The translations under genes were made by a program, and so were the position numbers. Below are positions 1-64,000 of a stretch of 64,000 bases of DNA, one piece after another. Each line of letters begins with the position of its first letter. Position 1 is the first letter of the stretch. This DNA is from Saprospiraceae bacterium (lineage in GTDB: Bacteria; Bacteroidota; Bacteroidia; Chitinophagales; Saprospiraceae). The notes below the pieces were generated by a model, which did not search any database, was not told the DNA's origin, and was given only the letters and a program-made list of their open reading frames with translations. Where the stretch lies: positions 1 through 64,000 of the forward strand of contig JALHQW010000019.1 of NCBI GenBank assembly GCA_022841745.1. The letters run 5' to 3'.

Positions 1-115
1 TCTGTCCCCGGTAAACCTCACCGTTGTTGAGGCGCACCACGTCAACGGATGTTTGGCCTATACTGTTAGCCATTGCGAAGCATAGGAAAAAGAGAAAAGT
101 CAATGCGGTTTTCAT
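1..115 (-). CDS. Secreted protein, N-terminal fragment (partial at window edge)
   Basis: Read on the minus strand, an ATG at 115 opens a frame that runs off the window at position 1. About 38 residues are visible. They begin MKTALTFLFFLCFAMANSIG, a clear signal peptide with a lysine followed by a hydrophobic core, and continue into a short polar stretch (QTSVDVVRLNNGEVYRG). The mature sequence is too short to place in a family. It is divergent from the GMC oxidoreductase gene, so the gap 116-224 probably carries both promoters. Confidence 0.6.
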   Translation of the reverse strand, partial: MKTALTFLFFLCFAMANSIGQTSVDVVRLNNGEVYRGQ

Positions 116-224
116 ACACCTTGGTTTTGGTGAAAATATTTTGGAGGCATAAAACTACTCATTTCAAAAATCAAAAATCCTGCTACCTTTCCCCCCGCAA
201 TTTTCAAAAGAAAACAACCATCAC

Positions 225-1976
225 ATGAGTAATTTCCAAATAAAGAAAAAGCCCACGGTGTATGATGCCATCATTGTGGGCTCTGGCGCAGGAGGGGGCA
301 TGGCGGGCTATGTGCTCTCGCAAGCGGGCCTCAAGGTGCTGATGCTGGAGGCCGGCCCGTTTTACGACCCCAAGCTGCACTCTTTCCAAATGTTGCCACC
401 CTGGGCATCGCTGCGCAGGGGCGCTGGCACCACCCGTGCCTTCGGCGAGTTCGATGCGGCAATGGGCGGCTGGCAGATTGACGGCGAACCTTACACCGCC
501 GCCGAGGGCACCGAGTTCCATTGGTTCCGCTCGCACATGCTGGGCGGCCGCACCAACCATTGGGGCCGCATCTCGTTGCGCTTCGGCCCCAATGATTTCA
601 AGGGAAAAAGCTACGACGGCGTGGGCGACGACTGGCCCATCAGCTACGACGACGTGAAGCCGTATTATGACAAGATTGACGTGATGCTCGGCATCTACGG
701 CACCAAGGAAGGACTGCCAAACGACCCCGATGGCATCTTCATGAAGCCGCCCAAACCACGTCTCCACGAAATTTTGATTAAAAAAGCGGGGCAAAAAATC
801 GGCGTGCCCGTGATTCCGGGCCGAGGCTCCGTGCTGACCGAAGACCTGAAAGACCCGAACTCAGGCCGCCAGAAATGCTGGTACTGCGGCCAGTGCGGAC
901 GGGCCTGTAAGATTTACGGGGACTTCTCCTCTTCTTCCTGCCTCGTCATCCCAGCGCAGACCAAGCACAGCCTCGAACTGGAATGCAATGCCATGGTGCG
1001 GGAGGTGTTGACCGACCAAAACGGCCAAGCCACAGGCGTTTCCTATGTGAGCAAGGACGACGGACAGGAGTACCAAGTAATGGGCAAGACCGTCATCCTC
1101 GCTGCCAGTGCTTGTAGCTCGGCCCGCATCATGCTCAACTCCAAGAGCAGCCGCCACCCCAACGGCATCGGCAACGGCAGCGGTGCCGTGGGCAAATACC
1201 TCCACGACTCCACGGGCGTGGCCATGGGCGGCATCATGCCCTCGCTCCTCGACCGCAAGCGCTACAACGAGGACGGCGTGGGCAGTGTCCACATCCTAAG
1301 CCCTTGGTGGCTCGACAACAAAAAGGCGAAGCTCGACTTCCCCCGTGGCTACCATATCGAGTATTGGGGCGGTATGGGCGACCCCGCCTACGGCTTCGGC
1401 TTCGGCATACAGGGCATCAACGGCAAGTACCCCACCAAGGACGGCCAAACCAAGGAGGCGGGCGGCTATGGCGCTTCGCTCAAACAGGACTACCGCCGCT
1501 TCTACGGGGCCAACGTGGGCATGGCAGGCCGGGGCACTGGCCTTGCGCTCGAAAGCAACTACTGTGAAATAGACCCGAACAAAGTGGACAAATGGGGCAT
1601 CCCCGTGCTGCGTTTCAACTATAAATGGACGGACGCCGAAATCCTACAGGCCAAGCACATGCAAGAGACCTTCCAGGAAATGATGAAGGCCATGGGCGCC
1701 GATATCACCTGGGGCATACAGGGCAAGGAGAACAACTACGGCCTCGAAGCCCCTGGCCGCATCATCCACGAGGTGGGGACGGTGCGCATGGGCGACGACC
1801 CAAAGAAGGCCCCGCTCAACAAATGGTGCCAGTCGCACGAGGTCAAAAACCTCTTTGTGACCGACGGCGGCCCCATCGTGCAGCAGGGTGACAAGAACTG
1901 TACTTGGACCATTCTCGCCTTGTCCATGCGCACGGCGGAGTATATTGTGGAGCAGAAAAAACAGAATAACATTTGA
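225..1976 (+). CDS. GMC-family FAD-dependent oxidoreductase
   Basis: A 583-residue flavoprotein of the glucose-methanol-choline family, which oxidises alcohol groups of sugars or polyols using FAD. A Rossmann FAD motif GSGAGGG is at residues 19-25. The C-terminal GMC_C region contains IHEVGTVRMG and NCTWTILAL, where the family's active-site histidine and histidine/asparagine pair lie. A cysteine cluster C218-x2-C221-x2-C224-x3-C228 sits in the middle of the protein and could bind a metal or Fe-S centre, as in some membrane-linked sugar dehydrogenases. No signal peptide is visible. The next gene encodes a gluconate 2-dehydrogenase subunit 3-like protein, so the two probably form a periplasmic dehydrogenase exported together by Tat. 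The substrate cannot be told from the sequence. Confidence 0.9.
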   Translation: MSNFQIKKKPTVYDAIIVGSGAGGGMAGYVLSQAGLKVLMLEAGPFYDPKLHSFQMLPPWASLRRGAGTTRAFGEFDAAMGGWQIDGEPYTAAEGTEFHWFRSHMLGGRTNHWGRISLRFGPNDFKGKSYDGVGDDWPISYDDVKPYYDKIDVMLGIYGTKEGLPNDPDGIFMKPPKPRLHEILIKKAGQKIGVPVIPGRGSVLTEDLKDPNSGRQKCWYCGQCGRACKIYGDFSSSSCLVIPAQTKHSLELECNAMVREVLTDQNGQATGVSYVSKDDGQEYQVMGKTVILAASACSSARIMLNSKSSRHPNGIGNGSGAVGKYLHDSTGVAMGGIMPSLLDRKRYNEDGVGSVHILSPWWLDNKKAKLDFPRGYHIEYWGGMGDPAYGFGFGIQGINGKYPTKDGQTKEAGGYGASLKQDYRRFYGANVGMAGRGTGLALESNYCEIDPNKVDKWGIPVLRFNYKWTDAEILQAKHMQETFQEMMKAMGADITWGIQGKENNYGLEAPGRIIHEVGTVRMGDDPKKAPLNKWCQSHEVKNLFVTDGGPIVQQGDKNCTWTILALSMRTAEYIVEQKKQNNI

Positions 1977-2042
1977 TACTTGATGCTGGATACTGGATAG
2001 CGGCTGCTGAACGTCTCTATCCAGTATCCAGCATCAAGTATC
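1975..2042. repeat. Perfect 25-bp inverted repeat between the two dehydrogenase genes
   Basis: The arm at 1975-1999 is the exact reverse complement of 2018-2042, with an 18-nt loop. Each arm is itself built of a repeated word (ATACTTGATGCTGG, ATACTGG). A third partial copy of the word (TATCCAGCATCAA) follows and reaches almost to the next start codon. The left arm overlaps the stop codon of the GMC gene. The hairpin has no T-run, so it is not a classical terminator. It belongs to the word-repeat class seen throughout the window. Confidence 0.85.
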
Positions 2043-2057
2043 CAGCATCAATAAAAA

Positions 2058-2717
2058 ATGAAACGACGGGATTATCTCAAATTCATAGGCGTAGGCTCCA
2101 TATCGGCAGGTTTGCTGTTGGAGAGCTGCAAAACCGATGGGAGTGACGCCGCCCCATCTACTACGGACGCCGCCGAGGCCCCCGAAGGGGCAAGTGACAT
2201 CATTACCGCCGGGCGGGAGCAGCACGAGATTGACCGGGACAAGCGGCTGCTCAGTGAGACTTTTTTCAACGAGCATGAAATGGCCACCATCGCCATCCTC
2301 GCCGACATCATCATCCCCAAGGACGAAGTGTCGGGCAGTGCGACCGAGGCGGAGGTGCCTGCCTTCATCGAGTTCATCGTGAAGGACCTGCCGGAGCACC
2401 AAGTCCCCATGCGGGGCGGCCTCCGCTGGTTAGACCTGGAGTGCTACGGCCGCTTCGAGAAAGCCTTCGTGGACTGCACCCCGGGGCAGCGCCTTCAAGT
2501 GGTGGACGACATCGCCTACCCAGCCAAGGCCAAGCCAGAGATGAGCCAAGGTGTCACCTTTTTCAACAAGATGCGGGACCTGACGGCCACTGGCTTCTAC
2601 ACCACCCAAATGGGCTGGGACGACATCGGCTACAAGGGCAATACCCCAAACACCTATACGGGCGTGCCGGACGATGTGCTGGAGGCGTTTGGGGTGAAGG
2701 ATATGAATTGGGGGTGA
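2058..2717 (+). CDS. Gluconate 2-dehydrogenase subunit 3 family protein, Tat lipoprotein
   Basis: A 219-residue protein. The N-terminus MKRRDYLKFIGVGSISAGLL has twin arginines (residues 3-4), a hydrophobic stretch and then a lipobox ending at C24, which indicates Tat export and lipid anchoring. The body (FNEHEMATIAILADIIIPKD, later TATGFYTTQMGWDDIGYKGN) matches the family that accompanies GMC dehydrogenase catalytic subunits. It lies 81 nt downstream of the GMC gene on the same strand, separated only by the hairpin at 1975-2042. The likely role is a small partner or escort subunit that brings the cofactor-loaded flavoprotein to the periplasm. Confidence 0.85.
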   Translation: MKRRDYLKFIGVGSISAGLLLESCKTDGSDAAPSTTDAAEAPEGASDIITAGREQHEIDRDKRLLSETFFNEHEMATIAILADIIIPKDEVSGSATEAEVPAFIEFIVKDLPEHQVPMRGGLRWLDLECYGRFEKAFVDCTPGQRLQVVDDIAYPAKAKPEMSQGVTFFNKMRDLTATGFYTTQMGWDDIGYKGNTPNTYTGVPDDVLEAFGVKDMNWG

Positions 2718-2753
2718 GGGGACTTGCCCAAATGTTTAAAATGCGGCTCAATG

Positions 2754-2798
2754 AAACGGGAGATGCGGTAAAGTGCCGTGTTTCCCGTTTTTATTTTT
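2754..2798 (+). terminator. Rho-independent terminator after the dehydrogenase pair
   Basis: The sequence AAACGGGA at 2754 pairs with TTTCCCGTTT at 2781, with an inner CGG/CCG pairing, and is followed by TTTATTTTT. It lies about 40 nt after the stop codon of the subunit 3 gene. Confidence 0.7.
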
Positions 2799-2985
2799 AG
2801 GAAGGTTGAACCAAAGGTAAAAATGCCTCAAATCGAAGCGACCATACGTGTAGGCGTTTGGCATAGCAGCCTCGTTTTCTAAGTTTCGTCTCAAAAAAAC
2901 TGTCCTGCAATGGAAACGAATCACCAATCAACCGTATAACCACAAGCAATTGCTGCTAACCCATTCCACAATTAAACAACTTGCC

Positions 2986-3660
2986 ATGCTCACAGCAAAA
3001 GAGACCCAAGCCGCCCAAGAATTCTGGGCGTGGTTCGAGCAGAACCGCCTTCGTTTCGAGTTCATCTTCGATATGTCGGACGAACAGCGAACGCAGCTTT
3101 TCAAAGATATAGAACAAAAAGTGTCGGTCTATGCCGAAGGGCTCGAAGTACAGCCCGGCAACAATGTGGGGAAAGAAGGCCCCAAGTTCCGGGCAATCAT
3201 CAGCGCTGGTGGTAACATCCCGCTTTTCAAGAAGGCCAAAGCTTTGGCTGACCTTGCGCCAGCTATGCCCGACTGGGTGGTTTGCGCCTTGGTACCTCCC
3301 CTGCCAAAGGGCATCAGAATCCGTTTCAAACTGAAGGATGGGCTGCTTTACCCCGAAGACGTGTGGTTCCAACTCATGGAGGCACCGGAAGATCCACCTT
3401 TCTTGGGCATACACCTCGCCCTCAAGCAGTTCGACCATTGTGCCAACGACGATGATTTTGCAGAATTGCAAAACATCCTGATGCAAATGCTGCTGAACCT
3501 CCTCGGCGAGGAATCCATGGCGATGGACATCCAACATTTTGAGATGGGCCCACTCCCGCCCGACCCCGTGGAAGAAGGCTTCTCGGAACTCTACGACCTG
3601 CCGGAACACATCGCCGAGTTCAGGAAGGACATGCCGAGCCCGAGGTTGGGGGAGGGATAG
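2986..3660 (+). CDS. Conserved hypothetical protein
   Basis: 224 residues from the ATG at 2986. A TTG 12 codons upstream is possible but adds only unconvincing sequence. I do not recognise the family. The protein is acidic, with no signal peptide or membrane segment, so it is probably cytoplasmic. A tryptophan-rich start (EFWAWFEQNRLRFEFIF) and two repeated themes of hydrophobic strands with acidic turns suggest a compact alpha/beta fold. It converges on the Roc-COR gene with only 6 nt between stop codons and no terminator. Confidence 0.7.
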   Translation: MLTAKETQAAQEFWAWFEQNRLRFEFIFDMSDEQRTQLFKDIEQKVSVYAEGLEVQPGNNVGKEGPKFRAIISAGGNIPLFKKAKALADLAPAMPDWVVCALVPPLPKGIRIRFKLKDGLLYPEDVWFQLMEAPEDPPFLGIHLALKQFDHCANDDDFAELQNILMQMLLNLLGEESMAMDIQHFEMGPLPPDPVEEGFSELYDLPEHIAEFRKDMPSPRLGEG

Positions 3661-3666
3661 GTTAAA

Positions 3667-5586
3667 TTAGGCTATTTTCAAGGCAGCCGCCAGCACCCGG
3701 TTTTTGACAGATGCAAAAGCCTTATCGTCACAAAGGCCATTCAGGAACTCCTTTTCTGCCTTGATGAATTGGCTCAAAAGCAGCACTGCTTCGTTGCTTG
3801 GCAGTAACATGCGCAGCCCCTCCTCAATTTCTCCAGCCACCAGCAATTCTTTTGCAGTTTGGATATGCTTCGCAAAAACCCCATCCAACAGCCCCGCCAC
3901 AGATACATCTTCATAGCTCAAATCGCATTCCACCGTGCGCTTGCCATCTATGCGGCGGCGTTGGAGTTTTCCATGGTCGTAAAAATGTGGCTCGGTGGTC
4001 TTGGCGCATTTCAAACAAATGCAGGGAATCATCTTGCGCACTTTCAAGCCTTCCAGCCGCTCGTGCATCTTGTCGAAATCCTCGCTGAGGAGGGTGAGCA
4101 GTTCCTTGGCATTAGCGCCACGGGCACGGATGCGGATATTGCGGCTGCCCCATGCCTCGGTCGCCAATGCCTGTGCGCCTGTTCGCTCGAAGACGGCACC
4201 GCTTTTCCAAGCTAGTTCCGTCTGCCGGATATAGATGTGGTTGCGCACTATATGCTGCGAGAGCAGGCCCTTGGGCATGAACTCGTATTCGTAGCGGATT
4301 TGGAGTTCCGGTTCACTGAGGGTGTGACTTTGAGTCACGCCCTCAGTTGCACCCTCCCAAGCCAGCGCCTCTGGTTGCAGCACGGAAAGCAGTTGCGGAG
4401 CAAGCCAGGTATCCGCCCGCTCATCGGGCAGCTTATAGCATAGCTCGAATTTTTCCATCAGCGCCAGCAGTTCGTCATGCTGGTCGGCGTAGCGGTTGTC
4501 GGCCCAGATATGGGAGAGGTCTTGGCGGTTGAAGCGACCGAATTTTTGCTTCACGTCCTCACAGTCCAGCACCCGATACACCCCATCGGTGGCCCATTGG
4601 TTGTTGAGCACCAGCATCTTGCGCAGCAACGGGTGGTCTTGGAAGTGCAGAAAAGCCCCGAAATCGTGCAGGTAACTGCTGAGGAACAGTGCCCTCTCCC
4701 GCTCCGGTATATCGTGCTGGGCGCAGATGCGGTAGTATTCATCGAGGGAGATATGGTCCCGCCCTTCCTCTCTTGCCAACCGCTCCAATTCCCGCCGAAT
4801 GTCGAGCCAAGCCTTGGGCTGTTCCTCGCCGATATGCGGTAGTTGTTTGAGCCAGTATTCAATGGCTGCCCATACCTCGTCCAAGCCCCGGCAGGTTAGC
4901 AAGTTAGTAGCTTTGGAATCCTTCACGAAGCCGAAACGCCCTTGCATGCCCCGCAAGTCGAGTTGCTTGCTGCGGTCGCCTTTTTCGTTTTGAACGATGA
5001 GCAGGGGGCTGTTGCCGCCGTAAAGTTCTGCCGTTTGTAGCCAATAGCTGAAACTGGCATCGTTCACCGTTTTATCGCTGGTGCGGGTATCGTCGAGTAA
5101 GATATAGAGCGAGCGTTTGGTAAGGAAAAACTGGTGGGTAGCGTGGTAGATTTCTTGGCCACCAAAGTCCCAGATGTTGAGGCGGAAGTCGGTGCCGTCG
5201 GGGAGTTTGAGGTCGTGGGGGTGGACGTTAATACCTTGAGTGGTTTCTTTTTCTGCGGGGAGTTGGTTTTCTCGGTTCAGCAGCTTGCGGGCGAGGGACG
5301 TTTTGCCTGCGCCGCCTTCGCCAAGTATCAAGCATTTTGCCTCGAAAAGGTGAAAAGTTCGTCCTTTGGCTTTTGCATTTTCAAGTTCTTCAAAATATTT
5401 AATTATTGCTTCAGTGCCTTGTCTTGCTATTTCTACGGGAGGTTTAATTAGAGGACACCCTGTAACAAAAAAATCACCACCCCTTTTAGGGATATAAACT
5501 AATTTCCAATTTTTAATAAGCCCTAATATAGGCGTCAAATCTTTTACACGAGTATCTGAACAATCTAACCTGTAAATATTTTTCAT
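3667..5586 (-). CDS. Roc-COR GTPase (Roco protein) with truncated leucine-rich repeats
   Basis: 639 residues from the ATG at 5586; a TTG at 5616 lies inside an inverted repeat and is less likely. Residues 5-27 look like one leftover leucine-rich repeat. The Roc GTPase domain follows, with P-loop GEGGAGKT (89-96), the DxxGQ switch motif DFGGQE (140-145) and an NKxD-like NEKGD (200-204). The COR dimerisation domain spans roughly 240-420. The last ~63 residues (about 577-639: AKELLVAGEIEEGLRMLL then LSQFIKAEKEFLNG) are short amphipathic helices resembling the effector-associated domains of bacterial conflict proteins; that assignment is by eye. Family members usually carry many LRRs at the N-terminus, so this copy seems shortened. 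It is probably a sensor or switch protein, with no obvious effector next to it. Confidence 0.8.
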   Translation of the reverse strand: MKNIYRLDCSDTRVKDLTPILGLIKNWKLVYIPKRGGDFFVTGCPLIKPPVEIARQGTEAIIKYFEELENAKAKGRTFHLFEAKCLILGEGGAGKTSLARKLLNRENQLPAEKETTQGINVHPHDLKLPDGTDFRLNIWDFGGQEIYHATHQFFLTKRSLYILLDDTRTSDKTVNDASFSYWLQTAELYGGNSPLLIVQNEKGDRSKQLDLRGMQGRFGFVKDSKATNLLTCRGLDEVWAAIEYWLKQLPHIGEEQPKAWLDIRRELERLAREEGRDHISLDEYYRICAQHDIPERERALFLSSYLHDFGAFLHFQDHPLLRKMLVLNNQWATDGVYRVLDCEDVKQKFGRFNRQDLSHIWADNRYADQHDELLALMEKFELCYKLPDERADTWLAPQLLSVLQPEALAWEGATEGVTQSHTLSEPELQIRYEYEFMPKGLLSQHIVRNHIYIRQTELAWKSGAVFERTGAQALATEAWGSRNIRIRARGANAKELLTLLSEDFDKMHERLEGLKVRKMIPCICLKCAKTTEPHFYDHGKLQRRRIDGKRTVECDLSYEDVSVAGLLDGVFAKHIQTAKELLVAGEIEEGLRMLLPSNEAVLLLSQFIKAEKEFLNGLCDDKAFASVKNRVLAAALKIA

Positions 5587-5603
5587 TATTGACAATGGTG
5601 TTA

Positions 5604-5716
5604 GGGTGTAAATCAAATTGTCGCACCTAGCAGCAAATTTGGGAGCGTCTTAGACCTTCCAGGTTTTTAAAACCTGGAAGGTCTAAGTACAACCTGCGAC
5701 AATTTGATTTACACCC
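5604..5716. repeat. Nested double inverted repeat upstream of the Roc-COR gene
   Basis: Two perfect inverted repeats are nested. The outer arms are 5604-5625 and 5695-5716 (22 bp, core AAATCAAATTGTCGCA). The inner arms are 5649-5667 and 5669-5687 (19 bp, core GACCTTCCAGGTTTT) with a one-base centre. The whole element would extrude as a two-storey cruciform. It sits just where the LRR coding region of the Roc-COR gene ends abruptly. A stop codon in that reading frame lies within the inner arm. Confidence 0.85.
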
Positions 5717-5763
5717 AGTTCAGACATATGTTTAAATTATGAATAATGAAATAATGAATGAGG

Positions 5764-6060
5764 CTAACCTACAATTGTTTCCGGATTCCGTTTATGGTGC
5801 CAAATTCTCGCCACCACGACTTCCCTTTTCTTTTCCTTTACAGAGTAGAAGATGTTGAAGGGAAATTTTGGCAATACTTTCTTGCGAACCTTGGAAAAAG
5901 CAACAGGGCTGGCTTTTGGGTTTTCAGCCACGAAATCAACAGCGACAATGAATTCACGAAGGAAGGCTTGGGTAGTGTGAGGGGCTTCCCGGTTGTAGTA
6001 GTCCAAGATTTCTTGCAGGTCTTGGTTGGCTCGTTTGGTAAAAGTTACGCTAAAGGGCAT
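5764..6060 (-). CDS. ParE/RelE-family toxin
   Basis: 98 residues. The pattern MPFSVTFTKRANQDLQEILD, then KVLPKFPFNIFYSVKE and a closing VVVARIWHHKRNPE, is the usual beta-alpha-beta outline of ParE/RelE toxins, including the basic C-terminal strand. Family toxins block gyrase or cleave mRNA on the ribosome; which applies here is not clear. It overlaps the upstream antitoxin gene by 11 nt, a typical antitoxin-first operon. Confidence 0.85.
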   Translation of the reverse strand: MPFSVTFTKRANQDLQEILDYYNREAPHTTQAFLREFIVAVDFVAENPKASPVAFSKVRKKVLPKFPFNIFYSVKEKKREVVVARIWHHKRNPETIVG

Positions 6061-6292
6061 GGTTGGTGGTCAGTTCAGCTTTTAGGTTCCCCCATTTCAC
6101 CCCCGTTTCCGGTTGGGCTTCGTATTCCGCCAATGCCTTCAAGATTTCCTGCTTTTCTGCTTCGGAAAGCTCGTTTCCTTGCTTGAAGCCCAATTCGTAT
6201 CCCTGTACCAGCTTGTCCAAAAATTCGGAGACAATGCCCATCAGGTTGTCGGGCATTTGATTGATTTTGTTGATAACGATTGCTTTTTCCAT
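6050..6292 (-). CDS. Antitoxin of the ParE/RelE-type module
   Basis: 80 residues starting MEKAIVINKINQMPDNLMGI, ending in a flexible acidic segment (EYEAQPETGVKWGNLKAEL) that would wrap the toxin. It precedes and overlaps the toxin gene by 11 nt. The N-terminal half may be an addiction-module helix-rich dimerisation domain; no clear DNA-binding motif is seen. The call rests mainly on position and size. Confidence 0.7.
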   Translation of the reverse strand: MEKAIVINKINQMPDNLMGIVSEFLDKLVQGYELGFKQGNELSEAEKQEILKALAEYEAQPETGVKWGNLKAELTTNHAL

Positions 6293-6464
6293 GCGGTTTT
6301 AATTTCCTACAAATCTAAGGAATTCCCACAATCCAAGGATCCTACCTGTTCCTTTTCTCTGCTCAACATAGGTACAGACAGTGTCGAATGGGTTTAGGGT
6401 GAAATCCTATAAATGAAGGAGTCCAAGTATCGGATAAGCAAAGCCATGTGGCCCCAACCACCCC

Positions 6465-7112
6465 CTACTCCTCATAAATCCGAAACCACTTCTTCACGCT
6501 CGACACAATCGTCGTTGCCAAAATCGCCCCGCTGAACGCCAAGAAGATGTCCTTCTGCGCATCCCAGATATCGCCCTGGGTGCCGAGGTAGGCATCGCCC
6601 TGCGCTTGGAAGAACACATCGGCCACGGCCCATTCTATCAGTTCATAGAGTGCTGATACCGACATGGTTATTTCGATGGGAAGCGTCCATGCGACCCATG
6701 CAGGGAACTTGAACATCCGCAGGAACAGCTCCCGCATGGGGTAGGCCAGCAGGAAGCCGAAGCTGAAATGCACGATGCGGTCGTAGTGGTTGCGGGCAAG
6801 GCCGAGGGCATCCTTGAGCCAGTAGCCAAAAGGGTTTTCGGCGTAGGTGTATTTGGAGCCATAGACGTGCAGGCAGAGGTAAATGCAGATGAGCAAGTAG
6901 CTAAGGTCGCTCATCTGGTGCTTGCGGTAGCTGATGATCAGGTAAATCACAAAAGCGAAGGTCAGTGCATTTTCCAGCAGCCAGTTGTTTATATCAGTGG
7001 TGCCAATGAGCGAATTGGCCCAGATGGCCAAAAAGACCACGATACAGCCTATCAGCCACGGGTTTTTGGTCAATGGGATTCTTTCACGGGTGATGGCAAG
7101 GGTAAATGGCAT
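6465..7112 (-). CDS. DUF2238-like integral membrane protein
   Basis: 215 residues from the ATG at 7112; a TTG at 7169 would add 19 unconvincing residues. Five to six hydrophobic segments are visible. The motif RNHYDRIVHFSFGFLLAYPM followed by a second-half ELIEWAVAD is characteristic of the YjdF/DUF2238 membrane family. The conserved Asp, His and Glu residues lie inside membrane segments. The function of the family is unknown. It is divergent from the barrel gene at 7408. Confidence 0.8.
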   Translation of the reverse strand: MPFTLAITRERIPLTKNPWLIGCIVVFLAIWANSLIGTTDINNWLLENALTFAFVIYLIISYRKHQMSDLSYLLICIYLCLHVYGSKYTYAENPFGYWLKDALGLARNHYDRIVHFSFGFLLAYPMRELFLRMFKFPAWVAWTLPIEITMSVSALYELIEWAVADVFFQAQGDAYLGTQGDIWDAQKDIFLAFSGAILATTIVSSVKKWFRIYEE

Positions 7113-7407
7113 TGTTAGGTTAGTTTTAATTGTGAAAGGAATTTGAGGTAGCTGATTTGTTTGTCGCAACGCTACAAAGATGCAAAAGGAGCGGCGAGAA
7201 TATTCACTTTTCTATAAAGCATGAAGTCTTTGCACCCGCAAGCTATTGATTATCAATAGTTTGCTCCTTTTTATGAAAACAAACATTCCCCTTGCGTTTC
7301 CCTCCCTGAAAGTTTGGCACAATAATTTTCCTTCTCATCTCGTCCTTCCTCCCGACTTGCCAACTGCCTTGATTTTCCCACACATCATTTTCAAATTTTA
7401 GAACACC

Positions 7408-8868
7408 ATGAAACATACGGCAACCGCCCTCGTGGCATCGCTAATCCTGTCAGCATCTGCTTTTTCACAAGAACAACTTGGCCTGCGCCTCGAAACCTAC
7501 GCTGGCGTGAGCAGCCTCGCCATCAACCCCGCTGGCAACCTCAACAACCCGCTGAAATGGGACGCCAACCTCGTGGGCGGCGGCATTTTTTTTGAAAACA
7601 ACTATGTTTTCCTTCGGGAAACAAGCCTCCGCCGGTTGTATGCCCACCGCAATGATGCCAGCTTTGCGGCAGCACAGGATGTGGAGGGGCCACTGTCCGA
7701 CAATACATTCGTGGTTGATTTTTTCAACGATGGAGCCAAGCGGTTTGTCAATTCAGGCGGCTACGTGGCTGGCCCGTCATTGGCGCTGCGGCTCGGTGAG
7801 CAGCATTCGGTGGGCGTGTTCACCAACCTACGGTTCGCCGCCAGTGCCGTCAACATTCCCAATGCGTTCAGCTACTACAAGTACGACGCACTGCCTTTTG
7901 ACGAGACTTTTGAGGTGCCAAAATTGCAGGCATCGGCGCTCAACTGGTCGGAAATTGGCCTGAATTACGCCTTCAAACTGCCCACTGCGGATGGCTCGAT
8001 GAATTTTGGCGCAAGCCTTAAATTCCTTCAAGGCTACGAAGCTGTCTACCTCGTAAGTCGCTCGACCTACCAGCACACCAAACAGCCCGGCAATATCGTG
8101 ACGGTGGGTCTGCCCAACAGCGAGTACGGCTATGCACTTAGCCTTGATGACCCAGATGGCAGCTTGCTGGAGCGCAAGGGGCGAGGACTCGGGGCCGACC
8201 TTGGCTTTACTTATATTTTTCAAGATCATGAGGAAGGCTACAAACTCAAATTGGGTGCTTCCTTGCTCGACCTGGGCCGCATCCATTTCAACAACGACGC
8301 CCAGTACCACCGCCTCGCCCTCGACACCACGGTGACGGTTGATATTGACGACTACAGCCAGTACTCCAGCCCCGAAGACCTGCAAGCAATGGTGCAGACG
8401 CTCAGCGAAAACTCGTTGAAAGACCCACTGGCCACTTATGAAGGCAACAGCTTCAAGATGGCGCTGCCCGCTACGCTCAGCTTCCAGGCTGACTATGGCA
8501 TCTCGGAGCATTTTTATGTTGGAGCCTTGCTGATGCAGCGACTGCCCGCTTCCAACCCCACTGCCAAGCGGGGCAACCTTCTGGCCATCTCGCCACGTTG
8601 GCAACACCGCTGGTTCTCAGCATCGGTGCCCGTGTCGGTGTACAACTGGAGCAGGGTACACGTAGGCATGGCCGCAAGGCTGGGCTGGTTGGTCATCGGC
8701 TCCGACGACGTGCTTGGCGTTTTTTCCAATAAAAACCTGACTGGCGCCGACTTTTATTTTGCCCTGAAAATCAATCCCTTTGAGATTGGCGGCGGCGGCG
8801 GTGAGCGGAGTGGTGGTGGCAAACGACGGTTCGGCGGCCGTGGGAAGGTGAAGTGCTATGCGTTTTAA
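7408..8868 (+). CDS. Outer-membrane DUF5723-like beta-barrel protein
   Basis: 486 residues with a clear signal peptide (MKHTATALVASLILSASAFS, cleavage probably after SAFS). The mature part begins GLRLETYAGVSSLAINPAGN and is rich in alternating aromatic/polar strands with Gly-Asn turns, the texture of Bacteroidota outer-membrane proteins of the DUF5723 type. The end is a glycine- and arginine-rich tail (GGGGGERSGGGKRRFGGRGK), which is unusual for a barrel and may be an exposed or periplasmic extension. It ends in AF, a typical C-terminal aromatic residue. Function unknown. Confidence 0.75.
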   Translation: MKHTATALVASLILSASAFSQEQLGLRLETYAGVSSLAINPAGNLNNPLKWDANLVGGGIFFENNYVFLRETSLRRLYAHRNDASFAAAQDVEGPLSDNTFVVDFFNDGAKRFVNSGGYVAGPSLALRLGEQHSVGVFTNLRFAASAVNIPNAFSYYKYDALPFDETFEVPKLQASALNWSEIGLNYAFKLPTADGSMNFGASLKFLQGYEAVYLVSRSTYQHTKQPGNIVTVGLPNSEYGYALSLDDPDGSLLERKGRGLGADLGFTYIFQDHEEGYKLKLGASLLDLGRIHFNNDAQYHRLALDTTVTVDIDDYSQYSSPEDLQAMVQTLSENSLKDPLATYEGNSFKMALPATLSFQADYGISEHFYVGALLMQRLPASNPTAKRGNLLAISPRWQHRWFSASVPVSVYNWSRVHVGMAARLGWLVIGSDDVLGVFSNKNLTGADFYFALKINPFEIGGGGGERSGGGKRRFGGRGKVKCYAF

Positions 8869-9177
8869 ATGTATGATTTGAGGTTCAGCGATGTTACATG
8901 AGTTAAAATATAAGTACCTTAATGAAATTAGTTTAGGGTATTTCGCTGGAGGATGGTTGAATAATCAACTTATTTTCAACCTCTTGTAACAATCATAACA
9001 ATCCCAGCAATTTTCAACAATTACTTATTGCTGTTTAAGTAGCTACAATAAATGACTTAATGGCCAAATAAAATAGTTGCTCAAAAGCCAACTCAATCTC
9101 GTTTAGTAGAATAAAAAAATCCCGCTCAAGCCATAGCATGAGCGGGATTTGTATTATTATCATTTAATAGGCTAGCT
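8869..9177. other. AT-rich convergent gap
   Basis: About 310 bases between two convergent genes. The composition is much more AT-rich than the flanking genes. Apart from the terminator at 9113-9150 I see no ORF, RNA gene or repeat. Confidence 0.6.
9113..9150 (-). terminator. Terminator of the YceI gene
   Basis: The arms AATCCCGCTCA and TGAGCGGGATT surround a 10-nt loop. On the minus strand the hairpin is followed by seven T residues. It begins about 28 nt after the YceI stop codon. Confidence 0.85.
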
Positions 9178-9888
9178 TTATTTGCTGGCCTTCAAGGATA
9201 ATCCTAAATGAATTTCATTGCGAATTAAATCGTCTGGCTTACCGGGGTATTTAACGTCCCATTGGAGCCGGTCAATATTGAACTTGGCTTGAGCATCCAC
9301 GCTGGTGCCGCTCACATTAATCTGTGCGGGAAATTCAATGTTTTTAGTGATGTTTTTTAAGGTCAGATTTCCGCTAACCGTGTGCGTTGGAGCGGCAACC
9401 CTGTACTTATCCACATCCTGCAGCTTACTGGCATCCGATTCTACTTCTGGCTCGGCGGTGCCGCTGAAGGGCGTTACAGAAGTGATTTCAAAGGTAGCTT
9501 CCGGGAAATTCGTCACATCAAAAAAGTCAGACGAGCGCAGGTGGTCGGTCAGTTTAGCGTTCATGGCTTCGTTAGAACCAGCTGGCCCGGTAGCTGCGAT
9601 TCTTGTCATATCAAAAACGAATTTACCGCCTTTTACTTCACCATTTTGAACCATCAAATCGCCGCTCTTGATTACGAGCGGACCGGAGTGAGCACCAGTT
9701 ACCTTAGTTCCTACCCAAATGATTTGGCTCGTCGTTATGTCCACAGACCAAGTTTCTCCCTCGGTGGGAACAGTTGCTACCTCTTGTGCTTCGGTGGTGG
9801 TGGCATTGTCACTTTCAGGGGCCTGCGCGCAAGACAAAAGACCTGAAAATGCAAATAAGCCAAGACCATAAATAACTAACTTCTTCAT
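9178..9888 (-). CDS. YceI-family lipoprotein
   Basis: 236 residues from the ATG at 9888, chosen because it gives a signal peptide and lipobox (FSGLLSC, C20); the longer frame upstream is not signal-like. After an acidic linker comes the YceI lipocalin-like barrel: WSVDITTSQIIWVGTKVTGAH at the start, KLTDHLRSSDFFDVTNFPEA in the middle and LTLKNITKNIEFPA later, all typical. The family binds isoprenoid-like lipids in the envelope. A strong terminator follows. Confidence 0.9.
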   Translation of the reverse strand: MKKLVIYGLGLFAFSGLLSCAQAPESDNATTTEAQEVATVPTEGETWSVDITTSQIIWVGTKVTGAHSGPLVIKSGDLMVQNGEVKGGKFVFDMTRIAATGPAGSNEAMNAKLTDHLRSSDFFDVTNFPEATFEITSVTPFSGTAEPEVESDASKLQDVDKYRVAAPTHTVSGNLTLKNITKNIEFPAQINVSGTSVDAQAKFNIDRLQWDVKYPGKPDDLIRNEIHLGLSLKASK

Positions 9889-10077
9889 ATCATGCTGTTT
9901 AAAAGTGATTGATATAAGGTTAACGGGGGCGAGTAAGCGTATGTTCAAAAAGGCAATTTGCTTACGCTTTAGAAACAAAATATGGAAGTCCGAATTAAAT
10001 AGTTCAGGAACAAAATTCTACACCATCGAAACCTTGGTTGCACGTTAAATTAAGAATTAAGGCTTTTATGACCAACC

Positions 10078-10686
10078 TTATCGCAGCAATTTGCCAAGTT
10101 TTGCCCCACATTTTTCACAAACCGCCTTTTCCTCGCTATCCAGCGTCTTTACCGTCCCACAAGCATCCCGCATGAGGCAATGCTTGGCGCTGGCGCAATG
10201 CGGCAGCCCGAAGTTGTGCCCCAGTTCATGCAGCACCAGCTTCGAATAGCGGTCGGCAATCTGTCCTTTGTCCTTAGCACCTTTCCCTACCCTGAACATG
10301 GAAACCACCCCGCTCCTTCCCGGATTGTAGGCCAAGCCCATGATGCCGTAGTCGGCAATATCGCCCTTGGTATGCGAAATATCGGAGGCCGTCAGCCCCA
10401 TGATAAAATCAATGGAATCAGGTCTAGTATCCCACAGCCAAGCGATGAGCTTGTCGGCACGGTAACGGTTGCGGGGCGCATAGTAGGCAAGCTTGGGTAG
10501 GGCCTTTTCCCCTAAATCCACTATTTCCGCATTATAAAACTGAGCTATTTCCTTTTTCGCTTGCGCAAAATAATGGTCGTCGAAATGGCCGAGGCGGAGT
10601 AGGCCGATTTTGGCGGGGAGGTCGTGATTGGGTCGGCAGCTTTGGCCAAGGATAGCGAGGAGCAGAAAGCAGGAGCTTATTTTCAT
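10078..10686 (-). CDS. Archaemetzincin-like zinc metalloprotease, lipoprotein
   Basis: 202 residues from the ATG at 10686, giving a lipoprotein signal (LLLAILGQSC). The metzincin zinc motif HELGHNFGLPH is followed by C-x5-C-x-M-x17-C-x2-C, the signature of archaemetzincins (the published spacing of the first cysteine pair is x4, so one residue is added here). The Cys residues bind a second structural zinc. Archaemetzincins are putative aminopeptidases whose cellular role is poorly known. A lipoprotein signal suggests action outside the cytoplasm, which is noteworthy for this family. Confidence 0.85.
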   Translation of the reverse strand: MKISSCFLLLAILGQSCRPNHDLPAKIGLLRLGHFDDHYFAQAKKEIAQFYNAEIVDLGEKALPKLAYYAPRNRYRADKLIAWLWDTRPDSIDFIMGLTASDISHTKGDIADYGIMGLAYNPGRSGVVSMFRVGKGAKDKGQIADRYSKLVLHELGHNFGLPHCASAKHCLMRDACGTVKTLDSEEKAVCEKCGAKLGKLLR

Positions 10687-10734
10687 AAAAACAAATTGGG
10701 CGGCCTGTGAAGAACGAGCCGCCCAATGCATTTA

Positions 10735-11787
10735 TTACAAGCCAAGGATTCTTCGGTTCAACTCCTCGTCCGGCTTCCCGCCAGCGAAGTCGTCGAAGGC
10801 CCGCTCCGTCACCTTGATGATATGGTTCTCGATGAAAGGAGCGCCCTCGGCAGCACCCTGTTCGGCGTCCTTGATGCAGCATTCCCATTCCAGCACGGCC
10901 CAGCCGTTGTAATCATACTGCGCCAGTTTCGAGAAGATGGAGATGAAGTCCACCTGCCCATCGCCGAGGGAGCGGAAGCGGCCGGGGCGGTCAATCCAGC
11001 CCTGGTAGCCGCCATAGACGCCGCTGCGGCCAGTGGCATTGAACTCGGCATCCTTCACATGGAACATCTTGATGAACTCGTGGTAGATGTCAATATAGGC
11101 CAGGTAATCCAACTGTTGCAGTACGAAGTGGCTGGGGTCGTAGAGGATGTTCACCCGCTTGTGGTTGCCCGTGGCCTCCCGGAATCGCTCGAAGGTGACG
11201 CCATCGTGCAGGTCTTCGCCGGGGTGGATTTCGTAGCAGAGGTCAACGCCCACCTCGTCGAAGGCATTCAGGATGGGCAGCCAGCGCTTGGCTAATTCCC
11301 CGAAGCCCGTTTCCACCAAGCCCTGCGGGCGCTGCGGCCAAGGATAGACTGTGTGCCAAAGCAATGCGCCGCTGAAGGTCACGTGAACGTCAATGCCGAG
11401 GTTGCGGCTGGCCTTGGCGGCCCATTTCAGTTGCTGCACGGCCCAAGCGGTGCGGGCGGCGGGGTTGTTGCGGCACTCAGGGGGCGCAAACCCGTCGAAG
11501 CTGATGTCGTAGGCAGGGTGGACGGCCACGAGCTGGCCTTGCAGGTGCGTAGAAAGCTCGGTGATTTGCACGCCGCAAGCCTCGACACGGCCCTTGAGGT
11601 CGTCGCAGTAGGCTTGGCTGTTGGCGGCCTTTTCGAGGTCAATCAAGCGGCTGTCCCAAGTGGGTATCTGCACGCCGATATAGCCGAGGCTGGCGGCCCA
11701 TTTGCAGACGCTTTCGAGGGAATTGAAGGGTGCTGTGTCGCCCATGAACTGTGCCAGGAAGATGGCGGGGCCTTTGATGTTTTTCAT
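10735..11787 (-). CDS. Sugar phosphate isomerase/epimerase-like TIM-barrel protein
   Basis: 350 residues of the xylose-isomerase-like AP endonuclease 2 superfamily. Metal-binding residues are suggested by the motifs CYEIHPGE, NILYDPSHF, FHVKDAEF and a late LEWEC. The family members interconvert keto and aldo sugars or act on inositol derivatives. The cytoplasmic location is inferred from the absence of a signal. The downstream archaemetzincin gene is 48 nt away. The start codon is directly preceded by the word array at 11797-11904. Confidence 0.85.
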   Translation of the reverse strand: MKNIKGPAIFLAQFMGDTAPFNSLESVCKWAASLGYIGVQIPTWDSRLIDLEKAANSQAYCDDLKGRVEACGVQITELSTHLQGQLVAVHPAYDISFDGFAPPECRNNPAARTAWAVQQLKWAAKASRNLGIDVHVTFSGALLWHTVYPWPQRPQGLVETGFGELAKRWLPILNAFDEVGVDLCYEIHPGEDLHDGVTFERFREATGNHKRVNILYDPSHFVLQQLDYLAYIDIYHEFIKMFHVKDAEFNATGRSGVYGGYQGWIDRPGRFRSLGDGQVDFISIFSKLAQYDYNGWAVLEWECCIKDAEQGAAEGAPFIENHIIKVTERAFDDFAGGKPDEELNRRILGL

Positions 11788-11796
11788 TGATGCTCG

Positions 11797-11904
11797 TTGA
11801 GTTTATCGGTTGATAAAGTTGATAAGAGGTTGATAGGGGTTGATGGCTCGTATAACGCAGTCCTCCATCAACCTTTATCAACCCTTATCAACCCTTATCA
11901 ACCG
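11797..11904. repeat. Inverted word array, TTGATAA / TTATCAACC vocabulary
   Basis: The left side repeats GTTGATA-type words four times (from 11809), and the right side repeats TTATCAACC-type words four times (from 11866 to 11904). A unique spacer of about 25 nt lies between. The two halves are inverted complements in several registers. The array ends about ten bases from the start codon of the isomerase gene. The same vocabulary recurs at 22911-23000. Confidence 0.8.
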
Positions 11905-11964
11905 TCGTTGCGGAGCGCCAAAATAGGGAAATTCTTTTTTGGTGGAAATGAAATTTGAAAGGGG

Positions 11965-13395
11965 CTATTTAGGCTGGAAAATCAGGTAATTTCCATTTCC
12001 AGCAACGAGTCTCATATTTTGGCATAGTTCGCCGGGCTTGTCCACCTTGCTGACGAACAGGACGCTTCTTGGCGGCAACGGGCATGGAGCCGTATCGAAT
12101 TGCATTTTTTTACCAAAAAAATAGAGGTAGCACAGCACGTCTTGCTCGATATGCGTCCCGATTTGATAGATGGTATCGGTTCGTTCAAACAATGGAGCAT
12201 TTTCAAAAACGATGGCGGGCTTGGGCTTCACCTTCCAAAACAGGGCAAACTGACGGCTTAGGGTAAATGCCAAAACTGCTAAAAACGCCCATTTAACCCA
12301 AGTTTGGCGTAGCCAAAAATGCCGGATGCCCCAAAAGGTGGCAATGCCTATGAAGGGCAAAACCGGGGTCAGGTACCAACGGTAGGATTTGGCGGCCACA
12401 GCAAGGAAGATGGCCAACGGGAAATAAAGGCAAAGCGACACGAGCAACAGCCGGTTGTGTTCAGCAAGCATATACGCCATGACTTTTGCCCTGTTTTTTG
12501 CGAAGCAAAACAAGCCAAAAGCAAGGAAGACAAAGAAGGCAAAATGCCAGAGGTTGAAGATTTTGTCGAGGCTGTAAAAGAAAAAACCAGGGTCAAACGC
12601 CCGCTTGGCCCCATCGGCGGAAATTGCGAAACGCTCCCAAAGGTCAATGGTGAACAGTCCCTCAAAGGCATTTCTGACAGGAACGGAAGCGCCGTCGGGC
12701 CTTGCCCCAAAATGCTTTTGGATAAAAAACCAGCCAATCGGGAAAAGCCCTGCCAATATCATCCCCGCCCAAATCAAGGCTTTGCTTAGGGTGGTTTTGA
12801 GCCGCTTCGTCAGCAGCAAATACAGCAAGAAACCGGGAAGCAATACCCACGCCGCAGGGCCTTTTACTAGGAAGGCCATTCCGAGGAAAAGACCAGCGCC
12901 CCACGCAGCTTTTATTTTTCCAAAATCAATGGCTAGCAAAGCAAAATACACAAAGACCAACAAAAAGAGTGTCAGCATGGCGTCCGTGTCGCCCGTGCGG
13001 CCAGCATGCCAGCCGATGAGGCCCTTCACGCTGGCCAGCATTAGGCAAGTCAAAGCGGCAAAGGTGGGTGAGCGGTACAGGATTATTGTTCTATAGAGCA
13101 CGAAAAATGAGAGGAGCATCGGCAGGGCGGACGGTAGCCGAAGGGCGAATTCATTGACACCAAATGCCTTGAAACTCAAGGCTTGACTCCACATCACAAG
13201 TGGCGGCTTGAAGTCCCAGTTCTCTGGTTTTCCTCTAAAGGAAGCATTGACGAAGTCACAGGTTTGCAACAGCTCAAGGGCATTGATGGCCCGGCGGGCC
13301 TCGTCCCACGGCGAAATAGGATGCTGGCCGAGCTTAAGGAAACATAGCGTGGCGATGATGGCAAAAGCCGAGAGGACAAGTGTTTTGCGTTGCAT
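11965..13395 (-). CDS. ArnT/PMT-type glycosyltransferase (GT39/GT83-like membrane protein)
   Basis: 476 residues from the ATG at 13395. About eleven transmembrane segments are visible. The first periplasmic loop has PWDEARRA with the family's catalytic aspartate (D31) and later GRTGDTDAML. These enzymes move a sugar from a polyprenyl phosphate donor to lipid A or proteins at the outer face of the inner membrane. The soluble C-terminal part ends with a small beta-rich region (VLFVSKVDKPGEL). The acceptor is unknown. Confidence 0.8.
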   Translation of the reverse strand: MQRKTLVLSAFAIIATLCFLKLGQHPISPWDEARRAINALELLQTCDFVNASFRGKPENWDFKPPLVMWSQALSFKAFGVNEFALRLPSALPMLLSFFVLYRTIILYRSPTFAALTCLMLASVKGLIGWHAGRTGDTDAMLTLFLLVFVYFALLAIDFGKIKAAWGAGLFLGMAFLVKGPAAWVLLPGFLLYLLLTKRLKTTLSKALIWAGMILAGLFPIGWFFIQKHFGARPDGASVPVRNAFEGLFTIDLWERFAISADGAKRAFDPGFFFYSLDKIFNLWHFAFFVFLAFGLFCFAKNRAKVMAYMLAEHNRLLLVSLCLYFPLAIFLAVAAKSYRWYLTPVLPFIGIATFWGIRHFWLRQTWVKWAFLAVLAFTLSRQFALFWKVKPKPAIVFENAPLFERTDTIYQIGTHIEQDVLCYLYFFGKKMQFDTAPCPLPPRSVLFVSKVDKPGELCQNMRLVAGNGNYLIFQPK

Positions 13396-13623
13396 TCCTT
13401 TTCGGTTGGTTAGTCTTGATTGGGTATCAAAGGTCTGAGGTGTCACCCAAAAAGGCGGTTTCAAGTTTTTGAAATGACCACGGTAGTGCCGCAGTTTTTA
13501 GGCGATGCCTCAACCTCGACCAAACCTAGCAGCGCACAAATGTACAGAATGGGGAAAGGTCAAAGCTATCCTTTTTGCTTTGATTTTCTCTACAACAATC
13601 ACCTGTTTTAGTGGTTAAAACGC

Positions 13624-13631
13624 TACCTTTG
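13624..13631 (+). promoter_or_regulatory. Bacteroidota-type -7 element upstream of aconitase
   Basis: TACCTTTG matches the Bacteroidota consensus TAnnTTTG perfectly. It lies 53 nt before the aconitase start codon. The expected -33 TTG is weak (TGTTTT). The rest of the 289-bp divergent gap 13396-13684 shows no other structure. Confidence 0.55.
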
Positions 13632-13684
13632 CCCGCCCAAAAAGCGCTTTTCAACTGCATTTTATCATAAAATCATACAGCATC

Positions 13685-15958
13685 ATGGCATTCGACCTCG
13701 ATTTGATACAAAAGCTCTACGCCGAACTCCCGGCGAAGCTGCGCAAGGCCCGCAAGAAACTCGGCCGCCCCATGACCCTCTCCGAAAAAATCCTCTACTC
13801 GCACCTGCACCCAGAGTCACGGCTCCAGGACTACAAGCGGGGGGGTGACTACGTCTTCTTCGCCCCCGACCGGGTGGCCATGCAGGACGCCACAGCGCAG
13901 ATGGCCCTGCTCCAGTTCGACATGTGCGGCAAGACCAGGACCGCCGTGCCGAGCACTGTCCACTGCGACCACCTCATCCTGGCCAAGGACGGCGCAAAAG
14001 CCGACCTCACCGATTCATTGGACAAAAACAAGGAGGTGTTCGACTTCCTTGCCTCCATTTCTGATAAGTACGGCATCGGCTTCTGGAAGCCCGGCGCTGG
14101 CATTATCCACCAGATAGTGCTCGAAAACTACGCCTTCCCCGGTGCGATGATGATTGGCACCGACTCCCACACGCCCAATGCGGGCGGCCTCGGCATGGTG
14201 GCCATCGGCGTAGGTGGTGCCGATGCAGTGGATGTAATGGTGGGCATGCCCTGGGAACTCAAGATGCCGAAGCTCATCGGCGTGAAGCTCACGGGCAAGA
14301 TGAGCGGCTGGACTTCTGCCAAGGACGTCATCCTGAAAGTGGCTGGCATCCTGACCGTGAAAGGCGGCACCGGAGCCATCGTCGAGTACTTCGGCGACGG
14401 AGCAAAGGCGCTCTCCTGCACGGGCAAGGGCACCATCTGCAACATGGGCGCCGAAATCGGGGCGACGACCTCGACCTTCGGCTACGATAAATCAATGGGC
14501 CGCTACCTACGTGCCACGGGCCGTGCCGAAGTGGCCGACCTCGCCGACAAGGTTGCAAAGCACCTCACAGGCGACCCTGAGTGCTACGCCGACCCAGCCA
14601 AGTACTTCGACCAGGTCATCGAGATTGACCTGAGCACCTTGGAGCCGCACGTGAACGGCCCTTACACGCCAGACCTCGCTTGGCCTATCTCCAAATTTGC
14701 GCAAGCAGTGAAGGACAACGGCTATCCGCAAAAACTCGAAGTCGGCCTCATCGGCTCCTGTACCAACTCCAGCTACGAAGACCTCGACCGTGCCGCCAGC
14801 CTTGCGAGGCAGGCCGTTGCAAAGAAGCTGAAGGTGAAATCCGAGTTCACGGTGACGCCCGGCTCGGAGCAAATCCGCTACACGGTAGCCCGTGACGGCC
14901 AACTGGAGGCTTTCGAGCAAATGGGCGGCGTGGTGCTGGCCAATGCCTGCGGCCCCTGCATCGGCCAGTGGCAGCGCCACACGACCGACCCGAACCGGAA
15001 GAACAGCATCATCACTTCGTTCAACCGCAACTTCTCGAAGCGCAACGACGGCAACGCCGCCACCCATGCTTTCGTGGCCAGCCCCGAAATCGTGACGGCC
15101 CTCGCCATCGCTGGCGACCTGACCTTCAATCCGCTGACCGACACCCTCGTGAACGAGGAAGGCAAGAAGGTGAAGCTCGACCCGCCAAAAGGCGTGGAAC
15201 TACCACCGAACGGCTTCGATGTGAAGGACGCTGGCTACCAAGCCCCCGCCAAGGACGGCAGCAAGGTGCAGGTACACGTCAGCCCGACCTCCAACCGCCT
15301 GCAACTGCTGACGCCTTTCGAGCCAATCACCACGAAGCAGCTCCGCAATATGCGCATCCTCATCAAGGCCAAGGGCAAATGCACCACCGACCACATCTCG
15401 ATGGCCGGCCCGTGGCTTGAGTTCCGGGGCCATTTGGAGAACATCTCCAACAACTGCCTCATCGGTGCCACCAACGCCTTCAATGACCAGACTAACAGCG
15501 TGGCCAATTTCGGCAAGCGTGGCACCACGGCCAAGTTCATGGCCGTGCCCGATAGCGCCCGTGCCTACAAGGCCGCTGGCGTCAGCACCGTCGTGTTCGG
15601 TGAGGAGAACTACGGCGAGGGCAGCAGCCGGGAGCACGCTGCGATGGAGCCACGCTACCTCGGCGTGAAGGCCGTGGTGGTCAAGTCGTTCGCCCGCATC
15701 CACGAGACGAACCTGAAAAAGCAGGGCATGTTGGCGCTCACTTTCGTGAACAATGCCGACTACGACCTCATCCGCCAGGACGATAAGATTGACATCAAGG
15801 GCAACCTCGCACCGGGCAAGAACCTGACCATCGTGCTGAACCACGCCGATGGCACCCAGCACAGCTTCGAGGTGAAGCATACCTACAACAAGCAGCAGAT
15901 TGCCTGGGTGAAGGCGGGGTCTGCGCTGAACAAGATTCGGCAGGGTATGGCGAAGTAG
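13685..15958 (+). CDS. acn: Aconitate hydratase, mitochondrial type
   Basis: 757 residues, the size of mitochondrial aconitase. It converts citrate to isocitrate in the TCA cycle. The [4Fe-4S] ligands are C359 ([10 protein letters not shown]), C422 and C425 (ACGPCIG), one residue off the vertebrate numbering. The swivel domain starts near [11 protein letters not shown], and [15 protein letters not shown] carries the substrate-binding arginine and serine. It is cytoplasmic. A good -7 element precedes it and a terminator follows at 15991. Confidence 0.95.
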
Positions 15959-15990
15959 GCTGATAGGCTAATTTGCCAAGGAATGAAATG

Positions 15991-16034
15991 ACGGCCCGTC
16001 GCAGGAGGACTGCGGCGGGCTGTTTTGTTTTTTG
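15991..16034 (+). terminator. Terminator after aconitase
   Basis: ACGGCCCGTCGCAG pairs with CTGCGGCGGGCTGT with one or two mismatches and a five-base loop, followed by TTGTTTTTT. Confidence 0.75.
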
Positions 16035-16084
16035 GGGGGAAAGGGGGGTATTGAAAAGGAACCTGTTTTGAAATATGTGAAATA

Positions 16085-17075
16085 TCAAGTAGCCTTATAC
16101 GGCCCCAGAAACTTATCCCCATTGAAATGAATCAAATGGTCGGGGTTTTCGGCAATCCAGACCTCGGTTTCCCAAGCGATTTCAGCCGCCCATTTGCGGA
16201 ATTCGGCTTTGGTGAGAAAGGCTGTGACATAAACAATATCTGCCGTGCAGCCCGCCGCCAGCCGTTTTAATTCAAGCATCCTGACTTCACTGATGGAGCC
16301 GCTGCTATGCACCGCTTCAATCAAATAGAGCCAGTTCTTGGCAGCATTATAGGCGATAATGTCCGGCAAATTCATCGTGCGACAACTCAAAGAATTGAAG
16401 TGCCTTCAATTTCTCGGCATCAATAAACAGCAGCTTATTGGCCGTGTCGCCGATGTACAGTACCTCACAACCTTGGCCGTACCTCGGCAAAAACTCCTCG
16501 ATGATGGCTTTTTGCAGATCGTTGTGCTGCCCCAATGACAATTCAAGCTCCTTCCCGCCCGGCAACTTCACAGGGACTTTGGCAATCATCCTTTTACGGG
16601 CAAGCAGGTCTTCCAAATTTTCCCGGCTCTCCTTAAATTTGGCAAGGTTACCCTTCCATGCCTTTGTGCCATAGCTCAGAATCAAATCCTTGAAATCGCT
16701 GCTAAGGCTATAGCTCCTCGTTGGGTCATTCGTGGCAGCGTTGGGCTTATTGGAACTGTTCAAAATCAAATCAGCCAAGACCAATAGCTTCAAATCCTTG
16801 CGGCGAATATCGTCGTAAGAACCCGAAGATATTTTCTCGCTAAAATGCTGGTTGATGAAATTGATGATGTCCCTTGTCTTTAAAAAACGGGCATTTGAAG
16901 CCTCTGACCATTTGGTAGTCACGCCTGCCACCGCCATAAAAGCCATCGCCATTTTTTCAAGGCCACGCTCCGTCTTGTCAGCAATCGGAATGCCGACCGA
17001 TACCAAAATATCAATTACCTGCTCCATCAACTGCACGGCCTTGGCAGGTTTTCGACTGTTTGGGAAATAGGCCAT
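16085..17075 (-). pseudogene. BsuBI/PstI-type restriction endonuclease, frameshifted
   Basis: The gene is split into two frames. The 5' part (17075 down to 16347, 242 codons) encodes the helical N-terminal and linker region (MAYFPNSRKPAKAVQLMEQV onward). The 3' part (down to 16085) encodes the conserved C-terminal catalytic region of the BsuBI/PstI family: [53 protein letters not shown]. The +1 shift is around 16366-16385, after FFELSHDE. Removal of one base would rejoin the frames. Family enzymes cut CTGCAG. The start codon overlaps the methyltransferase stop by one base (TGATG). The enzyme is probably inactive, unless this is a sequencing error. Confidence 0.85.
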
Positions 17076-18094
17076 CAGAAAAGTTGCATTTGTATTCCAG
17101 TTGGAACATGATTGGTTGCCGTCAGCTCAATCTCCTCATCCACCGTCTCCTCCAAATACGCCCTCACCGACTGTGCCAATTGATACGCCAATAGCGGCGG
17201 CACGGCATTCCCGATTTGGTAGTATTGGTTCGTCTCCGTGCCCACAAACTCAAACCAGTCGGGGAAACTCTGCAAGCGGGCGGCTTCCCGTACCGAAATC
17301 CTGCGGCGGCGGCCATCCTGTAGCTTTACCCGTTGCATATCGCCTGTGGGTGCGGCGATGTTGCGGCAAGTGAGGGTACGGGCGGGCTTCTCCATGTACA
17401 AATCCCTGGGATTGATGCAGCTCGACGCCTTCTCGTACTTGGCAACGTACACATCCATCGAAGGGGTGAGGATTTTGCTTTCGTCCATGATGGTCTCCAC
17501 CAAATCACCGATGGCCTCCCCGACTGTGACCTTGTGGTGCTGGGGCTTGGGAAAATGGAACTTGGCCTTGTGCCCCACCACGAACAGCCGCTCCCGGTTC
17601 TGTGGCACCCCATAATGCACGGCATTCAGCAAGCGGTGCTCGATGCGATAGCCCATGCTGCGCAGGCTGGCCGTCACCTCGTCCAAATACCATTTATTGG
17701 CGTATAACATGCCCCGCACATTCTCGAACATAAACAGCCTGGGCTGCAACTGCTCCACCGCCTTGATGAAAATCGGAAACCCGTTCCGCTCATCCGACAC
17801 GCCCTTCTGATGCCCGCCCACACTGAACGGCTGGCAGGGCGGCCCGCCTATCACCACATCAAAGCCAAGGTCGTATTCCGTTTCGATGCTGAGCTTCTGC
17901 GCATAGCAGGGGCCTTTCAGGTTCTTGCTATAGGTCTCGGCAGCCCGCTCGTCCATCTCGTAGCCTACGCTATGAAACCCCGCCGCCTCGAAACCCAGCG
18001 ACAGGCCACCACAGCCCGCAAACAAATCCAGCACCCGATAAGCCGTACTGGGCTGCGGGCGGAGTTGGTGGTTGAGTTGTGCGATGTAGGACAC
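17075..18094 (-). CDS. DNA (cytosine-5)-methyltransferase
   Basis: 339 residues from a GTG at 18094. All main m5C motifs are visible: I (DLFAGCGGLSLGFE), IV with the catalytic cysteine (GGPPCQPFS), VI (FENVRG), VIII (QNRERLFVVG), IX (REAARLQSFPD) and X (QIGNAVPP). It transfers a methyl group from S-adenosylmethionine to C5 of cytosine. It is the upstream gene of a restriction-modification operon and overlaps the endonuclease start by one base. The endonuclease is broken, so this may now be an orphan methylase. The known BsuBI and PstI systems use adenine methylases, so this pairing is unusual. Confidence 0.92.
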   Translation of the reverse strand: MSYIAQLNHQLRPQPSTAYRVLDLFAGCGGLSLGFEAAGFHSVGYEMDERAAETYSKNLKGPCYAQKLSIETEYDLGFDVVIGGPPCQPFSVGGHQKGVSDERNGFPIFIKAVEQLQPRLFMFENVRGMLYANKWYLDEVTASLRSMGYRIEHRLLNAVHYGVPQNRERLFVVGHKAKFHFPKPQHHKVTVGEAIGDLVETIMDESKILTPSMDVYVAKYEKASSCINPRDLYMEKPARTLTCRNIAAPTGDMQRVKLQDGRRRRISVREAARLQSFPDWFEFVGTETNQYYQIGNAVPPLLAYQLAQSVRAYLEETVDEEIELTATNHVPTGIQMQLF

Positions 18095-18208
18095 GGTAGT
18101 GGTTTGGGGCGAAGATAGGGGGATTTTGGGATTCGGTTACACACGTCGGAGACGTGACGCTACTAGTGTCCGGTCGGAGACCGTAACCAGCGTTTTGCCT
18201 TGTATTGA

Positions 18209-18598
18209 AAGGTATACACTGCGCAAGCGGGCAATCGCTTCGAATGGCGCACCACCGAAAAGGCAGTAGACACCGACTTCGTCATTGAGGTGCTTGACCA
18301 GCTTTCGTTTTCCATCTCCAAGTTGACGGTTGTGGTACTTGACAACGCTAGAATCCACACCGCAAGAAAATTCAAAGAACTATTACAGGTATGGCAGCAA
18401 AGAGGGCTGTTCATTTTTTACCTGCCCCCGTATTCGCCACACATGAACATTATCGAACACCTATGGAAGGAAATCAAGGAAGGCTGGATAAGACCCGAGG
18501 ATTATGAAACAGCAGACACACTGTTTTATGCTGTTAACAGAATCTGCTCGGCGATTGGAACTTCCTTATTTATAAACTTCTCGGCGTTCAATTTTTAG
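18209..18598 (+). pseudogene. IS630-family transposase, C-terminal remnant
   Basis: The frame opens after a TGA at 18206-18208 and codes for about 129 residues. It contains VVVLDNARIH (second catalytic aspartate) and LPPYSPHMNIIEHLWKEIK (catalytic glutamate), typical of the IS630 DDE domain. The N-terminal DNA-binding domain and the first catalytic aspartate are missing, and no terminal inverted repeats are seen. It is a dead fragment next to the restriction-modification genes. Confidence 0.85.
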
Positions 18599-18753
18599 TT
18601 ATACTTTATTTTGAACAACTACTTAGCTTTAAACAAAATCGTGTAAAACTGTGACAGGACAAACCAAAAGGGTCAAGCAGCACACACCCTCTCTCCAACC
18701 CTCAAAAAATTTTCCTACCCTTTTTTGTTCATACCAATGCTCAGCATCACCCC

Positions 18754-20004
18754 CTACCTAATCACCGTCACGCTCCCCGATTTCACGTTCTCGGTGCCTT
18801 CGCAACGGTAGCGCAACTTGTAGAGAAAAACACCGGGATTCACGGGCAGGCTCTGGTAGCTACCGTCCCATTTTCCCCGCACGTCGTTGGTCGTGAAGAC
18901 CAGGTTCCCCCACCTGTCAAAGATTTCAAAAGAAAGGAGTTCGCCTACGGCAAAAATATTGCTGATGCCAAAACGGTCGTTCTGGCTTGGGCCTTCGCCA
19001 TTGGGGGTGAAGGCCGAGGGGAGCAATATGTCACCACATTCAATGGAGTTTTTGTCAACAACGACGATGCGGATCGAGTCAGTGGAGGTGCAGTTTTCAG
19101 CATCCGTCATTTCCACGGTGTAGGTGGTCGTTTCGGTTGGGGTGATGGTAGGAGTTGGCTGGTCGGGGTCGGCCACGTTGCTGGTGGGCATCCATGAAAA
19201 ATCGGTGGCGCAAGTATTCTTCAGTTCGATGGGCACTGATTCTCCAAGGAAAATGGTGGTGTCATTGACGCCAGTGGGTTTTAGGCCCGTTGCGATTTGG
19301 TTTGGGGAAAAATAGAGGTCTTCGATTTCTTGGATGCCAAGTGCCCGCCTGTAAATCCGAATCTCGTCCAAGTACCCCTGAAATTCATCCTCCAAATTGC
19401 AGTCGCTGCTGCCAACGGTCAGCGTGGCGCTGGTGCCGATGTCCACCCGAAGGCTGCCGATGGCGTTGGCCTCTCCCATTTTCTCCCTGTTGACATACAA
19501 CTGTGTGGCAGAGCCTTTCCGAACTATCACCACATGGTACCAGCAAGAGAAGGGAAGCGTCCTGCTCAAAGAGGCATTGATGGTTGGGCTTTCCGCCAGC
19601 TCGACGTTCAAACTGCGATTGGCAGGGTTGTACCGAACGGCAAAGGCATTGGCCCCGGTGCAGTCCGTTTTCTTGGAGAATAGGACTTGGTTGGCCGCAC
19701 CGCTTCCCGTGGGCTTAAAATAGAAACTGAGCGTAAAATCAACCGTTGAGAAAGCTTCCTCGATATTGTCTTTGAACAGGTAGAACCAGTCGTTGTCCCC
19801 GTCAAAAAAACGGGAATTTCCGTCCACCCCACAGCCGCAGATAGAGTCGCTGTTGACAAAAATACCAATGGCCGGGTCGCCAGCTTCATCAACGATGGCA
19901 CATCCGCTCCTATTAAAGGAAATATGCGTGACGAGGTTCTGGCTGGTTTGGGCGCAGAGGTTCAGGGTAAATAGTATGGCAAAGACGAAGGTCAAAAATC
20001 TCAT
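18754..20004 (-). CDS. Secreted LamG-domain protein with T9SS type B C-terminal domain
   Basis: 416 residues from the ATG at 20004, which gives a signal peptide (MRFLTFVFAILFTLNLCAQ). A concanavalin/LamG-like domain covers about residues 40-230, with CWYHVVIVRKGSATQLYVN and GYLDEIRIYRRAL. A PKD-like region follows (TTTYTVEMTDAENC). The last ~90 residues (LPSAFTPNGEGPSQNDRFGI, FEIFDRWGNLVF, GVFLYKLRY) form the gliding-associated CHU_C type B sorting signal. The protein is thus exported by the type IX system and attached to or released from the surface. The ligand is unknown, probably a glycan. Confidence 0.88.
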   Translation of the reverse strand: MRFLTFVFAILFTLNLCAQTSQNLVTHISFNRSGCAIVDEAGDPAIGIFVNSDSICGCGVDGNSRFFDGDNDWFYLFKDNIEEAFSTVDFTLSFYFKPTGSGAANQVLFSKKTDCTGANAFAVRYNPANRSLNVELAESPTINASLSRTLPFSCWYHVVIVRKGSATQLYVNREKMGEANAIGSLRVDIGTSATLTVGSSDCNLEDEFQGYLDEIRIYRRALGIQEIEDLYFSPNQIATGLKPTGVNDTTIFLGESVPIELKNTCATDFSWMPTSNVADPDQPTPTITPTETTTYTVEMTDAENCTSTDSIRIVVVDKNSIECGDILLPSAFTPNGEGPSQNDRFGISNIFAVGELLSFEIFDRWGNLVFTTNDVRGKWDGSYQSLPVNPGVFLYKLRYRCEGTENVKSGSVTVIR

Positions 20005-20150
20005 CGGGAAAGTCCAGTTTTGTTGAAAGGCGGCAAAGTTCAGTGTTTTCTTCAAACTCGGCAGCCAAAATGCGATTTGCGCCGCCCTTCAATGACGTGC
20101 AGCCCTTAAAACGCCCTTTGCACCGCATTATTTTAGTTGGAAATTAGGTG

Positions 20151-20506
20151 CTTCTGGGGTTCTGGGGTTCTGGGGTTTTAGGGTTCTGGGGTTTTAGGGT
20201 TTTAGGGTTTTAGGGTTTTAGGGTTTTAGGGTTTTCGGGTTTAGGGCAAAACCTAACCACAAATAATTTTTGAAAGGATTGAAAAAACTAACCAACCATT
20301 TCAAAAACAGTTGTTAGGCCACAACCCGAAAACCCGAAAACCCCAGAACCCGAAAACCCGAAAACCCCAGAACCCGAAAACCCGAAAACCCCAGAACCCG
20401 AAAACCCGAAAACCCGAAAACCCGAAAACCCCAGAACCCCAGAACCCGAAAACCCAAAAACCCGAAAACCCGAAAACCCAAAAACCCGAAAACCCGAAAA
20501 CCTCAC
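20151..20506. repeat. Large telomere-like inverted word array
   Basis: Left array 20151-20245: tandem 8-nt words GGGTTCTG, GGGTTTTA and GGGTTTTC. Right array 20322-20506: about 22 words of the inverted complement type (AACCCGAA, AACCCCAG, AACCCAAA). The spacer of about 76 nt holds no gene. Both arms are G-rich on one strand (plus on the left, minus on the right), so each could form quadruplexes and both together a long hairpin. This fills nearly all of the 537-base gap 20005-20541. Confidence 0.9.
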
Positions 20507-20541
20507 GAACCATTGAGGCATGTGTTTTAACAAAACCAATA

Positions 20542-21243
20542 TCAGTCCGCCACCTCCAGCACAAACCCGCTACCGTGCAGGTTCGTGATGCGCACCCGTG
20601 GGTCACCCTCTAAGTATTTGCGAAGCCGTGAAATGAACACGTCCATGCTCTTGCGGGCAAGGAAGTCGTTGCGGCCCCAGATGCGTTCCAGCACCCATTC
20701 CCGCTGCACGAGCTGACCCATGCGGTCGCAAAGGATTTTCAGCAGCCGGGCCTCCATCTCCGTCAGTTGGCGTACCTGGCGTTCAAGTTGCAGCGTCCAT
20801 TTTTCACTGTCAAAAACGTAATGGCCGATTTGGAAAACCGTCCGAACCTCGTCATCGGACTGACCCTCCTGCCCTGGTGCCGTCCGTTTCAATACCGCCC
20901 GAATGCGAACGATGAGTTCCTCCTCGTCCACAGGCTTTTTTATATAGTCATCGGCCCCAGCTTGGAAGCCCCTAACCACATCGGCGTGGAGCGATTTGGC
21001 GGTGAGGAAAACGATGGGCAGGTCGGCTTTGCGCTGCCGCAACAGCTCTGCCACCGTGAAACCATCCAGGGCGGGCATCATCACGTCGAGGAGGCAGAGG
21101 TCGAAGTGGTCGGCGTTGAACTCACGCAGGCCTTGTACACCGTCCTTGGCCCAAATCACCTCAAAATCACGGCTCCTAAGGAACTCGCTGAGCAGGAAGC
21201 CCAGCGTTTCATCGTCTTCTACCAAGAGTATTTTAGGCGTCAT
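20542..21243 (-). CDS. OmpR-family response regulator
   Basis: 233 residues from the ATG at 21243. The receiver domain has the acidic pair (LLVEDDE), the phosphoacceptor aspartate in LCLLDVMMP and the lysine in IKKPVDEEEL. A winged-helix DNA-binding domain starts near residue 130 (FQIGHYVFDSEKWTLQL) and ends at ITNLHGSGFVLEV. It should bind DNA when phosphorylated by a histidine kinase, but no kinase gene is adjacent. It is divergent from ribA. Confidence 0.92.
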   Translation of the reverse strand: MTPKILLVEDDETLGFLLSEFLRSRDFEVIWAKDGVQGLREFNADHFDLCLLDVMMPALDGFTVAELLRQRKADLPIVFLTAKSLHADVVRGFQAGADDYIKKPVDEEELIVRIRAVLKRTAPGQEGQSDDEVRTVFQIGHYVFDSEKWTLQLERQVRQLTEMEARLLKILCDRMGQLVQREWVLERIWGRNDFLARKSMDVFISRLRKYLEGDPRVRITNLHGSGFVLEVAD

Positions 21244-21360
21244 CGTAAACGGGTTGAATGGTGGTGCGTACTTTTGCAAACTTAAACCCAAAGCGGGTGT
21301 TCATTGAGCGGCTTGCAGTTATGCCAAAAGCAAAATCGCAGCGCCGCCAAGCGGTTTTCT

Positions 21361-21945
21361 ATGCAACGACAAGTACAGGCTTTTTTGCCAACTGATTGGG
21401 GAAATTTTAACATTATCGCCTACGCCACGTCGCCCGACGACCTGACGCCCCATGTTGCCTTGGTGCATGAAAACCTCGATACCTCCCAGCCCGTCCTTGT
21501 CCGTATCCATTCCGAGTGCATGACCGGCGATGTGTTCCACTCCCGCCGCTGCGACTGCGGCGAGCAGCTCGACCGTGCCCTCGAACTTGCCACCGAGCAA
21601 GGCGGCGTGGTCATCTACCTTCGCCAAGAAGGCCGGGGCATCGGCCTCATCAACAAACTGAAAGCCTACAACCTACAAGACACGGGCTTCGACACCGCCA
21701 CCGCCAATACGCACCTCGGCTTTGAGGTGGACGCCCGCCAGTACGGCCTCGCCGTGGACATCCTGCACGACCTCGGCATCCGCCAAATCCGCCTGCTCAC
21801 CAACAACCCGCTTAAAATCGAAGCCTTGGAAAACGCCGGCATCGAAGTCATCAGCCGGGAGCCGCTCATCATCGAACCTAAAAAGGAAAACGCCGCCTAC
21901 CTGCGCACCAAGCGGGAGTTGATGGGGCACCTATTGGGAAGGTGA
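21361..21945 (+). CDS. ribA: GTP cyclohydrolase II
   Basis: 194 residues from the ATG at 21361; an earlier start at 21304 adds a non-conserved leader. It converts GTP to a diaminopyrimidine in riboflavin synthesis. The zinc cysteines are in SECMTGDVFHSRRCDCGEQL, and YLRQEGRGIGL and TNNPLKIEAL are family signatures. It is a stand-alone RibA, without a RibB fusion. A TACTTTTG element (TAnnTTTG type) lies at 21269-21276. Confidence 0.95.
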   Translation: MQRQVQAFLPTDWGNFNIIAYATSPDDLTPHVALVHENLDTSQPVLVRIHSECMTGDVFHSRRCDCGEQLDRALELATEQGGVVIYLRQEGRGIGLINKLKAYNLQDTGFDTATANTHLGFEVDARQYGLAVDILHDLGIRQIRLLTNNPLKIEALENAGIEVISREPLIIEPKKENAAYLRTKRELMGHLLGR

Positions 21946-22133
21946 TTCATGGCTTCATGGTTGCATGGTTTCATGGCTTCACGGCTTCATGGTTGCATGG
22001 TTGCATGGTTGCATGGTTTCATGGTTACATAGCTTCACGGCTTCATGGTTGCATGGTTGCATGGTTTTGAAAAGCCATGAGACAATGAAGCCATGAAACC
22101 ATGAAACAATGAAACAATGAAGCCATGAAACCA
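21945..22133. repeat. Inverted word array, GGTTTCAT / GGCTTCAT vocabulary
   Basis: About fourteen 8-nt words (GGTTTCAT, GGCTTCAT, GGTTGCAT, GGTTACAT) run from 21947 to about 22066. Then, after a short turn (TTTTGAAAA), the complementary words (CCATGAAA, CAATGAAG) run to 22133. The array fills the whole convergent gap between ribA and the exonuclease gene. The same vocabulary occurs at 36717-36833 and 63639-63752. Confidence 0.88.
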
Positions 22134-22910
22134 TCACAAATCCATCTTCATCCACACTGGGCAGTGGTCGCTATGGACGGCGTCCTGAAGGTTGCGGGCA
22201 TCCAAAATCTTATCCTTTAAAATTTCGCTAACCGATTGATAATCAATGCGCCAACCCTTGTTGCTGGCCCTTGAATTGAAGCGGACACTCCACCAGGTGT
22301 AGTCGTCTTTTTTGTTGGGATGGGCGTGCCGGAAGGCATCCACGAAGCCCGATTCGAACCATTTCGTCATCCAGGCCCGCTCTTCGGGCAGGAAGCCGGA
22401 GGTCTTTTGGTTGGTCTTGGGGCTGTGTATGTCAATGTCCTTGTGGGCGATATTGTAGTCGCCGACGATGATGAGCTTGGGGCGCTCCTTTTTCAGCTCC
22501 GCAATCCAATTGAAAAAATCGTCGAGGAACTCGTACTTGAACCCTTGCCGCTCCTCGCCGCTCGTTCCCGAAGGAAAATAACAGTTCAGCAGCGTCCAGT
22601 CGCCGAAGTCGGTACGTAGGATTCGGCCTTCCCGGTCATATTTTTCGATGCCGCAACCGAGCACCACTTTGTCCGGTTCCCGTTTGCTGAGAGTGGCCAC
22701 GCTGCTGTAGCCCTTCTTCTCTGCCGAATGCCAGAAGTGGAATTTATAGCCAAGTTCTTCGATGGCCTTGAACTCCAACTGGTCGGGCTGCGCTTTGGTT
22801 TCCTGGAAGCAGATGATGTCGGGATCCTGTTCGCCGAGCCAAGTGAATAGGCCCTTCTTCTCGGCTGCCCGTATGCCGTTGACGTTGTAGGAGATGATGG
22901 TGGTGGACAT
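22134..22910 (-). CDS. xth: Exodeoxyribonuclease III / AP endonuclease
   Basis: 258 residues from the ATG at 22910. The family signature residues are IISYNVNGIRAA at the N-terminus, ICFQETKA (metal glutamate), GDYNIAHKDID (Asp and Asn) and AVHSDHCPVWM (catalytic Asp-His). It cleaves at abasic sites and degrades 3' ends in base excision repair, in the cytoplasm. The gene lies between two different word arrays. Confidence 0.95.
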   Translation of the reverse strand: MSTTIISYNVNGIRAAEKKGLFTWLGEQDPDIICFQETKAQPDQLEFKAIEELGYKFHFWHSAEKKGYSSVATLSKREPDKVVLGCGIEKYDREGRILRTDFGDWTLLNCYFPSGTSGEERQGFKYEFLDDFFNWIAELKKERPKLIIVGDYNIAHKDIDIHSPKTNQKTSGFLPEERAWMTKWFESGFVDAFRHAHPNKKDDYTWWSVRFNSRASNKGWRIDYQSVSEILKDKILDARNLQDAVHSDHCPVWMKMDL

Positions 22911-23000
22911 AGGTTTGGTTGATGAGGATTGATACTGGTTGGTGATTGAAAACAGGGCCTCCATCAACCCTTATCAACCTATCAACTTTTATCAACCCTT
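22911..23000. repeat. Inverted word array, TTGAT / TTATCAACC vocabulary
   Basis: The left half carries GGTTGATG and TTGATACTGG-type words directly upstream of the xth start codon. The right half (about 22970-23000) has CATCAACCC, TTATCAACC, TATCAAC and TTATCAACCC. It is the second copy of the vocabulary at 11797-11904. Confidence 0.75.
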
Positions 23001-23020
23001 TTTCGGCAAAAGTAGCCGTA

Positions 23021-23887
23021 CTATACTTTCTGCTGGCTGAATTTTTTGCGCCATGCGCCCGGCGTCATCTTTTTTTTCATCAAAAACATGCGGTTGAAAT
23101 GCGTCATGCTGCTGAACCCGGCACTGTATGCCACTTCCGGCATGGCATTTTCGCCTTCTGTCAAAAGCTGACAAGCACGCTGCACCCGCAGGTCGTTGAG
23201 GTAGTCGGAAAAAGCCCTTCCGGTCATTTTTTTGAAAAAACGGCAAAACGAGGTCTCCGTCATGTGTACCGCTGCTGCCAGGTCGGCGAGGCTGATTTGT
23301 TCGGTGAAATGCTGGTGCAAAAACCGGAAAGCCCGGTCAATCCGCTGCTCGTTGTCCCGCCCAACCGACGGGTTGTACATTGGCGAAGCCAACAACCGCC
23401 CCTCCTTTCCCTTGCTTAATTCGTCAAGCAGGAGCAGCAAGCTCGACAGCCGCTCCAGTCCGCCCATTGCTGGCAACTGCGCCATCCGCCGAGCCATCTC
23501 CTCTGCAACCGAGGGGTGAAAAGCCACACCTCGGTTCGAATTTTCGAGCAACTGCCGCACCGCCGCCAATTCTGGCAAGGCCAAAAAAGCATCACCCAGC
23601 ACCGACTGCTTGAACTGCACGACCACGGCACTGGCATCGCCTTCCCATGTCTTTTTTTCGTCGGTGGCCCAGGTATGTGGCAGGTTCGGGCTGAGCAACA
23701 CCAGGTCGCCATCGTGAAACGAATCCACTTGGTCGCCCACAAGGCGGGTACCGCTGCCTCGGTGGATGTACGTAAGTTCGTACTCCGGGTGGTAGTGCCA
23801 ATTGAACGAAAAACCCGGCTCCTCCCGCCAGTAGGCCACAATGGAGGAGGCTTCGTCTTCTGCGATATGTTCCAGTGCTGGCTTCAT
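23021..23887 (-). CDS. AraC-family transcriptional regulator with cupin sensor domain
   Basis: 288 residues. The N-terminal cupin (FNWHYHPEYELTYIHRGSG, DGDLVLLSPNLPHTW) would bind a small ligand. The C-terminal ~100 residues hold two helix-turn-helix motifs (ISLADLAAAVHMTETSFCRF and VQRACQLLTEGENAMPEVAY, then GFSSMTHFNRMF). It is divergent from a PhyH dioxygenase gene, and a 16-bp perfect inverted repeat lies between them, so it probably controls that gene and itself. Confidence 0.9.
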   Translation of the reverse strand: MKPALEHIAEDEASSIVAYWREEPGFSFNWHYHPEYELTYIHRGSGTRLVGDQVDSFHDGDLVLLSPNLPHTWATDEKKTWEGDASAVVVQFKQSVLGDAFLALPELAAVRQLLENSNRGVAFHPSVAEEMARRMAQLPAMGGLERLSSLLLLLDELSKGKEGRLLASPMYNPSVGRDNEQRIDRAFRFLHQHFTEQISLADLAAAVHMTETSFCRFFKKMTGRAFSDYLNDLRVQRACQLLTEGENAMPEVAYSAGFSSMTHFNRMFLMKKKMTPGAWRKKFSQQKV

Positions 23888-24014
23888 TTTTTGACCTTAT
23901 TTTTCCTAACTAAATTTGAATACTCGATTATAAAGACAAAATAAGGTCAAAAATGGCAAAAATCCGTGTTTTGCGACAGCAGCGGCACCACTAATTTTGT
24001 CAAAAAATAAGACC
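23888..24014. promoter_or_regulatory. Operator region between the AraC and PhyH genes
   Basis: TTTTTGACCTTATTTT at 23888-23903 touches the regulator start codon and is the exact inverse of 23938-23953, 50 bases away. A third related half-site (GTCAAAAAATAAGACC) lies at 23999-24014 next to the dioxygenase start. Spaced half-sites like these fit looping or dual control by an AraC protein. Confidence 0.7.
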
Positions 24015-24015
24015 T

Positions 24016-24840
24016 ATGTTATCAGCAGCCATTGACCTTTCCATCCTCGACGAGCCATTCCGCCTCAGCCCTGAGCAGATTGATTTTTACCGGGAACATA
24101 ACTTCATCAAATTGAAACAGGTCTTCCCGCCCGATGTGCTGGAACACTACGGCCAAGTCATTTCACAAAAAGTAAAAGAACTCAACACCCAGCACCTGTC
24201 CATGGAGCAGCGGGACACCTATGGCAAGGCCTTCCTCCAAATCATGAACATCTGGACGAAAAGCGAGGAGGTGCGCCGCTTTGTGTTCGGCAAGCGGCTG
24301 GCCCGCATCGCCACCGAGCTGATGGGCACACGGGGCGTGCGCATGTACCACGACCAAGCCCTGTTCAAGGAGCCAGGCGGCGGCTTCACCCCTTGGCATG
24401 CCGACCAGTATTACTGGCCCCTGGCCAACGACAACACCGTGACCGCCTGGATACCGATGCAGCCCGTTCCGCTCGAAATGGGTCCGCTGGAGTTCAGTGC
24501 GGGCAGCCAGCGCATCCCCCTTGGCCGCAACCTGAAAATCAGCGATGACAGCGAGGAACATATCGGTAAAGCACTGAGGGTAAACGACTTCCCGCACGTC
24601 ATCGAGCCATTCGAACTGGGCGAAGTGAGCTTCCACAGCGGCTGGGTCTTCCACCGGGCAGGCGCCAACCACACCGACCAAATGCGGCAGGTAATGACCG
24701 TGATTTACATGGATGTGGATATGAAACTGAAAGCCCCCGAAAACACCAACCAGCAGAACGATTGGGATACCTGGTGCCCCGGGGCGGTGGTAGGGGAGCT
24801 GATTGAGACGGCGATCAACCCGGTGATTTATCAAAAATAA
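24016..24840 (+). CDS. Phytanoyl-CoA dioxygenase (PhyH) family protein
   Basis: 274 residues of the Fe(II)/2-oxoglutarate-dependent oxygenase fold. The iron ligands are in PWHADQYYW (His and Asp) and VFHRAGANHT (His), with an arginine shortly after (QMRQVMTV) that would bind 2-oxoglutarate. The substrate is unknown. Several Bacteroidota paralogues act on small sugars or polyols. Control by the divergent AraC regulator is likely. Confidence 0.88.
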   Translation: MLSAAIDLSILDEPFRLSPEQIDFYREHNFIKLKQVFPPDVLEHYGQVISQKVKELNTQHLSMEQRDTYGKAFLQIMNIWTKSEEVRRFVFGKRLARIATELMGTRGVRMYHDQALFKEPGGGFTPWHADQYYWPLANDNTVTAWIPMQPVPLEMGPLEFSAGSQRIPLGRNLKISDDSEEHIGKALRVNDFPHVIEPFELGEVSFHSGWVFHRAGANHTDQMRQVMTVIYMDVDMKLKAPENTNQQNDWDTWCPGAVVGELIETAINPVIYQK

Positions 24841-24999
24841 GAGGCTGTATCATAAGTCCAATCGCAAATGAGCCAACAAAATTTCTCACGCAACGCCGCC
24901 ACGAACGCAACGATTTATTTGTGAGGTTGCGTTCGTGGCGGCGTTGCGTGAAATTATATTTTGCGGTCGTTTTAGAAATAGAACTTATGATACAGCCTC
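24841..24999. mobile_element. Probable MITE, 159 bp, with nested palindromes
   Basis: Terminal inverted repeats GAGGCTGTATCATAAGT (24841-24857) and its exact complement (24983-24999) enclose a second perfect 25-bp inverted repeat (24887-24911 and 24926-24950, core CGTTCGTGGCGGCGTTG). The termini resemble those of IS1182/IS5-like elements. No ORF is inside. No target duplication is obvious. It starts right after the PhyH stop codon and sits in a convergent gap. Confidence 0.7.
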
Positions 25000-25034
25000 C
25001 AATTTTACTTTGTCATTCCCGCAGGGAATCTAAT

Positions 25035-25673
25035 TTAAAGATTCGGCTGCGGCGTCGTCCGTAAGTAGTACTTAATGCGCTTGTGCCCCTTGGGGAACTT
25101 GACTGGGATGTCCTCGTCTTTTATCGCTGGCGCAATGACCACGTCTTCGCCATGCTTCCAGTCCACAGGCGTTGCCACGCTGTAGTTGGCGGTGAGTTGT
25201 AGGCTGTCAATCACCCGCAGGATTTCTAGGAAATTGCGGCCCGTGCTGGCGGGGTAGGTCAGCGTCATTTTCACCTTCTTGTCCGGCCCGATGACGAAGA
25301 CCGTGCGCACTGTGAACTTCTCGCTGGCATTCGGGTGAATCATGTCGTACAGCTCGGCCACCTTGCGGTCGGGGTCGGCGATGATGGGGAAGTTCATCGT
25401 CACGTTCTGCGTTTCCTCGATGTCCTTCAGCCAATCGAAGTGGGAGTCAATCGGGTCAACGCTGAGTGCAATGGCCTTCACACCCCGCTTGTCGAACTCG
25501 CCCTTAAGGGCAGCGGTACGGCCCAATTCGGTCGTGCAGACAGGGGTAAAATCAGCAGGGTGCGAAAAAAGCAGGCCCCAACTATCGCCCAACCACTCGT
25601 GGAAGTGGACGGTGCCTTGGGTGGTTTCAGCGGTGAAATCGGGGGCGGTGTCGCCTAATCGGATGGTTGCCAT
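25035..25673 (-). CDS. 1-Cys peroxiredoxin (Prx6 type)
   Basis: 212 residues. The peroxidatic cysteine is in FTPVCTTELG, with the Prx6-type context SHPADFTPVC. The long C-terminal domain (TVFVIGPDKKVKMTLTYPAS, VATPVDWKHGEDVVIAP) is typical of the Prx6 subfamily. It reduces peroxides using an external thiol donor in the cytoplasm. No resolving cysteine is seen. Confidence 0.93.
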   Translation of the reverse strand: MATIRLGDTAPDFTAETTQGTVHFHEWLGDSWGLLFSHPADFTPVCTTELGRTAALKGEFDKRGVKAIALSVDPIDSHFDWLKDIEETQNVTMNFPIIADPDRKVAELYDMIHPNASEKFTVRTVFVIGPDKKVKMTLTYPASTGRNFLEILRVIDSLQLTANYSVATPVDWKHGEDVVIAPAIKDEDIPVKFPKGHKRIKYYLRTTPQPNL

Positions 25674-25703
25674 GATTTGGATGTTTTGATTGGAAATTTA
25701 TGC

Positions 25704-25743
25704 AAAAAAAAAAGCCTTCCCGCTAACGTGGAAAGGCTTTTTT
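25704..25743. terminator. Hairpin with A/T tails
   Basis: AAAAAGCCTTCC pairs with GGAAAGGCTTTTTT with one bulge, framed by runs of A and T. It could end transcripts on either strand. It lies 31 nt upstream of the peroxiredoxin start and may stop transcripts from the SGNH gene. Confidence 0.7.
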
Positions 25744-25964
25744 GCTTGGCAGTGAATGTTTTAGCTTAAAAACAGCCGTGCAGTATTGCCACTCCACGTT
25801 TTGTAGGAGAACAACAACAGGCGGCCTTATTTACTTTATCGTTGAACATGTGTTTTTGATTGAAGGGGCAAAACTACTATCGTTTTCAATAAGGGTCAAC
25901 CCAAATCCTATAATTTTTATAGAATTAACATATTTTGTGACTATTTCGGAGGGTGCGGGAGGGT

Positions 25965-26058
25965 GCGGGAGGGGAAGAAAAAATTTCATTTTTTCTTCCC
26001 CTCCCGCAATTCTGGGATGTTTATGGGTAAAATTGAAAATTTTACCCATAAACATCCC
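25965..26058. repeat. Two adjacent perfect palindromic hairpins
   Basis: Hairpin one: arms 25965-25984 and 25988-26007 (20 bp, core GGGAGGGGAAGAAAA), loop TTC. Hairpin two: arms 26014-26034 and 26038-26058 (21 bp, core GATGTTTATGGGTAAAA), loop GAA. Only six bases separate them. A direct repeat GGGTGCGGGA precedes the first. Both have A/T-rich tops, so they may work as terminators after the SGNH gene, but the stems are longer than usual. Confidence 0.85.
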
Positions 26059-26078
26059 CACTAAAAAGTTACCATATT

Positions 26079-27209
26079 TTATTCAAGATGCCTTGCCAAT
26101 AGCTCTCCCGCCAACTGGTTCCCATGTACGTTCCAATGCCAGTCTTGCTTGAAATACAAGGACTTTGAAGTATCTGCGCTGGTCTTTTCTATGAACTGTG
26201 GGACGGCATCAATCAGGGTTATTTGCAAGCTATCGCAAATGGCCGCCAAGTGCTGCCGGGGCTTGGTTGGTTCAAATTTGCTGGCATCCAAGCCATACAT
26301 CGCTATGAATTGTTGCCAGTCCGCTTCATAGACCTCCGTTTTTTCAGGGATGTAAAACACGGCCAGCCCACTACCAGCAGCAGCCGTTTTTTGCCGCAGG
26401 CGATGCAAAATACCCGCCGTCACCTGCCATGCCGCTGCCATTTCGGGCGAGTCGGCCTTTTGGTAAATGCGCCACTCGTCCGGCACGGTTTGGCCATCAG
26501 CTTGCGACCGGTCACGCAGGTTTTTCAGGCGGCGCACCAGTTCCGAATTGCGCAGCAGCCAATCCTTTGCCTTGGACGGAAAACTGCGCTCAGACATGGT
26601 GGGCACGGGCACATTGGTCAGTAGCAGGCTATCTCCCGATGGCACGAAGAGCGGCTTGAACCCCCGGTCGTAGTACCTCGGCTGGTTGTTGAACCAAGGG
26701 TCGTTGATGCAGAACATGAGCACCGTGAAGTCGGGCGAATAGTGGATGGCGTCCCGCTCGAAGCAAAGCAGTTCCTGGTCAGTGGAGTAGCCGCCCGTGC
26801 CGAAATTGATGACCTCAATGCGCTGGGTTGGCCTTGCTTCACGCAGTTTTTGCTTCAAAACCTGTGAGAAAAGGCTGTCGAAACCCACCGTGTAACCCTC
26901 GGCAAAAGAGTCGCCCAGCACCGCGATACGGTACTCGCCACTGTCCTTTTGCAGCGGGTATTCCGGCCCACGTATGCCTTGCGAATTGATGCTTTCGAGC
27001 ACCTCGTATTCGGGCGTTTTGTGGTGGCCATTGGCGTTAGGGATTTTGCGCCAGCCGAGCAGCGAGTCGTACTCGCAGTACAATTGGTGATGGTTGAAAT
27101 TGGCTGCCTTGGGCGTCACAGCTCGCAGGACGAACTCGGCCAGCAGCAGGCTGACGACCGTCGAAATGGTCACCAGCAGCAGGTTCTGTTTTGAAAAAAA
27201 GCCTTTCAT
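26079..27209 (-). CDS. SGNH/GDSL-like esterase with N-terminal membrane anchor
   Basis: 376 residues from the ATG at 27209. A single transmembrane helix is at about residues 9-30. The body shows block I GDSFAEGY (nucleophile Ser), GTGGYSTDQE (block II-III type) and a late HWNVHGNQLAGELLA (catalytic Asp/His region; DWHWN). Family members remove acyl groups from polysaccharides. It probably faces the periplasm. No neighbours suggest a substrate. Confidence 0.82.
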   Translation of the reverse strand: MKGFFSKQNLLLVTISTVVSLLLAEFVLRAVTPKAANFNHHQLYCEYDSLLGWRKIPNANGHHKTPEYEVLESINSQGIRGPEYPLQKDSGEYRIAVLGDSFAEGYTVGFDSLFSQVLKQKLREARPTQRIEVINFGTGGYSTDQELLCFERDAIHYSPDFTVLMFCINDPWFNNQPRYYDRGFKPLFVPSGDSLLLTNVPVPTMSERSFPSKAKDWLLRNSELVRRLKNLRDRSQADGQTVPDEWRIYQKADSPEMAAAWQVTAGILHRLRQKTAAAGSGLAVFYIPEKTEVYEADWQQFIAMYGLDASKFEPTKPRQHLAAICDSLQITLIDAVPQFIEKTSADTSKSLYFKQDWHWNVHGNQLAGELLARHLE

Positions 27210-27378
27210 CCAGGGCAAAGTTCGCAATTGCCGCAAGCCAACTTGATAAAAATCAGCTTACGTGACAAACAGCTTCCAAATATCTGCTGCAATTTTGCAG
27301 CGCAAAAACGGGAGAAATCCAGTTTTGAGTTAACAGCAAGCCTGCAACTTGCCATTTCGTTAACCAGTTTTTAAAAAA

Positions 27379-28422
27379 ATGAAACTCCACAACAAAGTCA
27401 ACAGGGACGAGCTGCGACAGCGCCTGTTGCAAAGCAACGAACAGCGCACGACGCTCTCGTTTTACCAGTACGCCCATATCGAAGACCCCGCCCGCTTCCG
27501 CAACGAGCTGTACCTGCTGCTCGATGCCGTGGGCACTTATGGCCGCATCTATGTGGCCAAGGAGGGCGTAAACGGCCAAATCTCAGTGCCTTCGACCAAC
27601 TTCGAGGCTTTCAAGAAGGCGCTCTACTCCGTGCCCTTCCTTAATGGCATACGCCTCAATATTGCCGTGGATGACGATGGGAAGTCGTTCTTCACGCTGG
27701 CCATCAAGGTGCGGGAAAAAATCGTGGCTGATGGCCTCAATGACGCCAGCTTCGACGTGACCAAGCGGGGCCACCACCTAAGCGCCGCCGAGTTCAACGC
27801 CCTGACTGACGACCCCGACACACTTATCGTGGACATGCGCAACCACTACGAGAGCGAGGTCGGCCATTTCAAGGGTGCCATCCTGCCCGACGTGGCCACG
27901 TTCCGGGAGGAGCTGCCGCTGGTTGAAAAAATATTGGAGGATAAAAAAGACCGCAATATAGTGATGTACTGCACGGGCGGCATCCGCTGCGAAAAGGCCA
28001 GCGCCTACTACCTGCACAAAGGTTTCAAGAACGTGTTTATGGTGGACGGGGGCATCATCGAGTACAGCCGACAGTGCGAAGAGCACGGGCTGCCCAACAA
28101 GTTCATCGGCAAGAACTTCGTCTTTGATGAGCGGCTCGGCGAGCGCATCAGCGAGGACGTGGTGGCGGTCTGCCACCAGTGCGGCTCTCCCTGCGATACG
28201 CATGTGAACTGCGCCAACGACGCCTGTCACCTGCTGTTCATCCAGTGCCCCAGTTGCGCAGCAAAATACCAGCACTGCTGCTCGACCAAATGCGCCGAGT
28301 TCAACCAACTGCCAGAGGAGGAGCGGGTGGTGCTCCGCAAAACGGAGGTATTCAACGGTTCGAAGTTCAGCAAGGGGCGCTACAAGGCATTCCGCCATGG
28401 TGAGGGACTGGTGATGGGGTAA
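27379..28422 (+). CDS. trhO: tRNA uridine(34) hydroxylase, rhodanese type
   Basis: 347 residues. An N-terminal acylphosphatase-like domain ([24 protein letters not shown]) is followed by a rhodanese domain with the active cysteine in [13 protein letters not shown], and a cysteine-rich C-terminal region ([30 protein letters not shown]). The family hydroxylates U34 of certain tRNAs. Cytoplasmic. Confidence 0.92.
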
Positions 28423-28860
28423 GCGTTGCTGTGCAAAATGGCCGTTGGAAACTTTCGGGAGATTTGCGGCGTTAGCAAGCTGGTTAGGAAATTAGGAAAT
28501 TAAAGATTCACGCAAGTAAATTGAGGTGCTGGGAGCAGTTAATTATAGAGATGAACGCATTTAAAGTTGAAAGCAGCCGTCTTCGAGAGGAGGGGTTATC
28601 AAACCCCGGTGTTCTGGGACGACGGGGTTTGATAACCCCTCCTCTCGAAGATGGCCGCTAATTGCGCAATCCGAATATCAATTTCAAATGCGACTACCCA
28701 TAATTGCTTGATGGTCAATAAAATGACTGTTTCCCCAATTATTATCGAATTAAACATTTTTACCAAAATAATCGAGTGCTAAGGTCAACGTAAATCGGAT
28801 GAGCTACAGTACGCTGCTAATCTTTTTACTTTCTCCTTTTTACTTTTTACTTTCTGAATT
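28423..28860. other. Long gap with hairpin and pyrimidine tract
   Basis: 438 bases between two plus-strand genes. A large hairpin sits at 28576-28655. Downstream is AT-rich DNA. A tract of repeated TTTTTACTTTC words (28826-28857) directly precedes the next start codon, a single-arm word array. No ORF. Confidence 0.6.
28580..28651. repeat. Perfect 28-bp inverted repeat
   Basis: Arms 28580-28607 and 28624-28651 (core GAGGAGGGGTTATCAAACCC) with a 16-base loop; the flanks GCC and GGC extend the stem. No T-run follows, so it is not a standard terminator. Confidence 0.85.
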
Positions 28861-29307
28861 ATGACTTTGGAAGAACGCATCATGGAAGACCTCAAGGAGG
28901 CCATGCGCAACAAGGACGAAGCTGCTAAACGGGGCATCAGGGCCATCAAGGCGGCCATTTTGGTTGCAAATACTGACGGTTCCGGCCTCGCCGTAGAGGG
29001 CGACCGGGAGATAAAGCTACTGCAAAAACTCGTGAAGACCCGCCGTGACTCCCTCGAAATCTACGAGCAGCAAAACCGGGAGGACTTGGCCGTGGTGGAG
29101 CGGGAAGAAATCGCCGTCATCGAACGCTACTTGCCCAAGCAGTTGGACGAAGCGGAGTTGGAGGCAGTCTTACAGGAAGTTATCGCCAAGGTAGGCGCCA
29201 CCGGCCCACAGGACATGGGCAAGGTCATGGGCGCTGCCACCAAGGAACTCGCTGGCCGTGCCGATGGCAAATTGGTATCGGCCACCGTGAAGCGGTTACT
29301 GAGCTGA
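28861..29307 (+). CDS. GatB/YqeY domain-containing protein
   Basis: 148 residues, the normal size for YqeY. Signatures: MTLEERIMEDLKEAMRNKDE, an arginine-rich helix and the tRNA-binding-like tail VGATGPQDMGKVMGAATKEL followed by GRADGKLVSATVKRLL. The fold matches the C-terminal domain of GatB, the tRNA-dependent amidotransferase subunit; the free-standing function is unknown. Cytoplasmic. Confidence 0.92.
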   Translation: MTLEERIMEDLKEAMRNKDEAAKRGIRAIKAAILVANTDGSGLAVEGDREIKLLQKLVKTRRDSLEIYEQQNREDLAVVEREEIAVIERYLPKQLDEAELEAVLQEVIAKVGATGPQDMGKVMGAATKELAGRADGKLVSATVKRLLS

Positions 29308-29619
29308 TAGCTTCCAGTTACGAGCTACGAGTTCATTGAAGAAAAACCTTCCAAGCCGTCGAGGTTTGGGAGTTTTTTTTGTTTATAGTGCTCGCCTTTA
29401 AGTTTTGGGGATAGCCCCAAGGTAGGCCGGAACCCCAGTTCCGGTTCAATCACACCGAAACTGGGGTTTCGGTGTACGTTTGGCCATGCTCAAAACATGA
29501 CGGTGCCCAGTATAGCACAAGCTCAGCGCATGGTTCGCAGGCGGTTCGATGGGCATTGCCCCGTCGAACAAATAACTACCTTTGTTGCGAAGCAACAGCA
29601 AAAAACGAACGCCAACAAC
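29308..29619. other. Gap with terminator-like and GC-rich hairpins
   Basis: 312 bases. A weak terminator (AAACCT/AGGTTT then T8) is near 29342-29380. Two imperfect 18-nt palindromes, CCGGAACCCCAGTTCCGG (29427-29444) and CCGAAACTGGGGTTTCGG (29455-29472), can each fold alone or pair with one another. A promoter precedes the next gene. Confidence 0.55.
29556..29584 (+). promoter_or_regulatory. Bacteroidota promoter upstream of the polysaccharide genes
   Basis: TTG at 29556-29558, then 18 bases, then TACCTTTG at 29577-29584 (perfect TAnnTTTG). The predicted start lies just upstream of the ATG at 29620, which supports that start over the one at 29497. Confidence 0.65.
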
Positions 29620-31038
29620 ATGACGACACTTGAACAGGAACGTCCTTTCACATCCCGCAGCACACTGCTATCGCTGGCCATCATCCTTCTGGCCTATGTC
29701 CTGCTGCACATGAAATACTATATCTATTATGTGGACGACGCCTGGTTCGTTTCCGAGAACTACTACTACTGCCAGACCGGGAAAATAGAGGATGTGCTGT
29801 TCAGGGCAGTGGACGCCCCCGACCGGGTGCTGCTGTTCGGGAAAACTTATTTTCAGGTTTATGGCAACTTCATGGAATGGTTCGGCTGGACGAAGGGCAA
29901 CGCTATTCTGCTGTCCAGTATTTTCACCTGGCTCAGCGCGTGGTTTTGGTGGCGGAATGCCAAACTGCTCGGCTTTTCCGAGGTGTTTTCTCGTACGGTA
30001 GGGCTATCGGTACTCATCCTTCCCGCTTTTTTCAATGCAGCGATGCTTACCCGCCCCGATGCCTTCGTTTTTTTACTTAGTGCTGCCACATTTTGGGCCT
30101 TCCTGAAAAAAATCTACCCACTGTCCGGCTTCCTGTTTTTGGTGTCGGTGGAGAGCCACTTGATGGGCATAACCGGGGCATTTTTCATATTGGCCTACGT
30201 GCTTGCCACTTGGCGCAGCTTTTTTGACGAGGGCTGGAAGCTGTCGCTGCATGTATTGTTGTTCCTTGTGGGTGCGGGTTTTGGCGCCTGTTATTTCTAT
30301 TGGTTGCACCCTGATTTTACTTTTGAAAGGCTCAATACGATCCTTTCCATCAAAATGGGGATGAACGACTTTAAATACGGCTATATCGTCAAATATTTTA
30401 CCCAACAATTTTGGTACAGGCACGTCTGGGAACTGCCCGTGCTTATTACGGCAATTTATCTTTTTATAAAAAACCGGCTCTGGAAAGACAACCTGTTTAT
30501 TCCTGTTTTTTTTACCGTAGCTGTGCTGTCTTCATTCGTTACAAGCCGCCCAAATGCCAACTATATGGTGTTCATTTACCCAGCTTTTGTTTTTTTCGGT
30601 ATCTATGTTTTTGAAAAAACAGGATGGCTGAAAAAGCTGTCGAACATTGTAGCGGTATTGCTTTTAGTGCTGTACGGGGCACATTATTTCGCCCACAGGA
30701 CTTATGATTTTAATAGGATAATAACCGAAACAAAAGCGGCGCTCCCACAGGATGGCCTGACGGTAATTGGCATGCCTGACAATTGGTTTGCCGCTATGGA
30801 CAGGCCATTTCATCCAATTTACCATTCGGTGGACTATATCCCAGAATTGGGCATCAAGGAGTTTTATTTAATCCGCAATGATTATATCAGCCAAAGAAGC
30901 CGGAATTACCATGATTTTATTGCATGGTGCCATGCAAATTATGAAGTAGTTCCGCTTAAAAAATTCAATGCTTATAAAGACAAGCAAATTGAAGTATTTC
31001 ATTGTAAGCCAATACAAACCGCCCCGCAGGGCAATTAA
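29620..31038 (+). CDS. GT-C-fold membrane glycosyltransferase-like protein
   Basis: 472 residues from the ATG at 29620. About ten to twelve membrane helices. The first loop has YYVDDAWFVSENYYY, with the adjacent aspartates typical of polyprenyl-phosphate-sugar-dependent glycosyltransferases. It is followed after 21 nt by a GT2 gene that likely makes the polyprenyl-phosphate sugar. The two probably form a sugar-transfer pathway at the membrane. Confidence 0.75.
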   Translation: MTTLEQERPFTSRSTLLSLAIILLAYVLLHMKYYIYYVDDAWFVSENYYYCQTGKIEDVLFRAVDAPDRVLLFGKTYFQVYGNFMEWFGWTKGNAILLSSIFTWLSAWFWWRNAKLLGFSEVFSRTVGLSVLILPAFFNAAMLTRPDAFVFLLSAATFWAFLKKIYPLSGFLFLVSVESHLMGITGAFFILAYVLATWRSFFDEGWKLSLHVLLFLVGAGFGACYFYWLHPDFTFERLNTILSIKMGMNDFKYGYIVKYFTQQFWYRHVWELPVLITAIYLFIKNRLWKDNLFIPVFFTVAVLSSFVTSRPNANYMVFIYPAFVFFGIYVFEKTGWLKKLSNIVAVLLLVLYGAHYFAHRTYDFNRIITETKAALPQDGLTVIGMPDNWFAAMDRPFHPIYHSVDYIPELGIKEFYLIRNDYISQRSRNYHDFIAWCHANYEVVPLKKFNAYKDKQIEVFHCKPIQTAPQGN

Positions 31039-31059
31039 TCTTGAAACTCAGCACCTACG

Positions 31060-32034
31060 ATGAGCAATCCGCAAATTAATTTTTTAGTGCCGCTTTATAA
31101 TGAGGAGGAGGTTTTCGCTTCATTGATAGATAGGCTGACCCAAATCATGGAATCCTCGCCGCTCACCATTGAGGCCATCCTCGTGGATGATGGCAGCCGC
31201 GATGCCACGCCGCGCCTTCTGCGCGAGCTTGCCCTCCGCGACGCCCGTTTTCAGGCCATTTACCTCTCCCGAAACTTTGGCCACCAGCTTGCCCTCAGCG
31301 CCGGACTTAGCTACGTGAACGCCTCGGAGGCCGTACTCATCATTGACGGCGACCTGCAAGACCCGCCGGAACTGCTGACCGAATTTTACGAGCAATACAA
31401 GCTGGGTTATGATGTGGTTTATGCCGTTCGGAAAAAGCGCAAGGAAAGCTTTTTGAAAAAGGCAGCCTATAAAGCCTTTTATGCTTTTTTAGATAAAATA
31501 GCTTATATAAAAATCCCCATTGACAGCGGCGACTTCTCCCTCGTGAGCCGCCGGGTGGTTGACCACCTAAACCAAATGCCGGAGGAAAGCCGTTTCCTGC
31601 GGGGCATGAGGAGCTGGATTGGCTATAACCAAATCGGCCTGGAATACGAGCGGCAGGAACGGCACTCAGGCCAGTCGAAATACCCGTTGGGCAAGCTCAT
31701 AAAATTGGCATTCAATGGCATATTCAATTTTAGCGAATATCCGATAAAAGTGGTATTCAACCTTGGGATACTCGTACTAATCGTGTCCATTGTATATTTC
31801 GGCCATACGCTATTTAAAAAATTGGTTTTTGGCACCACACCCGAAGGTTTTACTGCATTATTGTTCACTATTATCATGTTCGGCGGGGTACAATTAATAG
31901 CATTGGGCTTAATTGGCGAATATGTGCTGCGCATATTTTTTCAGGTAAAAGGCAGGCCCTTGTTTATCGTGAAGGAGCGGATTTGCCAGAAGGTCGTACT
32001 ACCGCCAAAACCCGCCGCCAATCCTCCCGGCTGA
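31060..32034 (+). CDS. GT2 family polyprenyl-phosphate glycosyltransferase
   Basis: 324 residues. The GT-A domain has NFLVPLYNEEE, ILVDDGSRDAT and the DxD-like IIDGDLQDPPE, followed by GDFSLVSRRVVDHL. Two transmembrane helices are at about 230-290. This is the layout of DPMS/GtrB-type enzymes that charge polyprenyl phosphate with a sugar. The 3' end overlaps the convergent flippase gene by 71 nt. Confidence 0.88.
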   Translation: MSNPQINFLVPLYNEEEVFASLIDRLTQIMESSPLTIEAILVDDGSRDATPRLLRELALRDARFQAIYLSRNFGHQLALSAGLSYVNASEAVLIIDGDLQDPPELLTEFYEQYKLGYDVVYAVRKKRKESFLKKAAYKAFYAFLDKIAYIKIPIDSGDFSLVSRRVVDHLNQMPEESRFLRGMRSWIGYNQIGLEYERQERHSGQSKYPLGKLIKLAFNGIFNFSEYPIKVVFNLGILVLIVSIVYFGHTLFKKLVFGTTPEGFTALLFTIIMFGGVQLIALGLIGEYVLRIFFQVKGRPLFIVKERICQKVVLPPKPAANPPG

Positions 32035-33469
32035 TGAACCCTAAAGCCGAGGCAACGGCAGCGTACAGTATAAAATAAAGGGCGGCCAACAAGACGAATT
32101 TCAGTTCTGCAGCCATGTCCAATCGGGTTTTCAACAAAAAAATGGGCAGCGCAGCCAGCGTCGCAACGGCCAGCACTTTCAGGTAGTGCCCCATCGGGAA
32201 AACTTCTGCCCAATCCGCCTTCAACAGGCCACGGATGCTGTTCAGCGAATACCACCAGACAAACATATTGGCCAAAAAGGCGGCAACCGGCGGCCCAGCC
32301 ATGCCCAACCACAGCACCATCGGAATGCTCAGGGCTATGTTCACCACGAAGAGCCAAATGGCACTCCAAGTAATGGTCTTGGTGCTGCCCAAGGCTCGTT
32401 GCATACCACTGTAAGAAGCCACTCTTTGCAACATTATCAGCGTATAGATGCGGAACGGCAGTGCCGCATCCACGTAGGCCGCCGAAAACAGCAGCGTTAT
32501 GAACTCCTCGGCCAAGGTCAGCAGCACCAGCACCATTGGCAGTACGATGACCGACAGCCGCCGTATGCCACGCAGCCAAAGGCTGAGCAGCGCCGCACGG
32601 TCACCCTTCAGGTGGTTCGACACGAGGTAGGGCATCATCACCGCCCCCACCGAATAGGCAATGGTAGGCACAATGGGTATCTCCCTGGCCCCCACCGCAT
32701 ACACAGCGAACATGGCAATCGGCAAAAACGCCTGTGCCACGATCTTGTCCGCCTCCCGATTGAGCGCCCAAAACACCTGTGCAAGGTTCATCGGAACGGC
32801 ATATCGGAGCAGTTCCCGCACGGTTCCCTCGGGCAAAGGCATACTGGCATCACCCCCCAAGGCTTTTCTGTACAATGCCGCACTCACCAGAAACCGCAGC
32901 ACGGCAAAGACCAGCATACCCACGCTGATGCCCACCACGGGCCAAGGCGTGAGCAGCGGCAGCGTGAGCGCCAGGAACTGCGCAATGCCCACAAACACGT
33001 TCAGGCCAGCCGCCACCTTAGACCGCCCCACGGCGATGAGCACATTGGGCAGCGGCGTGGTGACCAGTTCGAACAGCAGTGCCGCCATAAACAACCAGAC
33101 CAACTGCCGCACCAGTCCAAACCCCTCTTGGATTGATCCCAGCCAGCCGATGGCCAGCATCACGACCGCACCAGCCAACGCCAGCCGGAACAGCAACTTG
33201 GCCAGCAGTTGGCAAAGCGCCTTGCGTCGTGCCTCCCCATATTTTTCGAAGAAATAAAAAACGCTGTCCGGCAGCCCCAACTGTCCGAAAGTGTTGAGCG
33301 TGGCATAGACCGCCAACAAGTACAAGACCACCGCCGCATCCGATTTCGGCAGGAACCGGGCCAGCAACATGGCCGCCAACACCTGTGCAATGGCCGTGAC
33401 CGCCCTGCTCAGGGTGTAGATGCTCGCCCGGCGGGCAAGACTCGGCGTCTTGTTTGATTTATCAGACAT
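31964..33469 (-). CDS. Polysaccharide flippase (Wzx/MATE-like, oligosaccharidyl-lipid exporter)
   Basis: 501 residues with about 12-14 predicted membrane helices. The N-terminus ARRASIYTLSRAVTAIAQVL and the mid part IVPTIAYSVGAVMMPYLVS are typical of polysaccharide biosynthesis exporters. It should move lipid-linked glycans across the inner membrane, matching the two glycosyltransferases that converge on it. The last 71 nt overlap the GT2 gene on the other strand. Confidence 0.82.
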   Translation of the reverse strand: MSDKSNKTPSLARRASIYTLSRAVTAIAQVLAAMLLARFLPKSDAAVVLYLLAVYATLNTFGQLGLPDSVFYFFEKYGEARRKALCQLLAKLLFRLALAGAVVMLAIGWLGSIQEGFGLVRQLVWLFMAALLFELVTTPLPNVLIAVGRSKVAAGLNVFVGIAQFLALTLPLLTPWPVVGISVGMLVFAVLRFLVSAALYRKALGGDASMPLPEGTVRELLRYAVPMNLAQVFWALNREADKIVAQAFLPIAMFAVYAVGAREIPIVPTIAYSVGAVMMPYLVSNHLKGDRAALLSLWLRGIRRLSVIVLPMVLVLLTLAEEFITLLFSAAYVDAALPFRIYTLIMLQRVASYSGMQRALGSTKTITWSAIWLFVVNIALSIPMVLWLGMAGPPVAAFLANMFVWWYSLNSIRGLLKADWAEVFPMGHYLKVLAVATLAALPIFLLKTRLDMAAELKFVLLAALYFILYAAVASALGFISREDWRRVLAVVRPSGKSAPSR

Positions 33470-33490
33470 TTTTTTGAAGCTCGTCTTGAG

Positions 33491-33626
33491 AAGTTGGCAG
33501 TTCGACAGGGGGCAGTGTGCAGTCAGTTCGGCAGTTGTTTAGTCAGTGCCAAGTTAAAAGCGAGAGACTGAATGACTGCCGGACTGCACCCTGACTGCAA
33601 ACTGCTAACTGCCAAACTGCCAACTT
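33491..33626. repeat. Inverted word array, GGCAGTT / AACTGCC vocabulary
   Basis: The left part (33491-33550) repeats AGTTGGCAGTTCGAC, GGGCAGTG, GCAGTCAGTTCGGCAGTT. The right part (33570-33626) repeats GACTGCC, GACTGCAAACTG, AACTGCCAAACTGCCAAC. It fills the gap between two minus-strand genes and reaches into the end of the glycosylase gene. A 15-nt word is shared with the E2 gene (40991-41005). Confidence 0.82.
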
Positions 33627-34227
33627 ACCTAGCTGGACTCGTCCAAGCCGACCCCTTAATGCGAAAACGCCACGGCCACGCTGCACATTCCTTGGCATAA
33701 GCCACACCGACCCGTGGGCTGGCAATGATGTTTTCTTCCAAAATTACTTCGCCACGGTCTTCAAGCCAGATGGGGCCACCCGCATCGAGTAGGCTGAGGC
33801 CGCTTTGCGAAGTATGGATGCCAAGCGCCTGCGTCAAAGCGCCCGGACCAGCGGTCAGCTTGGGGTGCAGCTTATCCAAGCCTCTTCTTTCCAGCATAAA
33901 TTCCACGTTGTCGGTAGGTTCGATGCCCCGGATCAGCACGGCATGGGCCATTCCCTCCGGCCCGGTCACCACATTGAAGAGGTGATGGATGCCGTAGCAA
34001 AAATAGATATATGCCCTGCCACCTGCTGCGAACATGACCTCGGTGCGGGCCGTGCGGCGGTTGCCGAAGGCATGGCATGCCCGGTCGTCGGGGGCACGGT
34101 AGGCTTCCGTCTCCACGATTTTGCCCGCTGTCATTTGCCCATCGAAATGGGTGACGAGGTACTTGCCGAGCAGGTCTTTGGCGACTTGGACGGGGTCGGG
34201 GCGGGTGAAGAAGGGGAGGGGGAGCAT
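33625..34227 (-). CDS. 3-methyladenine DNA glycosylase (AAG/MPG family)
   Basis: 200 residues from the ATG at 34227. Signatures: FTRPDPVQVAKDLLGKYLV, IVETEAYRAPDDRACHAFGN (catalytic glutamate and tyrosine), and YIYFCYGIHHLFNVVTG. It excises alkylated purines in base excision repair, in the cytoplasm. Its stop overlaps the end of a word array. Confidence 0.93.
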   Translation of the reverse strand: MLPLPFFTRPDPVQVAKDLLGKYLVTHFDGQMTAGKIVETEAYRAPDDRACHAFGNRRTARTEVMFAAGGRAYIYFCYGIHHLFNVVTGPEGMAHAVLIRGIEPTDNVEFMLERRGLDKLHPKLTAGPGALTQALGIHTSQSGLSLLDAGGPIWLEDRGEVILEENIIASPRVGVAYAKECAAWPWRFRIKGSAWTSPAR

Positions 34228-34263
34228 TGCATCATTTTGAATCAACAAGCTATTTTGTTCTGT

Positions 34264-34887
34264 TTAGTTGGGAAAACGGGGATTGGATTTAATCCTTTTC
34301 ACCTGATTAAGGTGCCTTTCGGTATGAGCAATCCATAACAAAGTATATTGGTGCAGGTCTCGAATATGCCAAACTCCCCAATCAGGTGGCCTAAAGATAA
34401 AATGGAGCCTGAAGTCTGTTTTGGTTGTTTGGACCAAGCTGATTACTTCATTGCGAAAGCGGTTGAAAAAGCACATGAGTTCTTCTTTGTTTTTGAAACG
34501 TCCCATAGGTTGAGCGACGAACGGGGATTGCCCCTTATTTGGGTCGGTGGCATAGCTTACCATCACCGAGTCAATCCCTTTTACTGCATTCACTAGGTCA
34601 CGCCGTTCTTCCGTGTATTGGTTGTTCATCAAATCCCAATACAGCAGTTCCTCATAAACGCCGATATGTTCGATTACTTCAGCCACGGACCATTGACTAC
34701 TGTCGGGCTTAAAATACATTTGCTCCTCGTTCAGGTGCTCAACTTCTTTCAAAACGGCAGATTGGGAAGTTACCAACCCATTTATCAAGTTCTGCCTATC
34801 AGCCAGCGACCAAACAGGTTCCTGCTCTTGCGCCCGAATGACATTAGTTGAACCGAGGATAAAACAAGCAAATAAAAGGTTTTTCAT
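34264..34887 (-). CDS. DinB-superfamily protein with signal peptide
   Basis: 207 residues from the ATG at 34887, giving a signal peptide (MKNLLFACFILGSTNVIRAQ). The DinB four-helix fold is suggested by NGLVTSQSAVLKEVEHLNEE, WSVAEVIEHIGVYEELLYWD (first metal histidine) and LWIAHTERHLNQVKRI (last histidines). DinB proteins use a metal for thiol-linked transfers. An exported copy is a little unusual but common in Bacteroidota. Confidence 0.85.
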   Translation of the reverse strand: MKNLLFACFILGSTNVIRAQEQEPVWSLADRQNLINGLVTSQSAVLKEVEHLNEEQMYFKPDSSQWSVAEVIEHIGVYEELLYWDLMNNQYTEERRDLVNAVKGIDSVMVSYATDPNKGQSPFVAQPMGRFKNKEELMCFFNRFRNEVISLVQTTKTDFRLHFIFRPPDWGVWHIRDLHQYTLLWIAHTERHLNQVKRIKSNPRFPN

Positions 34888-34951
34888 AACAGTGAATTTA
34901 TTAGTTCCTACGAATACAATCATCGCTTTAGCGCATTTCTCTCATTTCATG

Positions 34952-35536
34952 TTATCTCATCAATGCCTTATAAAAATTCCCCTCCTCCAAATACCTGAAC
35001 ACCGCATCTGGCAGCAGGTATTGCACTGACTTCCCATCCTTGATGCACTGTCGAATATAAGTAGCCGAAATATCGAGCATAGGAGCTTCGAAATGCTTCA
35101 CATTGGGATGATTGCCATACTCGCCGAGGTCGTAGTTGGGTCGCTTGTAGAGATAGATTTCGTAGTCCCGCAGCAGGATTTCGAAGTTCTTCCATTTGTT
35201 GATGGTGGCGAGGTTGTCGCCGCCCATGATGAGGGCAAATTGCTTGTCGGGGTGTTTTTCCTTTAAATAGGCCAGTGTGTCAATGGTGTAGGATGGCTTG
35301 GGCAACTTGAACTCCACATCCGATGCCCGAAGCAATGGGTTGTCGCCGATGGCCAATTGGACAAGGTGAAGCCGGTCGTGGTCTTTAGCGAGGCCAGTTT
35401 TGGGCTTCAAGGGGTTGTGCGGACTGACGACCATCCAGACCTGCTGTAGGTCGGTGTGGATGGCCATGTAGTTGGCGATAATCATGTGCCCCACATGCAC
35501 GGGGTTGAAGGAGCCGAAGAACAAACCTATTTTCAC
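34952..35536 (-). CDS. nadD: Nicotinate-nucleotide adenylyltransferase
   Basis: 194 residues from a GTG at 35536. Nucleotidyltransferase motif GLFFGSFNPVHVGHM (HxGH) at the N-terminus, SPHNPLKPK, and the closing ISATYIRQCIKDGKSVQYLL (ISxTxxR) at the C-terminus. It adenylylates nicotinate mononucleotide in NAD synthesis. Cytoplasmic. It is divergent from fabH, with a single-arm word array (GGATTGAA words, 35540-35597) between. Confidence 0.93.
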   Translation of the reverse strand: MKIGLFFGSFNPVHVGHMIIANYMAIHTDLQQVWMVVSPHNPLKPKTGLAKDHDRLHLVQLAIGDNPLLRASDVEFKLPKPSYTIDTLAYLKEKHPDKQFALIMGGDNLATINKWKNFEILLRDYEIYLYKRPNYDLGEYGNHPNVKHFEAPMLDISATYIRQCIKDGKSVQYLLPDAVFRYLEEGNFYKALMR

Positions 35537-35727
35537 TTTTACAAGGATTGAAGGATTGAATGAAAGAAGGATTGAATTAGAGGGGGATTAAATATTGAAG
35601 GGCAAAGATGAAAATCAGCAAGGGAAATGCGGATTTTGCTTTACTTTGCCCCGCTTTTCAAGCTGCAAACATAGCAGTTTCCTTTCCCTACCGAACATAA
35701 CAAAACAACAACGAATCAGAATTGACT

Positions 35728-36717
35728 ATGATGAATACGAGAGCAGCCATTACGGGAGTACACGCTTACGTGCCCGACTACGTGCTGACAAATGCGGAAT
35801 TGGAAAAATTGGTGGAAACCAATGATGAGTGGGTTGTGACCCGCACGGGCATCAGGGAGCGCCGCATCCTCAAAGGTGAGGGGTTGGCCACTTCCTACCT
35901 CGGCGAACAGGCTGTCCGTGGCCTCTTGGAGAAAACAGGTACCAACCCCGAAGATGTGGAACTGGTCATCTGCGCCACCGTCACGCCAGATATGATGTTC
36001 CCCGACACAGCCAACCTCATCGCCTACCGCACGGGGTTGAAGAACGCCTTCACCTTCGACCTGAGCGCAGCTTGTTCCGGTTTCCTGTTCGCCCTTACGA
36101 CAGGGGCGAAGTACATCGAATCAGGCCTCTACAAAAAAGTGATCGTGGTGGGTGCCGACAAGATGTCGTCCATTGTGGACTATACCGACCGGGCCACTTG
36201 CATCCTCTTCGGCGATGCGGGGGGCGCAGTGCTGTTGGAGCCTTCCAAGGATGGCAACGGCATCATGGATGCAAGACTTTACTCAGATGGCATTGGTGCC
36301 GAAAACCTCTACCAAAAAGCCGGCGGCTCTCTCAAACCTGCCAGCCACGAGACCGTGGATGCCAAAGAGCATTTTGCCTACCAAAATGGCCGCCCTGTTT
36401 ACAAGGCCGCCGTGTCGGGCATGTCGAGCGTGGTGAAGGAGGTGATGCAACGCAACAACCTCACCGCCGATGACGTGGCATGGGTGGTACCCCACCAGGC
36501 CAACCTGCGCATCATCGAGTCGGTAGCCAGTATGGCCGATTTTCCGATGGAAAAAGTAATGGTGAACATACACAAATATGGTAACACGACTGCCGCAACG
36601 CTTCCCCTCTGCCTTTGGGAATGGGAAAGCCAATTGAAAAAAGGCGACAACATCATCCTGACTGCCTTTGGTGGTGGCTATACGTGGGGGGCGATTTTGG
36701 TGAAATGGGCTTATTAG
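35728..36717 (+). CDS. fabH: 3-oxoacyl-ACP synthase III
   Basis: 329 residues from the ATG at 35728. Catalytic Cys in [12 protein letters not shown], His in VPHQANLRI and Asn in [11 protein letters not shown]. It starts fatty acid synthesis by joining acetyl-CoA and malonyl-ACP. It heads the fabH-efp-accB-accC run typical of Bacteroidota, though the usual upstream rpmF and plsX are missing here. Confidence 0.94.
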
Positions 36718-36833
36718 GCATGGCTTTATGGCTTCATTGCCACATGGTTTCATTGTTTGCCCTCATAATGGCAACTATGCATTCATGAAACCATGAAGCC
36801 ATGTAACAATGAAGCCATGAAACAATGAAGCAA
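36717..36833. repeat. Inverted word array, GGCTTCAT vocabulary
   Basis: The left side has GGCTTTAT, GGCTTCAT, GGTTTCAT words (36720-36755). The right side has CATGAAAC, CATGAAGC, AATGAAGC words (36783-36830). The array fills the fabH-efp gap and uses the same vocabulary as 21945-22133 and 63639-63752. Confidence 0.85.
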
Positions 36834-36838
36834 TTAGT

Positions 36839-36846
36839 TAACTTTG
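36839..36846 (+). promoter_or_regulatory. Bacteroidota -7 element upstream of efp
   Basis: TAACTTTG fits TAnnTTTG exactly and lies 54 nt before the efp start, immediately after the word array. No clear -33 TTG is present because the array occupies that position. Confidence 0.5.
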
Positions 36847-36899
36847 CGCCTCTTTTTGAAAACCCATTTATTTTTTCATCATTTAACTAAGAAAATTCA

Positions 36900-37460
36900 A
36901 TGGCAGATACTTCTGATATCCGCAACGGCCTTTGCATGGAAATTGACAGCGACATCTGGTCGGTGGTCGAGTTCCAGCACGTAAAGCCTGGCAAAGGGCC
37001 CGCTTTTGTTCGCACCAAACTAAAATCGCTCACCAAAGGAAAAGTGGTTGACCGTACCTGGCCATCTGGCCACGCCATCACAGAAGTCAGGGTGGAGCGC
37101 CGCAAGTTCCAATACCTCTACGAGGACGACATGGGCTTCAACTTCATGAACACGGACGACTATGAGCAAGTCGCCTTGGCCGAAGCCCTCATCGCAAGCC
37201 CAAAACTGCTGAAGGAAGGCATGGTGGTGGACGTACTGTTCAACTCCGCCAACGACACCCCGTTGAGCCTTGAGATGCCGCCCTTAGTCGTAGTGGAAGT
37301 AACCTATACCGAGCCGGGCATTAAGGGCGATACCGCTACCAACACCTACAAGCCCGCCACTGTTGATACGGGCGCCGAGGTGCGTGTACCGCTTTTCATC
37401 AACACAGGTGAAAAAATCAAAGTGGACACGACCACGGGCGAGTACATGGGACGTGCTTAA
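36900..37460 (+). CDS. efp: Elongation factor P
   Basis: 186 residues. Three beta-barrel domains: the N-terminal KOW-like domain with the loop HVKPGKGPAF (lysine 32 at the tip, the usual modification site), then the OB domains (ATNTYKPATVDTGAEVRVP and FINTGEKIKVDTTTGEYMGR). It rescues ribosomes stalled at polyproline. Cytoplasmic. It lies between fabH and accB. Confidence 0.96.
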   Translation: MADTSDIRNGLCMEIDSDIWSVVEFQHVKPGKGPAFVRTKLKSLTKGKVVDRTWPSGHAITEVRVERRKFQYLYEDDMGFNFMNTDDYEQVALAEALIASPKLLKEGMVVDVLFNSANDTPLSLEMPPLVVVEVTYTEPGIKGDTATNTYKPATVDTGAEVRVPLFINTGEKIKVDTTTGEYMGRA

Positions 37461-37557
37461 TCTGGGGTTTAGAAAGTTTAGGGGGTTTAGTAGGTTTAGA
37501 TTGGAGTCGTTTTCTAAACCTACTAAACTTACTCAACCTCCTAAACCTCCAAATAAA
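37461..37557. repeat. Inverted word array, GGTTTAG / CTAAACC vocabulary
   Basis: The left half repeats GGGTTTAGAAAG, TTTAGGGGG, TTTAGTAGG. The right half repeats CTAAACCTA, CTAAACTTA, CTCAACCTC, CTAAACCTC in 9-nt steps. It fills the efp-accB gap, starting at the efp stop and ending ten bases before the accB start. Confidence 0.85.
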
Positions 37558-37566
37558 ACGAAGAAT

Positions 37567-38100
37567 ATGACTTTTCAGGAAATCCAGGAGCTAATCCGGC
37601 TCCTCAACAAGTCAAACATGGCCGAGTTCAAGTTGGAGGAAGGCGACTTTAAGCTCTCCATCCGTACGGCCTTGTACCGTGATACCAAAGGGGCACAGTT
37701 CGTTCCGGCGCCAATGCCAGTTGCAACGCCAATCGTTGCCACGCAACCTCCCGTCAGTATGTCAGTTGTCGCTTCGGCCCCAGCTCCAATAACCGAAGCA
37801 CCAGCGCCAGCGCCAGCCTCCGAGGCACCTGCCAAGCCAGCAGCCCCTTCTGGGCAAGGCTACAAAGAAATAAAATCACCTATGGTGGGCACCTTCTACC
37901 GCTCCGCCAACCCCGAGAAGCCAGCCTACGCCGAAGTAGGGCAGAAGGTTAAAAAGGGCGACGTGGTCTGCATCATCGAGGCCATGAAGCTGTTCAATGA
38001 AATTGAAAGCGAAATCAGCGGCACCATCGTCAAGGTGATGGTTGACAATGCACAGCCGGTCGAGTACGACCAAGCGCTTTTCCTCGTAGAGCCAGATTAA
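37567..38100 (+). CDS. accB: Biotin carboxyl carrier protein of acetyl-CoA carboxylase
   Basis: 177 residues from the ATG at 37567; the frame is open upstream through the word array but that part is not protein-like. The N-terminal helix region ([20 protein letters not shown]) is followed by a proline/alanine-rich linker (about residues 55-95) and the biotinyl domain with [13 protein letters not shown], the lysine being the biotin site. With accC it forms the carboxylase half of acetyl-CoA carboxylase. Confidence 0.95.
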
Positions 38101-38178
38101 AAACGGTGGGCGACAGACGATGGACGGTGGACGGTTGGTCGGCCCCGTCCACCGTCTATCGTTTGCCGTCAATCGAGA
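38101..38178. repeat. Inverted word array, GACGGTGG / CCACCGTC vocabulary
   Basis: Left words ACGGTGGGCGAC, GACGATGGACGGTGGACGG. Right words CGTCCACCGTC, TATCGTTTGCCGTC. The two sides are inverted complements around TCGGCCCCG. It fills the accB-accC gap. Related single-arm words occur at 48186-48222. Confidence 0.85.
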
Positions 38179-38182
38179 AAAA

Positions 38183-39529
38183 ATGTTCGACAAAGTTCTT
38201 ATAGCCAACCGTGGTGAGATAGCCTTGCGGGTCATACGTACCTGTCGGGAGATGGGCATCAAGACCGTAGCCATCTACTCAACCGCCGATGCCGAGAGCC
38301 TGCACGTCCGTTTTGCCGACGAAGCCGTTTGCGTCGGGCCACCAGCCTCCAAGGATTCTTACCTTAACATACCCCGCATCATGGCTGCGGCAGAAATCAC
38401 CAATGCCGATGCCATCCACCCTGGCTATGGCTTCTTGGCGGAGAATGCCGATTTTGCCGAAATCTGCGGCGAATATGGCATCAAGTTCATCGGGCCAACC
38501 CCGATGCAGATACGCATGATGGGCGATAAAATCACCGCAAAGTCCACCATGATCAATGCGGGCGTACCCGTTGTGCCAGGTTCTGGCGGCCTCATTGCCG
38601 ATGTGAAAGAAGGAATCGGCCTTGCCAAGGGAATTGGCTACCCTGTCATCATCAAGGCAACAGCTGGTGGTGGTGGCAAGGGCATGCGCATCATCTGGGA
38701 CGAAGCCAGCTTTGAGGGACAATGGAACATGGCCCGCAACGAAGCCAAGGCCGCATTCGGCAACGACGGCATTTACATCGAAAAATACATCGAAGAACCC
38801 CGCCACATCGAAATACAGATAGCGGGCGACCAATACGGCACGGTCTGCCACTTGAGCGAGCGGGAGTGCAGCATTCAGCGCCGCCACCAGAAGTTGGTGG
38901 AGGAAAGCCCCTCGCCGTTCATGACCCCGGAACTGCGCCAAAAAATGGGCGACGCTGCCATCAAAGCTGGTGAAGCCATCAACTACGAGGGCGTGGGGAC
39001 CATCGAGTTCCTCGTGGACAAGTACCGCAATTTCTATTTCATGGAAATGAACACCCGCATACAGGTGGAGCATACCGTGACGGAAGAAGTAATTGACCAC
39101 GACCTCATCAAGGAACAGATAAAGATTGCAATGGGCGAAAAAATTTCTGGGAAGAATTACATCCCAGAAATGCACGCCATTGAATGCCGCATCAACGCTG
39201 AGGATGTTTACAAGGACTTCCGCCCGTCACCCGGAAAGATTGTGTCGCTGCACACCGCCAAGGGGCATGGCGTAAGGGTGGACACCCACGTATATGCAGG
39301 CTATACCATCCCGCCTTATTACGATTCCATGATTGCGAAGCTCATCTGCCGTGCCCGTACCCGTGAAGAGTGCATCACGAAGATGGAGCGTGCCCTCGAA
39401 GAGTTCATCGTGGAGGGCGTCAAGACGACCATCCCGTTTCACAAAAAGCTGATGAAGGACGAGCGCTTCCGTTCGGGCAATTTCCACACAGGTTTTTTGA
39501 ACGATTTTGACTTGGGAACAGAAGATTAG
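38183..39529 (+). CDS. accC: Biotin carboxylase subunit of acetyl-CoA carboxylase
   Basis: 448 residues from the ATG at 38183. The ATP-grasp enzyme starts [20 protein letters not shown]. The ATP loop is [13 protein letters not shown], and [20 protein letters not shown] and [19 protein letters not shown] hold the metal and bicarbonate residues. The C-terminus has [12 protein letters not shown]. It carboxylates biotin on AccB. Confidence 0.96.
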
Positions 39530-39605
39530 TTTCGAGCCACGAGTTTCGAGTTTCGAGGAGTGATTGCCACATCTCGAAACTCGAAACTCACAACTCGTAG
39601 CTCCA
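39530..39605. repeat. Inverted word array, TTTCGAG / CTCGAAA vocabulary
   Basis: The left half repeats GTTTCGAGCCACGAGTTTCG. The right half repeats TCTCGAAACTCGAAACTCAC with AACTCGTAGCTC. The spacer is about 12 nt. It fills the accC-pcm gap. The same vocabulary occurs at 51525-51588. Confidence 0.85.
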
Positions 39606-39607
39606 AT

Positions 39608-40261
39608 ATGCTAACCGATTCCTACCGCCACAAGGGCCTCCGTCGCAAATTGGTGGATTCCCTTCGTAAAAAAGGCATCACCGACGAACGGGTGCTTGCC
39701 GCCATGGAGGCCGTGCCACGCCATTTTTTCCTCGACAGCGCCTTTGCTGACCTCGCTTACGAAGACAAGGCGCTCCCCATTGACCGGGAGCAGACTATTT
39801 CACAACCCTATACTGTTGCCTTCCAGACCCAGTTGCTCAACGTGCAAAAGCGTGACCGGGTGCTCGAAATCGGCACCGGCTCTGGCTATCAAGCCGCCAT
39901 TTTAAGCAAAATAGAGGCGAGGGTCTTCACCGTGGAACGGCAAGAGGCGCTTCACCACAAGGCAAAAAAATTATTGGCTGATTATGGCTTTAGCAACGTC
40001 CGCTGCTACTACCGGGACGGCACCAAAGGGCTCCGAGAATTCGCCCCGTACGACAAAATCATCGTGACTGCTGGCGCAACTGAAGTACCCACCATTCTAC
40101 TCGACCAACTCAAAATAGGAGGCATCATGGTCATACCCGTGGGCACTCGCTCCCAGAAAATGCTCCGCATCACCAAATTGGCCGACAGCGACTTCCAAGA
40201 AGAGGACTTTGGCGACTTCCGTTTCGTGCCTTTTGTGGGTGGTTTGGAGAGTGATAAATGA
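39608..40261 (+). CDS. pcm: Protein-L-isoaspartate O-methyltransferase
   Basis: 217 residues from the ATG at 39608. The signatures are AMEAVPRHFF, QTISQPYTVAFQTQLL, and the SAM-binding VLEIGTGSGYQAAIL. It repairs isoaspartyl residues in aged proteins. The start is just after a word array. The gene upstream is accC, unrelated in function. Confidence 0.94.
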   Translation: MLTDSYRHKGLRRKLVDSLRKKGITDERVLAAMEAVPRHFFLDSAFADLAYEDKALPIDREQTISQPYTVAFQTQLLNVQKRDRVLEIGTGSGYQAAILSKIEARVFTVERQEALHHKAKKLLADYGFSNVRCYYRDGTKGLREFAPYDKIIVTAGATEVPTILLDQLKIGGIMVIPVGTRSQKMLRITKLADSDFQEEDFGDFRFVPFVGGLESDK

Positions 40262-40441
40262 TAATGAATGCCCGCACCCAACGCTGCTTACAATTGTCGT
40301 TAACCTTGCCTAACTTTGCAGCCTGATTTTTTCCTAACCATATTTTACAAAACCACAGAATGGTTGAATGATGAAATTCTGGATGCCACACACCAAAACC
40401 TCCCGATTCATCATTCATCATTTATCATTCATCATTTATTC
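40250..40441. repeat. Split inverted word array, TGATAAATGA / TCATTTATCA vocabulary, with promoter element
   Basis: The left arm is short (GTGATAAATGATAATGAATG, 40251-40270) and overlaps the pcm stop. The right arm (40405-40441) repeats TCATTCA and TCATTTA in 7-nt steps up to the E2 start codon. Between them, TAACTTTG at 40311-40318 is a perfect -7 element, so here the array arms lie on either side of a promoter. Confidence 0.7.
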
Positions 40442-41818
40442 ATGGCGCAGGTAGAACTAATCATGCCCAAAATGGGCGAGAGCATCATAGAAGCCACCAT
40501 CCTGCGGTGGGCCAAGAAAGTGGGCGACCGGGTGGAACAGGACGAAACCATCCTTGAAATTGCTACCGATAAGGTGGACTCAGAAGTGCCATCTCCCATA
40601 GCCGGCGTCATAGCCCAATTGCTTTTTAAGGAAAACGACGTGGTGCCCGTTGGCAAGGCTATTGCCATCATCGCCACAGAGGGTGAAGCCGTAGCTGCAA
40701 AGCCGTCCCCAGCCTTGAAGGAAGACCCCGCTCCAGCCTCCAATGGTAGCGCCAATGGACAACATTCCAATGGTGCAGCCCCTGCAATACCAGCGCCCTC
40801 CGAAGCCATGCCAACAGCTGCTGCAGAAGCCCAAGTAGTTACAAGTGGGCGTTTCTACTCGCCTTTGGTGAAAAATATTGCGAAAGCAGAAAATATCAGC
40901 GTAGCCGAATTGGAGCGCATCGCCGGTACCGGCCAAGCTGGCCGGGTGACGAAGCAGGATATTCTGGCTTATGTTGGCAGCCGCAGTTCAGTTGGCAGTT
41001 CGACCCCACAAGGGCAAGCAGTGGGCAGTGGACAGTCGGTGGCTGCTCCGGCACCAACACCTGCCCCAGTTCAAGCTGGTTCGGCCAAGCCAGCAGTGAG
41101 TGTTTCGGGCAATGTGGAAATCATCGAAATGGACAGGATGCGCCGCCTCATCGCCGACCACATGGTGATGTCGAAGCATACCTCGCCGCACGTGACCAGT
41201 TTCGTGGAAGTGGACGTAACGGAACTCGTGAACTGGCGGGAGCGCAACAAGGGTGTTTTTGAGAAAAAATACGGTGAGAAAATCACCTTCACGCCCATTT
41301 TTGTGGAAGCCATTGCCAAGGCCATCAATGACTATCCGATGGTCAACGTCTCGGTGGACGGCAACAATATCATCGTGAAAAAGGACGTGAACATCGGCAT
41401 GGCCACGGCATTGCCTTCGGGCAACCTCATCGTGCCCGTCATCAAAGGGGCGAACATGATGAACCTCGTCGGCCTGACCAAGACCGTGAACGACCTCGCT
41501 GGCCGTGCCCGCCAAGGCAAGCTCAAGCCAGAAGAAATACAAGACGGCACCTTCACCGTGACCAACGTCGGCACTTTCGGCAATGTGATGGGCACGCCCA
41601 TCATCAACCAGCCACAAGTAGCCATCATGGCGGTTGGCGCCATCCGCAAGAAGCCTGCCGTGGTGGAGACACCTTACGGAGACCTCATTGCCGTACGGCA
41701 ACTCATGTTCCTCAGCCTCAGCTACGACCACCGGGTTGTGGACGGGGCGCTTGGCGGATCCTTCCTGCGCCGGGTAGGCGACTACTTGGAGCAGTTTGAT
41801 GGGAAAAGAGAGGTATGA
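40442..41818 (+). CDS. 2-oxoacid dehydrogenase E2 (dihydrolipoamide acyltransferase)
   Basis: 458 residues. One lipoyl domain (residues 1-80, lysine in EIATDKVDSEV), a linker, a peripheral subunit-binding domain (FYSPLVKNIAKAENIS, about 135-175), a second linker, and the catalytic domain with SYDHRVVDGALGG near the end. The second linker (about 181-203: SRSSVGSSTPQGQAVGSG) is encoded by DNA with the word vocabulary of the array at 33491. The substrate (pyruvate, 2-oxoglutarate or branched-chain) cannot be told; no E1 or E3 is adjacent. Confidence 0.9.
   Translation: MAQVELIMPKMGESIIEATILRWAKKVGDRVEQDETILEIATDKVDSEVPSPIAGVIAQLLFKENDVVPVGKAIAIIATEGEAVAAKPSPALKEDPAPASNGSANGQHSNGAAPAIPAPSEAMPTAAAEAQVVTSGRFYSPLVKNIAKAENISVAELERIAGTGQAGRVTKQDILAYVGSRSSVGSSTPQGQAVGSGQSVAAPAPTPAPVQAGSAKPAVSVSGNVEIIEMDRMRRLIADHMVMSKHTSPHVTSFVEVDVTELVNWRERNKGVFEKKYGEKITFTPIFVEAIAKAINDYPMVNVSVDGNNIIVKKDVNIGMATALPSGNLIVPVIKGANMMNLVGLTKTVNDLAGRARQGKLKPEEIQDGTFTVTNVGTFGNVMGTPIINQPQVAIMAVGAIRKKPAVVETPYGDLIAVRQLMFLSLSYDHRVVDGALGGSFLRRVGDYLEQFDGKREV
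40991..41035. repeat. Word-repeat-like segment inside the E2 coding region
   Basis: AGTTGGCAGTTCGAC is an exact 15-nt match to the array at 33491. It is followed by GGGCAAGCAGTGGGCAGTGG and GACAGTCGG, the same kind of words. It stays in frame and encodes a serine/glycine/glutamine linker. Confidence 0.65.
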
Positions 41819-41844
41819 GGTATGAACACAACCATTTCTAACCT

Positions 41845-42345
41845 ATGGCAATTGACAAGACCAAACTGCTGCTGTTTACCCTATTGATTTTCAGCTCGGT
41901 CGGTTGCGACCGGGTGACGAAGGGACTTGCCAAGGAACATCTCCTGGGCTTAGGCGAACTTTCTTATTGGAACGATACTTTCCGCTTGGTGTATGTTGAA
42001 AATCCTGGTGCTGCCATGAGTTTTGGGGCAGACTGGCATCCCGACCTTAAGTTTTGGGTACTTACCCTGTTGCCTACCACGGTCTTGCTACTGGTACTTG
42101 GTTTTGTTTTGAAAAACATCAACAAACTGGGCTTTTCACACCTCATCGGGTTAGGCCTCATCGTGGCTGGTGGCATTGGCAACCTGCTCGACCGCTTCTT
42201 CAACAACAGCCTTGTGCCTGATTTCATGAACCTCGGCATCAACAGCCTGCGCACAGGTATCTTCAATGTGGCTGACGTCTGCATCTCCATAGGTATCATC
42301 GTTACGCTCGTTTATTACAAAAGCATGGAGCGTGCGACCGCTTGA
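41845..42345 (+). CDS. lspA: Lipoprotein signal peptidase (signal peptidase II)
   Basis: 166 residues with four membrane helices. It has the family boxes DRVTKGLA, VENPGAAMSFG, GGIGNLLDRFF (first catalytic aspartate) and IFNVADVCISIG (second catalytic aspartate). It cleaves lipoprotein precursors in the inner membrane. Several lipoproteins in this window would be its substrates. Confidence 0.94.
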   Translation: MAIDKTKLLLFTLLIFSSVGCDRVTKGLAKEHLLGLGELSYWNDTFRLVYVENPGAAMSFGADWHPDLKFWVLTLLPTTVLLLVLGFVLKNINKLGFSHLIGLGLIVAGGIGNLLDRFFNNSLVPDFMNLGINSLRTGIFNVADVCISIGIIVTLVYYKSMERATA

Positions 42346-42432
42346 TGTGCTAACGTCCAATACAACCGCTCAAAGCTTTAGTGGATACCTTCGCACTTCG
42401 CATCAACTCCACCGTTTTATATCCGTAATACC

Positions 42433-43518
42433 ATGACCGACCAGCACATCCTCCGTCCCCATGCCGAGCAGGTTTATGCCAATGAGCTAAAGGCGCTCGC
42501 TGCCAACGATGACCGCCAGCGCCCGGAAAATTGGCATTTATCGCCTTGGGCTGTTGTGACCTACCTACTGGGGGGCAAACTCCCCGATGGCACGGAGGTA
42601 GAGCCTAAATACTTCGGCCAGCGCCGCCTCATCGAAATAGCCGTTGCCACGCTTGTTACCGACCGGGCACTGTTGCTCATCGGCATACCGGGCACGGCAA
42701 AGACCTGGGTGGCTGAGCACCTTTCCGCCGCCATATCAGGGGATAGCACCCGATTGGTGCAAGGCACTGCTGGCATGAGCGAGGAAGCGCTGCGTTATGG
42801 TTGGAACTATGCCCGCCTTTTGGCCGAAGGCCCATCGGAAAATGCCCTTGTGCCCAGCCCAATCATGAACGCCATGCGGGAAGGCAAAATCGCCCGCATC
42901 GAAGAGCTGACCCGCATGCCCTCTGATGTCCAGGACACGCTCATCACTTTGCTTTCCGAAAAAACGCTACCTATTCCCGAACTGAACACGGAAGTACAGG
43001 CCCGCCGGGGCTTCAACGTCATTGCCACCGCCAACGACCGTGACCGGGGCATCAACGAACTCTCCAGCGCCCTTCGCCGCCGTTTCAACACCGTGGTGCT
43101 GCCACTACCCGCCAGCCTCGCCGAAGAGGTGAACATCGTCAAAACCCGAGTGGAAAAGATTGGGCAGTCGCTCGAACTGCCGCCCAGTGCTGCGCCCATT
43201 AAGGAGATTGAACGGTTAGTGACCATCTTCCGGGAATTGCGGAGCGGAAAAACCGAAGACGGACGCACCAAACTGAAATCACCTGGGGCTACCTTGAGCA
43301 CAGCCGAGGCCATCTCCGTTGTGCAAAGTGGGCAGGCACTGGCCGTGCATTTTGGGGACGGCACACTGCGGGCGCACGACCTCGCCGCTGGTATCACTGG
43401 GGCCATCGTAAAAGACCCAGTGCAAGACAAAAACATCTGGCTGGAATACCTCGAAACGGTGGTGAAGGAACGGAAGGACTGGGCAGATATATATCGAGCT
43501 TGTAAGGAGTTAGTTTGA
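42433..43518 (+). CDS. MoxR-type AAA+ ATPase
   Basis: 361 residues. Walker A GIPGTAKT at 84-91, Walker B-like region GKIARIEELTRMPSDVQDTL, sensor 1 NVIATANDRDRGINELSSAL with the arginine finger (RRRF). The C-terminal lid follows. Related proteins are usually encoded beside VWA-domain or DUF5682-type partners and act as chaperones or assembly factors. None is adjacent here. Confidence 0.87.
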   Translation: MTDQHILRPHAEQVYANELKALAANDDRQRPENWHLSPWAVVTYLLGGKLPDGTEVEPKYFGQRRLIEIAVATLVTDRALLLIGIPGTAKTWVAEHLSAAISGDSTRLVQGTAGMSEEALRYGWNYARLLAEGPSENALVPSPIMNAMREGKIARIEELTRMPSDVQDTLITLLSEKTLPIPELNTEVQARRGFNVIATANDRDRGINELSSALRRRFNTVVLPLPASLAEEVNIVKTRVEKIGQSLELPPSAAPIKEIERLVTIFRELRSGKTEDGRTKLKSPGATLSTAEAISVVQSGQALAVHFGDGTLRAHDLAAGITGAIVKDPVQDKNIWLEYLETVVKERKDWADIYRACKELV

Positions 43519-43541
43519 AAGACAGCAAGCATTTAACCTCA

Positions 43542-43964
43542 CTATCCTACCACTGCAATACACTTTAACTCTATCGCAATTGGCGTAGGCAACGAATCAA
43601 TTCCGACCGTGGTTCGGCAGGGTTGGTTGTCCTTGAAATACTCGGCATAAATGCGATTGTAGGTGTGAAAATCCCGCTGCATATTGGTGAGGAAAACGGT
43701 CACGTCCACCAGCGAGTCCCAAGTGGCACCGCTGGCTTCGAGCACGACCCGTACATTTTTGAATACGGAATGGCATTGTGCCTCAAAATCAAACTCGGTG
43801 AAGTTGCCAGTGGCACTGCGCTGCAGGCCGGGTATGCCGTCCGTCTCAGCGTCCCTTGGCCCGATGCCGGATAGGAAGAGGAGATTGCCCACCCGACGGG
43901 CGTGTGGGTAAAGGCCGACGGGTTTGGGGGCGGTGGGGGCGGTTATTTTTTCGCTTGTATTCAC
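43542..43964 (-). CDS. RidA/YjgF-family protein
   Basis: 140 residues from a GTG at 43964. The fold signatures are GLYPHARRVGNLLFLSG, ENVRVVLEASGATWDSLVDV-type (here KNVRVVLEASGATWDSLVDV) and the C-terminal CRTTVGIDSLPTPIAIELK, with the conserved arginine and glutamate. Members hydrolyse reactive enamines or imines, often 2-aminoacrylate; the context here (Y and long N-term) is closer to aminomuconate deaminase-like members. It converges on the MoxR gene with 23 nt between. Confidence 0.87.
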   Translation of the reverse strand: MNTSEKITAPTAPKPVGLYPHARRVGNLLFLSGIGPRDAETDGIPGLQRSATGNFTEFDFEAQCHSVFKNVRVVLEASGATWDSLVDVTVFLTNMQRDFHTYNRIYAEYFKDNQPCRTTVGIDSLPTPIAIELKCIAVVG

Positions 43965-43982
43965 TCCGAAATCAGTGTTTTT

Positions 43983-44076
43983 TGATTTCAGATTTCAGAT
44001 AGACGATTTCAGATTTCAGATTGCGAGAACCTCGTAAATCTAAAATCTGAAATCGTCTATCTTATATCTTATATCA
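43983..44076. repeat. Inverted word array, GATTTCA / TGAAATC vocabulary
   Basis: The left half repeats GATTTCAGATTTCAGATAGA and GATTTCAGATTTCAGATT. The right half has AATCTAAAATCTGAAATCGT then CTATCTTATATC. The words GATAGACGATTTC and GAAATCGTCTATC pair exactly. Located between the RidA start and the next minus-strand stop. Confidence 0.82.
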
Positions 44077-44101
44077 ATAATTCAATGCTGTTAGCGGTTG
44101 C

Positions 44102-45253
44102 TTACACCCCCACCCACTTCGCCTTGCTCTTCCCGCTGGCTATCACCTTCTCGATGAACTTCATGCCACGAACGCCGTCCTGAACGGTCGGGAAGTCTTG
44201 GTAAACAGGGTCAACCTGCTTGCCTTCCAGCCTTGCCCGAAGGCAGATGGCGAAGTTGCGATAGATATTGGCGAAGGCCTCCAAATAGCCTTCTGGATGG
44301 CCACCAGGAATGCGGGTGTGCGCAGTAGCCTCAGGATACAGTTTTCCAACCCCTGTCCGGAGGATTTCCACGGGTTTGTCCAACCACCTGACAATCAGTG
44401 TGTTGGGCTCCATCTGGTGCCATTGCAGGCCTGCCTTCGTGCCATAGATGCGTATGTTCAGGTTGTTCTCCTCTCCCGCCGATATCTGGCTGGCATGAAG
44501 GATGCCCTTTGCGCCTTTTTCAAAATGGAGGAGCACGTTGCCGTCGTCGTCGAGGAGGCGGCCCGGCACGAAAGTGCTGATGTCGGCGCACATCTCGGTG
44601 ATTTTCAGGCCGCTGATGTACTCTGCGAGGTTCTCGGCGTGGGTGCCAATATCGCCCATGGCGCCAGCGATGCCCGATTTTTTAGGGTCGGTGCGCCAGC
44701 CAGCTTGTTTGCTGCCAGTGTCTTCCACCTTGGTACTTAGCCATCCCTGTGGGTATTCGACCACAATTTTTCGGATGTCGCCGATGTCGCCGTTCTTCAC
44801 CATCGCACGGGCTTGCTTTACCATCGGGTAGCCTGTGTAGTTATGGGTGAGGGCGAAGAGTAGGCCTGTTTCTTCCACCAATTTTTGCAATGCCAATGCC
44901 TCCTTCATATTGAAGCAAAGCGGCTTGTCGCATACGACGTGGAAGCCGTTTTCTAAAGCCATTTTAGCAGGTGGAAAGTGCATGTGGTTGGGCGTCACGA
45001 TGGCCACGAAGTCCATGCGCTTGCTTTCAGGAAGGCGTTTTTCCTTCTGAATCATTTCTTTGTAGGAGCCATAGACCCGCTTGGGGTCAATGCAAAGGTC
45101 TTCGCCGGAAAGGCGTGACTTTTCCGGGTCGGAGCTGAATGCCCCGCAAACAAGCTCAATTTCGCTGTCTAATGCAGCGGCCATGCGGTGTACGGCACCG
45201 ATGAATGCGCCTCTTCCACCGCCGACCATTCCCATTCTAATCTTGCGTTTCAT
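44102..45253 (-). CDS. Gfo/Idh/MocA-family oxidoreductase
   Basis: 383 residues. NAD(P)-binding [16 protein letters not shown] at the N-terminus, [20 protein letters not shown] and [16 protein letters not shown] (catalytic lysine) are the family hallmarks. It oxidises or reduces a sugar or inositol hydroxyl. No signal peptide, so cytoplasmic. The next upstream gene on the strand is a DUF1080 protein, consistent with a disaccharide or polyol breakdown set. Confidence 0.92.
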
Positions 45254-45374
45254 TGCTAATTAATGCTTAATGCACAAGTACAGCTTTGACATTAATGGGT
45301 GGTATTTGATTAATATCTTAAATCAAATTCACAGCAAAAAGCCGGAGCTATACCTTTGCAAAATTCTCAATTAA

Positions 45375-46166
45375 TCACATCTTCCTTATCTTGATATTCT
45401 TGAACCGCACCTCATGGCCGTGGTCTTGCAAGCCGATATGGGCCATTTTAGTGATGCCATATTGTGGGTAGCCCTTGAACTTCGATTTGGCCAATTGTGC
45501 CTTCCATTTTTCGGAACCCACCTCGTACTCAAGGCATTTTTGGCCGTTGAGCCAATGTTCCACTTTGCCATTGTTGTGGACGATTTTGGCGGTGTTCCAT
45601 TCGCCAATGGGTTTCATGGCACAACCTACACTTGCTTCCATGTCGTAGTTATCGCCCGTGCGGTGGGTGTCCATGTTGAAACCCTTTAAATTAGGGTCAG
45701 TCTTCGCCATTTCCGCCCAAGTATCGTTGTCAATGAGCTGGTACTCTGGCGCATTGTGCCAAATAGCGCTGTCTTTCTCCTCCAATACAAAATAAAAAAT
45801 ACCGCTATTGGCCGAGTCGGAAAGCATGAAGTCAAGGGATAGTTCGAAGTAGCCGTATTTTTCAGCCGTAATGATGTCGCCGCCAAAGTCCTCCGGCTTT
45901 TGCTTTGGCGTGGCCGCTATGACCAGTTCGCCGTTTTGCACCGACCAGCCGTTCTTGGGCAAATCTGGGCGGTTGTAGCCCCGCCAGCCGTTGAGCGTTA
46001 GGCCATCGAAAAGAAGTTGCCAGCCACCAGCGCTCTCCTCGGCGGTAAGGGAGTTTTCAGGTGAAATGGCCGGTGCATCGGTGGCTGCTGGCTCGGAAGG
46101 GGCATTGTTCTGGCAGGAAGCCAATGCGAACGTCGTGATAAGCAGGGTGTAAAATTGTTTTTTCAT
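45375..46166 (-). CDS. DUF1080 (3-keto-disaccharide hydrolase-like) lipoprotein
   Basis: 263 residues from the ATG at 46166, giving a lipobox (TTFALASC). The concanavalin-like fold has WQLLFDGLTLNGWRGYNRPD, ITAEKYGYFELSLDFMLSDS and GEWNTAKIVHNNGKVEHWLN, the usual DUF1080 landmarks. Some relatives hydrolyse 3-keto-glycosides made by oxidoreductases like the neighbour. Probably on the periplasmic or outer membrane surface. Confidence 0.9.
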   Translation of the reverse strand: MKKQFYTLLITTFALASCQNNAPSEPAATDAPAISPENSLTAEESAGGWQLLFDGLTLNGWRGYNRPDLPKNGWSVQNGELVIAATPKQKPEDFGGDIITAEKYGYFELSLDFMLSDSANSGIFYFVLEEKDSAIWHNAPEYQLIDNDTWAEMAKTDPNLKGFNMDTHRTGDNYDMEASVGCAMKPIGEWNTAKIVHNNGKVEHWLNGQKCLEYEVGSEKWKAQLAKSKFKGYPQYGITKMAHIGLQDHGHEVRFKNIKIRKM

Positions 46167-46280
46167 GCTGTCCAGTTTTGTTTTGAGTGAAACTGGGGCA
46201 AGATAGATAAATTCCTTTCGGTGTTCAAAAGGCAACAGGCGACTTTTTTTAAAGCATTGATAATCAATCGCTGTAAAACA

Positions 46281-46320
46281 AAAAGAGCTTCCAGGGAATC
46301 GTGCTGGAAGCTCTTTTTTT
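46281..46320 (-). terminator. Terminator of the phosphoesterase gene
   Basis: AGAGCTTCCAG and CTGGAAGCTCT form an 11-bp perfect stem with a 9-nt loop, followed on the minus strand by TTTTTGTTTT. It begins a few bases after the stop codon. Confidence 0.88.
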
Positions 46321-47941
46321 ATTTCTTTACCACCCTAAACCTTCGCAGGACCTTCTTGTCGCCCTTCACGATGGCAAGGTACCTACCGGGGGGCAAGTGG
46401 TTCATTTTCAGTGCTTTTAAGTATTCCCTTGGCGTTTGGTTAGTGAGTTCCAGGCGGGTCACTTCCTGTAGTTTTGGGTTGATGATTCGGATGACCACGT
46501 TGCTGGTTTCTTCAAGGTTGTACTTGATTTGCGCCTCGCCAGTTCCGGGGTCAATGACAACAAGCGGGCAAGCATCCCAATTTGCCGCTTCATCCTCTAC
46601 GGATGGAACCTCCGATGGATGGTGCTTCGCTGCGGACTGCTCGCCGCCCCTCGCTGCCAACATGCCGTCTTCGTAAGCTGGTATTGCTGGTGCCTTGGCG
46701 GCAATGGTAATCACGTCGCCAGTGGGAGGGCTCCAAATGCGGAGGCCAATGGGGGCTTTAAAAATATTCTTTGGGTCAATATTGGCCACCCGGCCAGCAC
46801 CATCGGTCTGGACGGTGCGTACCTCCATTTTTTCCTTGTCAACGAAAATCCAGTTGAACTGGTTGAAGCTGCCGCTGGCCCTTGTCCATGTCTTGTCATC
46901 GTCGTTGCTGCGCAATGGGGCACCCCAGCAGCCCTCGCCGATATAGACCGTGCCGTTCTCCTCATCCCGCGCGAATCCTTCGTCGCTGCCGGGGCCGTTG
47001 TCTGGGCGGATGGGGTACGTGCTTTTGACCACGTGGGCGTCACACTCTACCATCATTTGAACATTGTATTTCAAGAAAAGTGGTGCCCAGTTTGTCACTT
47101 GGTCGTTCTTTTCTGCCTTACGGGCCGTGTGCGGACGCATGGGGTGGTGATACTGCCCAATGCGCCAGTGGTACTTCGAGCCATGAGCCCGCAGGTCGTT
47201 TTCGAGCCAGTCGCGTTGGTCACCCCCCACAGGTATCAAGGTATTTAAGGTGTAAATACGCAAGAGGTCGCCACCGAGCGTGGTAGCGTAAAAGCCGCCA
47301 ATTGCTTGCATATCGAAGAGGTCTATCAGCGTCTTGTTGCTGTACTCATGGTTGCCTCGTGCGACGATGATGGGCGTCACCCGGCCATCTTCGGCGATGC
47401 TGAGCTGCCAGTCATCAAGCCATTCCTTCCATTCGTTGGGATAATCGTTCTCGGTGAAGTCGCCGCCAAACATGACGCAGTGCGGGCGCAACTTGGCCAC
47501 AAGGATATTGGCATCTTGGCGGGCATCCCGATGGTTGCGGCTGTCGCCTCCAGCAATGATGGAGAGGCGGCGGTCGGGGCTATTGGGAGCCGTCGTGAAA
47601 AAAAAGCGTTGGCTCGTGCCTTCGCTGTCTTTTACCAAGAAATAATAAGTGGTGTTGGGATGAAGGTTTTCCAGCCGCACGAAGTGGTTGTTCATTTCCT
47701 CCGCCAATTGGATGCGGTCGGGCTGCTTGGTGAGTGCGTAGTCATCGGCGCTCTTTCCATGGTCATTCACGTCGAAGAGCAATACAGGGTCACTACCGGA
47801 AACCTGGTTCCAGGCAATGGTGGCCGAGGTGGAGGCATTGCCTTGCCAGACGACCCGTATTTTGTCCACACGCCCGAAGGCAGCGATGGCCAAAAGATTC
47901 AGCAGCAGTGTTTGAAGTATGACGGATTCTTTACGCAACAT
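46319..47941 (-). CDS. Purple-acid-phosphatase-like metallophosphoesterase with C-terminal sorting-type domain
   Basis: 540 residues with a signal-like start (MLRKESVILQTLLLNLLAIA). A fibronectin-type N-terminal domain (ASTSATIAWNQVSG, LENLHPNTTYYFLVKD) precedes the metallophosphoesterase core: IAGGDSRNH, FGGDFTEND, ARGNHEYSN, QYHHPMRPHT and DAHVVKSTY, the metal-binding blocks of purple acid phosphatases. The last ~80 residues (NVVIRIINPKLQEVTRLELT, LPPGRYLAIVKGDKKVLRRF) look like a T9SS type A sorting domain, so it is likely surface-exported. Confidence 0.87.
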   Translation of the reverse strand: MLRKESVILQTLLLNLLAIAAFGRVDKIRVVWQGNASTSATIAWNQVSGSDPVLLFDVNDHGKSADDYALTKQPDRIQLAEEMNNHFVRLENLHPNTTYYFLVKDSEGTSQRFFFTTAPNSPDRRLSIIAGGDSRNHRDARQDANILVAKLRPHCVMFGGDFTENDYPNEWKEWLDDWQLSIAEDGRVTPIIVARGNHEYSNKTLIDLFDMQAIGGFYATTLGGDLLRIYTLNTLIPVGGDQRDWLENDLRAHGSKYHWRIGQYHHPMRPHTARKAEKNDQVTNWAPLFLKYNVQMMVECDAHVVKSTYPIRPDNGPGSDEGFARDEENGTVYIGEGCWGAPLRSNDDDKTWTRASGSFNQFNWIFVDKEKMEVRTVQTDGAGRVANIDPKNIFKAPIGLRIWSPPTGDVITIAAKAPAIPAYEDGMLAARGGEQSAAKHHPSEVPSVEDEAANWDACPLVVIDPGTGEAQIKYNLEETSNVVIRIINPKLQEVTRLELTNQTPREYLKALKMNHLPPGRYLAIVKGDKKVLRRFRVVKK

Positions 47942-48185
47942 TCAATTTCTGTTTAGTGCTGGAAGGTGGGGCTTTCCTATGTTTAAATGGAGACGGCCAA
48001 TGAAACGGTTTGCCACAGCGGAAATTGTTAAAGAAGTCTTCAAATTCTGTGCTCACCAACCTTATTGTGCTACCGCAATAGGTTTTTTCCAAAGGGTTTT
48101 GTCTTAACTTCGCCCCGCTTATCCACGAAGGTAAGTGTTTTTTAAAAACCTGTTTACGGGCAAATGGTTGTGCGGGGTTCATTCT

Positions 48186-48222
48186 TGTCCACCGTCCGAC
48201 GTAGTCCGTCCATCGTCCACCG
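48186..48222. repeat. Single-arm word array upstream of glyA
   Basis: GTCCACCGTCCGACG, GTCCGTCCATC and GTCCACCG words repeat just upstream of the glyA start. No inverted partner is present, and the gap is divergent. The vocabulary is that of the array at 38101-38178. Confidence 0.7.
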
Positions 48223-48226
48223 AATT

Positions 48227-49516
48227 ATGACAACAGATACCGCCGTCTTCGACCTGATTGACCGGGAACTGGAACGCCAGCGCCACGGCATCGAACTCAT
48301 CGCCTCCGAAAACTTCACCAGCGCCGAGGTCATTAGGGCCATGGGTAGCTGTCTGACCAATAAATATGCCGAAGGCTACCCCGGCAAACGCTATTATGGC
48401 GGCTGCGAGGTGGTGGACGAAGTAGAGGAGCTGGCCATCGAGCGGCTCAAGCAGCTTTTCGGGGCGGAGTATGCCAACGTACAGCCACATGCTGGCGCAC
48501 AGGCCAATGCAGCTGTTTTCCTCGCCTGCCTCAACCCCGGTGACAAGGTGTTAGGCCTCAACCTCGCTCACGGCGGCCACCTCTCGCACGGCTCGCCCGT
48601 CAACTATTCCGGCAAGGTCTATAAGCCTGTATTCTATGGTGTGGAAGAAGCCACCGGCCTCGTTGACATGGATAAGGTGGAGGAACAGGCCATTGCGGAG
48701 CAACCAAAACTCATCGTCTGCGGCGCCTCTGCCTATAGCCGTGACTGGGACTACAAGCGTTTCCGGGAAATCGCCGACAAGGTGGGTGCTCTGCTCCTTG
48801 CCGACATTGCGCACCCCGCTGGCCTCATCGCCGCCGGGCTGCTCAACGACCCTATGGAGCATTGCCACATTGTGACCTCCACCACGCACAAGACGCTGCG
48901 TGGCCCACGGGGCGGCATCATCATGCTCGGCAAGAACTTCGACAACCCCTGGGGTCGTACCCAAAAGAACGGCACCATGATAAAAATGAGCACCATATTA
49001 AATAGTGGTGTATTTCCAGGCATGCAGGGCGGGCCATTGGAGCACGTCATCGCTGCCAAGGCTGTCGCATTTGGCGAAGCGTTGCAACCATCGTTCAAAG
49101 CATACGGCGCTCAGGTGAAAAGCAATGCCCAAGCAATGGCAGCCGCCTTCGTCGAAAAAGGCTATAAAATCATTTCCGGTGGTACCGACAACCACCTGAT
49201 GCTGATTGACCTGCGGTCAAAAGGCGTGACAGGCAAACAGGCCGAGGAAGCCCTCGTGCGGGCCGACATCACCGTGAACAAGAACATGGTACCCTTCGAC
49301 ACGGCTTCGCCAATGGTCACTTCCGGCATCCGCATCGGCACGGCAGCCATGACCACCCGTGGCTTCGTGGAGGCCGACCTCCGCCGCACAGTGGAGTGGA
49401 TTGACGCACTGGTGATGGACGTGGAGAACGAGGAATTGATTCAGGAGACGAGGAAGGAGGTGAATCGGTTTATGGTTAATTTTCCGTTGTATGAAAATGC
49501 GACAGTTGGAGTTTGA
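48227..49516 (+). CDS. glyA: Serine hydroxymethyltransferase
   Basis: 429 residues from the ATG at 48227; the longer frame upstream runs through a word array. PLP enzyme with SNxLEE-type start ([17 protein letters not shown]), [17 protein letters not shown], and the PLP lysine in [15 protein letters not shown]. It interconverts serine and glycine with tetrahydrofolate. Cytoplasmic. Confidence 0.96.
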
Positions 49517-49527
49517 ATTACACCTGT

Positions 49528-50142
49528 ATGTTGACCCATAACGCCCAAGTACGTAAGGAAATATTAACCAAGCTGGCTGCAGCTCTCACAGAATTGGGCT
49601 TTGCCCTAAAACAGAACAGCTTAATCAGAGAAACCGAAAGCGGTTTGTATCAGGTAATTCATTTGTCGCTCGGCCCATCAACCTCTTTGTTCGCAAACCA
49701 TATTGGTCTTGGATTTGGAGTCGCTTCGGAAGAATGGATTAGCATCCTGAAAACTTGGAAACGTCCTAAAGTGCTTTCTACGGTAGAATGCGAAATACGG
49801 GACTGTTATTGTGCCTTTGCAAATTCGGATGATTCATTTTGGTTCAAAATACCCAAAGATTCGCAATACTTGGCTAGGTCAATTTTGGATAAAATACAAA
49901 ACCAAATACTTCCTTTCTTTGATAAAGTCAAAAGTCGTCAAGCGATAATTGACCTTTGGAAAACCGACAACAAAGCAGTGGGATTGCCGCCACGCCATGA
50001 ACTTTCAATAGGAATACTATTAATGGCAACTGGTACAGTGGACGAAGGAAGGGCAATATTGAACAGGCTTTTGGAAGAAAAAAGAGATAATCCATTTTTT
50101 CAAAAGGCAATTGCAACTGCTCTGTATAGTACACTTCCATAA
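49528..50142 (+). CDS. DUF4304-like hypothetical protein
   Basis: 204 residues from the ATG at 49528, 11 nt after glyA. The start RKEILTKLAAALTELGFALK, then RETESGLYQVIHLSLGPS and HIGLGFGVAS, fits DUF4304. The gene is clearly more AT-rich than glyA and scpA on either side, suggesting it entered later. Function unknown; no signal peptide. Confidence 0.7.
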   Translation: MLTHNAQVRKEILTKLAAALTELGFALKQNSLIRETESGLYQVIHLSLGPSTSLFANHIGLGFGVASEEWISILKTWKRPKVLSTVECEIRDCYCAFANSDDSFWFKIPKDSQYLARSILDKIQNQILPFFDKVKSRQAIIDLWKTDNKAVGLPPRHELSIGILLMATGTVDEGRAILNRLLEEKRDNPFFQKAIATALYSTLP

Positions 50143-50149
50143 AACTAAC

Positions 50150-50953
50150 ATGACCAACACCGCCACTACTTACAATATCCACCTCCCCCAGTTCGAGGGG
50201 CCGTTCGACCTCCTGCTCTTCTTCATCGAGCGGGACGAGTTGGACATCAACGACATCCCTATCCACACGGTGACGGAGGATTTCCTCAGCTATATCCGCC
50301 AGATGGAGGCGCTGAACGTTGACCTCGCCAGCGAGTTCATACTCGTGGCGGCCACGCTTTGCCGTATCAAGGCCAAGATGCTCATCCCACGCAAGCCCGT
50401 GGACGAGGAGGGCAACGAGATTGACCCGCGGGAAGAACTGGTGAACCGCCTCATCGAGTACAAGCGCTACAAGAGCGTACTGGACGAGATGCGCCAGATG
50501 GAGGAGACTCGTGCCCTGCGGGAACACCGGGGCAATGTGAGCCGGGAGTTACAGCAAATAGCCACGAAGGCCCTCGTGGACGTGGAATTGGAGAGCCTTA
50601 CCCTGTTCAAGTTGCTGAAGACCTTTGAAAAGTTGGTGAAACGAATAGAAATGGAGGACAAGAAGCACACCGTCCACACCATCGTCAAGTTCGACTATAC
50701 CATTGCGGGGCAGCAGGACTATATTTTTTCCAAATTGAAGAAAGGTAAAAAGGCGGATTTCAGGGCACTGTTCCTAAAATTAGAGAACCGCATTCAGGCC
50801 ATCGTGACCTTCCTCGGCCTTCTCGAACTGCTCAATGCACAGTTGGTGGCGATCACACAGGGAGAGGGGATGAACAATTTTTGGGTGAGTTTGCCGGAGG
50901 AAAGGGAGGTAGTGGAGGTCATGGAGGTTTTGCCGGAGCCGAGCGATAATTGA
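50150..50953 (+). CDS. scpA: Segregation and condensation protein A
   Basis: 267 residues from the ATG at 50150. Kleisin N-terminal signature YNIHLPQFEGPFDLLLFFIE and RDELDINDIPI. The C-terminal winged-helix region ends DFRALFLKLENRIQAIVTFL GLLELL-like. It bridges SMC heads with ScpB in chromosome condensation. scpB is not in the window. Confidence 0.93.
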   Translation: MTNTATTYNIHLPQFEGPFDLLLFFIERDELDINDIPIHTVTEDFLSYIRQMEALNVDLASEFILVAATLCRIKAKMLIPRKPVDEEGNEIDPREELVNRLIEYKRYKSVLDEMRQMEETRALREHRGNVSRELQQIATKALVDVELESLTLFKLLKTFEKLVKRIEMEDKKHTVHTIVKFDYTIAGQQDYIFSKLKKGKKADFRALFLKLENRIQAIVTFLGLLELLNAQLVAITQGEGMNNFWVSLPEEREVVEVMEVLPEPSDN

Positions 50954-50957
50954 AGAT

Positions 50958-51040
50958 TTTCAACACGGAGGTATGATAACACAGAGGGCCACGGAGGTAA
51001 AATCGCTCCGTGGCCCTCTGTGTTATCGTGCCTCCATGTT
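50958..51040. repeat. 36-bp imperfect hairpin in the scpA-smpB convergent gap
   Basis: Arms 50958-50993 and 51005-51040 pair with a few mismatches; the 21-bp core (GATAACACAGAGGGCCACGG) is perfect. The loop is 11 nt. The words CACGGAGG repeat within the arms. It sits between the convergent genes. Confidence 0.82.
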
Positions 51041-51047
51041 GATGAAA

Positions 51048-51521
51048 TCACAAACTCGACTTTGCCTTCGCTGCCTTCATTACCCTATCAATGTCCCGCT
51101 TGGTGTCCTTTTCCTTGATGGACTCCCGTTTGTCAAATGACTTCTTGCCCTGCGCCAGGGCGATTTCCACCTTCACGAAATTGCGGTCGGAGAAGTAAAT
51201 CTTGTACGGTACAATGCTCATGCCTTTTTCTTTTACCCGTTTTTCCAGCTTGCGCAATTCGGACTTGTGCAGCAGCAACTTGCGGTCACGGCGACTCGGG
51301 CGTACGCTGTAGGCGTTTGCGTTTTCGTACTCCTTGATGTATAGGCTCTTAATCCATAGCTCTCCGTTGATGAAGATACAGTAGGCGTCCACCAAGCCAG
51401 CATGGCCCGCCCGGATGGACTTCAGCTCAGAGCCGCCCAGCACAATGCCAGCCTCTAAGGTGCTGACAAAATGGAACTCGTGCGAGGCACGGCGGTTGAC
51501 GATTTCTTTTGTGTTGGCCAT
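51048..51521 (-). CDS. smpB: SsrA-binding protein
   Basis: 157 residues. Signatures: VNRRASHEFHFVSTLEAGIV, LGGSELKSIRAGHAGLVDAY, NANAYSVRPSRRDRKLLLHK and the basic C-terminal tail (KGKKSFDKRESIKEKDTKRD). It brings tmRNA to stalled ribosomes. Cytoplasmic. The ssrA gene is not seen here. Confidence 0.95.
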   Translation of the reverse strand: MANTKEIVNRRASHEFHFVSTLEAGIVLGGSELKSIRAGHAGLVDAYCIFINGELWIKSLYIKEYENANAYSVRPSRRDRKLLLHKSELRKLEKRVKEKGMSIVPYKIYFSDRNFVKVEIALAQGKKSFDKRESIKEKDTKRDIDRVMKAAKAKSSL

Positions 51522-51524
51522 TCT

Positions 51525-51588
51525 TTGAGTTTCGAGTTTCGAGCCACGAGTTTCGAGCCGCTCGGAACTCGGAACTCGGAACTCGCAG
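51525..51588. repeat. Inverted word array, TTTCGAG / CTCGGAA vocabulary
   Basis: GAGTTTCGAGTTTCGAGCC and CACGAGTTTCGAGC words are followed by CTCGGAACTCGGAACTCGGA. The two sides pair imperfectly. It fills the gap between smpB and the YbjQ-like gene and shares its vocabulary with 39530-39605. Confidence 0.8.
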
Positions 51589-51918
51589 CTATTTCAACTT
51601 CACAGCAGTTCCGTACGCCAGAATCTCGGCGGCGTTCTGCATTACCATTGAGGTCATGAAGCGCATGTTAATAACGGCATCGGCACCGATTCGTTCAGCA
51701 TCGGCCAGCATTCTGTCAAGGGCCTCCTCACGGGAGTCGGCCAACAGCTTGGTGTATTCCGTGATTTCGCCGCCCACGATATTGCGCAAACCAGCCATGA
51801 TATCACGGCCGATATGCCGTGCCCGCACTGTGCTGCCACGGCAAATATCAATTACTTCAACGACTTCCCTGCCCGGTATGAAGTCCGTCGTGGACATGAT
51901 GATAGCCTTGTTTTTCAT
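51589..51918 (-). CDS. YbjQ-family (DUF74) protein
   Basis: 109 residues from the ATG at 51918 (another ATG lies two codons upstream at 51924). Family signature STTDFIPGREVVEVIDICRG, GLRNIVGGEITEYTKLLADS and ADAVINMRFMTSMV. It is a small pentameric protein of unknown role. Its 5' end overlaps the LysE gene by about 62 nt, on the same strand. Confidence 0.88.
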   Translation of the reverse strand: MKNKAIIMSTTDFIPGREVVEVIDICRGSTVRARHIGRDIMAGLRNIVGGEITEYTKLLADSREEALDRMLADAERIGADAVINMRFMTSMVMQNAAEILAYGTAVKLK

Positions 51919-52564
51919 CTGCATTTTCTTTTGAAGGATAAAGCGCCCGCACGAACAGCCCAACGCCGATAGCCAGCAAGGCCGCTCCCGCTATTTTGCG
52001 CAGCAAGATAATCTTCTGCGGTTTGAGCCAGCGCCGGATGTATTTGGCGAGGCCTACCTTGGTCGTGTCCGTAAAGATAATGGTACCGAACAGGCCAAGG
52101 TAAAAAAGCTGTGCTTGGTCGGGCTTCAATGCCTGCTTGGTGAACAGCGTGGCCGAGACGCCCAGCCAGAAGAAGAAAGTGAAAGGGTTGATAGTGTTGA
52201 TGAGGAAGCCCGTCGTCATGAGCGACAGCATGGAGGAGTGGCGCACGGCCTTTGGCTGTTCCAGCTTTTCCATCGGCGGTGGCTTGAGGAACAACATGCT
52301 ACCGCCTACAATCAATAATATGATGCCTCCAGCAATGCCCAACCAGAATTCCAGCCCGTCCCATTGCGCCAGCCGGGCCACATAGGAAACGCCGAAAAAA
52401 GTAATAGCCACGAATAATAGGTCGCTGAACCAGATGCCCGCCGCCACCATGATGCCGGCTCGGAAGCCCTGCTCGATGCTCGTTTGCAACAGCGTAAAAA
52501 TGATAGGCCCAGTGAGCACACTGAGCGCAAGACCAAGTTTGATGCCGTTCCAAAAAAGCTCCAT
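51857..52564 (-). CDS. LysE-family amino acid or solute exporter
   Basis: 235 residues with about six membrane helices. The N-terminus GIKLGLALSVLTGPIIFTLL with GFRAGIMVAAGIWFSDLLFV is typical of LysE/RhtB exporters. A charged, histidine-containing tail (YHHVHDGLHTGQGSR) extends past the last helix, within the region overlapped by the YbjQ gene. The substrate is unknown. Confidence 0.87.
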   Translation of the reverse strand: MELFWNGIKLGLALSVLTGPIIFTLLQTSIEQGFRAGIMVAAGIWFSDLLFVAITFFGVSYVARLAQWDGLEFWLGIAGGIILLIVGGSMLFLKPPPMEKLEQPKAVRHSSMLSLMTTGFLINTINPFTFFFWLGVSATLFTKQALKPDQAQLFYLGLFGTIIFTDTTKVGLAKYIRRWLKPQKIILLRKIAGAALLAIGVGLFVRALYPSKENADEKQGYHHVHDGLHTGQGSR

Positions 52565-52666
52565 AATGCGGTCTCGGCCATGCCGAGGTTCAAATTATTT
52601 TTTAAAAAATTTTAAACCGCTTGAAAGTCAATCAGTTGCTGGCTTTTTCATAAATCCAAACCACCG

Positions 52667-53077
52667 TCACGAAATCACGGTCGCAACCAAACGCCGCCTG
52701 CCCCCGTTATTTCGGAACTCGCAGAGATAGATGCCCTGCCAGGTACCGAGATTCAGCCGACCGCCCGTGATGGGAATGCTGACCGAACCGCCTGCCAGCA
52801 CCGATTTCACGTGAGCGGGCATGTCGTCCGACCCCTCTATGGTGTGGGTAAGGAACGGCAAGTTCTCCGGCACGAGGCGGTTAAAGAACCCCTCAAAATC
52901 CACCCTGACCGACGGGTCGGCGTTCTCGTTGATGGCCAAGCCGGCGCTCGTGTGCTGGATGAATAGGTGCAACAAACCTTCCGGTGGCAAAGACCCCAGT
53001 TGTCGCAATACCTCTGCTGTGATGAGGTGGAAACCACGCTGAAAGGCTGGAAGCGAGAATTCGGTTTGTCTGACCAT
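52667..53077 (-). CDS. YjbQ-family (UPF0047) protein
   Basis: 136 residues. Signature: LLHLFIQHTSAGLAINENAD and HTIEGSDDMPAHVKSVLAGG, then GTWQGIYLCEFRNNGGRRRL. Relatives show secondary thiamine phosphate synthase activity in vitro. Cytoplasmic. It is divergent from rpoN. Confidence 0.92.
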   Translation of the reverse strand: MVRQTEFSLPAFQRGFHLITAEVLRQLGSLPPEGLLHLFIQHTSAGLAINENADPSVRVDFEGFFNRLVPENLPFLTHTIEGSDDMPAHVKSVLAGGSVSIPITGGRLNLGTWQGIYLCEFRNNGGRRRLVATVIS

Positions 53078-53456
53078 CGTATACGACTGTTTTTTTGACA
53101 GTTGGCAAAATTAGAAAGATTGGTGCTTTGGCAGTTTTTTTTTGAGTGTCACTGCCAGCCTTAAACCTTTACTGGCAAAGGCTCCGTGCCAATTTTAGGG
53201 TCATTTGTGCCAATTAAATTATTTTTTCTTGGCATATTTTTCGCTAATCAAACCATTCTCTCTATAAATTCGCTCAAAACCCCTTATTTTACTATTATTA
53301 TGTAAATAAAATATAATTTATAAGAGAAAAAATATTTTAATTCTTTTTAGGGTATCACTGGCTTTTTTGAAAAAAATGTTATTATTTTGTAAAAATATTT
53401 CCCCTCAGCATTCATTGTGGACAAGCTAACAAGAGAACACTAATCACGTAGATCCA
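53078..53456. other. AT-rich divergent control region upstream of rpoN
   Basis: 379 bases, very AT-rich near 53290-53340. It contains a sigma-54-like site (53230-53245) on the plus strand and two TTGGCAC words on the minus strand. No ORF. Confidence 0.55.
53230..53245 (+). promoter_or_regulatory. Sigma-54-like promoter upstream of rpoN
   Basis: TGGCATATTTTTCGCT matches the -24/-12 consensus TGGCACnnnnnTTGCT at all but two positions and has the required 10-base spacing between GG and GC. It is about 210 nt upstream of the rpoN start on the same strand. Confidence 0.45.
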
Positions 53457-55025
53457 ATGCTGAAACAACAACTTACTCAAAAGTTACAACAGAAACTCTC
53501 GCCCCAACAGATCCAGCTGATGAAGCTATTGCAGATACCAACTGCAATACTTGACCAGCGAATCAAGGAGGAACTGGAAGCAAATCCAGCCCTCGAAGAA
53601 GGTGATACCTTAGAAGATGATTATCTTGAAATGGGTCGTACAGAAGACTCAAAGGAAGATGACCAAAGCGAAAGGGACACCGACAACAACGAAAGCGAGG
53701 GCGACGGAGAAGTGGACGACTTGGAAAGAGAGGAATCCATGCCAGAAGAAGAGGTGTTGATAGACGACTACCTCAACGACTATATGGACGATGACGAAGC
53801 CAGCTATAAGTACCAAGCCGAAAGCGGTGGGCAAGAAGAAGACAACAAGACCTTGCCCGTAGCCGTGGAAGATACCTTCCACGAATACCTCGAACAACAA
53901 ATCGGGATGCTCGACTTCAAGGAAGAGCGGGAACGCATCATTGCGAAGCAAATTGTTGGCAGCATTGATGACGACGGCTACCTACGCCGCGATACCGAGG
54001 CCATTCTTGACGACCTCGTGTTCTCGCAGAACGTGAGCGCAACACACGAGGAAATAGAATACTGGCTCGGCAAGATTCAGCGATTTGACCCGCCAGGCGT
54101 GGGCGCTCGAAATTTGCAGGAAAGTCTGCTGCTTCAGATAGAGCACAAGATTACGAGGTCCGAAACGTCTTTCGACGAAAAACTCATCCTACAGATTTCA
54201 CGCAAAATCATTGCGAACTATTTCGACGAGTTCACCAAGAAGCACTATCCAAGGCTCCAGCGGCAACTCAACCTAACGGAAGACGAACTGAAGGAGGCCA
54301 TAGACGAGATACTGAAACTGAACCCGAAGCCAGCCAGCGGTCATGTAACCAATAGCCGCAGTACGCATTACATCGTGCCGGACTTCATCATCATCAACAA
54401 CGATGGCGAACTGGAGCTTTCACTGAACTCCCGCAACGCCCCCGATCTCCATATCAATAACCATTACCGTGACATGCTGCGTGCCTATAAGCACACCGTG
54501 AACGGTCGCCGGGCTACTAACAAGGAGAAGGAGGCCATCCTTTTCATCAAGCAGAAGATTGACAGCGCCAAGTGGTTCATTGATGCTATACGCCAGCGGC
54601 AGCAGACGATGTTCAACACGATGTACGCCATCATGAACTACCAGTACGAATACTTCGCAAGTGGCGACCAGAAGCGCCTGCGCCCGATGATATTGAAGGA
54701 CATCGCTGACATCACCGGGCTGGACATCAGTACCGTGTCAAGGGTGGCCAATAGCAAGTTCGTACAAACGGAGTTCGGCACCAAACGCTTGAAGGACTTC
54801 TTCTCCGAAAGCCTACAGACACAAGATGGCGAGGAGGTTTCCACTTTGGAGGTGAAAAAAATCCTTACCGACATCATCGGGGCAGAGAACAAGCGCAAGC
54901 CACTCTCAGACGAGAAGCTGAAGAGCATGCTGATGAAAAAGGGCTACAACATCGCCCGCCGCACAGTGGCCAAGTACCGTGAACAGCTAAATATATCGGT
55001 GGCCAGGTTGCGCAAAGAACTGTAA
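53457..55025 (+). CDS. rpoN: RNA polymerase sigma-54 factor
   Basis: 522 residues. Region I (MLKQQLTQKLQQKLSPQQIQ, then NPALEEG) activator-response part; an acidic Region II (about 50-130); the core-binding domain; and the C-terminal RpoN box ARRTVAKYRE (500-509). It directs RNA polymerase to -24/-12 promoters and needs an ATP-using activator. None is in this window. Confidence 0.96.
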   Translation: MLKQQLTQKLQQKLSPQQIQLMKLLQIPTAILDQRIKEELEANPALEEGDTLEDDYLEMGRTEDSKEDDQSERDTDNNESEGDGEVDDLEREESMPEEEVLIDDYLNDYMDDDEASYKYQAESGGQEEDNKTLPVAVEDTFHEYLEQQIGMLDFKEERERIIAKQIVGSIDDDGYLRRDTEAILDDLVFSQNVSATHEEIEYWLGKIQRFDPPGVGARNLQESLLLQIEHKITRSETSFDEKLILQISRKIIANYFDEFTKKHYPRLQRQLNLTEDELKEAIDEILKLNPKPASGHVTNSRSTHYIVPDFIIINNDGELELSLNSRNAPDLHINNHYRDMLRAYKHTVNGRRATNKEKEAILFIKQKIDSAKWFIDAIRQRQQTMFNTMYAIMNYQYEYFASGDQKRLRPMILKDIADITGLDISTVSRVANSKFVQTEFGTKRLKDFFSESLQTQDGEEVSTLEVKKILTDIIGAENKRKPLSDEKLKSMLMKKGYNIARRTVAKYREQLNISVARLRKEL

Positions 55026-55044
55026 AACAGTAGTTTATAATAAT

Positions 55045-55087
55045 GAAACGGGCTTCGCAAGGCAACTGGCGAGGCCCGTTTTCTTTT
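55045..55087 (+). terminator. Terminator after rpoN
   Basis: AAACGGGC TCGC pairs with GCGA GCCCGTTTT, each arm with one unpaired base, then TTCTTTTT. It begins about 20 nt after the stop codon. Confidence 0.85.
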
Positions 55088-55228
55088 TAGGCATCGTAAA
55101 CCAGTAAATGACATCTGTCTCAATTTTTGAGGCTTTTTTTGCTACTCAGCTTATAAATTTCATTTTTTTTGAAAAAAAATTCAAGAACACTTGCATTTCG
55201 ATGGAAAATCACCTTACCTTAGCGTTAA

Positions 55229-55295
55229 GAAACTAAGAGTAGTTTTTACACCAAGGTAGAAGATCCAAAAAGGCAATTTTAAAATGCCTTTTTTC
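55229..55295 (+). ncRNA. Candidate small RNA ending in an intrinsic terminator
   Basis: A Bacteroidota-like promoter (TTG at 55191, 21 bases, TACCTTAG at 55215) predicts a start near 55229. The RNA would end at the hairpin AAAAAGGCA/TGCCTTTTTT (55267-55294). It has no ORF longer than ten codons. The length would be about 65 nt, or about 135 nt if transcription reads on to 55365. Confidence 0.4.
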
Positions 55296-55329
55296 AAGAT
55301 AAATAATTTGGTTTTATTTGGTTAGGGCT

Positions 55330-55365
55330 GAGGTAGTGCTAAAAGAGCGCTGCCTCTTTTTTTTT
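55330..55365 (+). terminator. Second terminator, with G-U pairs
   Basis: GAGGTAGTGCT (55330-55340) pairs with AGCGCTGCCTC (55346-55356), two pairs being G-U that exist only in RNA, followed by nine T residues. The orientation is plus strand. No gene lies between it and the previous terminator. Confidence 0.8.
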
Positions 55366-55643
55366 GTCCAAAACCGAGCTTCCAAGCACGTCCCCTTCTT
55401 CCAAACTGACGATTCCCCTTAGAAAAAATCTGTTTCATCAAATAAATCTTCAAAAATTCTGTACCCATCCGCCAAGTTCTTCGTCACAAACAGTAAATCC
55501 CCACCACGAGAAGTTAATTTTTCTATTTTCGTGCAAGATTTTCAATGACCACTTTTAAAGTAATAATTGGAAATCTATAATTTTTTGAAAACCTTGCACA
55601 GCCAAATCCTTTTTGGCTTAGAAAAATCACACTTGCCAGTTTG

Positions 55644-56216
55644 ATGGAAACAGAAGACATTTCCAAGGAACAGGACATAGACTTGATTAGGAGATATCTT
55701 GCGACGAAAGACGCCAGGCATTTCTCATTGCTTTACCGAAGGTACTCGGGTAAGGTGTATGGTAAGTGTATATCCTTGCTCAGGGAAGAGCATTTGGCAA
55801 GGGACGCAGCACAGGACATTTTCATGAAGATTTTCCTCAACCTCGGACAATTTGGCGAGCAGGCCAAATTTTCCACTTGGGTCTATTCAATCACATACAA
55901 CTATTGTATAGATGTATTGAGGAAAAAGAAAAAAATGGGCGATATCTTCTCTGATGAAATGGAGCGCCTGCCAGATACGGTCGAAGAAGTGCACGACGAG
56001 GCATTGTTGACCATGCAGGCAGACAGATTGCGTACAGTTCTTGAGAACATCCCCGTAGGCGACAAAGCCATTCTACTCATGAAATACCAGGATGATCTTC
56101 AAATCAAGGAGATTGCCGATATGCTGCACAAGACGGAGAGTGCCATTAAAATGAAAATAAAACGAGCCAAACACAAAGCCCAAATGGTTTATGATGATCT
56201 ATTTCCCGATGAATGA
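55644..56216 (+). CDS. ECF-type RNA polymerase sigma factor
   Basis: 190 residues from the ATG at 55644. Sigma region 2 (LLREEHLARDAAQDIFMKIF, STWVYSITYNYCIDVLRKKK) and region 4 (LMKYQDDLQIKEIADMLHKT, ESAIKMKIKRAK) are clear. No anti-sigma factor of the FecR type follows. Instead a small acidic protein and an MscS-like channel are next, which hints at a link to osmotic or envelope stress. Confidence 0.93.
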   Translation: METEDISKEQDIDLIRRYLATKDARHFSLLYRRYSGKVYGKCISLLREEHLARDAAQDIFMKIFLNLGQFGEQAKFSTWVYSITYNYCIDVLRKKKKMGDIFSDEMERLPDTVEEVHDEALLTMQADRLRTVLENIPVGDKAILLMKYQDDLQIKEIADMLHKTESAIKMKIKRAKHKAQMVYDDLFPDE

Positions 56217-56229
56217 TTAAAGTATTGTT

Positions 56230-56535
56230 ATGAGCACCACAAACAGTTTCAAGCAAATAATGGAGGAGGATGAACTGATATTCCCAACTCCACCTGAAAT
56301 CGAGGAGCACGTCCTTGGTAGCTTGCAGATTTTGTCCATGATGGGGCAAGCTATGGAACTGTATATCCCAAAAGTATTCGAAATGTTCATCCTCACGCTG
56401 GGTGGCACGGTCAAGGAATTGGATACCGCCGTGAAGAACGAACTGCCCGAAGGCACTCCCGACCCCGATACAGATGGCCAAACACCTGGAATGGCCGGCT
56501 CTCTACCCCCAAATGACGATGACCTAATGGATTGA
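56230..56535 (+). CDS. Small acidic hypothetical protein
   Basis: 101 residues, 13 nt after the sigma factor gene. The N-terminal half has helices (FKQIMEEDELIFPTPPEIEE, ILSMMGQAMELYIPKVFEMF); the C-terminal third is an acidic Pro/Asp tail. No signal peptide and no membrane segment. I do not recognise the family. Its position suggests it might regulate the sigma factor, but this is only inference. Confidence 0.65.
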   Translation: MSTTNSFKQIMEEDELIFPTPPEIEEHVLGSLQILSMMGQAMELYIPKVFEMFILTLGGTVKELDTAVKNELPEGTPDPDTDGQTPGMAGSLPPNDDDLMD

Positions 56536-56609
56536 AAAAGGCTTTGCCTTTACCCAATTTTCCAAACTTTCACTCCAACAACATTTCTGAAAACAATACA
56601 CATTACAGC

Positions 56610-57431
56610 ATGGATATCGTCAAAATAGTCGAACCCGTCCTCGCCCGTTTCCTTGGGGCAATACCCAATCTGATTGGGTCAATATTGGTACTGCTCATAG
56701 GCTGGTTGATAGCCAAGGTAGTTGCCAAGGCACTCGAGAAGGTATTTTCGAGCCTTAAGATTGATAGATTTGGTGAAAAAATCAACGAGACGGAGTTCGC
56801 CACGAAGGCCAATTTCAAAATCGTACTGAGCAGCTTCCTATCCAAGTTGGTCTATTACCTCTTGATGCTTGTATTCGTAATGGCAGCCACCGATGTGCTG
56901 GGCATGCCCATCGTATCTGAAATGGTTAGCGACCTCATCAGCTATTTGCCCCGCTTGCTGAGCGCACTTGTACTGTTTGTGTTGGGCATTTATTTGGCCG
57001 AGTTCGTGAAAAACATCGTGCTGACAACTACCAACGCTTTGGGTATTTCTTCTGGCAAGGTCATCGCAAACTTCGTTTTCTACCTTATATTCCTGACGCT
57101 GACAATCAGCGCCTTAGCACAAGCCAGCATCGAAACCTCGCTCATTACCTCTAACCTTACCGTCATCTTAGGAGGCGTGGTCATGGCGTTTGCCATCGGC
57201 TATGGTTTTGCCTCCAAGGACACCATGGCCAACTTCCTTGCCTCTTTTTATAGCAAGAACAAGGTACGGGTCGGTGACTACGTACAAATAGACGGCTCCA
57301 AGGGCAGGGTAATTGCCATGGACAGCACTTCAATTACGCTGCAGGGCGAAGGAAAAATAATTGTGATACCTTTAAGCAAACTTACGTCTGATAAAGTGGA
57401 AATTTTTTCAAATGAGAGGCAGATAAGTTAG
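56610..57431 (+). CDS. MscS-family mechanosensitive channel
   Basis: 273 residues from the ATG at 56610. Four membrane helices, the first two of the CmpX-type repeat (LIGSILVLLIGWLIAKVVAK). The beta domain starts FYSKNKVRVGDYVQIDG, then KGRVIAMDSTSITLQGEGKI, like MscS. It probably opens under membrane tension and lets ions out in a hypo-osmotic shock. Likely co-transcribed with the sigma factor. Confidence 0.85.
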   Translation: MDIVKIVEPVLARFLGAIPNLIGSILVLLIGWLIAKVVAKALEKVFSSLKIDRFGEKINETEFATKANFKIVLSSFLSKLVYYLLMLVFVMAATDVLGMPIVSEMVSDLISYLPRLLSALVLFVLGIYLAEFVKNIVLTTTNALGISSGKVIANFVFYLIFLTLTISALAQASIETSLITSNLTVILGGVVMAFAIGYGFASKDTMANFLASFYSKNKVRVGDYVQIDGSKGRVIAMDSTSITLQGEGKIIVIPLSKLTSDKVEIFSNERQIS

Positions 57432-57498
57432 CAAGCTGTTTAACTATGTTTAAAGTTTGTTAAAACAATGTCTCTTACAAAAAAAATACTGCTTTATT

Positions 57499-58455
57499 AT
57501 GATTAAGAATCTCTTACTCCCAGTACTTGCCATCGTTGCTATTTCTTTTTCGGTGCAAGCACAATCCACAGAAGAACTCACTGCAACCAAGGCCGCAAAG
57601 GAAAAAGAACTGAGCGCCCTTGAGGCCCAATTGGCAGAACTCACCGGGAAAGTGGGTGCGCTAAAAGGTGAAGTAACCGACCTGACCGACAAACTAACTC
57701 CTTACCCCCGCTGGAATGTAGGGGTGAACGGAAACCTTGGTCTCAACTTCCAAGGTTTTAGCAACTGGTTCCAAAAGGCCACACCGAACACAAGTTCCGC
57801 ACTTGTTGGCCTCTCTGCCAGCGCATTTGCCAATTTGGACCAGAAAAAATACTTCTGGCGCAATGGTTCAATCCTAATGCTCGGCTGGGTAAAGTTCGAC
57901 GACAAGGACGTTGACGACGACCCAGACGACTTTCAAGTGGCTGCCGACAACTTCAACATCAATTCGCTTTTTGGCTACAAACTCTCTGAAAAATGGGCCA
58001 TCTCTGCTCTTGCGGACTACCGTTCAGCGGTATTGGATGGCCAATTCAACAACCCAGGTCTTCTGGACTTAGGTGCTGGTGCCACTTGGACACCAATCAA
58101 GGATTTGGTTGTAGTCATGCACCCGCTCAACTACAACTTCGTGTTCTCCGATGGTAAGGGTTTTGATTATGAGAACTCACTTGGATGCAAAATCGTAGCT
58201 GATTACAGACGCCAACTCGCCAAAGGGATTGCATGGAAATCTAACCTATCGGGCTTCTTTAGCTATGAGGGCAGCAACCTGCACAACTGGACTTGGATAA
58301 ACGGCTTCACAACAGCAGTAAGGGGCATTGGCATAGGGCTCGACATTGGCCTGAGCAGCAATAAGCAGCAGGCCCTCGCTGCTGGCAAGACCGATAACCC
58401 GCTCCAGACCTATTACTTGCTGGGCTTTTCTTATGCACTTGCGACAAAAAAATAA
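57499..58455 (+). CDS. DUF3078-like outer-membrane protein with coiled-coil
   Basis: 318 residues from the ATG at 57499, with a signal peptide (MIKNLLLPVLAIVAISFSVQ). A coiled-coil follows (about 22-65, KAAKEKELSALEAQLAELTG), then a barrel-like body (YPRWNVGVNGNLGLNFQGFS, LGWVKFDDKDVDDD) as in DUF3078 proteins. The coiled-coil probably trimerises it. Function unknown. A strong terminator follows. Confidence 0.8.
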   Translation: MIKNLLLPVLAIVAISFSVQAQSTEELTATKAAKEKELSALEAQLAELTGKVGALKGEVTDLTDKLTPYPRWNVGVNGNLGLNFQGFSNWFQKATPNTSSALVGLSASAFANLDQKKYFWRNGSILMLGWVKFDDKDVDDDPDDFQVAADNFNINSLFGYKLSEKWAISALADYRSAVLDGQFNNPGLLDLGAGATWTPIKDLVVVMHPLNYNFVFSDGKGFDYENSLGCKIVADYRRQLAKGIAWKSNLSGFFSYEGSNLHNWTWINGFTTAVRGIGIGLDIGLSSNKQQALAAGKTDNPLQTYYLLGFSYALATKK

Positions 58456-58470
58456 CGAAGGTTCCTCCTT

Positions 58471-58516
58471 AAAAAGAAAGGGCTGGTTCGCACTGAACCA
58501 GCCCTTTCTTTTTTTA
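58471..58516. terminator. Bidirectional terminator between convergent genes
   Basis: AAAGAAAGGGCTGGTTC and its complement (GAACCAGCCCTTTCTTT) form a 17-bp perfect stem with a short loop (GCACT) and runs of A and T on either side. It serves the DUF3078 gene and the convergent YedK gene. Confidence 0.93.
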
Positions 58517-58524
58517 ATATTGTT

Positions 58525-59205
58525 TCAAGAGAAAAGCGTTGGCGGTTCTTGGACTTCTGTATGCAGCATTGGCGAATCATTCGCCACGGAGTTCACCTTA
58601 TCCGATACCCGATACTTTTTGACGAGGTGGTCAGGTGGCGTTTGTAGGATAGCAAGCACTTCGTCCAAGTCCCCTGATTCCAACCAGCGACGCTGTTGCT
58701 CCGCCGTTGTGAGCAAGACCGGCATTCGGTCGTGCAGGTCGGCCATATCGGCATTGGCGTCGGTGGTGATGATGGAAAAACTGCGAAGCGTGAGGCCGTC
58801 TTTATGCCAAATATCCCAAACGCCGGCAAACAACATCAAGTCATTGCTCTTCAATAAGATGCGGTAAGGTATTTTGTCACGCCCCTGTTTTCGCCACTCA
58901 TAGAAGCTATCGGCGGGCACAAGGCAGCGCCGCTTCATGATGGGCACCCTGAACGATGGCTTGGTTTCTATCCCCTCCCTCCGAGCATTGATGAGCCGCC
59001 CTGCATTCTTTCCGTCATCCGACCAATACGGCACAAGTCCCCATGCCAATTGTTGCAAGTGGCTGGGGTCTTCATCCGTCACCACATAGGCATCTTGCGT
59101 TGGAGCTATATTGTAACTAACGTGCATCGTGTCAGGAACTTCCACAAAGGGCAGTTGCTGCTGCAATTTTTCTTTCGTCGTAACCAAGGAGAAACGTCCG
59201 CACAT
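58525..59205 (-). CDS. yedK: SOS response-associated peptidase (YedK/HMCES family)
   Basis: 226 residues. The catalytic cysteine is Cys2 (MCGRFSLV). The family motifs NIAPTQDAYVV, GLVPYWSDDGK, NARREGIETKPSFR and CLVPADSFYEWRK, and HDRMPVLL near the end, are all present. The protein crosslinks to abasic sites in single-stranded DNA to protect them. Cytoplasmic. Confidence 0.94.
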   Translation of the reverse strand: MCGRFSLVTTKEKLQQQLPFVEVPDTMHVSYNIAPTQDAYVVTDEDPSHLQQLAWGLVPYWSDDGKNAGRLINARREGIETKPSFRVPIMKRRCLVPADSFYEWRKQGRDKIPYRILLKSNDLMLFAGVWDIWHKDGLTLRSFSIITTDANADMADLHDRMPVLLTTAEQQRRWLESGDLDEVLAILQTPPDHLVKKYRVSDKVNSVANDSPMLHTEVQEPPTLFS

Positions 59206-59305
59206 GAATACAAGGCTTTTAGTTAGAGAAGCTGTCTGGGCTTCTTCGATTTTTCAGGAAAATCCTCGACTGCTTCAATGAAAACAAGGCGTTGCTACTT
59301 TTTTT

Positions 59306-59880
59306 GTTTCCACAAAAAACCGCAGCCTGCCAACGTTTACCAACAACAGAACGAAGGCTTTCCACAACAAGTTTTTAAGGGTGGAAACAAATAGTTGTCG
59401 CACTCAAAAAACCGTTATCAACACCCCGTAAAACCAAGTTTCATAAAGGTATCAAAACCAAGTATTTAGCAAAACTGGCTCTCCACAGCATTTGTGAAGA
59501 TGCTCGTGGATTACAAGGGACGATACCAACAGTTGCCAAGATAATCCGTGTACCTCTAAAGTATCCGATGTACACAGGGAGGGCATTCTATGTGGACAGA
59601 GCAAGTTTAAGTCAATGTTAAGCCAAAGTTATCCCTACCTGAAGTAAATGTATTTTTCACCACACTGCTTCTCCACAGCTTGTTGAAAAAAGACCTAATG
59701 CTTACATTTTTCCATTGATTACAATGTTGGTCAGCTGTTGGCTGAACCCCGAGTTATCAAGACTTTGAGACTGCATAAAATATCTTGCTGTTTTTATCCA
59801 CAAACCAACATGCTTAATAATAATAAGGCTTTGAAAAATTTTTTAAAATAAAATCATCAATACTATTAGAAGTCATAGAT
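59306..59880. other. Candidate replication origin, left half: DnaA boxes and AT-rich DNA
   Basis: The gap 59206-59979 has no gene. It contains a perfect DnaA box TTATCCACA (59794-59802), one-mismatch boxes TTATCAACA (59415-59423) and TTCTCCACA (59669-59677), and at least seven two-mismatch boxes (59306, 59358, 59479, 59505, 59591, 59629, 59754). Directly after the perfect box is a very AT-rich stretch (59813-59880) that could unwind. With the right-hand cluster it frames the heme A synthase gene. Confidence 0.5.
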
Positions 59881-59979
59881 CAAAGCTGTTTTTGCAAAAC
59901 AAAACAATTTAGTTTTACCGTGGTTTGGCGCAAGGAGGTTTTCATGTCGTGGCCTCTTTTCACATTCTATTTGGAGATT

Positions 59980-61092
59980 ATGCAAACAGGTACTGACGTT
60001 TTTCAAATCCCAAGACCTATAAGGCTCTGGCTGTTGGCAGGAGTGGTCATGGTGTTCTTTCAGGTAGTAATTGGCGGCGTCACCAGGCTCACCGATTCGG
60101 GGTTGAGCATTACAGAGTGGTCGGTCATTCAGGGCACCATCCCTCCGCTGAACGAAGCCGAGTGGCAAGTCGCCTTTGACAAGTACAAGGTCGCTGCCCG
60201 CAAACAGTTTGAGACGCTGCATGCTGATATGGCGTTACAGGAGTTCAAGGTCATCTTCTTTTGGGAATACGCCCACCGCCTGTGGGCGAGGCTGATGGGT
60301 TTTGTGTTCTTGTTCCCGTTCATTTGGTTCCTGTTCAAAAAACAGCTTCCCAGCTGGCTGGTGAAGCGATTGGGTGTGGTCATCGCCCTGGCTGCCTTGG
60401 CTGCGGTATTCGGCTGGATAATGGTCGCTAGTGGCCTTAACAACGATGATAGGACTTGGGTAAGTGCTTACAAATTGGTCACGCACTTGGGGATTGCCAC
60501 CACGCTCTTCGGTTACCTGTTTTGGACTTGGCTGCGGGCCTCCCAACCCATTGCCGTTGATGGCCAGTTCACGAGCCTAAAACGGCTCGGCTGGTGGGTG
60601 GCAGGCGTACTTTTTGTGCAGATAGCTTTTGGTGGACTGATGGCGGGCATGAGGGCTGGTCTGATCCATCCACATTTTCCCATTTTCGTGGAGTGGGGGC
60701 GTTTCTGGCAGGTACTGACAGCAGCGCCCGTTGATGCAGCCCAATTGGTGGACTATGAGCCGCAGCAGAGCGTGAAGGCATTGGTTCAGGTACTGCACCG
60801 GGGCATGGCATGGGTATTGGTGGTTTTGGCAGTTTCGCTGTTTGTCAGGTTAAAGCGGCAGGTAGGCATTTCAAACCAGCTCAGCCTTGGCGCCAACCTG
60901 TTAATCGCCGTTCTGTTCGTTCAATTTCTATTAGGGGTTATTACCGTGGTCAATTGTGTGGGAAGGATTCCGCTGTTTTGGGGAGCTGTGCATCAAGCTG
61001 GTGCGTTAGTGCTTTTGGCTGTGGTGCTTTTCGTCAATTACCAGTTTTCGAGCGTGCAAGGAAAGGTTGTTGAAAAACATGTTGGTAACTGA
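59980..61092 (+). CDS. ctaA: Heme A synthase (COX15/CtaA)
   Basis: 370 residues from the ATG at 59980. Eight membrane helices. Signature GGVTRLTDSGLSITEW and haem histidines in EYAHRLWARLMG, VTHLGIA, LHRGMAW and VHQAGA. It oxidises haem O to haem A for cytochrome oxidase in the inner membrane. No oxidase subunit genes are near. Both sides have DnaA-box clusters. Confidence 0.92.
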   Translation: MQTGTDVFQIPRPIRLWLLAGVVMVFFQVVIGGVTRLTDSGLSITEWSVIQGTIPPLNEAEWQVAFDKYKVAARKQFETLHADMALQEFKVIFFWEYAHRLWARLMGFVFLFPFIWFLFKKQLPSWLVKRLGVVIALAALAAVFGWIMVASGLNNDDRTWVSAYKLVTHLGIATTLFGYLFWTWLRASQPIAVDGQFTSLKRLGWWVAGVLFVQIAFGGLMAGMRAGLIHPHFPIFVEWGRFWQVLTAAPVDAAQLVDYEPQQSVKALVQVLHRGMAWVLVVLAVSLFVRLKRQVGISNQLSLGANLLIAVLFVQFLLGVITVVNCVGRIPLFWGAVHQAGALVLLAVVLFVNYQFSSVQGKVVEKHVGN

Positions 61093-61196
61093 TGAAAATA
61101 ACGTAGTTGCTTTATTCTGTTGTATAAAATATTGCAATGACGCATTTTGACCTGCGCCCAATAAGGATGTGCGTACTTGAAAAATGTTGAAAAGAA

Positions 61197-61344
61197 TGTG
61201 GACAACCTCTGAAATAAAGGTTGTGCGCCCCCTTTTTTTACCTTATTTAATATTGTGTTGGGTAAAACTGCGATTTTGTTATTGTTTATGGATTATTAAA
61301 AAAACTACTTTGTTTTAAACATTTGTGGAAAACCTTGTGGATAA
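61197..61344. other. Candidate replication origin, right half: inverted DnaA boxes
   Basis: The 447-base gap 61093-61539 has no gene. It carries DnaA boxes on the other strand: TGTGGACAA (61197-61205), TGTGGAAAA (61324-61332), and a perfect TGTGGATAA (61336-61344). A strongly AT-rich stretch (about 61230-61320) separates them. The boxes face those on the left across the ctaA gene. Confidence 0.45.
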
Positions 61345-61539
61345 GTAGTGAATGTAGATAGAGCCTTGGGGCAATCCCAGGGGATCAAGTGTTCCAGTTC
61401 ATGTAAAACCACCATTTGTCTATGAAGTACCAATAAGTACGTTGATGAGACCTTGAAGTTGCAATGGTGTAAAACAAATTGGCCGTAAGCGCTTAAAAAA
61501 ACTATTTTTGCCGCAATTGCCTAACAATATTGCAGCTAA

Positions 61540-62301
61540 ATGGATTATACAGTCATTGAAGAAGGTGGGTTCAAATACATAGAGACCAAGGGCGGTACCA
61601 AGAACTTGCTGTTGTTGCATGGCCTGTTTGGGGCGCTGAGCAATTTCACTGAAATTTTGGGCCATTTTGGGAAGACTCACAATGTAGTAGTGCCTATTTT
61701 GCCAATATTTGAACTTCCCCTCCTGAAACTCTCTGTTTCAGGATTAGTTGACCACGTCAGTGCCTTTGTTGAGAAAAAAGGCTATGATAAAGTACATGTG
61801 CTTGGCAATTCACTTGGTGGCCATATTGCGCTACTCTACGCTTTGGCACATCCTGAAAAAATCGGCTCTATCACCTTAACGGGCAGTTCTGGCCTTTTCG
61901 AGAGTGCCATGGGCTCCACCTTCCCCAAACGAGGCGATTACGATTATATCAAGAAAAAAACAGAAGATACATTCTACGACCCTGCCGTAGCTTCCAAGGA
62001 ACTGGTGGACGAGGTTTTTGACATTGTAAACGACCGGAGCAAGGCTGTGCGGGTCATTGCGATGGCTAAATCCGCCATCCGTCATAACCTCCGGGAGCGC
62101 CTGCATGCCATCACTGCTCCCACATTGCTTATCTGGGGCAAGGAAGATCAAGTTACTCCAGCATTTGTAGGCGAAGAATTCCACCAACGAATCAAGAATT
62201 CATCGCTGGTGCTGCTTGACAAATGCGGCCATGCACCGATGATGGAGCATCCAAACTTGTTCAACGAGAATTTGGAAGGGTTCTTGGGAAAGGTGGCGTA
62301 A
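61540..62301 (+). CDS. Alpha/beta hydrolase
   Basis: 253 residues. The catalytic triad is apparent: Ser in GNSLGGHIAL, Asp in WGKEDQVTP and His in CGHAPMMEHP. The oxyanion region is LLLHGLFGALSNF. Family enzymes cleave esters or other small substrates. No signal peptide. It has its own terminator region downstream at 62418. Confidence 0.92.
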   Translation: MDYTVIEEGGFKYIETKGGTKNLLLLHGLFGALSNFTEILGHFGKTHNVVVPILPIFELPLLKLSVSGLVDHVSAFVEKKGYDKVHVLGNSLGGHIALLYALAHPEKIGSITLTGSSGLFESAMGSTFPKRGDYDYIKKKTEDTFYDPAVASKELVDEVFDIVNDRSKAVRVIAMAKSAIRHNLRERLHAITAPTLLIWGKEDQVTPAFVGEEFHQRIKNSSLVLLDKCGHAPMMEHPNLFNENLEGFLGKVA

Positions 62302-62417
62302 TTGCCAATTTCACCCTTAGCGATAAGTGGATAGCTTATCACTTTGGATGGCGGGTATATTCATGAAATCAGTTTGCCAATCCTTGTCTGTCAGGCTGCT
62401 AAAACAGTTTATAAACT

Positions 62418-62456
62418 AAAAACGGCGACGGCACCAAATGCCGTCGCCGTTTTTAA
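62418..62456. terminator. Bidirectional terminator
   Basis: AAAAACGGCGACGGCA and TGCCGTCGCCGTTTTT form a 16-bp perfect stem with a five-base loop. It serves the hydrolase gene and the convergent thioredoxin-domain gene. Confidence 0.93.
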
Positions 62457-62474
62457 TTGCAGGACGCCTTTGCC

Positions 62475-63638
62475 TTACCCCTTTTGCTTGATTTTTTGCA
62501 CCAGTTCTTCTGTGGCGGAGTAATCTTCACCAGCCGCCTTGGCGAGTTTGATGGCTTTATTGGCGTTTTTCAGTGCTTTGCGCTTTTTGCCGAGTTTATA
62601 GTAGAGGCTGGCAACGGTATCCGTGTTGGCATAGTTGGCGTCCATTTTCACCGATTGCTTGGCCCAACCGAGGGCATATTTCAGTTCATCCTTACCGTCG
62701 GAGGTTTCATAGATGATCCAGGCCATTTCATTGAGTTCCATCCAATCTTTTGCCGGATATTTCTTGAACTGTTCTTCCGTAATGCGGGCGAAGTTCTTCC
62801 AGTCCTCCCGTTGGGCGTAATAGCCCATCTTTAATTGGCCAGACATCTGCCCGGCTCGTTCTGGGTAGGTCTTGGCATAGAGGTCTTCCACTTTTTTTAA
62901 GTCGGCTTCTGTCTCGGCGCGGTTGATGGTGTTCTGCACGATTTCATCCACCTTTGCCACCACGGCCTCCTTACCGAATTTATCCTCGAACAGTTTTTTG
63001 CGGTCGAGCAAGTAGTCCGCCATTTTAGAGTCAAGGTCGTTCACCATGTTGAAAATGAACTCAAGGTTGGTCTCCGTGCCCCATTCTTTCTGCGTCGCAA
63101 GGTACTCCTCGGCTATTTGCACGTAAGTGCCGTCCATGGCATCGTAGCGGGTTTGTGCGAGGTTGCGCAGCAATTCGGGGGAGCGGTCGCCCTTCTCGTA
63201 ACGGGCAGTGATGGTTCCGGCATTGCGGCCGGGGTCGTTTGCTGCCTCGGCGAGGTTGATAAGCAGGTCGGAGGTATGGTAGCCGACTGCCCGGTGTACG
63301 ACCTTTCCTTCGGAATTGATAAAGAGCAGCGTGGGGTAGGCCTGAATTCCAAACTCACCTGACAGCCCAATGCCCTCGCCTTTTTCCATGTCCATTTTCA
63401 CGTTGATGAAACGGGCGTTGAAATGGTCGCCAACTTCTTTCAGGGTGAACACATCCTTTGCCATCTTCTTACAAGGGCCGCACCACTCGGCGTAGGCGTC
63501 CATAAAGATGAGCTTGTTCTCCTTAGCGGCCATTGCCTTCAGTTCCTTCCAGGTGCCTTTTGAGAACTGGATGCCCTGGGCAAAGCTGTTGCTGCCCAAA
63601 ATGAGCGAGAAGGCTAATAAAATTAGGTATTTTTTCAT
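62475..63638 (-). CDS. Secreted thioredoxin-domain protein with TPR-like C-terminus
   Basis: 387 residues from the ATG at 63638, with a signal peptide (MKKYLILLAFSLILGSNSFA). The thioredoxin domain has FMDAYAEWCGPCKKMA (CGPC) and cis-proline FGIQAYPTLLF. The C-terminal 200 residues contain TPR-like helical pairs (WMELNEMAWIIYETSDGKDE, LYYKLGKKRKALKNANKAIK). It probably reduces disulphides or acts as a chaperone in the periplasm. Confidence 0.88.
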   Translation of the reverse strand: MKKYLILLAFSLILGSNSFAQGIQFSKGTWKELKAMAAKENKLIFMDAYAEWCGPCKKMAKDVFTLKEVGDHFNARFINVKMDMEKGEGIGLSGEFGIQAYPTLLFINSEGKVVHRAVGYHTSDLLINLAEAANDPGRNAGTITARYEKGDRSPELLRNLAQTRYDAMDGTYVQIAEEYLATQKEWGTETNLEFIFNMVNDLDSKMADYLLDRKKLFEDKFGKEAVVAKVDEIVQNTINRAETEADLKKVEDLYAKTYPERAGQMSGQLKMGYYAQREDWKNFARITEEQFKKYPAKDWMELNEMAWIIYETSDGKDELKYALGWAKQSVKMDANYANTDTVASLYYKLGKKRKALKNANKAIKLAKAAGEDYSATEELVQKIKQKG

Positions 63639-63752
63639 GGTTGCACGGTTACATTGATTCATGGCTATATGGTTTCATTGTCGCATGGCTTCATGGTTAG
63701 TGCATTGGGCTACGCCATGAAACAGTGAAACCATGAAACAATGAAGCCATTC
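63639..63752. repeat. Inverted word array, GGTTTCAT vocabulary
   Basis: GGTTGCAC, GGTTACAT, GGCTATAT, GGTTTCAT, GGCTTCAT words (63639-63700) are followed by CATGAAACAGTGAAACC and CATGAAACAATGAAGCC words (63716-63752). It uses the vocabulary of 21945-22133 and 36717-36833 and lies between two similar genes. Confidence 0.85.
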
Positions 63753-63753
63753 T

Positions 63754-64000
63754 TTAGCTTTCAATCTGTTTGATGAGTTTTTCAATGGACTGCACGGCAC
63801 CACTGTCAATCGTTTCGCCGGTCTTCACCATTTCTAGCGACTTGTTGGCGGCTGCTAAAGCTTGCTTCTTCTTGCCGTTGGTTTGTAGGATTTGGGCATA
63901 GGTCACGTAGAACTGGTAGTCGTTGCCTTTTTCGGCAGCTTCCTTGGCGTACTTCTCGGCCAGCTTCATGCATTTTTCATCCTTGGAAAAACTGTTGGCA
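63754..64000 (-). CDS. Thioredoxin/TPR-type protein, C-terminal fragment (partial at window edge)
   Basis: The frame is open through the window edge at 64000. About 81 residues are visible, from ANSFSKDEKCMKLAEKYAKE to LIKQIES. A TPR-like unit (YAQILQTNGKKKQALAAANK) matches the end of the downstream gene at 62475 (YYKLGKKRKALKNANKAIK), so the two are probably tandem paralogues. Confidence 0.7.
   Translation of the reverse strand, partial: ANSFSKDEKCMKLAEKYAKEAAEKGNDYQFYVTYAQILQTNGKKKQALAAANKSLEMVKTGETIDSGAVQSIEKLIKQIES

Follow-up and report, generated by a model that had tools for sequence, protein, structure and literature searches.

Inverted Word Arrays in the Gaps of the Window

Gaps between genes in a 64,000-nucleotide stretch of Saprospiraceae DNA (the window) hold tandem words of 7–9 nucleotides followed by their inverted complements, and the words differ from gap to gap. 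Which process builds a hairpin whose architecture stays the same while its letters change? A lenient scan of the window returned 19 periodic hairpins, of which 12 are clear gap arrays. Their scan starts coincide with the array starts given below, except where stated otherwise. The seven weak hits (5581, 14525, 25979, 32372, 35083, 41602, and 46248), several of them within ORFs, were left uncounted, and one shuffled window gave three overlapping matches under the same conditions. Five weaker or one-armed arrays were recognized by eye. When these are included, the "at least fifteen" gap arrays of the first-pass annotation is a fair estimate, whereas the scan alone gives 12. All gap ends are approximate because genes were called with a simple codon-score caller.

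The first clear array (1975–2051; GGATACT/GGATGCT words) lies between the genes for a GMC oxidoreductase and a gluconate 2-dehydrogenase subunit 3, and the orthologous gap was read in 12 species. It is followed by an array of GGTTGATAA words (11807–11904) and by a long array that combines GGGTTTTA/GGGTTCTG with GGGTTTTC words (20152–20503). The ATGGTTTC words form arrays both in a convergent gap (21946–22134; scan start 21965) and at 63634–63750. GGCAGTT words occupy 33491–33626, ATGGCTTC words lie upstream of the elongation factor P gene (36719–36827), 9-nucleotide GGTTTAGTA words are found at 37457–37556 (scan start 37466), and GGTGGAC words precede the biotin carboxylase gene (38103–38180; scan start 38111). 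GAGTTTC words occur twice (39530–39602, scan start 39541, and 51527–51585), and GATTTCA/GATATAA/GATAGAC words make up the array at 43979–44080. The arrays recognized by eye are a weaker inverted array of GGTTGATA words missed by the scan (22915–22997), a single arm of GGATTGAA words in a divergent gap (35543–35594), an arm of ATTCATC words whose upstream partner is weak (40406–40439), a single arm of GTCCACCG words in the glyA leader (48186–48222), and a hairpin of CACGGAG/CACAGAG words (50960–51042) that is shared with only one of the relatives compared (G006). Four vocabularies recur at distant loci of the window, as had been described. All eight window arrays that were folded beat every one of 200 shuffles, indicating a hairpin-forming arrangement.

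Genome-wide Occurrence and Position

The arrays are confirmed to be real and to occur genome-wide. In a strict test covering 1.264 Mb of the host genome, inverted word arrays were found in 46 of 582 gaps and in none of 582 shuffled gaps. The word period is 7 in 22 and 8 in 20 of these 46 arrays. The set of 78 arrays taken from the host (G000) compares with none in 420 kb of shuffled DNA.

Most arrays in co-directional gaps (36/50) start no more than 21 nucleotides past the upstream stop codon, in a count whose gap total excludes some arrays in gaps longer than 900 nucleotides. Such placement is compatible with arrays being transcribed together with the preceding gene. For orientation the 582-gap scan is the better basis, and it places strict arrays in 2 of 102 divergent gaps and in 44 of 480 other gaps. 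The proposal that complete pairs occur only in co-directional or convergent gaps holds within the window, whereas divergent gaps of the whole genome are depleted but not empty; avoidance of divergent gaps is a strong tendency and not a rule.

Orthologous Gaps Often Keep the Hairpin and Change the Words

The new result is comparative: array presence tends to be conserved at orthologous gaps, whereas the words are mostly replaced. Across 533 orthologous gap pairs within the genus, array presence is correlated, and 28 of the 33 pairs with an array on both sides do not share any 9-mer. At one gap, each of the 12 congeneric orthologues examined carries either an array or a single arm, and at least five vocabularies are represented among them. 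A possible word series (GATACTG, GATATTG, GGTATTG) was found in one orthologous gap. The same-gap comparison that had been proposed for close strains was run here on congeners, and it considerably strengthens the view that the sequence changes under a preserved architecture and word length. The same combination bears out the distinction drawn earlier from REP, MITE, and CRISPR elements.

Orthologous arrays are marginally closer in their words than non-orthologous ones (distance 2.54 versus 2.91; 57 of 2000 permutations as low). Of the 19 array/array pairs whose flanks are at least 80% identical, 5 have a vocabulary in common, compared with 0 of 14 pairs below this value. The difference is marginal (Fisher p 0.057), and three of the five sharing pairs include loci L151 and L153, which had entered the set through a pattern scan for exactly these words. 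At some orthologous gaps the period also differs (7 versus 8), which looks like replacement. Gaps of only 1–11 nucleotides in some species carry arrays in others, as in the glyA–scpA type of gap. The closest relatives compared are ∼84–88% identical in DNA, and no array change was observed as it happened. The second genus search, with an AraC-type protein as query, met many paralogues and yielded little.

Such conservation could reflect a function in RNA, in which post-stop or intercistronic hairpins would serve in 3′-end protection, processing, translational insulation, or termination without a U-tract, with the stem selected and its letters free. A similar role was guessed for the STRR hairpins of cyanobacteria (PMC2670836). 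The start shortly after the stop codon, the depletion of divergent gaps, the array presence that survives word change, and the folding of the window arrays are all consistent with this explanation, as is the lower frequency of U-tract terminators in array gaps (2/47 versus 49/320; p 0.04). However, the transitions give no sign of a sense-strand wobble bias (107 versus 117, in a test without positive control), and only 5 of 68 arrays carry the U-tract of an intrinsic terminator, taken as at least six T in the 10 nucleotides after the stem. At the Rfam gathering score, the window gave no matches. Function in RNA alone also leaves the tandem words and the words common to separate loci unexplained, and the post-stop position may merely mark where arrays do no harm. 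We consider this explanation possible but somewhat unlikely. The earlier suggestion that most arrays are transcribed is compatible with their position, whereas the wobble and U-tract results do not point to a purpose in RNA.

Words Recur within a Genome

Separate loci of one genome use the same words in 100 of 3003 array pairs, compared with 7.7 under the null, and the 78 host arrays fall into 24 vocabulary clusters. Neither loop nor flank is common to 96 of the 100 word-sharing pairs. Only four pairs share a loop 10-mer, unlike MITEs, whose copies have a homologous interior.

The vocabularies might represent families of small mobile hairpin elements, which would insert after stop codons and displace one another. 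The recurrence of words fits such families, as do the loops or ends common to a few of them and the 1–11-nucleotide gaps that bear arrays in other species. In addition, there were nine matches to Y1 transposases, and the four loci read (13.4 kb) held two to three periodic hairpins, nominally more than the ∼0.8 expected at the genome rate. The lack of a common loop or flank in 96 of the 100 pairs argues against mobile elements, though loops turn over fast, and so do the absence of fixed ends in most arrays and the possible stepwise word series within one gap. One GGCAGTT inverted pattern that was sought in viral contigs gave no matches, and viral carriage was set aside on this basis. We regard mobile elements as quite improbable. 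An artefact, whether of chance or low complexity in AT-rich gaps or of assembly, has a probability close to negligible despite the 7 weak hits of the lenient scan and its matches in the shuffled window, given the absence of arrays from shuffled gaps and shuffled DNA and, as to assembly, the arrays found in the same gaps of separately assembled congeners.

The architecture is also found in other phyla. An exact inverted GGATRC pattern was found in 50 stretches in one scan of genome contigs, with record titles pointing to Bacteroidota, Deltaproteobacteria-type genomes, Chloroflexota, Planctomycetes, Verrucomicrobia, Fibrobacterota, Fermentibacteria, Calditrichaceae, and Pseudidiomarina, with two stretches in a MAG titled Streptomyces griseus. 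Among 20 genomes searched for GTGATTN words, a Thermoflexus MAG gave 22 matches and two Saprospiraceae gave 7 and 16 (control 0 in each case); genome G345 gave 1 versus 4 in the control, and the other 16 gave none. Words common to host and other phyla do not exceed a null in which letter positions are permuted within words: over 2262 pairs, sharing with Deltaproteobacteria amounts to 2 where the null gives 3.0 at k=11 and to 10 where it gives 15.6 at k=9, and over 468 pairs, sharing with Thermoflexus amounts to 0 where the null gives 1.5. A universal or inherited vocabulary across phyla was therefore rejected. Elsewhere in the phylum, CGAGTTT words were found in 1 of 295 other genomes.

Arm Agreement and a Proposed Copying Mechanism

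The two arms of an array match word by word, with 2310 matches compared with 2274.6 after word shuffling (S.D. 9.8; none of 2000 shuffles reached the observed value; 86 of 140 arrays usable), and arm/arm identity exceeds within-arm identity in 107 of 140 arrays, values that are inflated by the detection of arrays via arm complementarity. The 5′ arm contains more G than C in 70 and more C than G in 7 of the 78 host arrays; at the level of vocabulary clusters, 19 of 24 show the G excess and 5 the opposite. Its composition (G.322, T.331, A.252, C.096) departs from that of the gap background (G.208, T.292, A.292, C.208), and G+T makes up more than half of the 5′ arm in 16 clusters, compared with 7 in which it does not (p 0.09). 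Plain hairpins of the host genome likewise favor G over C in the 5′ arm (88 versus 29), so arrays are not alone in this asymmetry. In Deltaproteobacteria it is only 19 versus 9. In one case, a pair of orthologous arrays with the same vocabulary in the host and a relative (G011), the loop matches at 11 of 14 positions when inverted and at 5 of 7 when read directly, the best loop match among the 33 orthologous pairs. In a comparison of two Deltaproteobacteria loci the loop was also inverted but was not counted, as the reversal spans the entire locus.

The concordant arms, the G-rich and C-poor 5′ arms, and the one apparently inverted loop are marks of template switching combined with word slippage. 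Arm homogenization and spacer inversion are named as outcomes of template switching (PMC8604942), and a published model in which the 5′ base acts as template predicts an excess of G-C and U-A pairs (PMC8794818). We see about an even chance that the arrays are self-templating hairpins shaped by these two known replication errors. Slippage would duplicate, delete, and homogenize the 7–9-nucleotide words inside one arm, and template switching on the snapped-back strand would copy one arm onto the other, leaving identical words and at times a flipped loop. If the 5′ arm were the usual template and G·T mismatches were tolerated, A/G differences in the 5′ arm would tend to resolve to G and C/T differences to T. 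Such biased resolution would yield G/T-rich 5′ arms, and the whole array could move jointly toward a new vocabulary. Long hairpins would be harmless or beneficial chiefly directly after a stop codon and away from promoters, and there the arrays would mainly persist.

Hairpins far above the shuffles, the possible word series in one orthologous gap, the marginally closer words of orthologous arrays, and the marginal restriction of vocabulary sharing to pairs with flanks at least 80% identical argue for self-templating. Against it, the change of period at orthologous gaps has to be weighed, and local templating leaves the word sharing between separate loci unexplained; words may in addition travel between loci of one genome, via ectopic template switching or insertion. 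A wider reading, which we consider rather unlikely, would make the arrays a self-driving class of sequence in several bacterial phyla. Here, arms, words, and partly even separate loci would co-evolve by G·T-biased snap-back copying; each genome would have its own dialect, and a position would retain its hairpin through the replacement of letters that takes place within a genus. Copying of words in trans from array to array would leave loop and flanks behind, and long RNA stems would arise and be maintained without selection on base pairs.

Relation to Known Repeats

We filed the arrays as a fast-turning form of short-tandem-repeat hairpins such as the cyanobacterial STRR (short tandemly repeated repetitive) hairpins. 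STRR of filamentous cyanobacteria are described as a small set of words, whereas the Bacteroidota host has 24 vocabulary clusters among 78 arrays. As described for filamentous cyanobacteria (PMC2670836, PMC2408588), STRR resemble the arrays in their tandem words of ∼7 nucleotides, their hairpin-capable intergenic sequence, and their position between neighboring or co-transcribed genes. According to these descriptions they are a few recurring repeats, whereas the arrays have two full arms, words of 7–9 nucleotides, and many vocabularies per genome, and their words are replaced at the same gap between congeners.

The TAACTGA repeats of Beggiatoaceae, Cyanobacteria, and Bacteroidetes share with the arrays a 7-nucleotide word, a mostly intergenic location, and an occurrence in several phyla (PMC4679880). 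As reported there, they are direct repeats of one word, lie mostly upstream of start codons, and include one inverted case among 170 sets, whereas the arrays are inverted, lie after stop codons, and use many words. Template-switch mutation at inverted repeats has in common with the arrays the homogenization of arms (PMC8604942) and the enrichment of G and U on the 5′ side of stems (PMC8794818); the inversion of loops that it produces (PMC8604942) has one apparent counterpart among the arrays. These two accounts concern yeast coding DNA, microRNA, and rRNA genes and not intergenic tandem-word arrays with a changing vocabulary. REP/BIME palindromes with RAYT transposases are likewise intergenic and present in many copies. 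REPs are described as palindromes of 20–40 bp sorted by tag tetranucleotides (PMC3733652), whereas the arrays lack a constant sequence. The near-constant REP/RAYT palindrome contrasts with orthologous arrays that mostly have no 9-mer in common.

Implications

Compensatory base changes are the usual proof of a functional RNA stem. The arrays provide a genome-wide set of long stems that stay paired although their letters change, and the copying process itself may maintain these stems. If so, template switching could be studied on them in a natural setting, and searches for RNAs by covariation would have reason for caution. If true, this explanation would account for a kind of intergenic DNA that is found in the genomes of several phyla and for which the literature cited here offers only guesses.

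Census and genomic setting of the arrays

The arrays considered here are inverted repeats in intergenic gaps, both arms of which consist of tandem 7–9-nt words (the vocabulary of the array). In 1.264 Mb of host DNA (draft genome, 8.43 Mb), genes were predicted with a simple codon-score caller, and gaps of 30–900 nt were analyzed. A hairpin score of ≥12 was reached by 217 of 582 gaps versus 3 after dinucleotide shuffling, and periodic arms passed a strict test in 46 of 582 gaps versus none after shuffling. The enrichment over shuffled intergenic DNA that the first-pass annotation proposed to check is therefore present, and the array positions that it stated for the window were confirmed. A gene-call-free scan detected 78 arrays in the same DNA versus 0 in 420 kb of shuffled sequence. 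By that scan's own test, 14 of the 78 fall within called ORFs, but for no fewer than three (window 37466, 38111, and 39541) the called ORF is too long and the array lies in a gap; a second placement test puts 72 of the 78 in gaps.

Strict arrays occupy 17 of 214 −− gaps, 15 of 167 ++ gaps, 12 of 99 convergent gaps, and 2 of 102 divergent gaps. Complete inverted pairs had been claimed only for co-directional and convergent gaps, which holds for 44 of the 46 arrays but not for the two in divergent gaps. In 50 co-directional cases, the array follows the upstream stop codon at a median distance of 10.5 nt (≤21 nt in 36) and precedes the next start by a median of 67.5 nt. Among non-divergent gaps of 60–500 nt, a U-tract terminator is found in 2 of 47 with an array versus 49 of 320 without (Fisher p 0.04). 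As a rule, no U-tract lies 3′ of the arrays (at least six T in 10 nt in only 5 of 68), and the loop of one convergent array (host contig C1:10012–10237) contains a canonical terminator.

Vocabularies recur within the host genome. An 11-mer is common to 100 of 3003 pairs of host arrays versus 7.7 (at most 17) after permutation of the letter positions inside words, and to 39 of 1950 pairs of host with genus and family arrays (null, 3.5). Single-linkage clustering, which merges related vocabularies, yields 24 clusters from the 78 arrays, and 11 of these clusters occur at more than one locus. By a k-mer test, 96 of the 100 word-sharing host pairs have no common loop or flank. A near-identical loop, GTTAAGGCGTCTGC, was also seen in two host arrays with different vocabularies, GGATTGAA and GATTGTTG (C1:140632 and C5:29622). 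In genomes of other phyla, preselected by matches in an earlier word-pattern scan (Thermoflexus contigs by a second word scan), we counted 29 arrays in 272 kb (Deltaproteobacteria), 6 in 149 kb (Thermoflexus), and 1 in 29 kb (Fibrobacterota/Calditrichaceae). Although the architecture is present there, word sharing across phyla does not exceed the permuted-word null.

Vocabulary change in orthologous gaps

We compared orthologous gaps around glyA, accC, and the GMC oxidoreductase gene in up to 13 congeners (G001–G013). Gap 43964/44102 contains GATTTCA words in the host (G000), GATTGTTG-type words in G001, G004, G006, and G013, and ATTGTTGC plus ATGGTTTC words in G012. Upstream of the elongation factor P gene, the words are ATGGCTTC in G000, GGTTTCA-type in G001, G004, and G008, ATTGTTGA in G006, GGCAGTT in G009, and AGTCTTC in G010; the array test classes this gap as a hairpin, not an array, in G004 and G010 and as neither in G002, G003, G005, and G007. 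Gap 1976/2058, compared in 12 species (G005 and G013 lack a usable orthologue), holds eight complete arrays, two shorter inverted ones (G002, by eye; G010, 13-nt arms), and two one-armed cases (G003, cut by a contig end; G009). Its words are GGATACT/GGATGCT in G000, G006, and G011, GATATTG with AGTTATT in G008, GGTATTG-type in G002, G004, and G012, GTGATT-type in G001, G007, and G010, GGGATGA in G003, and GAGTGATGAT in G009.

All congeneric pairs together give 533 orthologous gap pairs (33 array/array, 124 array/other, and 376 other/other), an odds ratio of 3.6 for array presence, from non-independent pairs of few gaps. Only 5 of the 33 array/array pairs share a 9-mer; with the host as one member, 13 of 144 pairs are array/array and none of the 13 shares one. 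The architecture thus outlives the vocabulary. All five sharing pairs are among the 19 with flanking proteins of ≥80% identity (p 0.057), and three of them include L151 or L153, loci recruited by a pattern scan for GGATRC words. Across eight hand-picked gaps, the mean word distance is 2.54 for orthologous versus 2.91 for non-orthologous comparisons (as low in 57 of 2000 permutations). With orthologous words slightly nearer, the change is probably part drift and part replacement. Window loci 39529 and 51521 both carry GAGTTTC words in G000 and both GTTATGA-type words in G012, which hints, for two loci in two species, at concerted change between loci.

Relation to known repeats and neighboring elements

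The arrays are not one fixed repeat and therefore by definition neither REP nor MITE elements, as the first-pass annotation had held. A search of the window against Rfam gave no match. The nearest described repeats are the STRR hairpins of cyanobacteria (PMC2670836, PMC2408588) and the TAACTGA repeats (PMC4679880). A survey of 1,565 bacterial genomes describes inverted repeats as ubiquitous near genes (PMC10434271). In the open-licence literature, as far as covered, no account was found of inverted arrays whose word vocabulary turns over.

The host genome has nine Y1 transposase matches; four Y1 loci contain 2–3 periodic hairpins in 13.4 kb versus 0.8 at the genome's rate (raw comparison). A near-perfect palindrome with GAGGAGGGGTTATCAAACCCC (window 28572–28659) has a similar copy at C4:2036 and a variant adjoining a Y1 transposase gene (locus L171, 3171–3238); it could belong to a family of REP type associated with a RAYT-like gene. 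Window 24834–25006, where 49-nt imperfect inverted repeats (AGGCTGTATCATAAGT...ACTTATGATACAGCCT) flank a short interior, is a possible MITE or IS remnant. Host loci C2:67197–67361, C3:46167–46326, and C4:31198–31360 carry an element whose copies have the ends CAATGGTTCGTGAAG/CTTCACGAACCATTG and resemble one another in part of the interior, and the window array ending near 20503 continues into a similar right-hand end. Near-perfect palindromes without word periodicity (ACGTTTACTAAACTT..AAGTTTAGTAAACGT) lie ∼1 kb apart at C2:56835 and C2:57892. The gene at window 23021–23887, putatively AraC-type to judge from its matches, has 32 host matches (E up to 0.001); among the 13 congeners, its one close relative is in G006 (76%).

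Proposed copying mechanism and possible RNA function

Template switching, in which a snapped-back strand copies one arm onto the other during replication, has in our judgment about an even chance of accounting for the arrays. In the 86 usable arrays of 140, words agree with their counterparts in the other arm more than under shuffled word order, and arm homogenization and spacer inversion are named outcomes of template switching (PMC8604942). Monttinen and Loytynoja (PMC8794818) argue that intrastrand switching takes the 5′ base as the template when a pair is corrected (G-U to G-C, U-G to U-A). Since the two strands of an inverted repeat read alike, snap-back would drive the 5′ arm toward G and T whichever strand it took place on. 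G outnumbers C in the 5′ arm of 70 of 78 arrays, with the reverse in 7 (by vocabulary cluster, 19 versus 5), and the C content of this arm is.096 versus.208 in gaps; G+T exceeds half of the 5′ arm in only 16 versus 7 clusters. Plain hairpins, which lack periodic words, show a weaker 5′ G excess (88 versus 29). If the mutation bias is set to gap composition, a back-of-envelope estimate puts the resolution bias needed for the G/A ratio at about 0.64 and that for the T/C ratio at about 0.71, two similar values. In one same-vocabulary pair (G000/G011), the best of 33 compared, the loops match better in inverted (11 of 14) than in direct orientation (5 of 7). Several 6-nt arrays (TCTTGC, AACTTG, ACTTGC) in 18.5 kb of locus L200 (G345, Desulfobacterales bacterium HSG2) have more C than G in their 5′ arms and lie outside the G/T rule.

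That an RNA function of the stems keeps the arrays seems to us rather doubtful. Arm-to-arm transitions read in the sense direction are wobble-compatible in 107 cases versus 117 that are not, in a test without a positive control, and plain hairpins give 74 versus 74. The two accounts can nevertheless hold together, as stems retained for a function could be maintained by copying.
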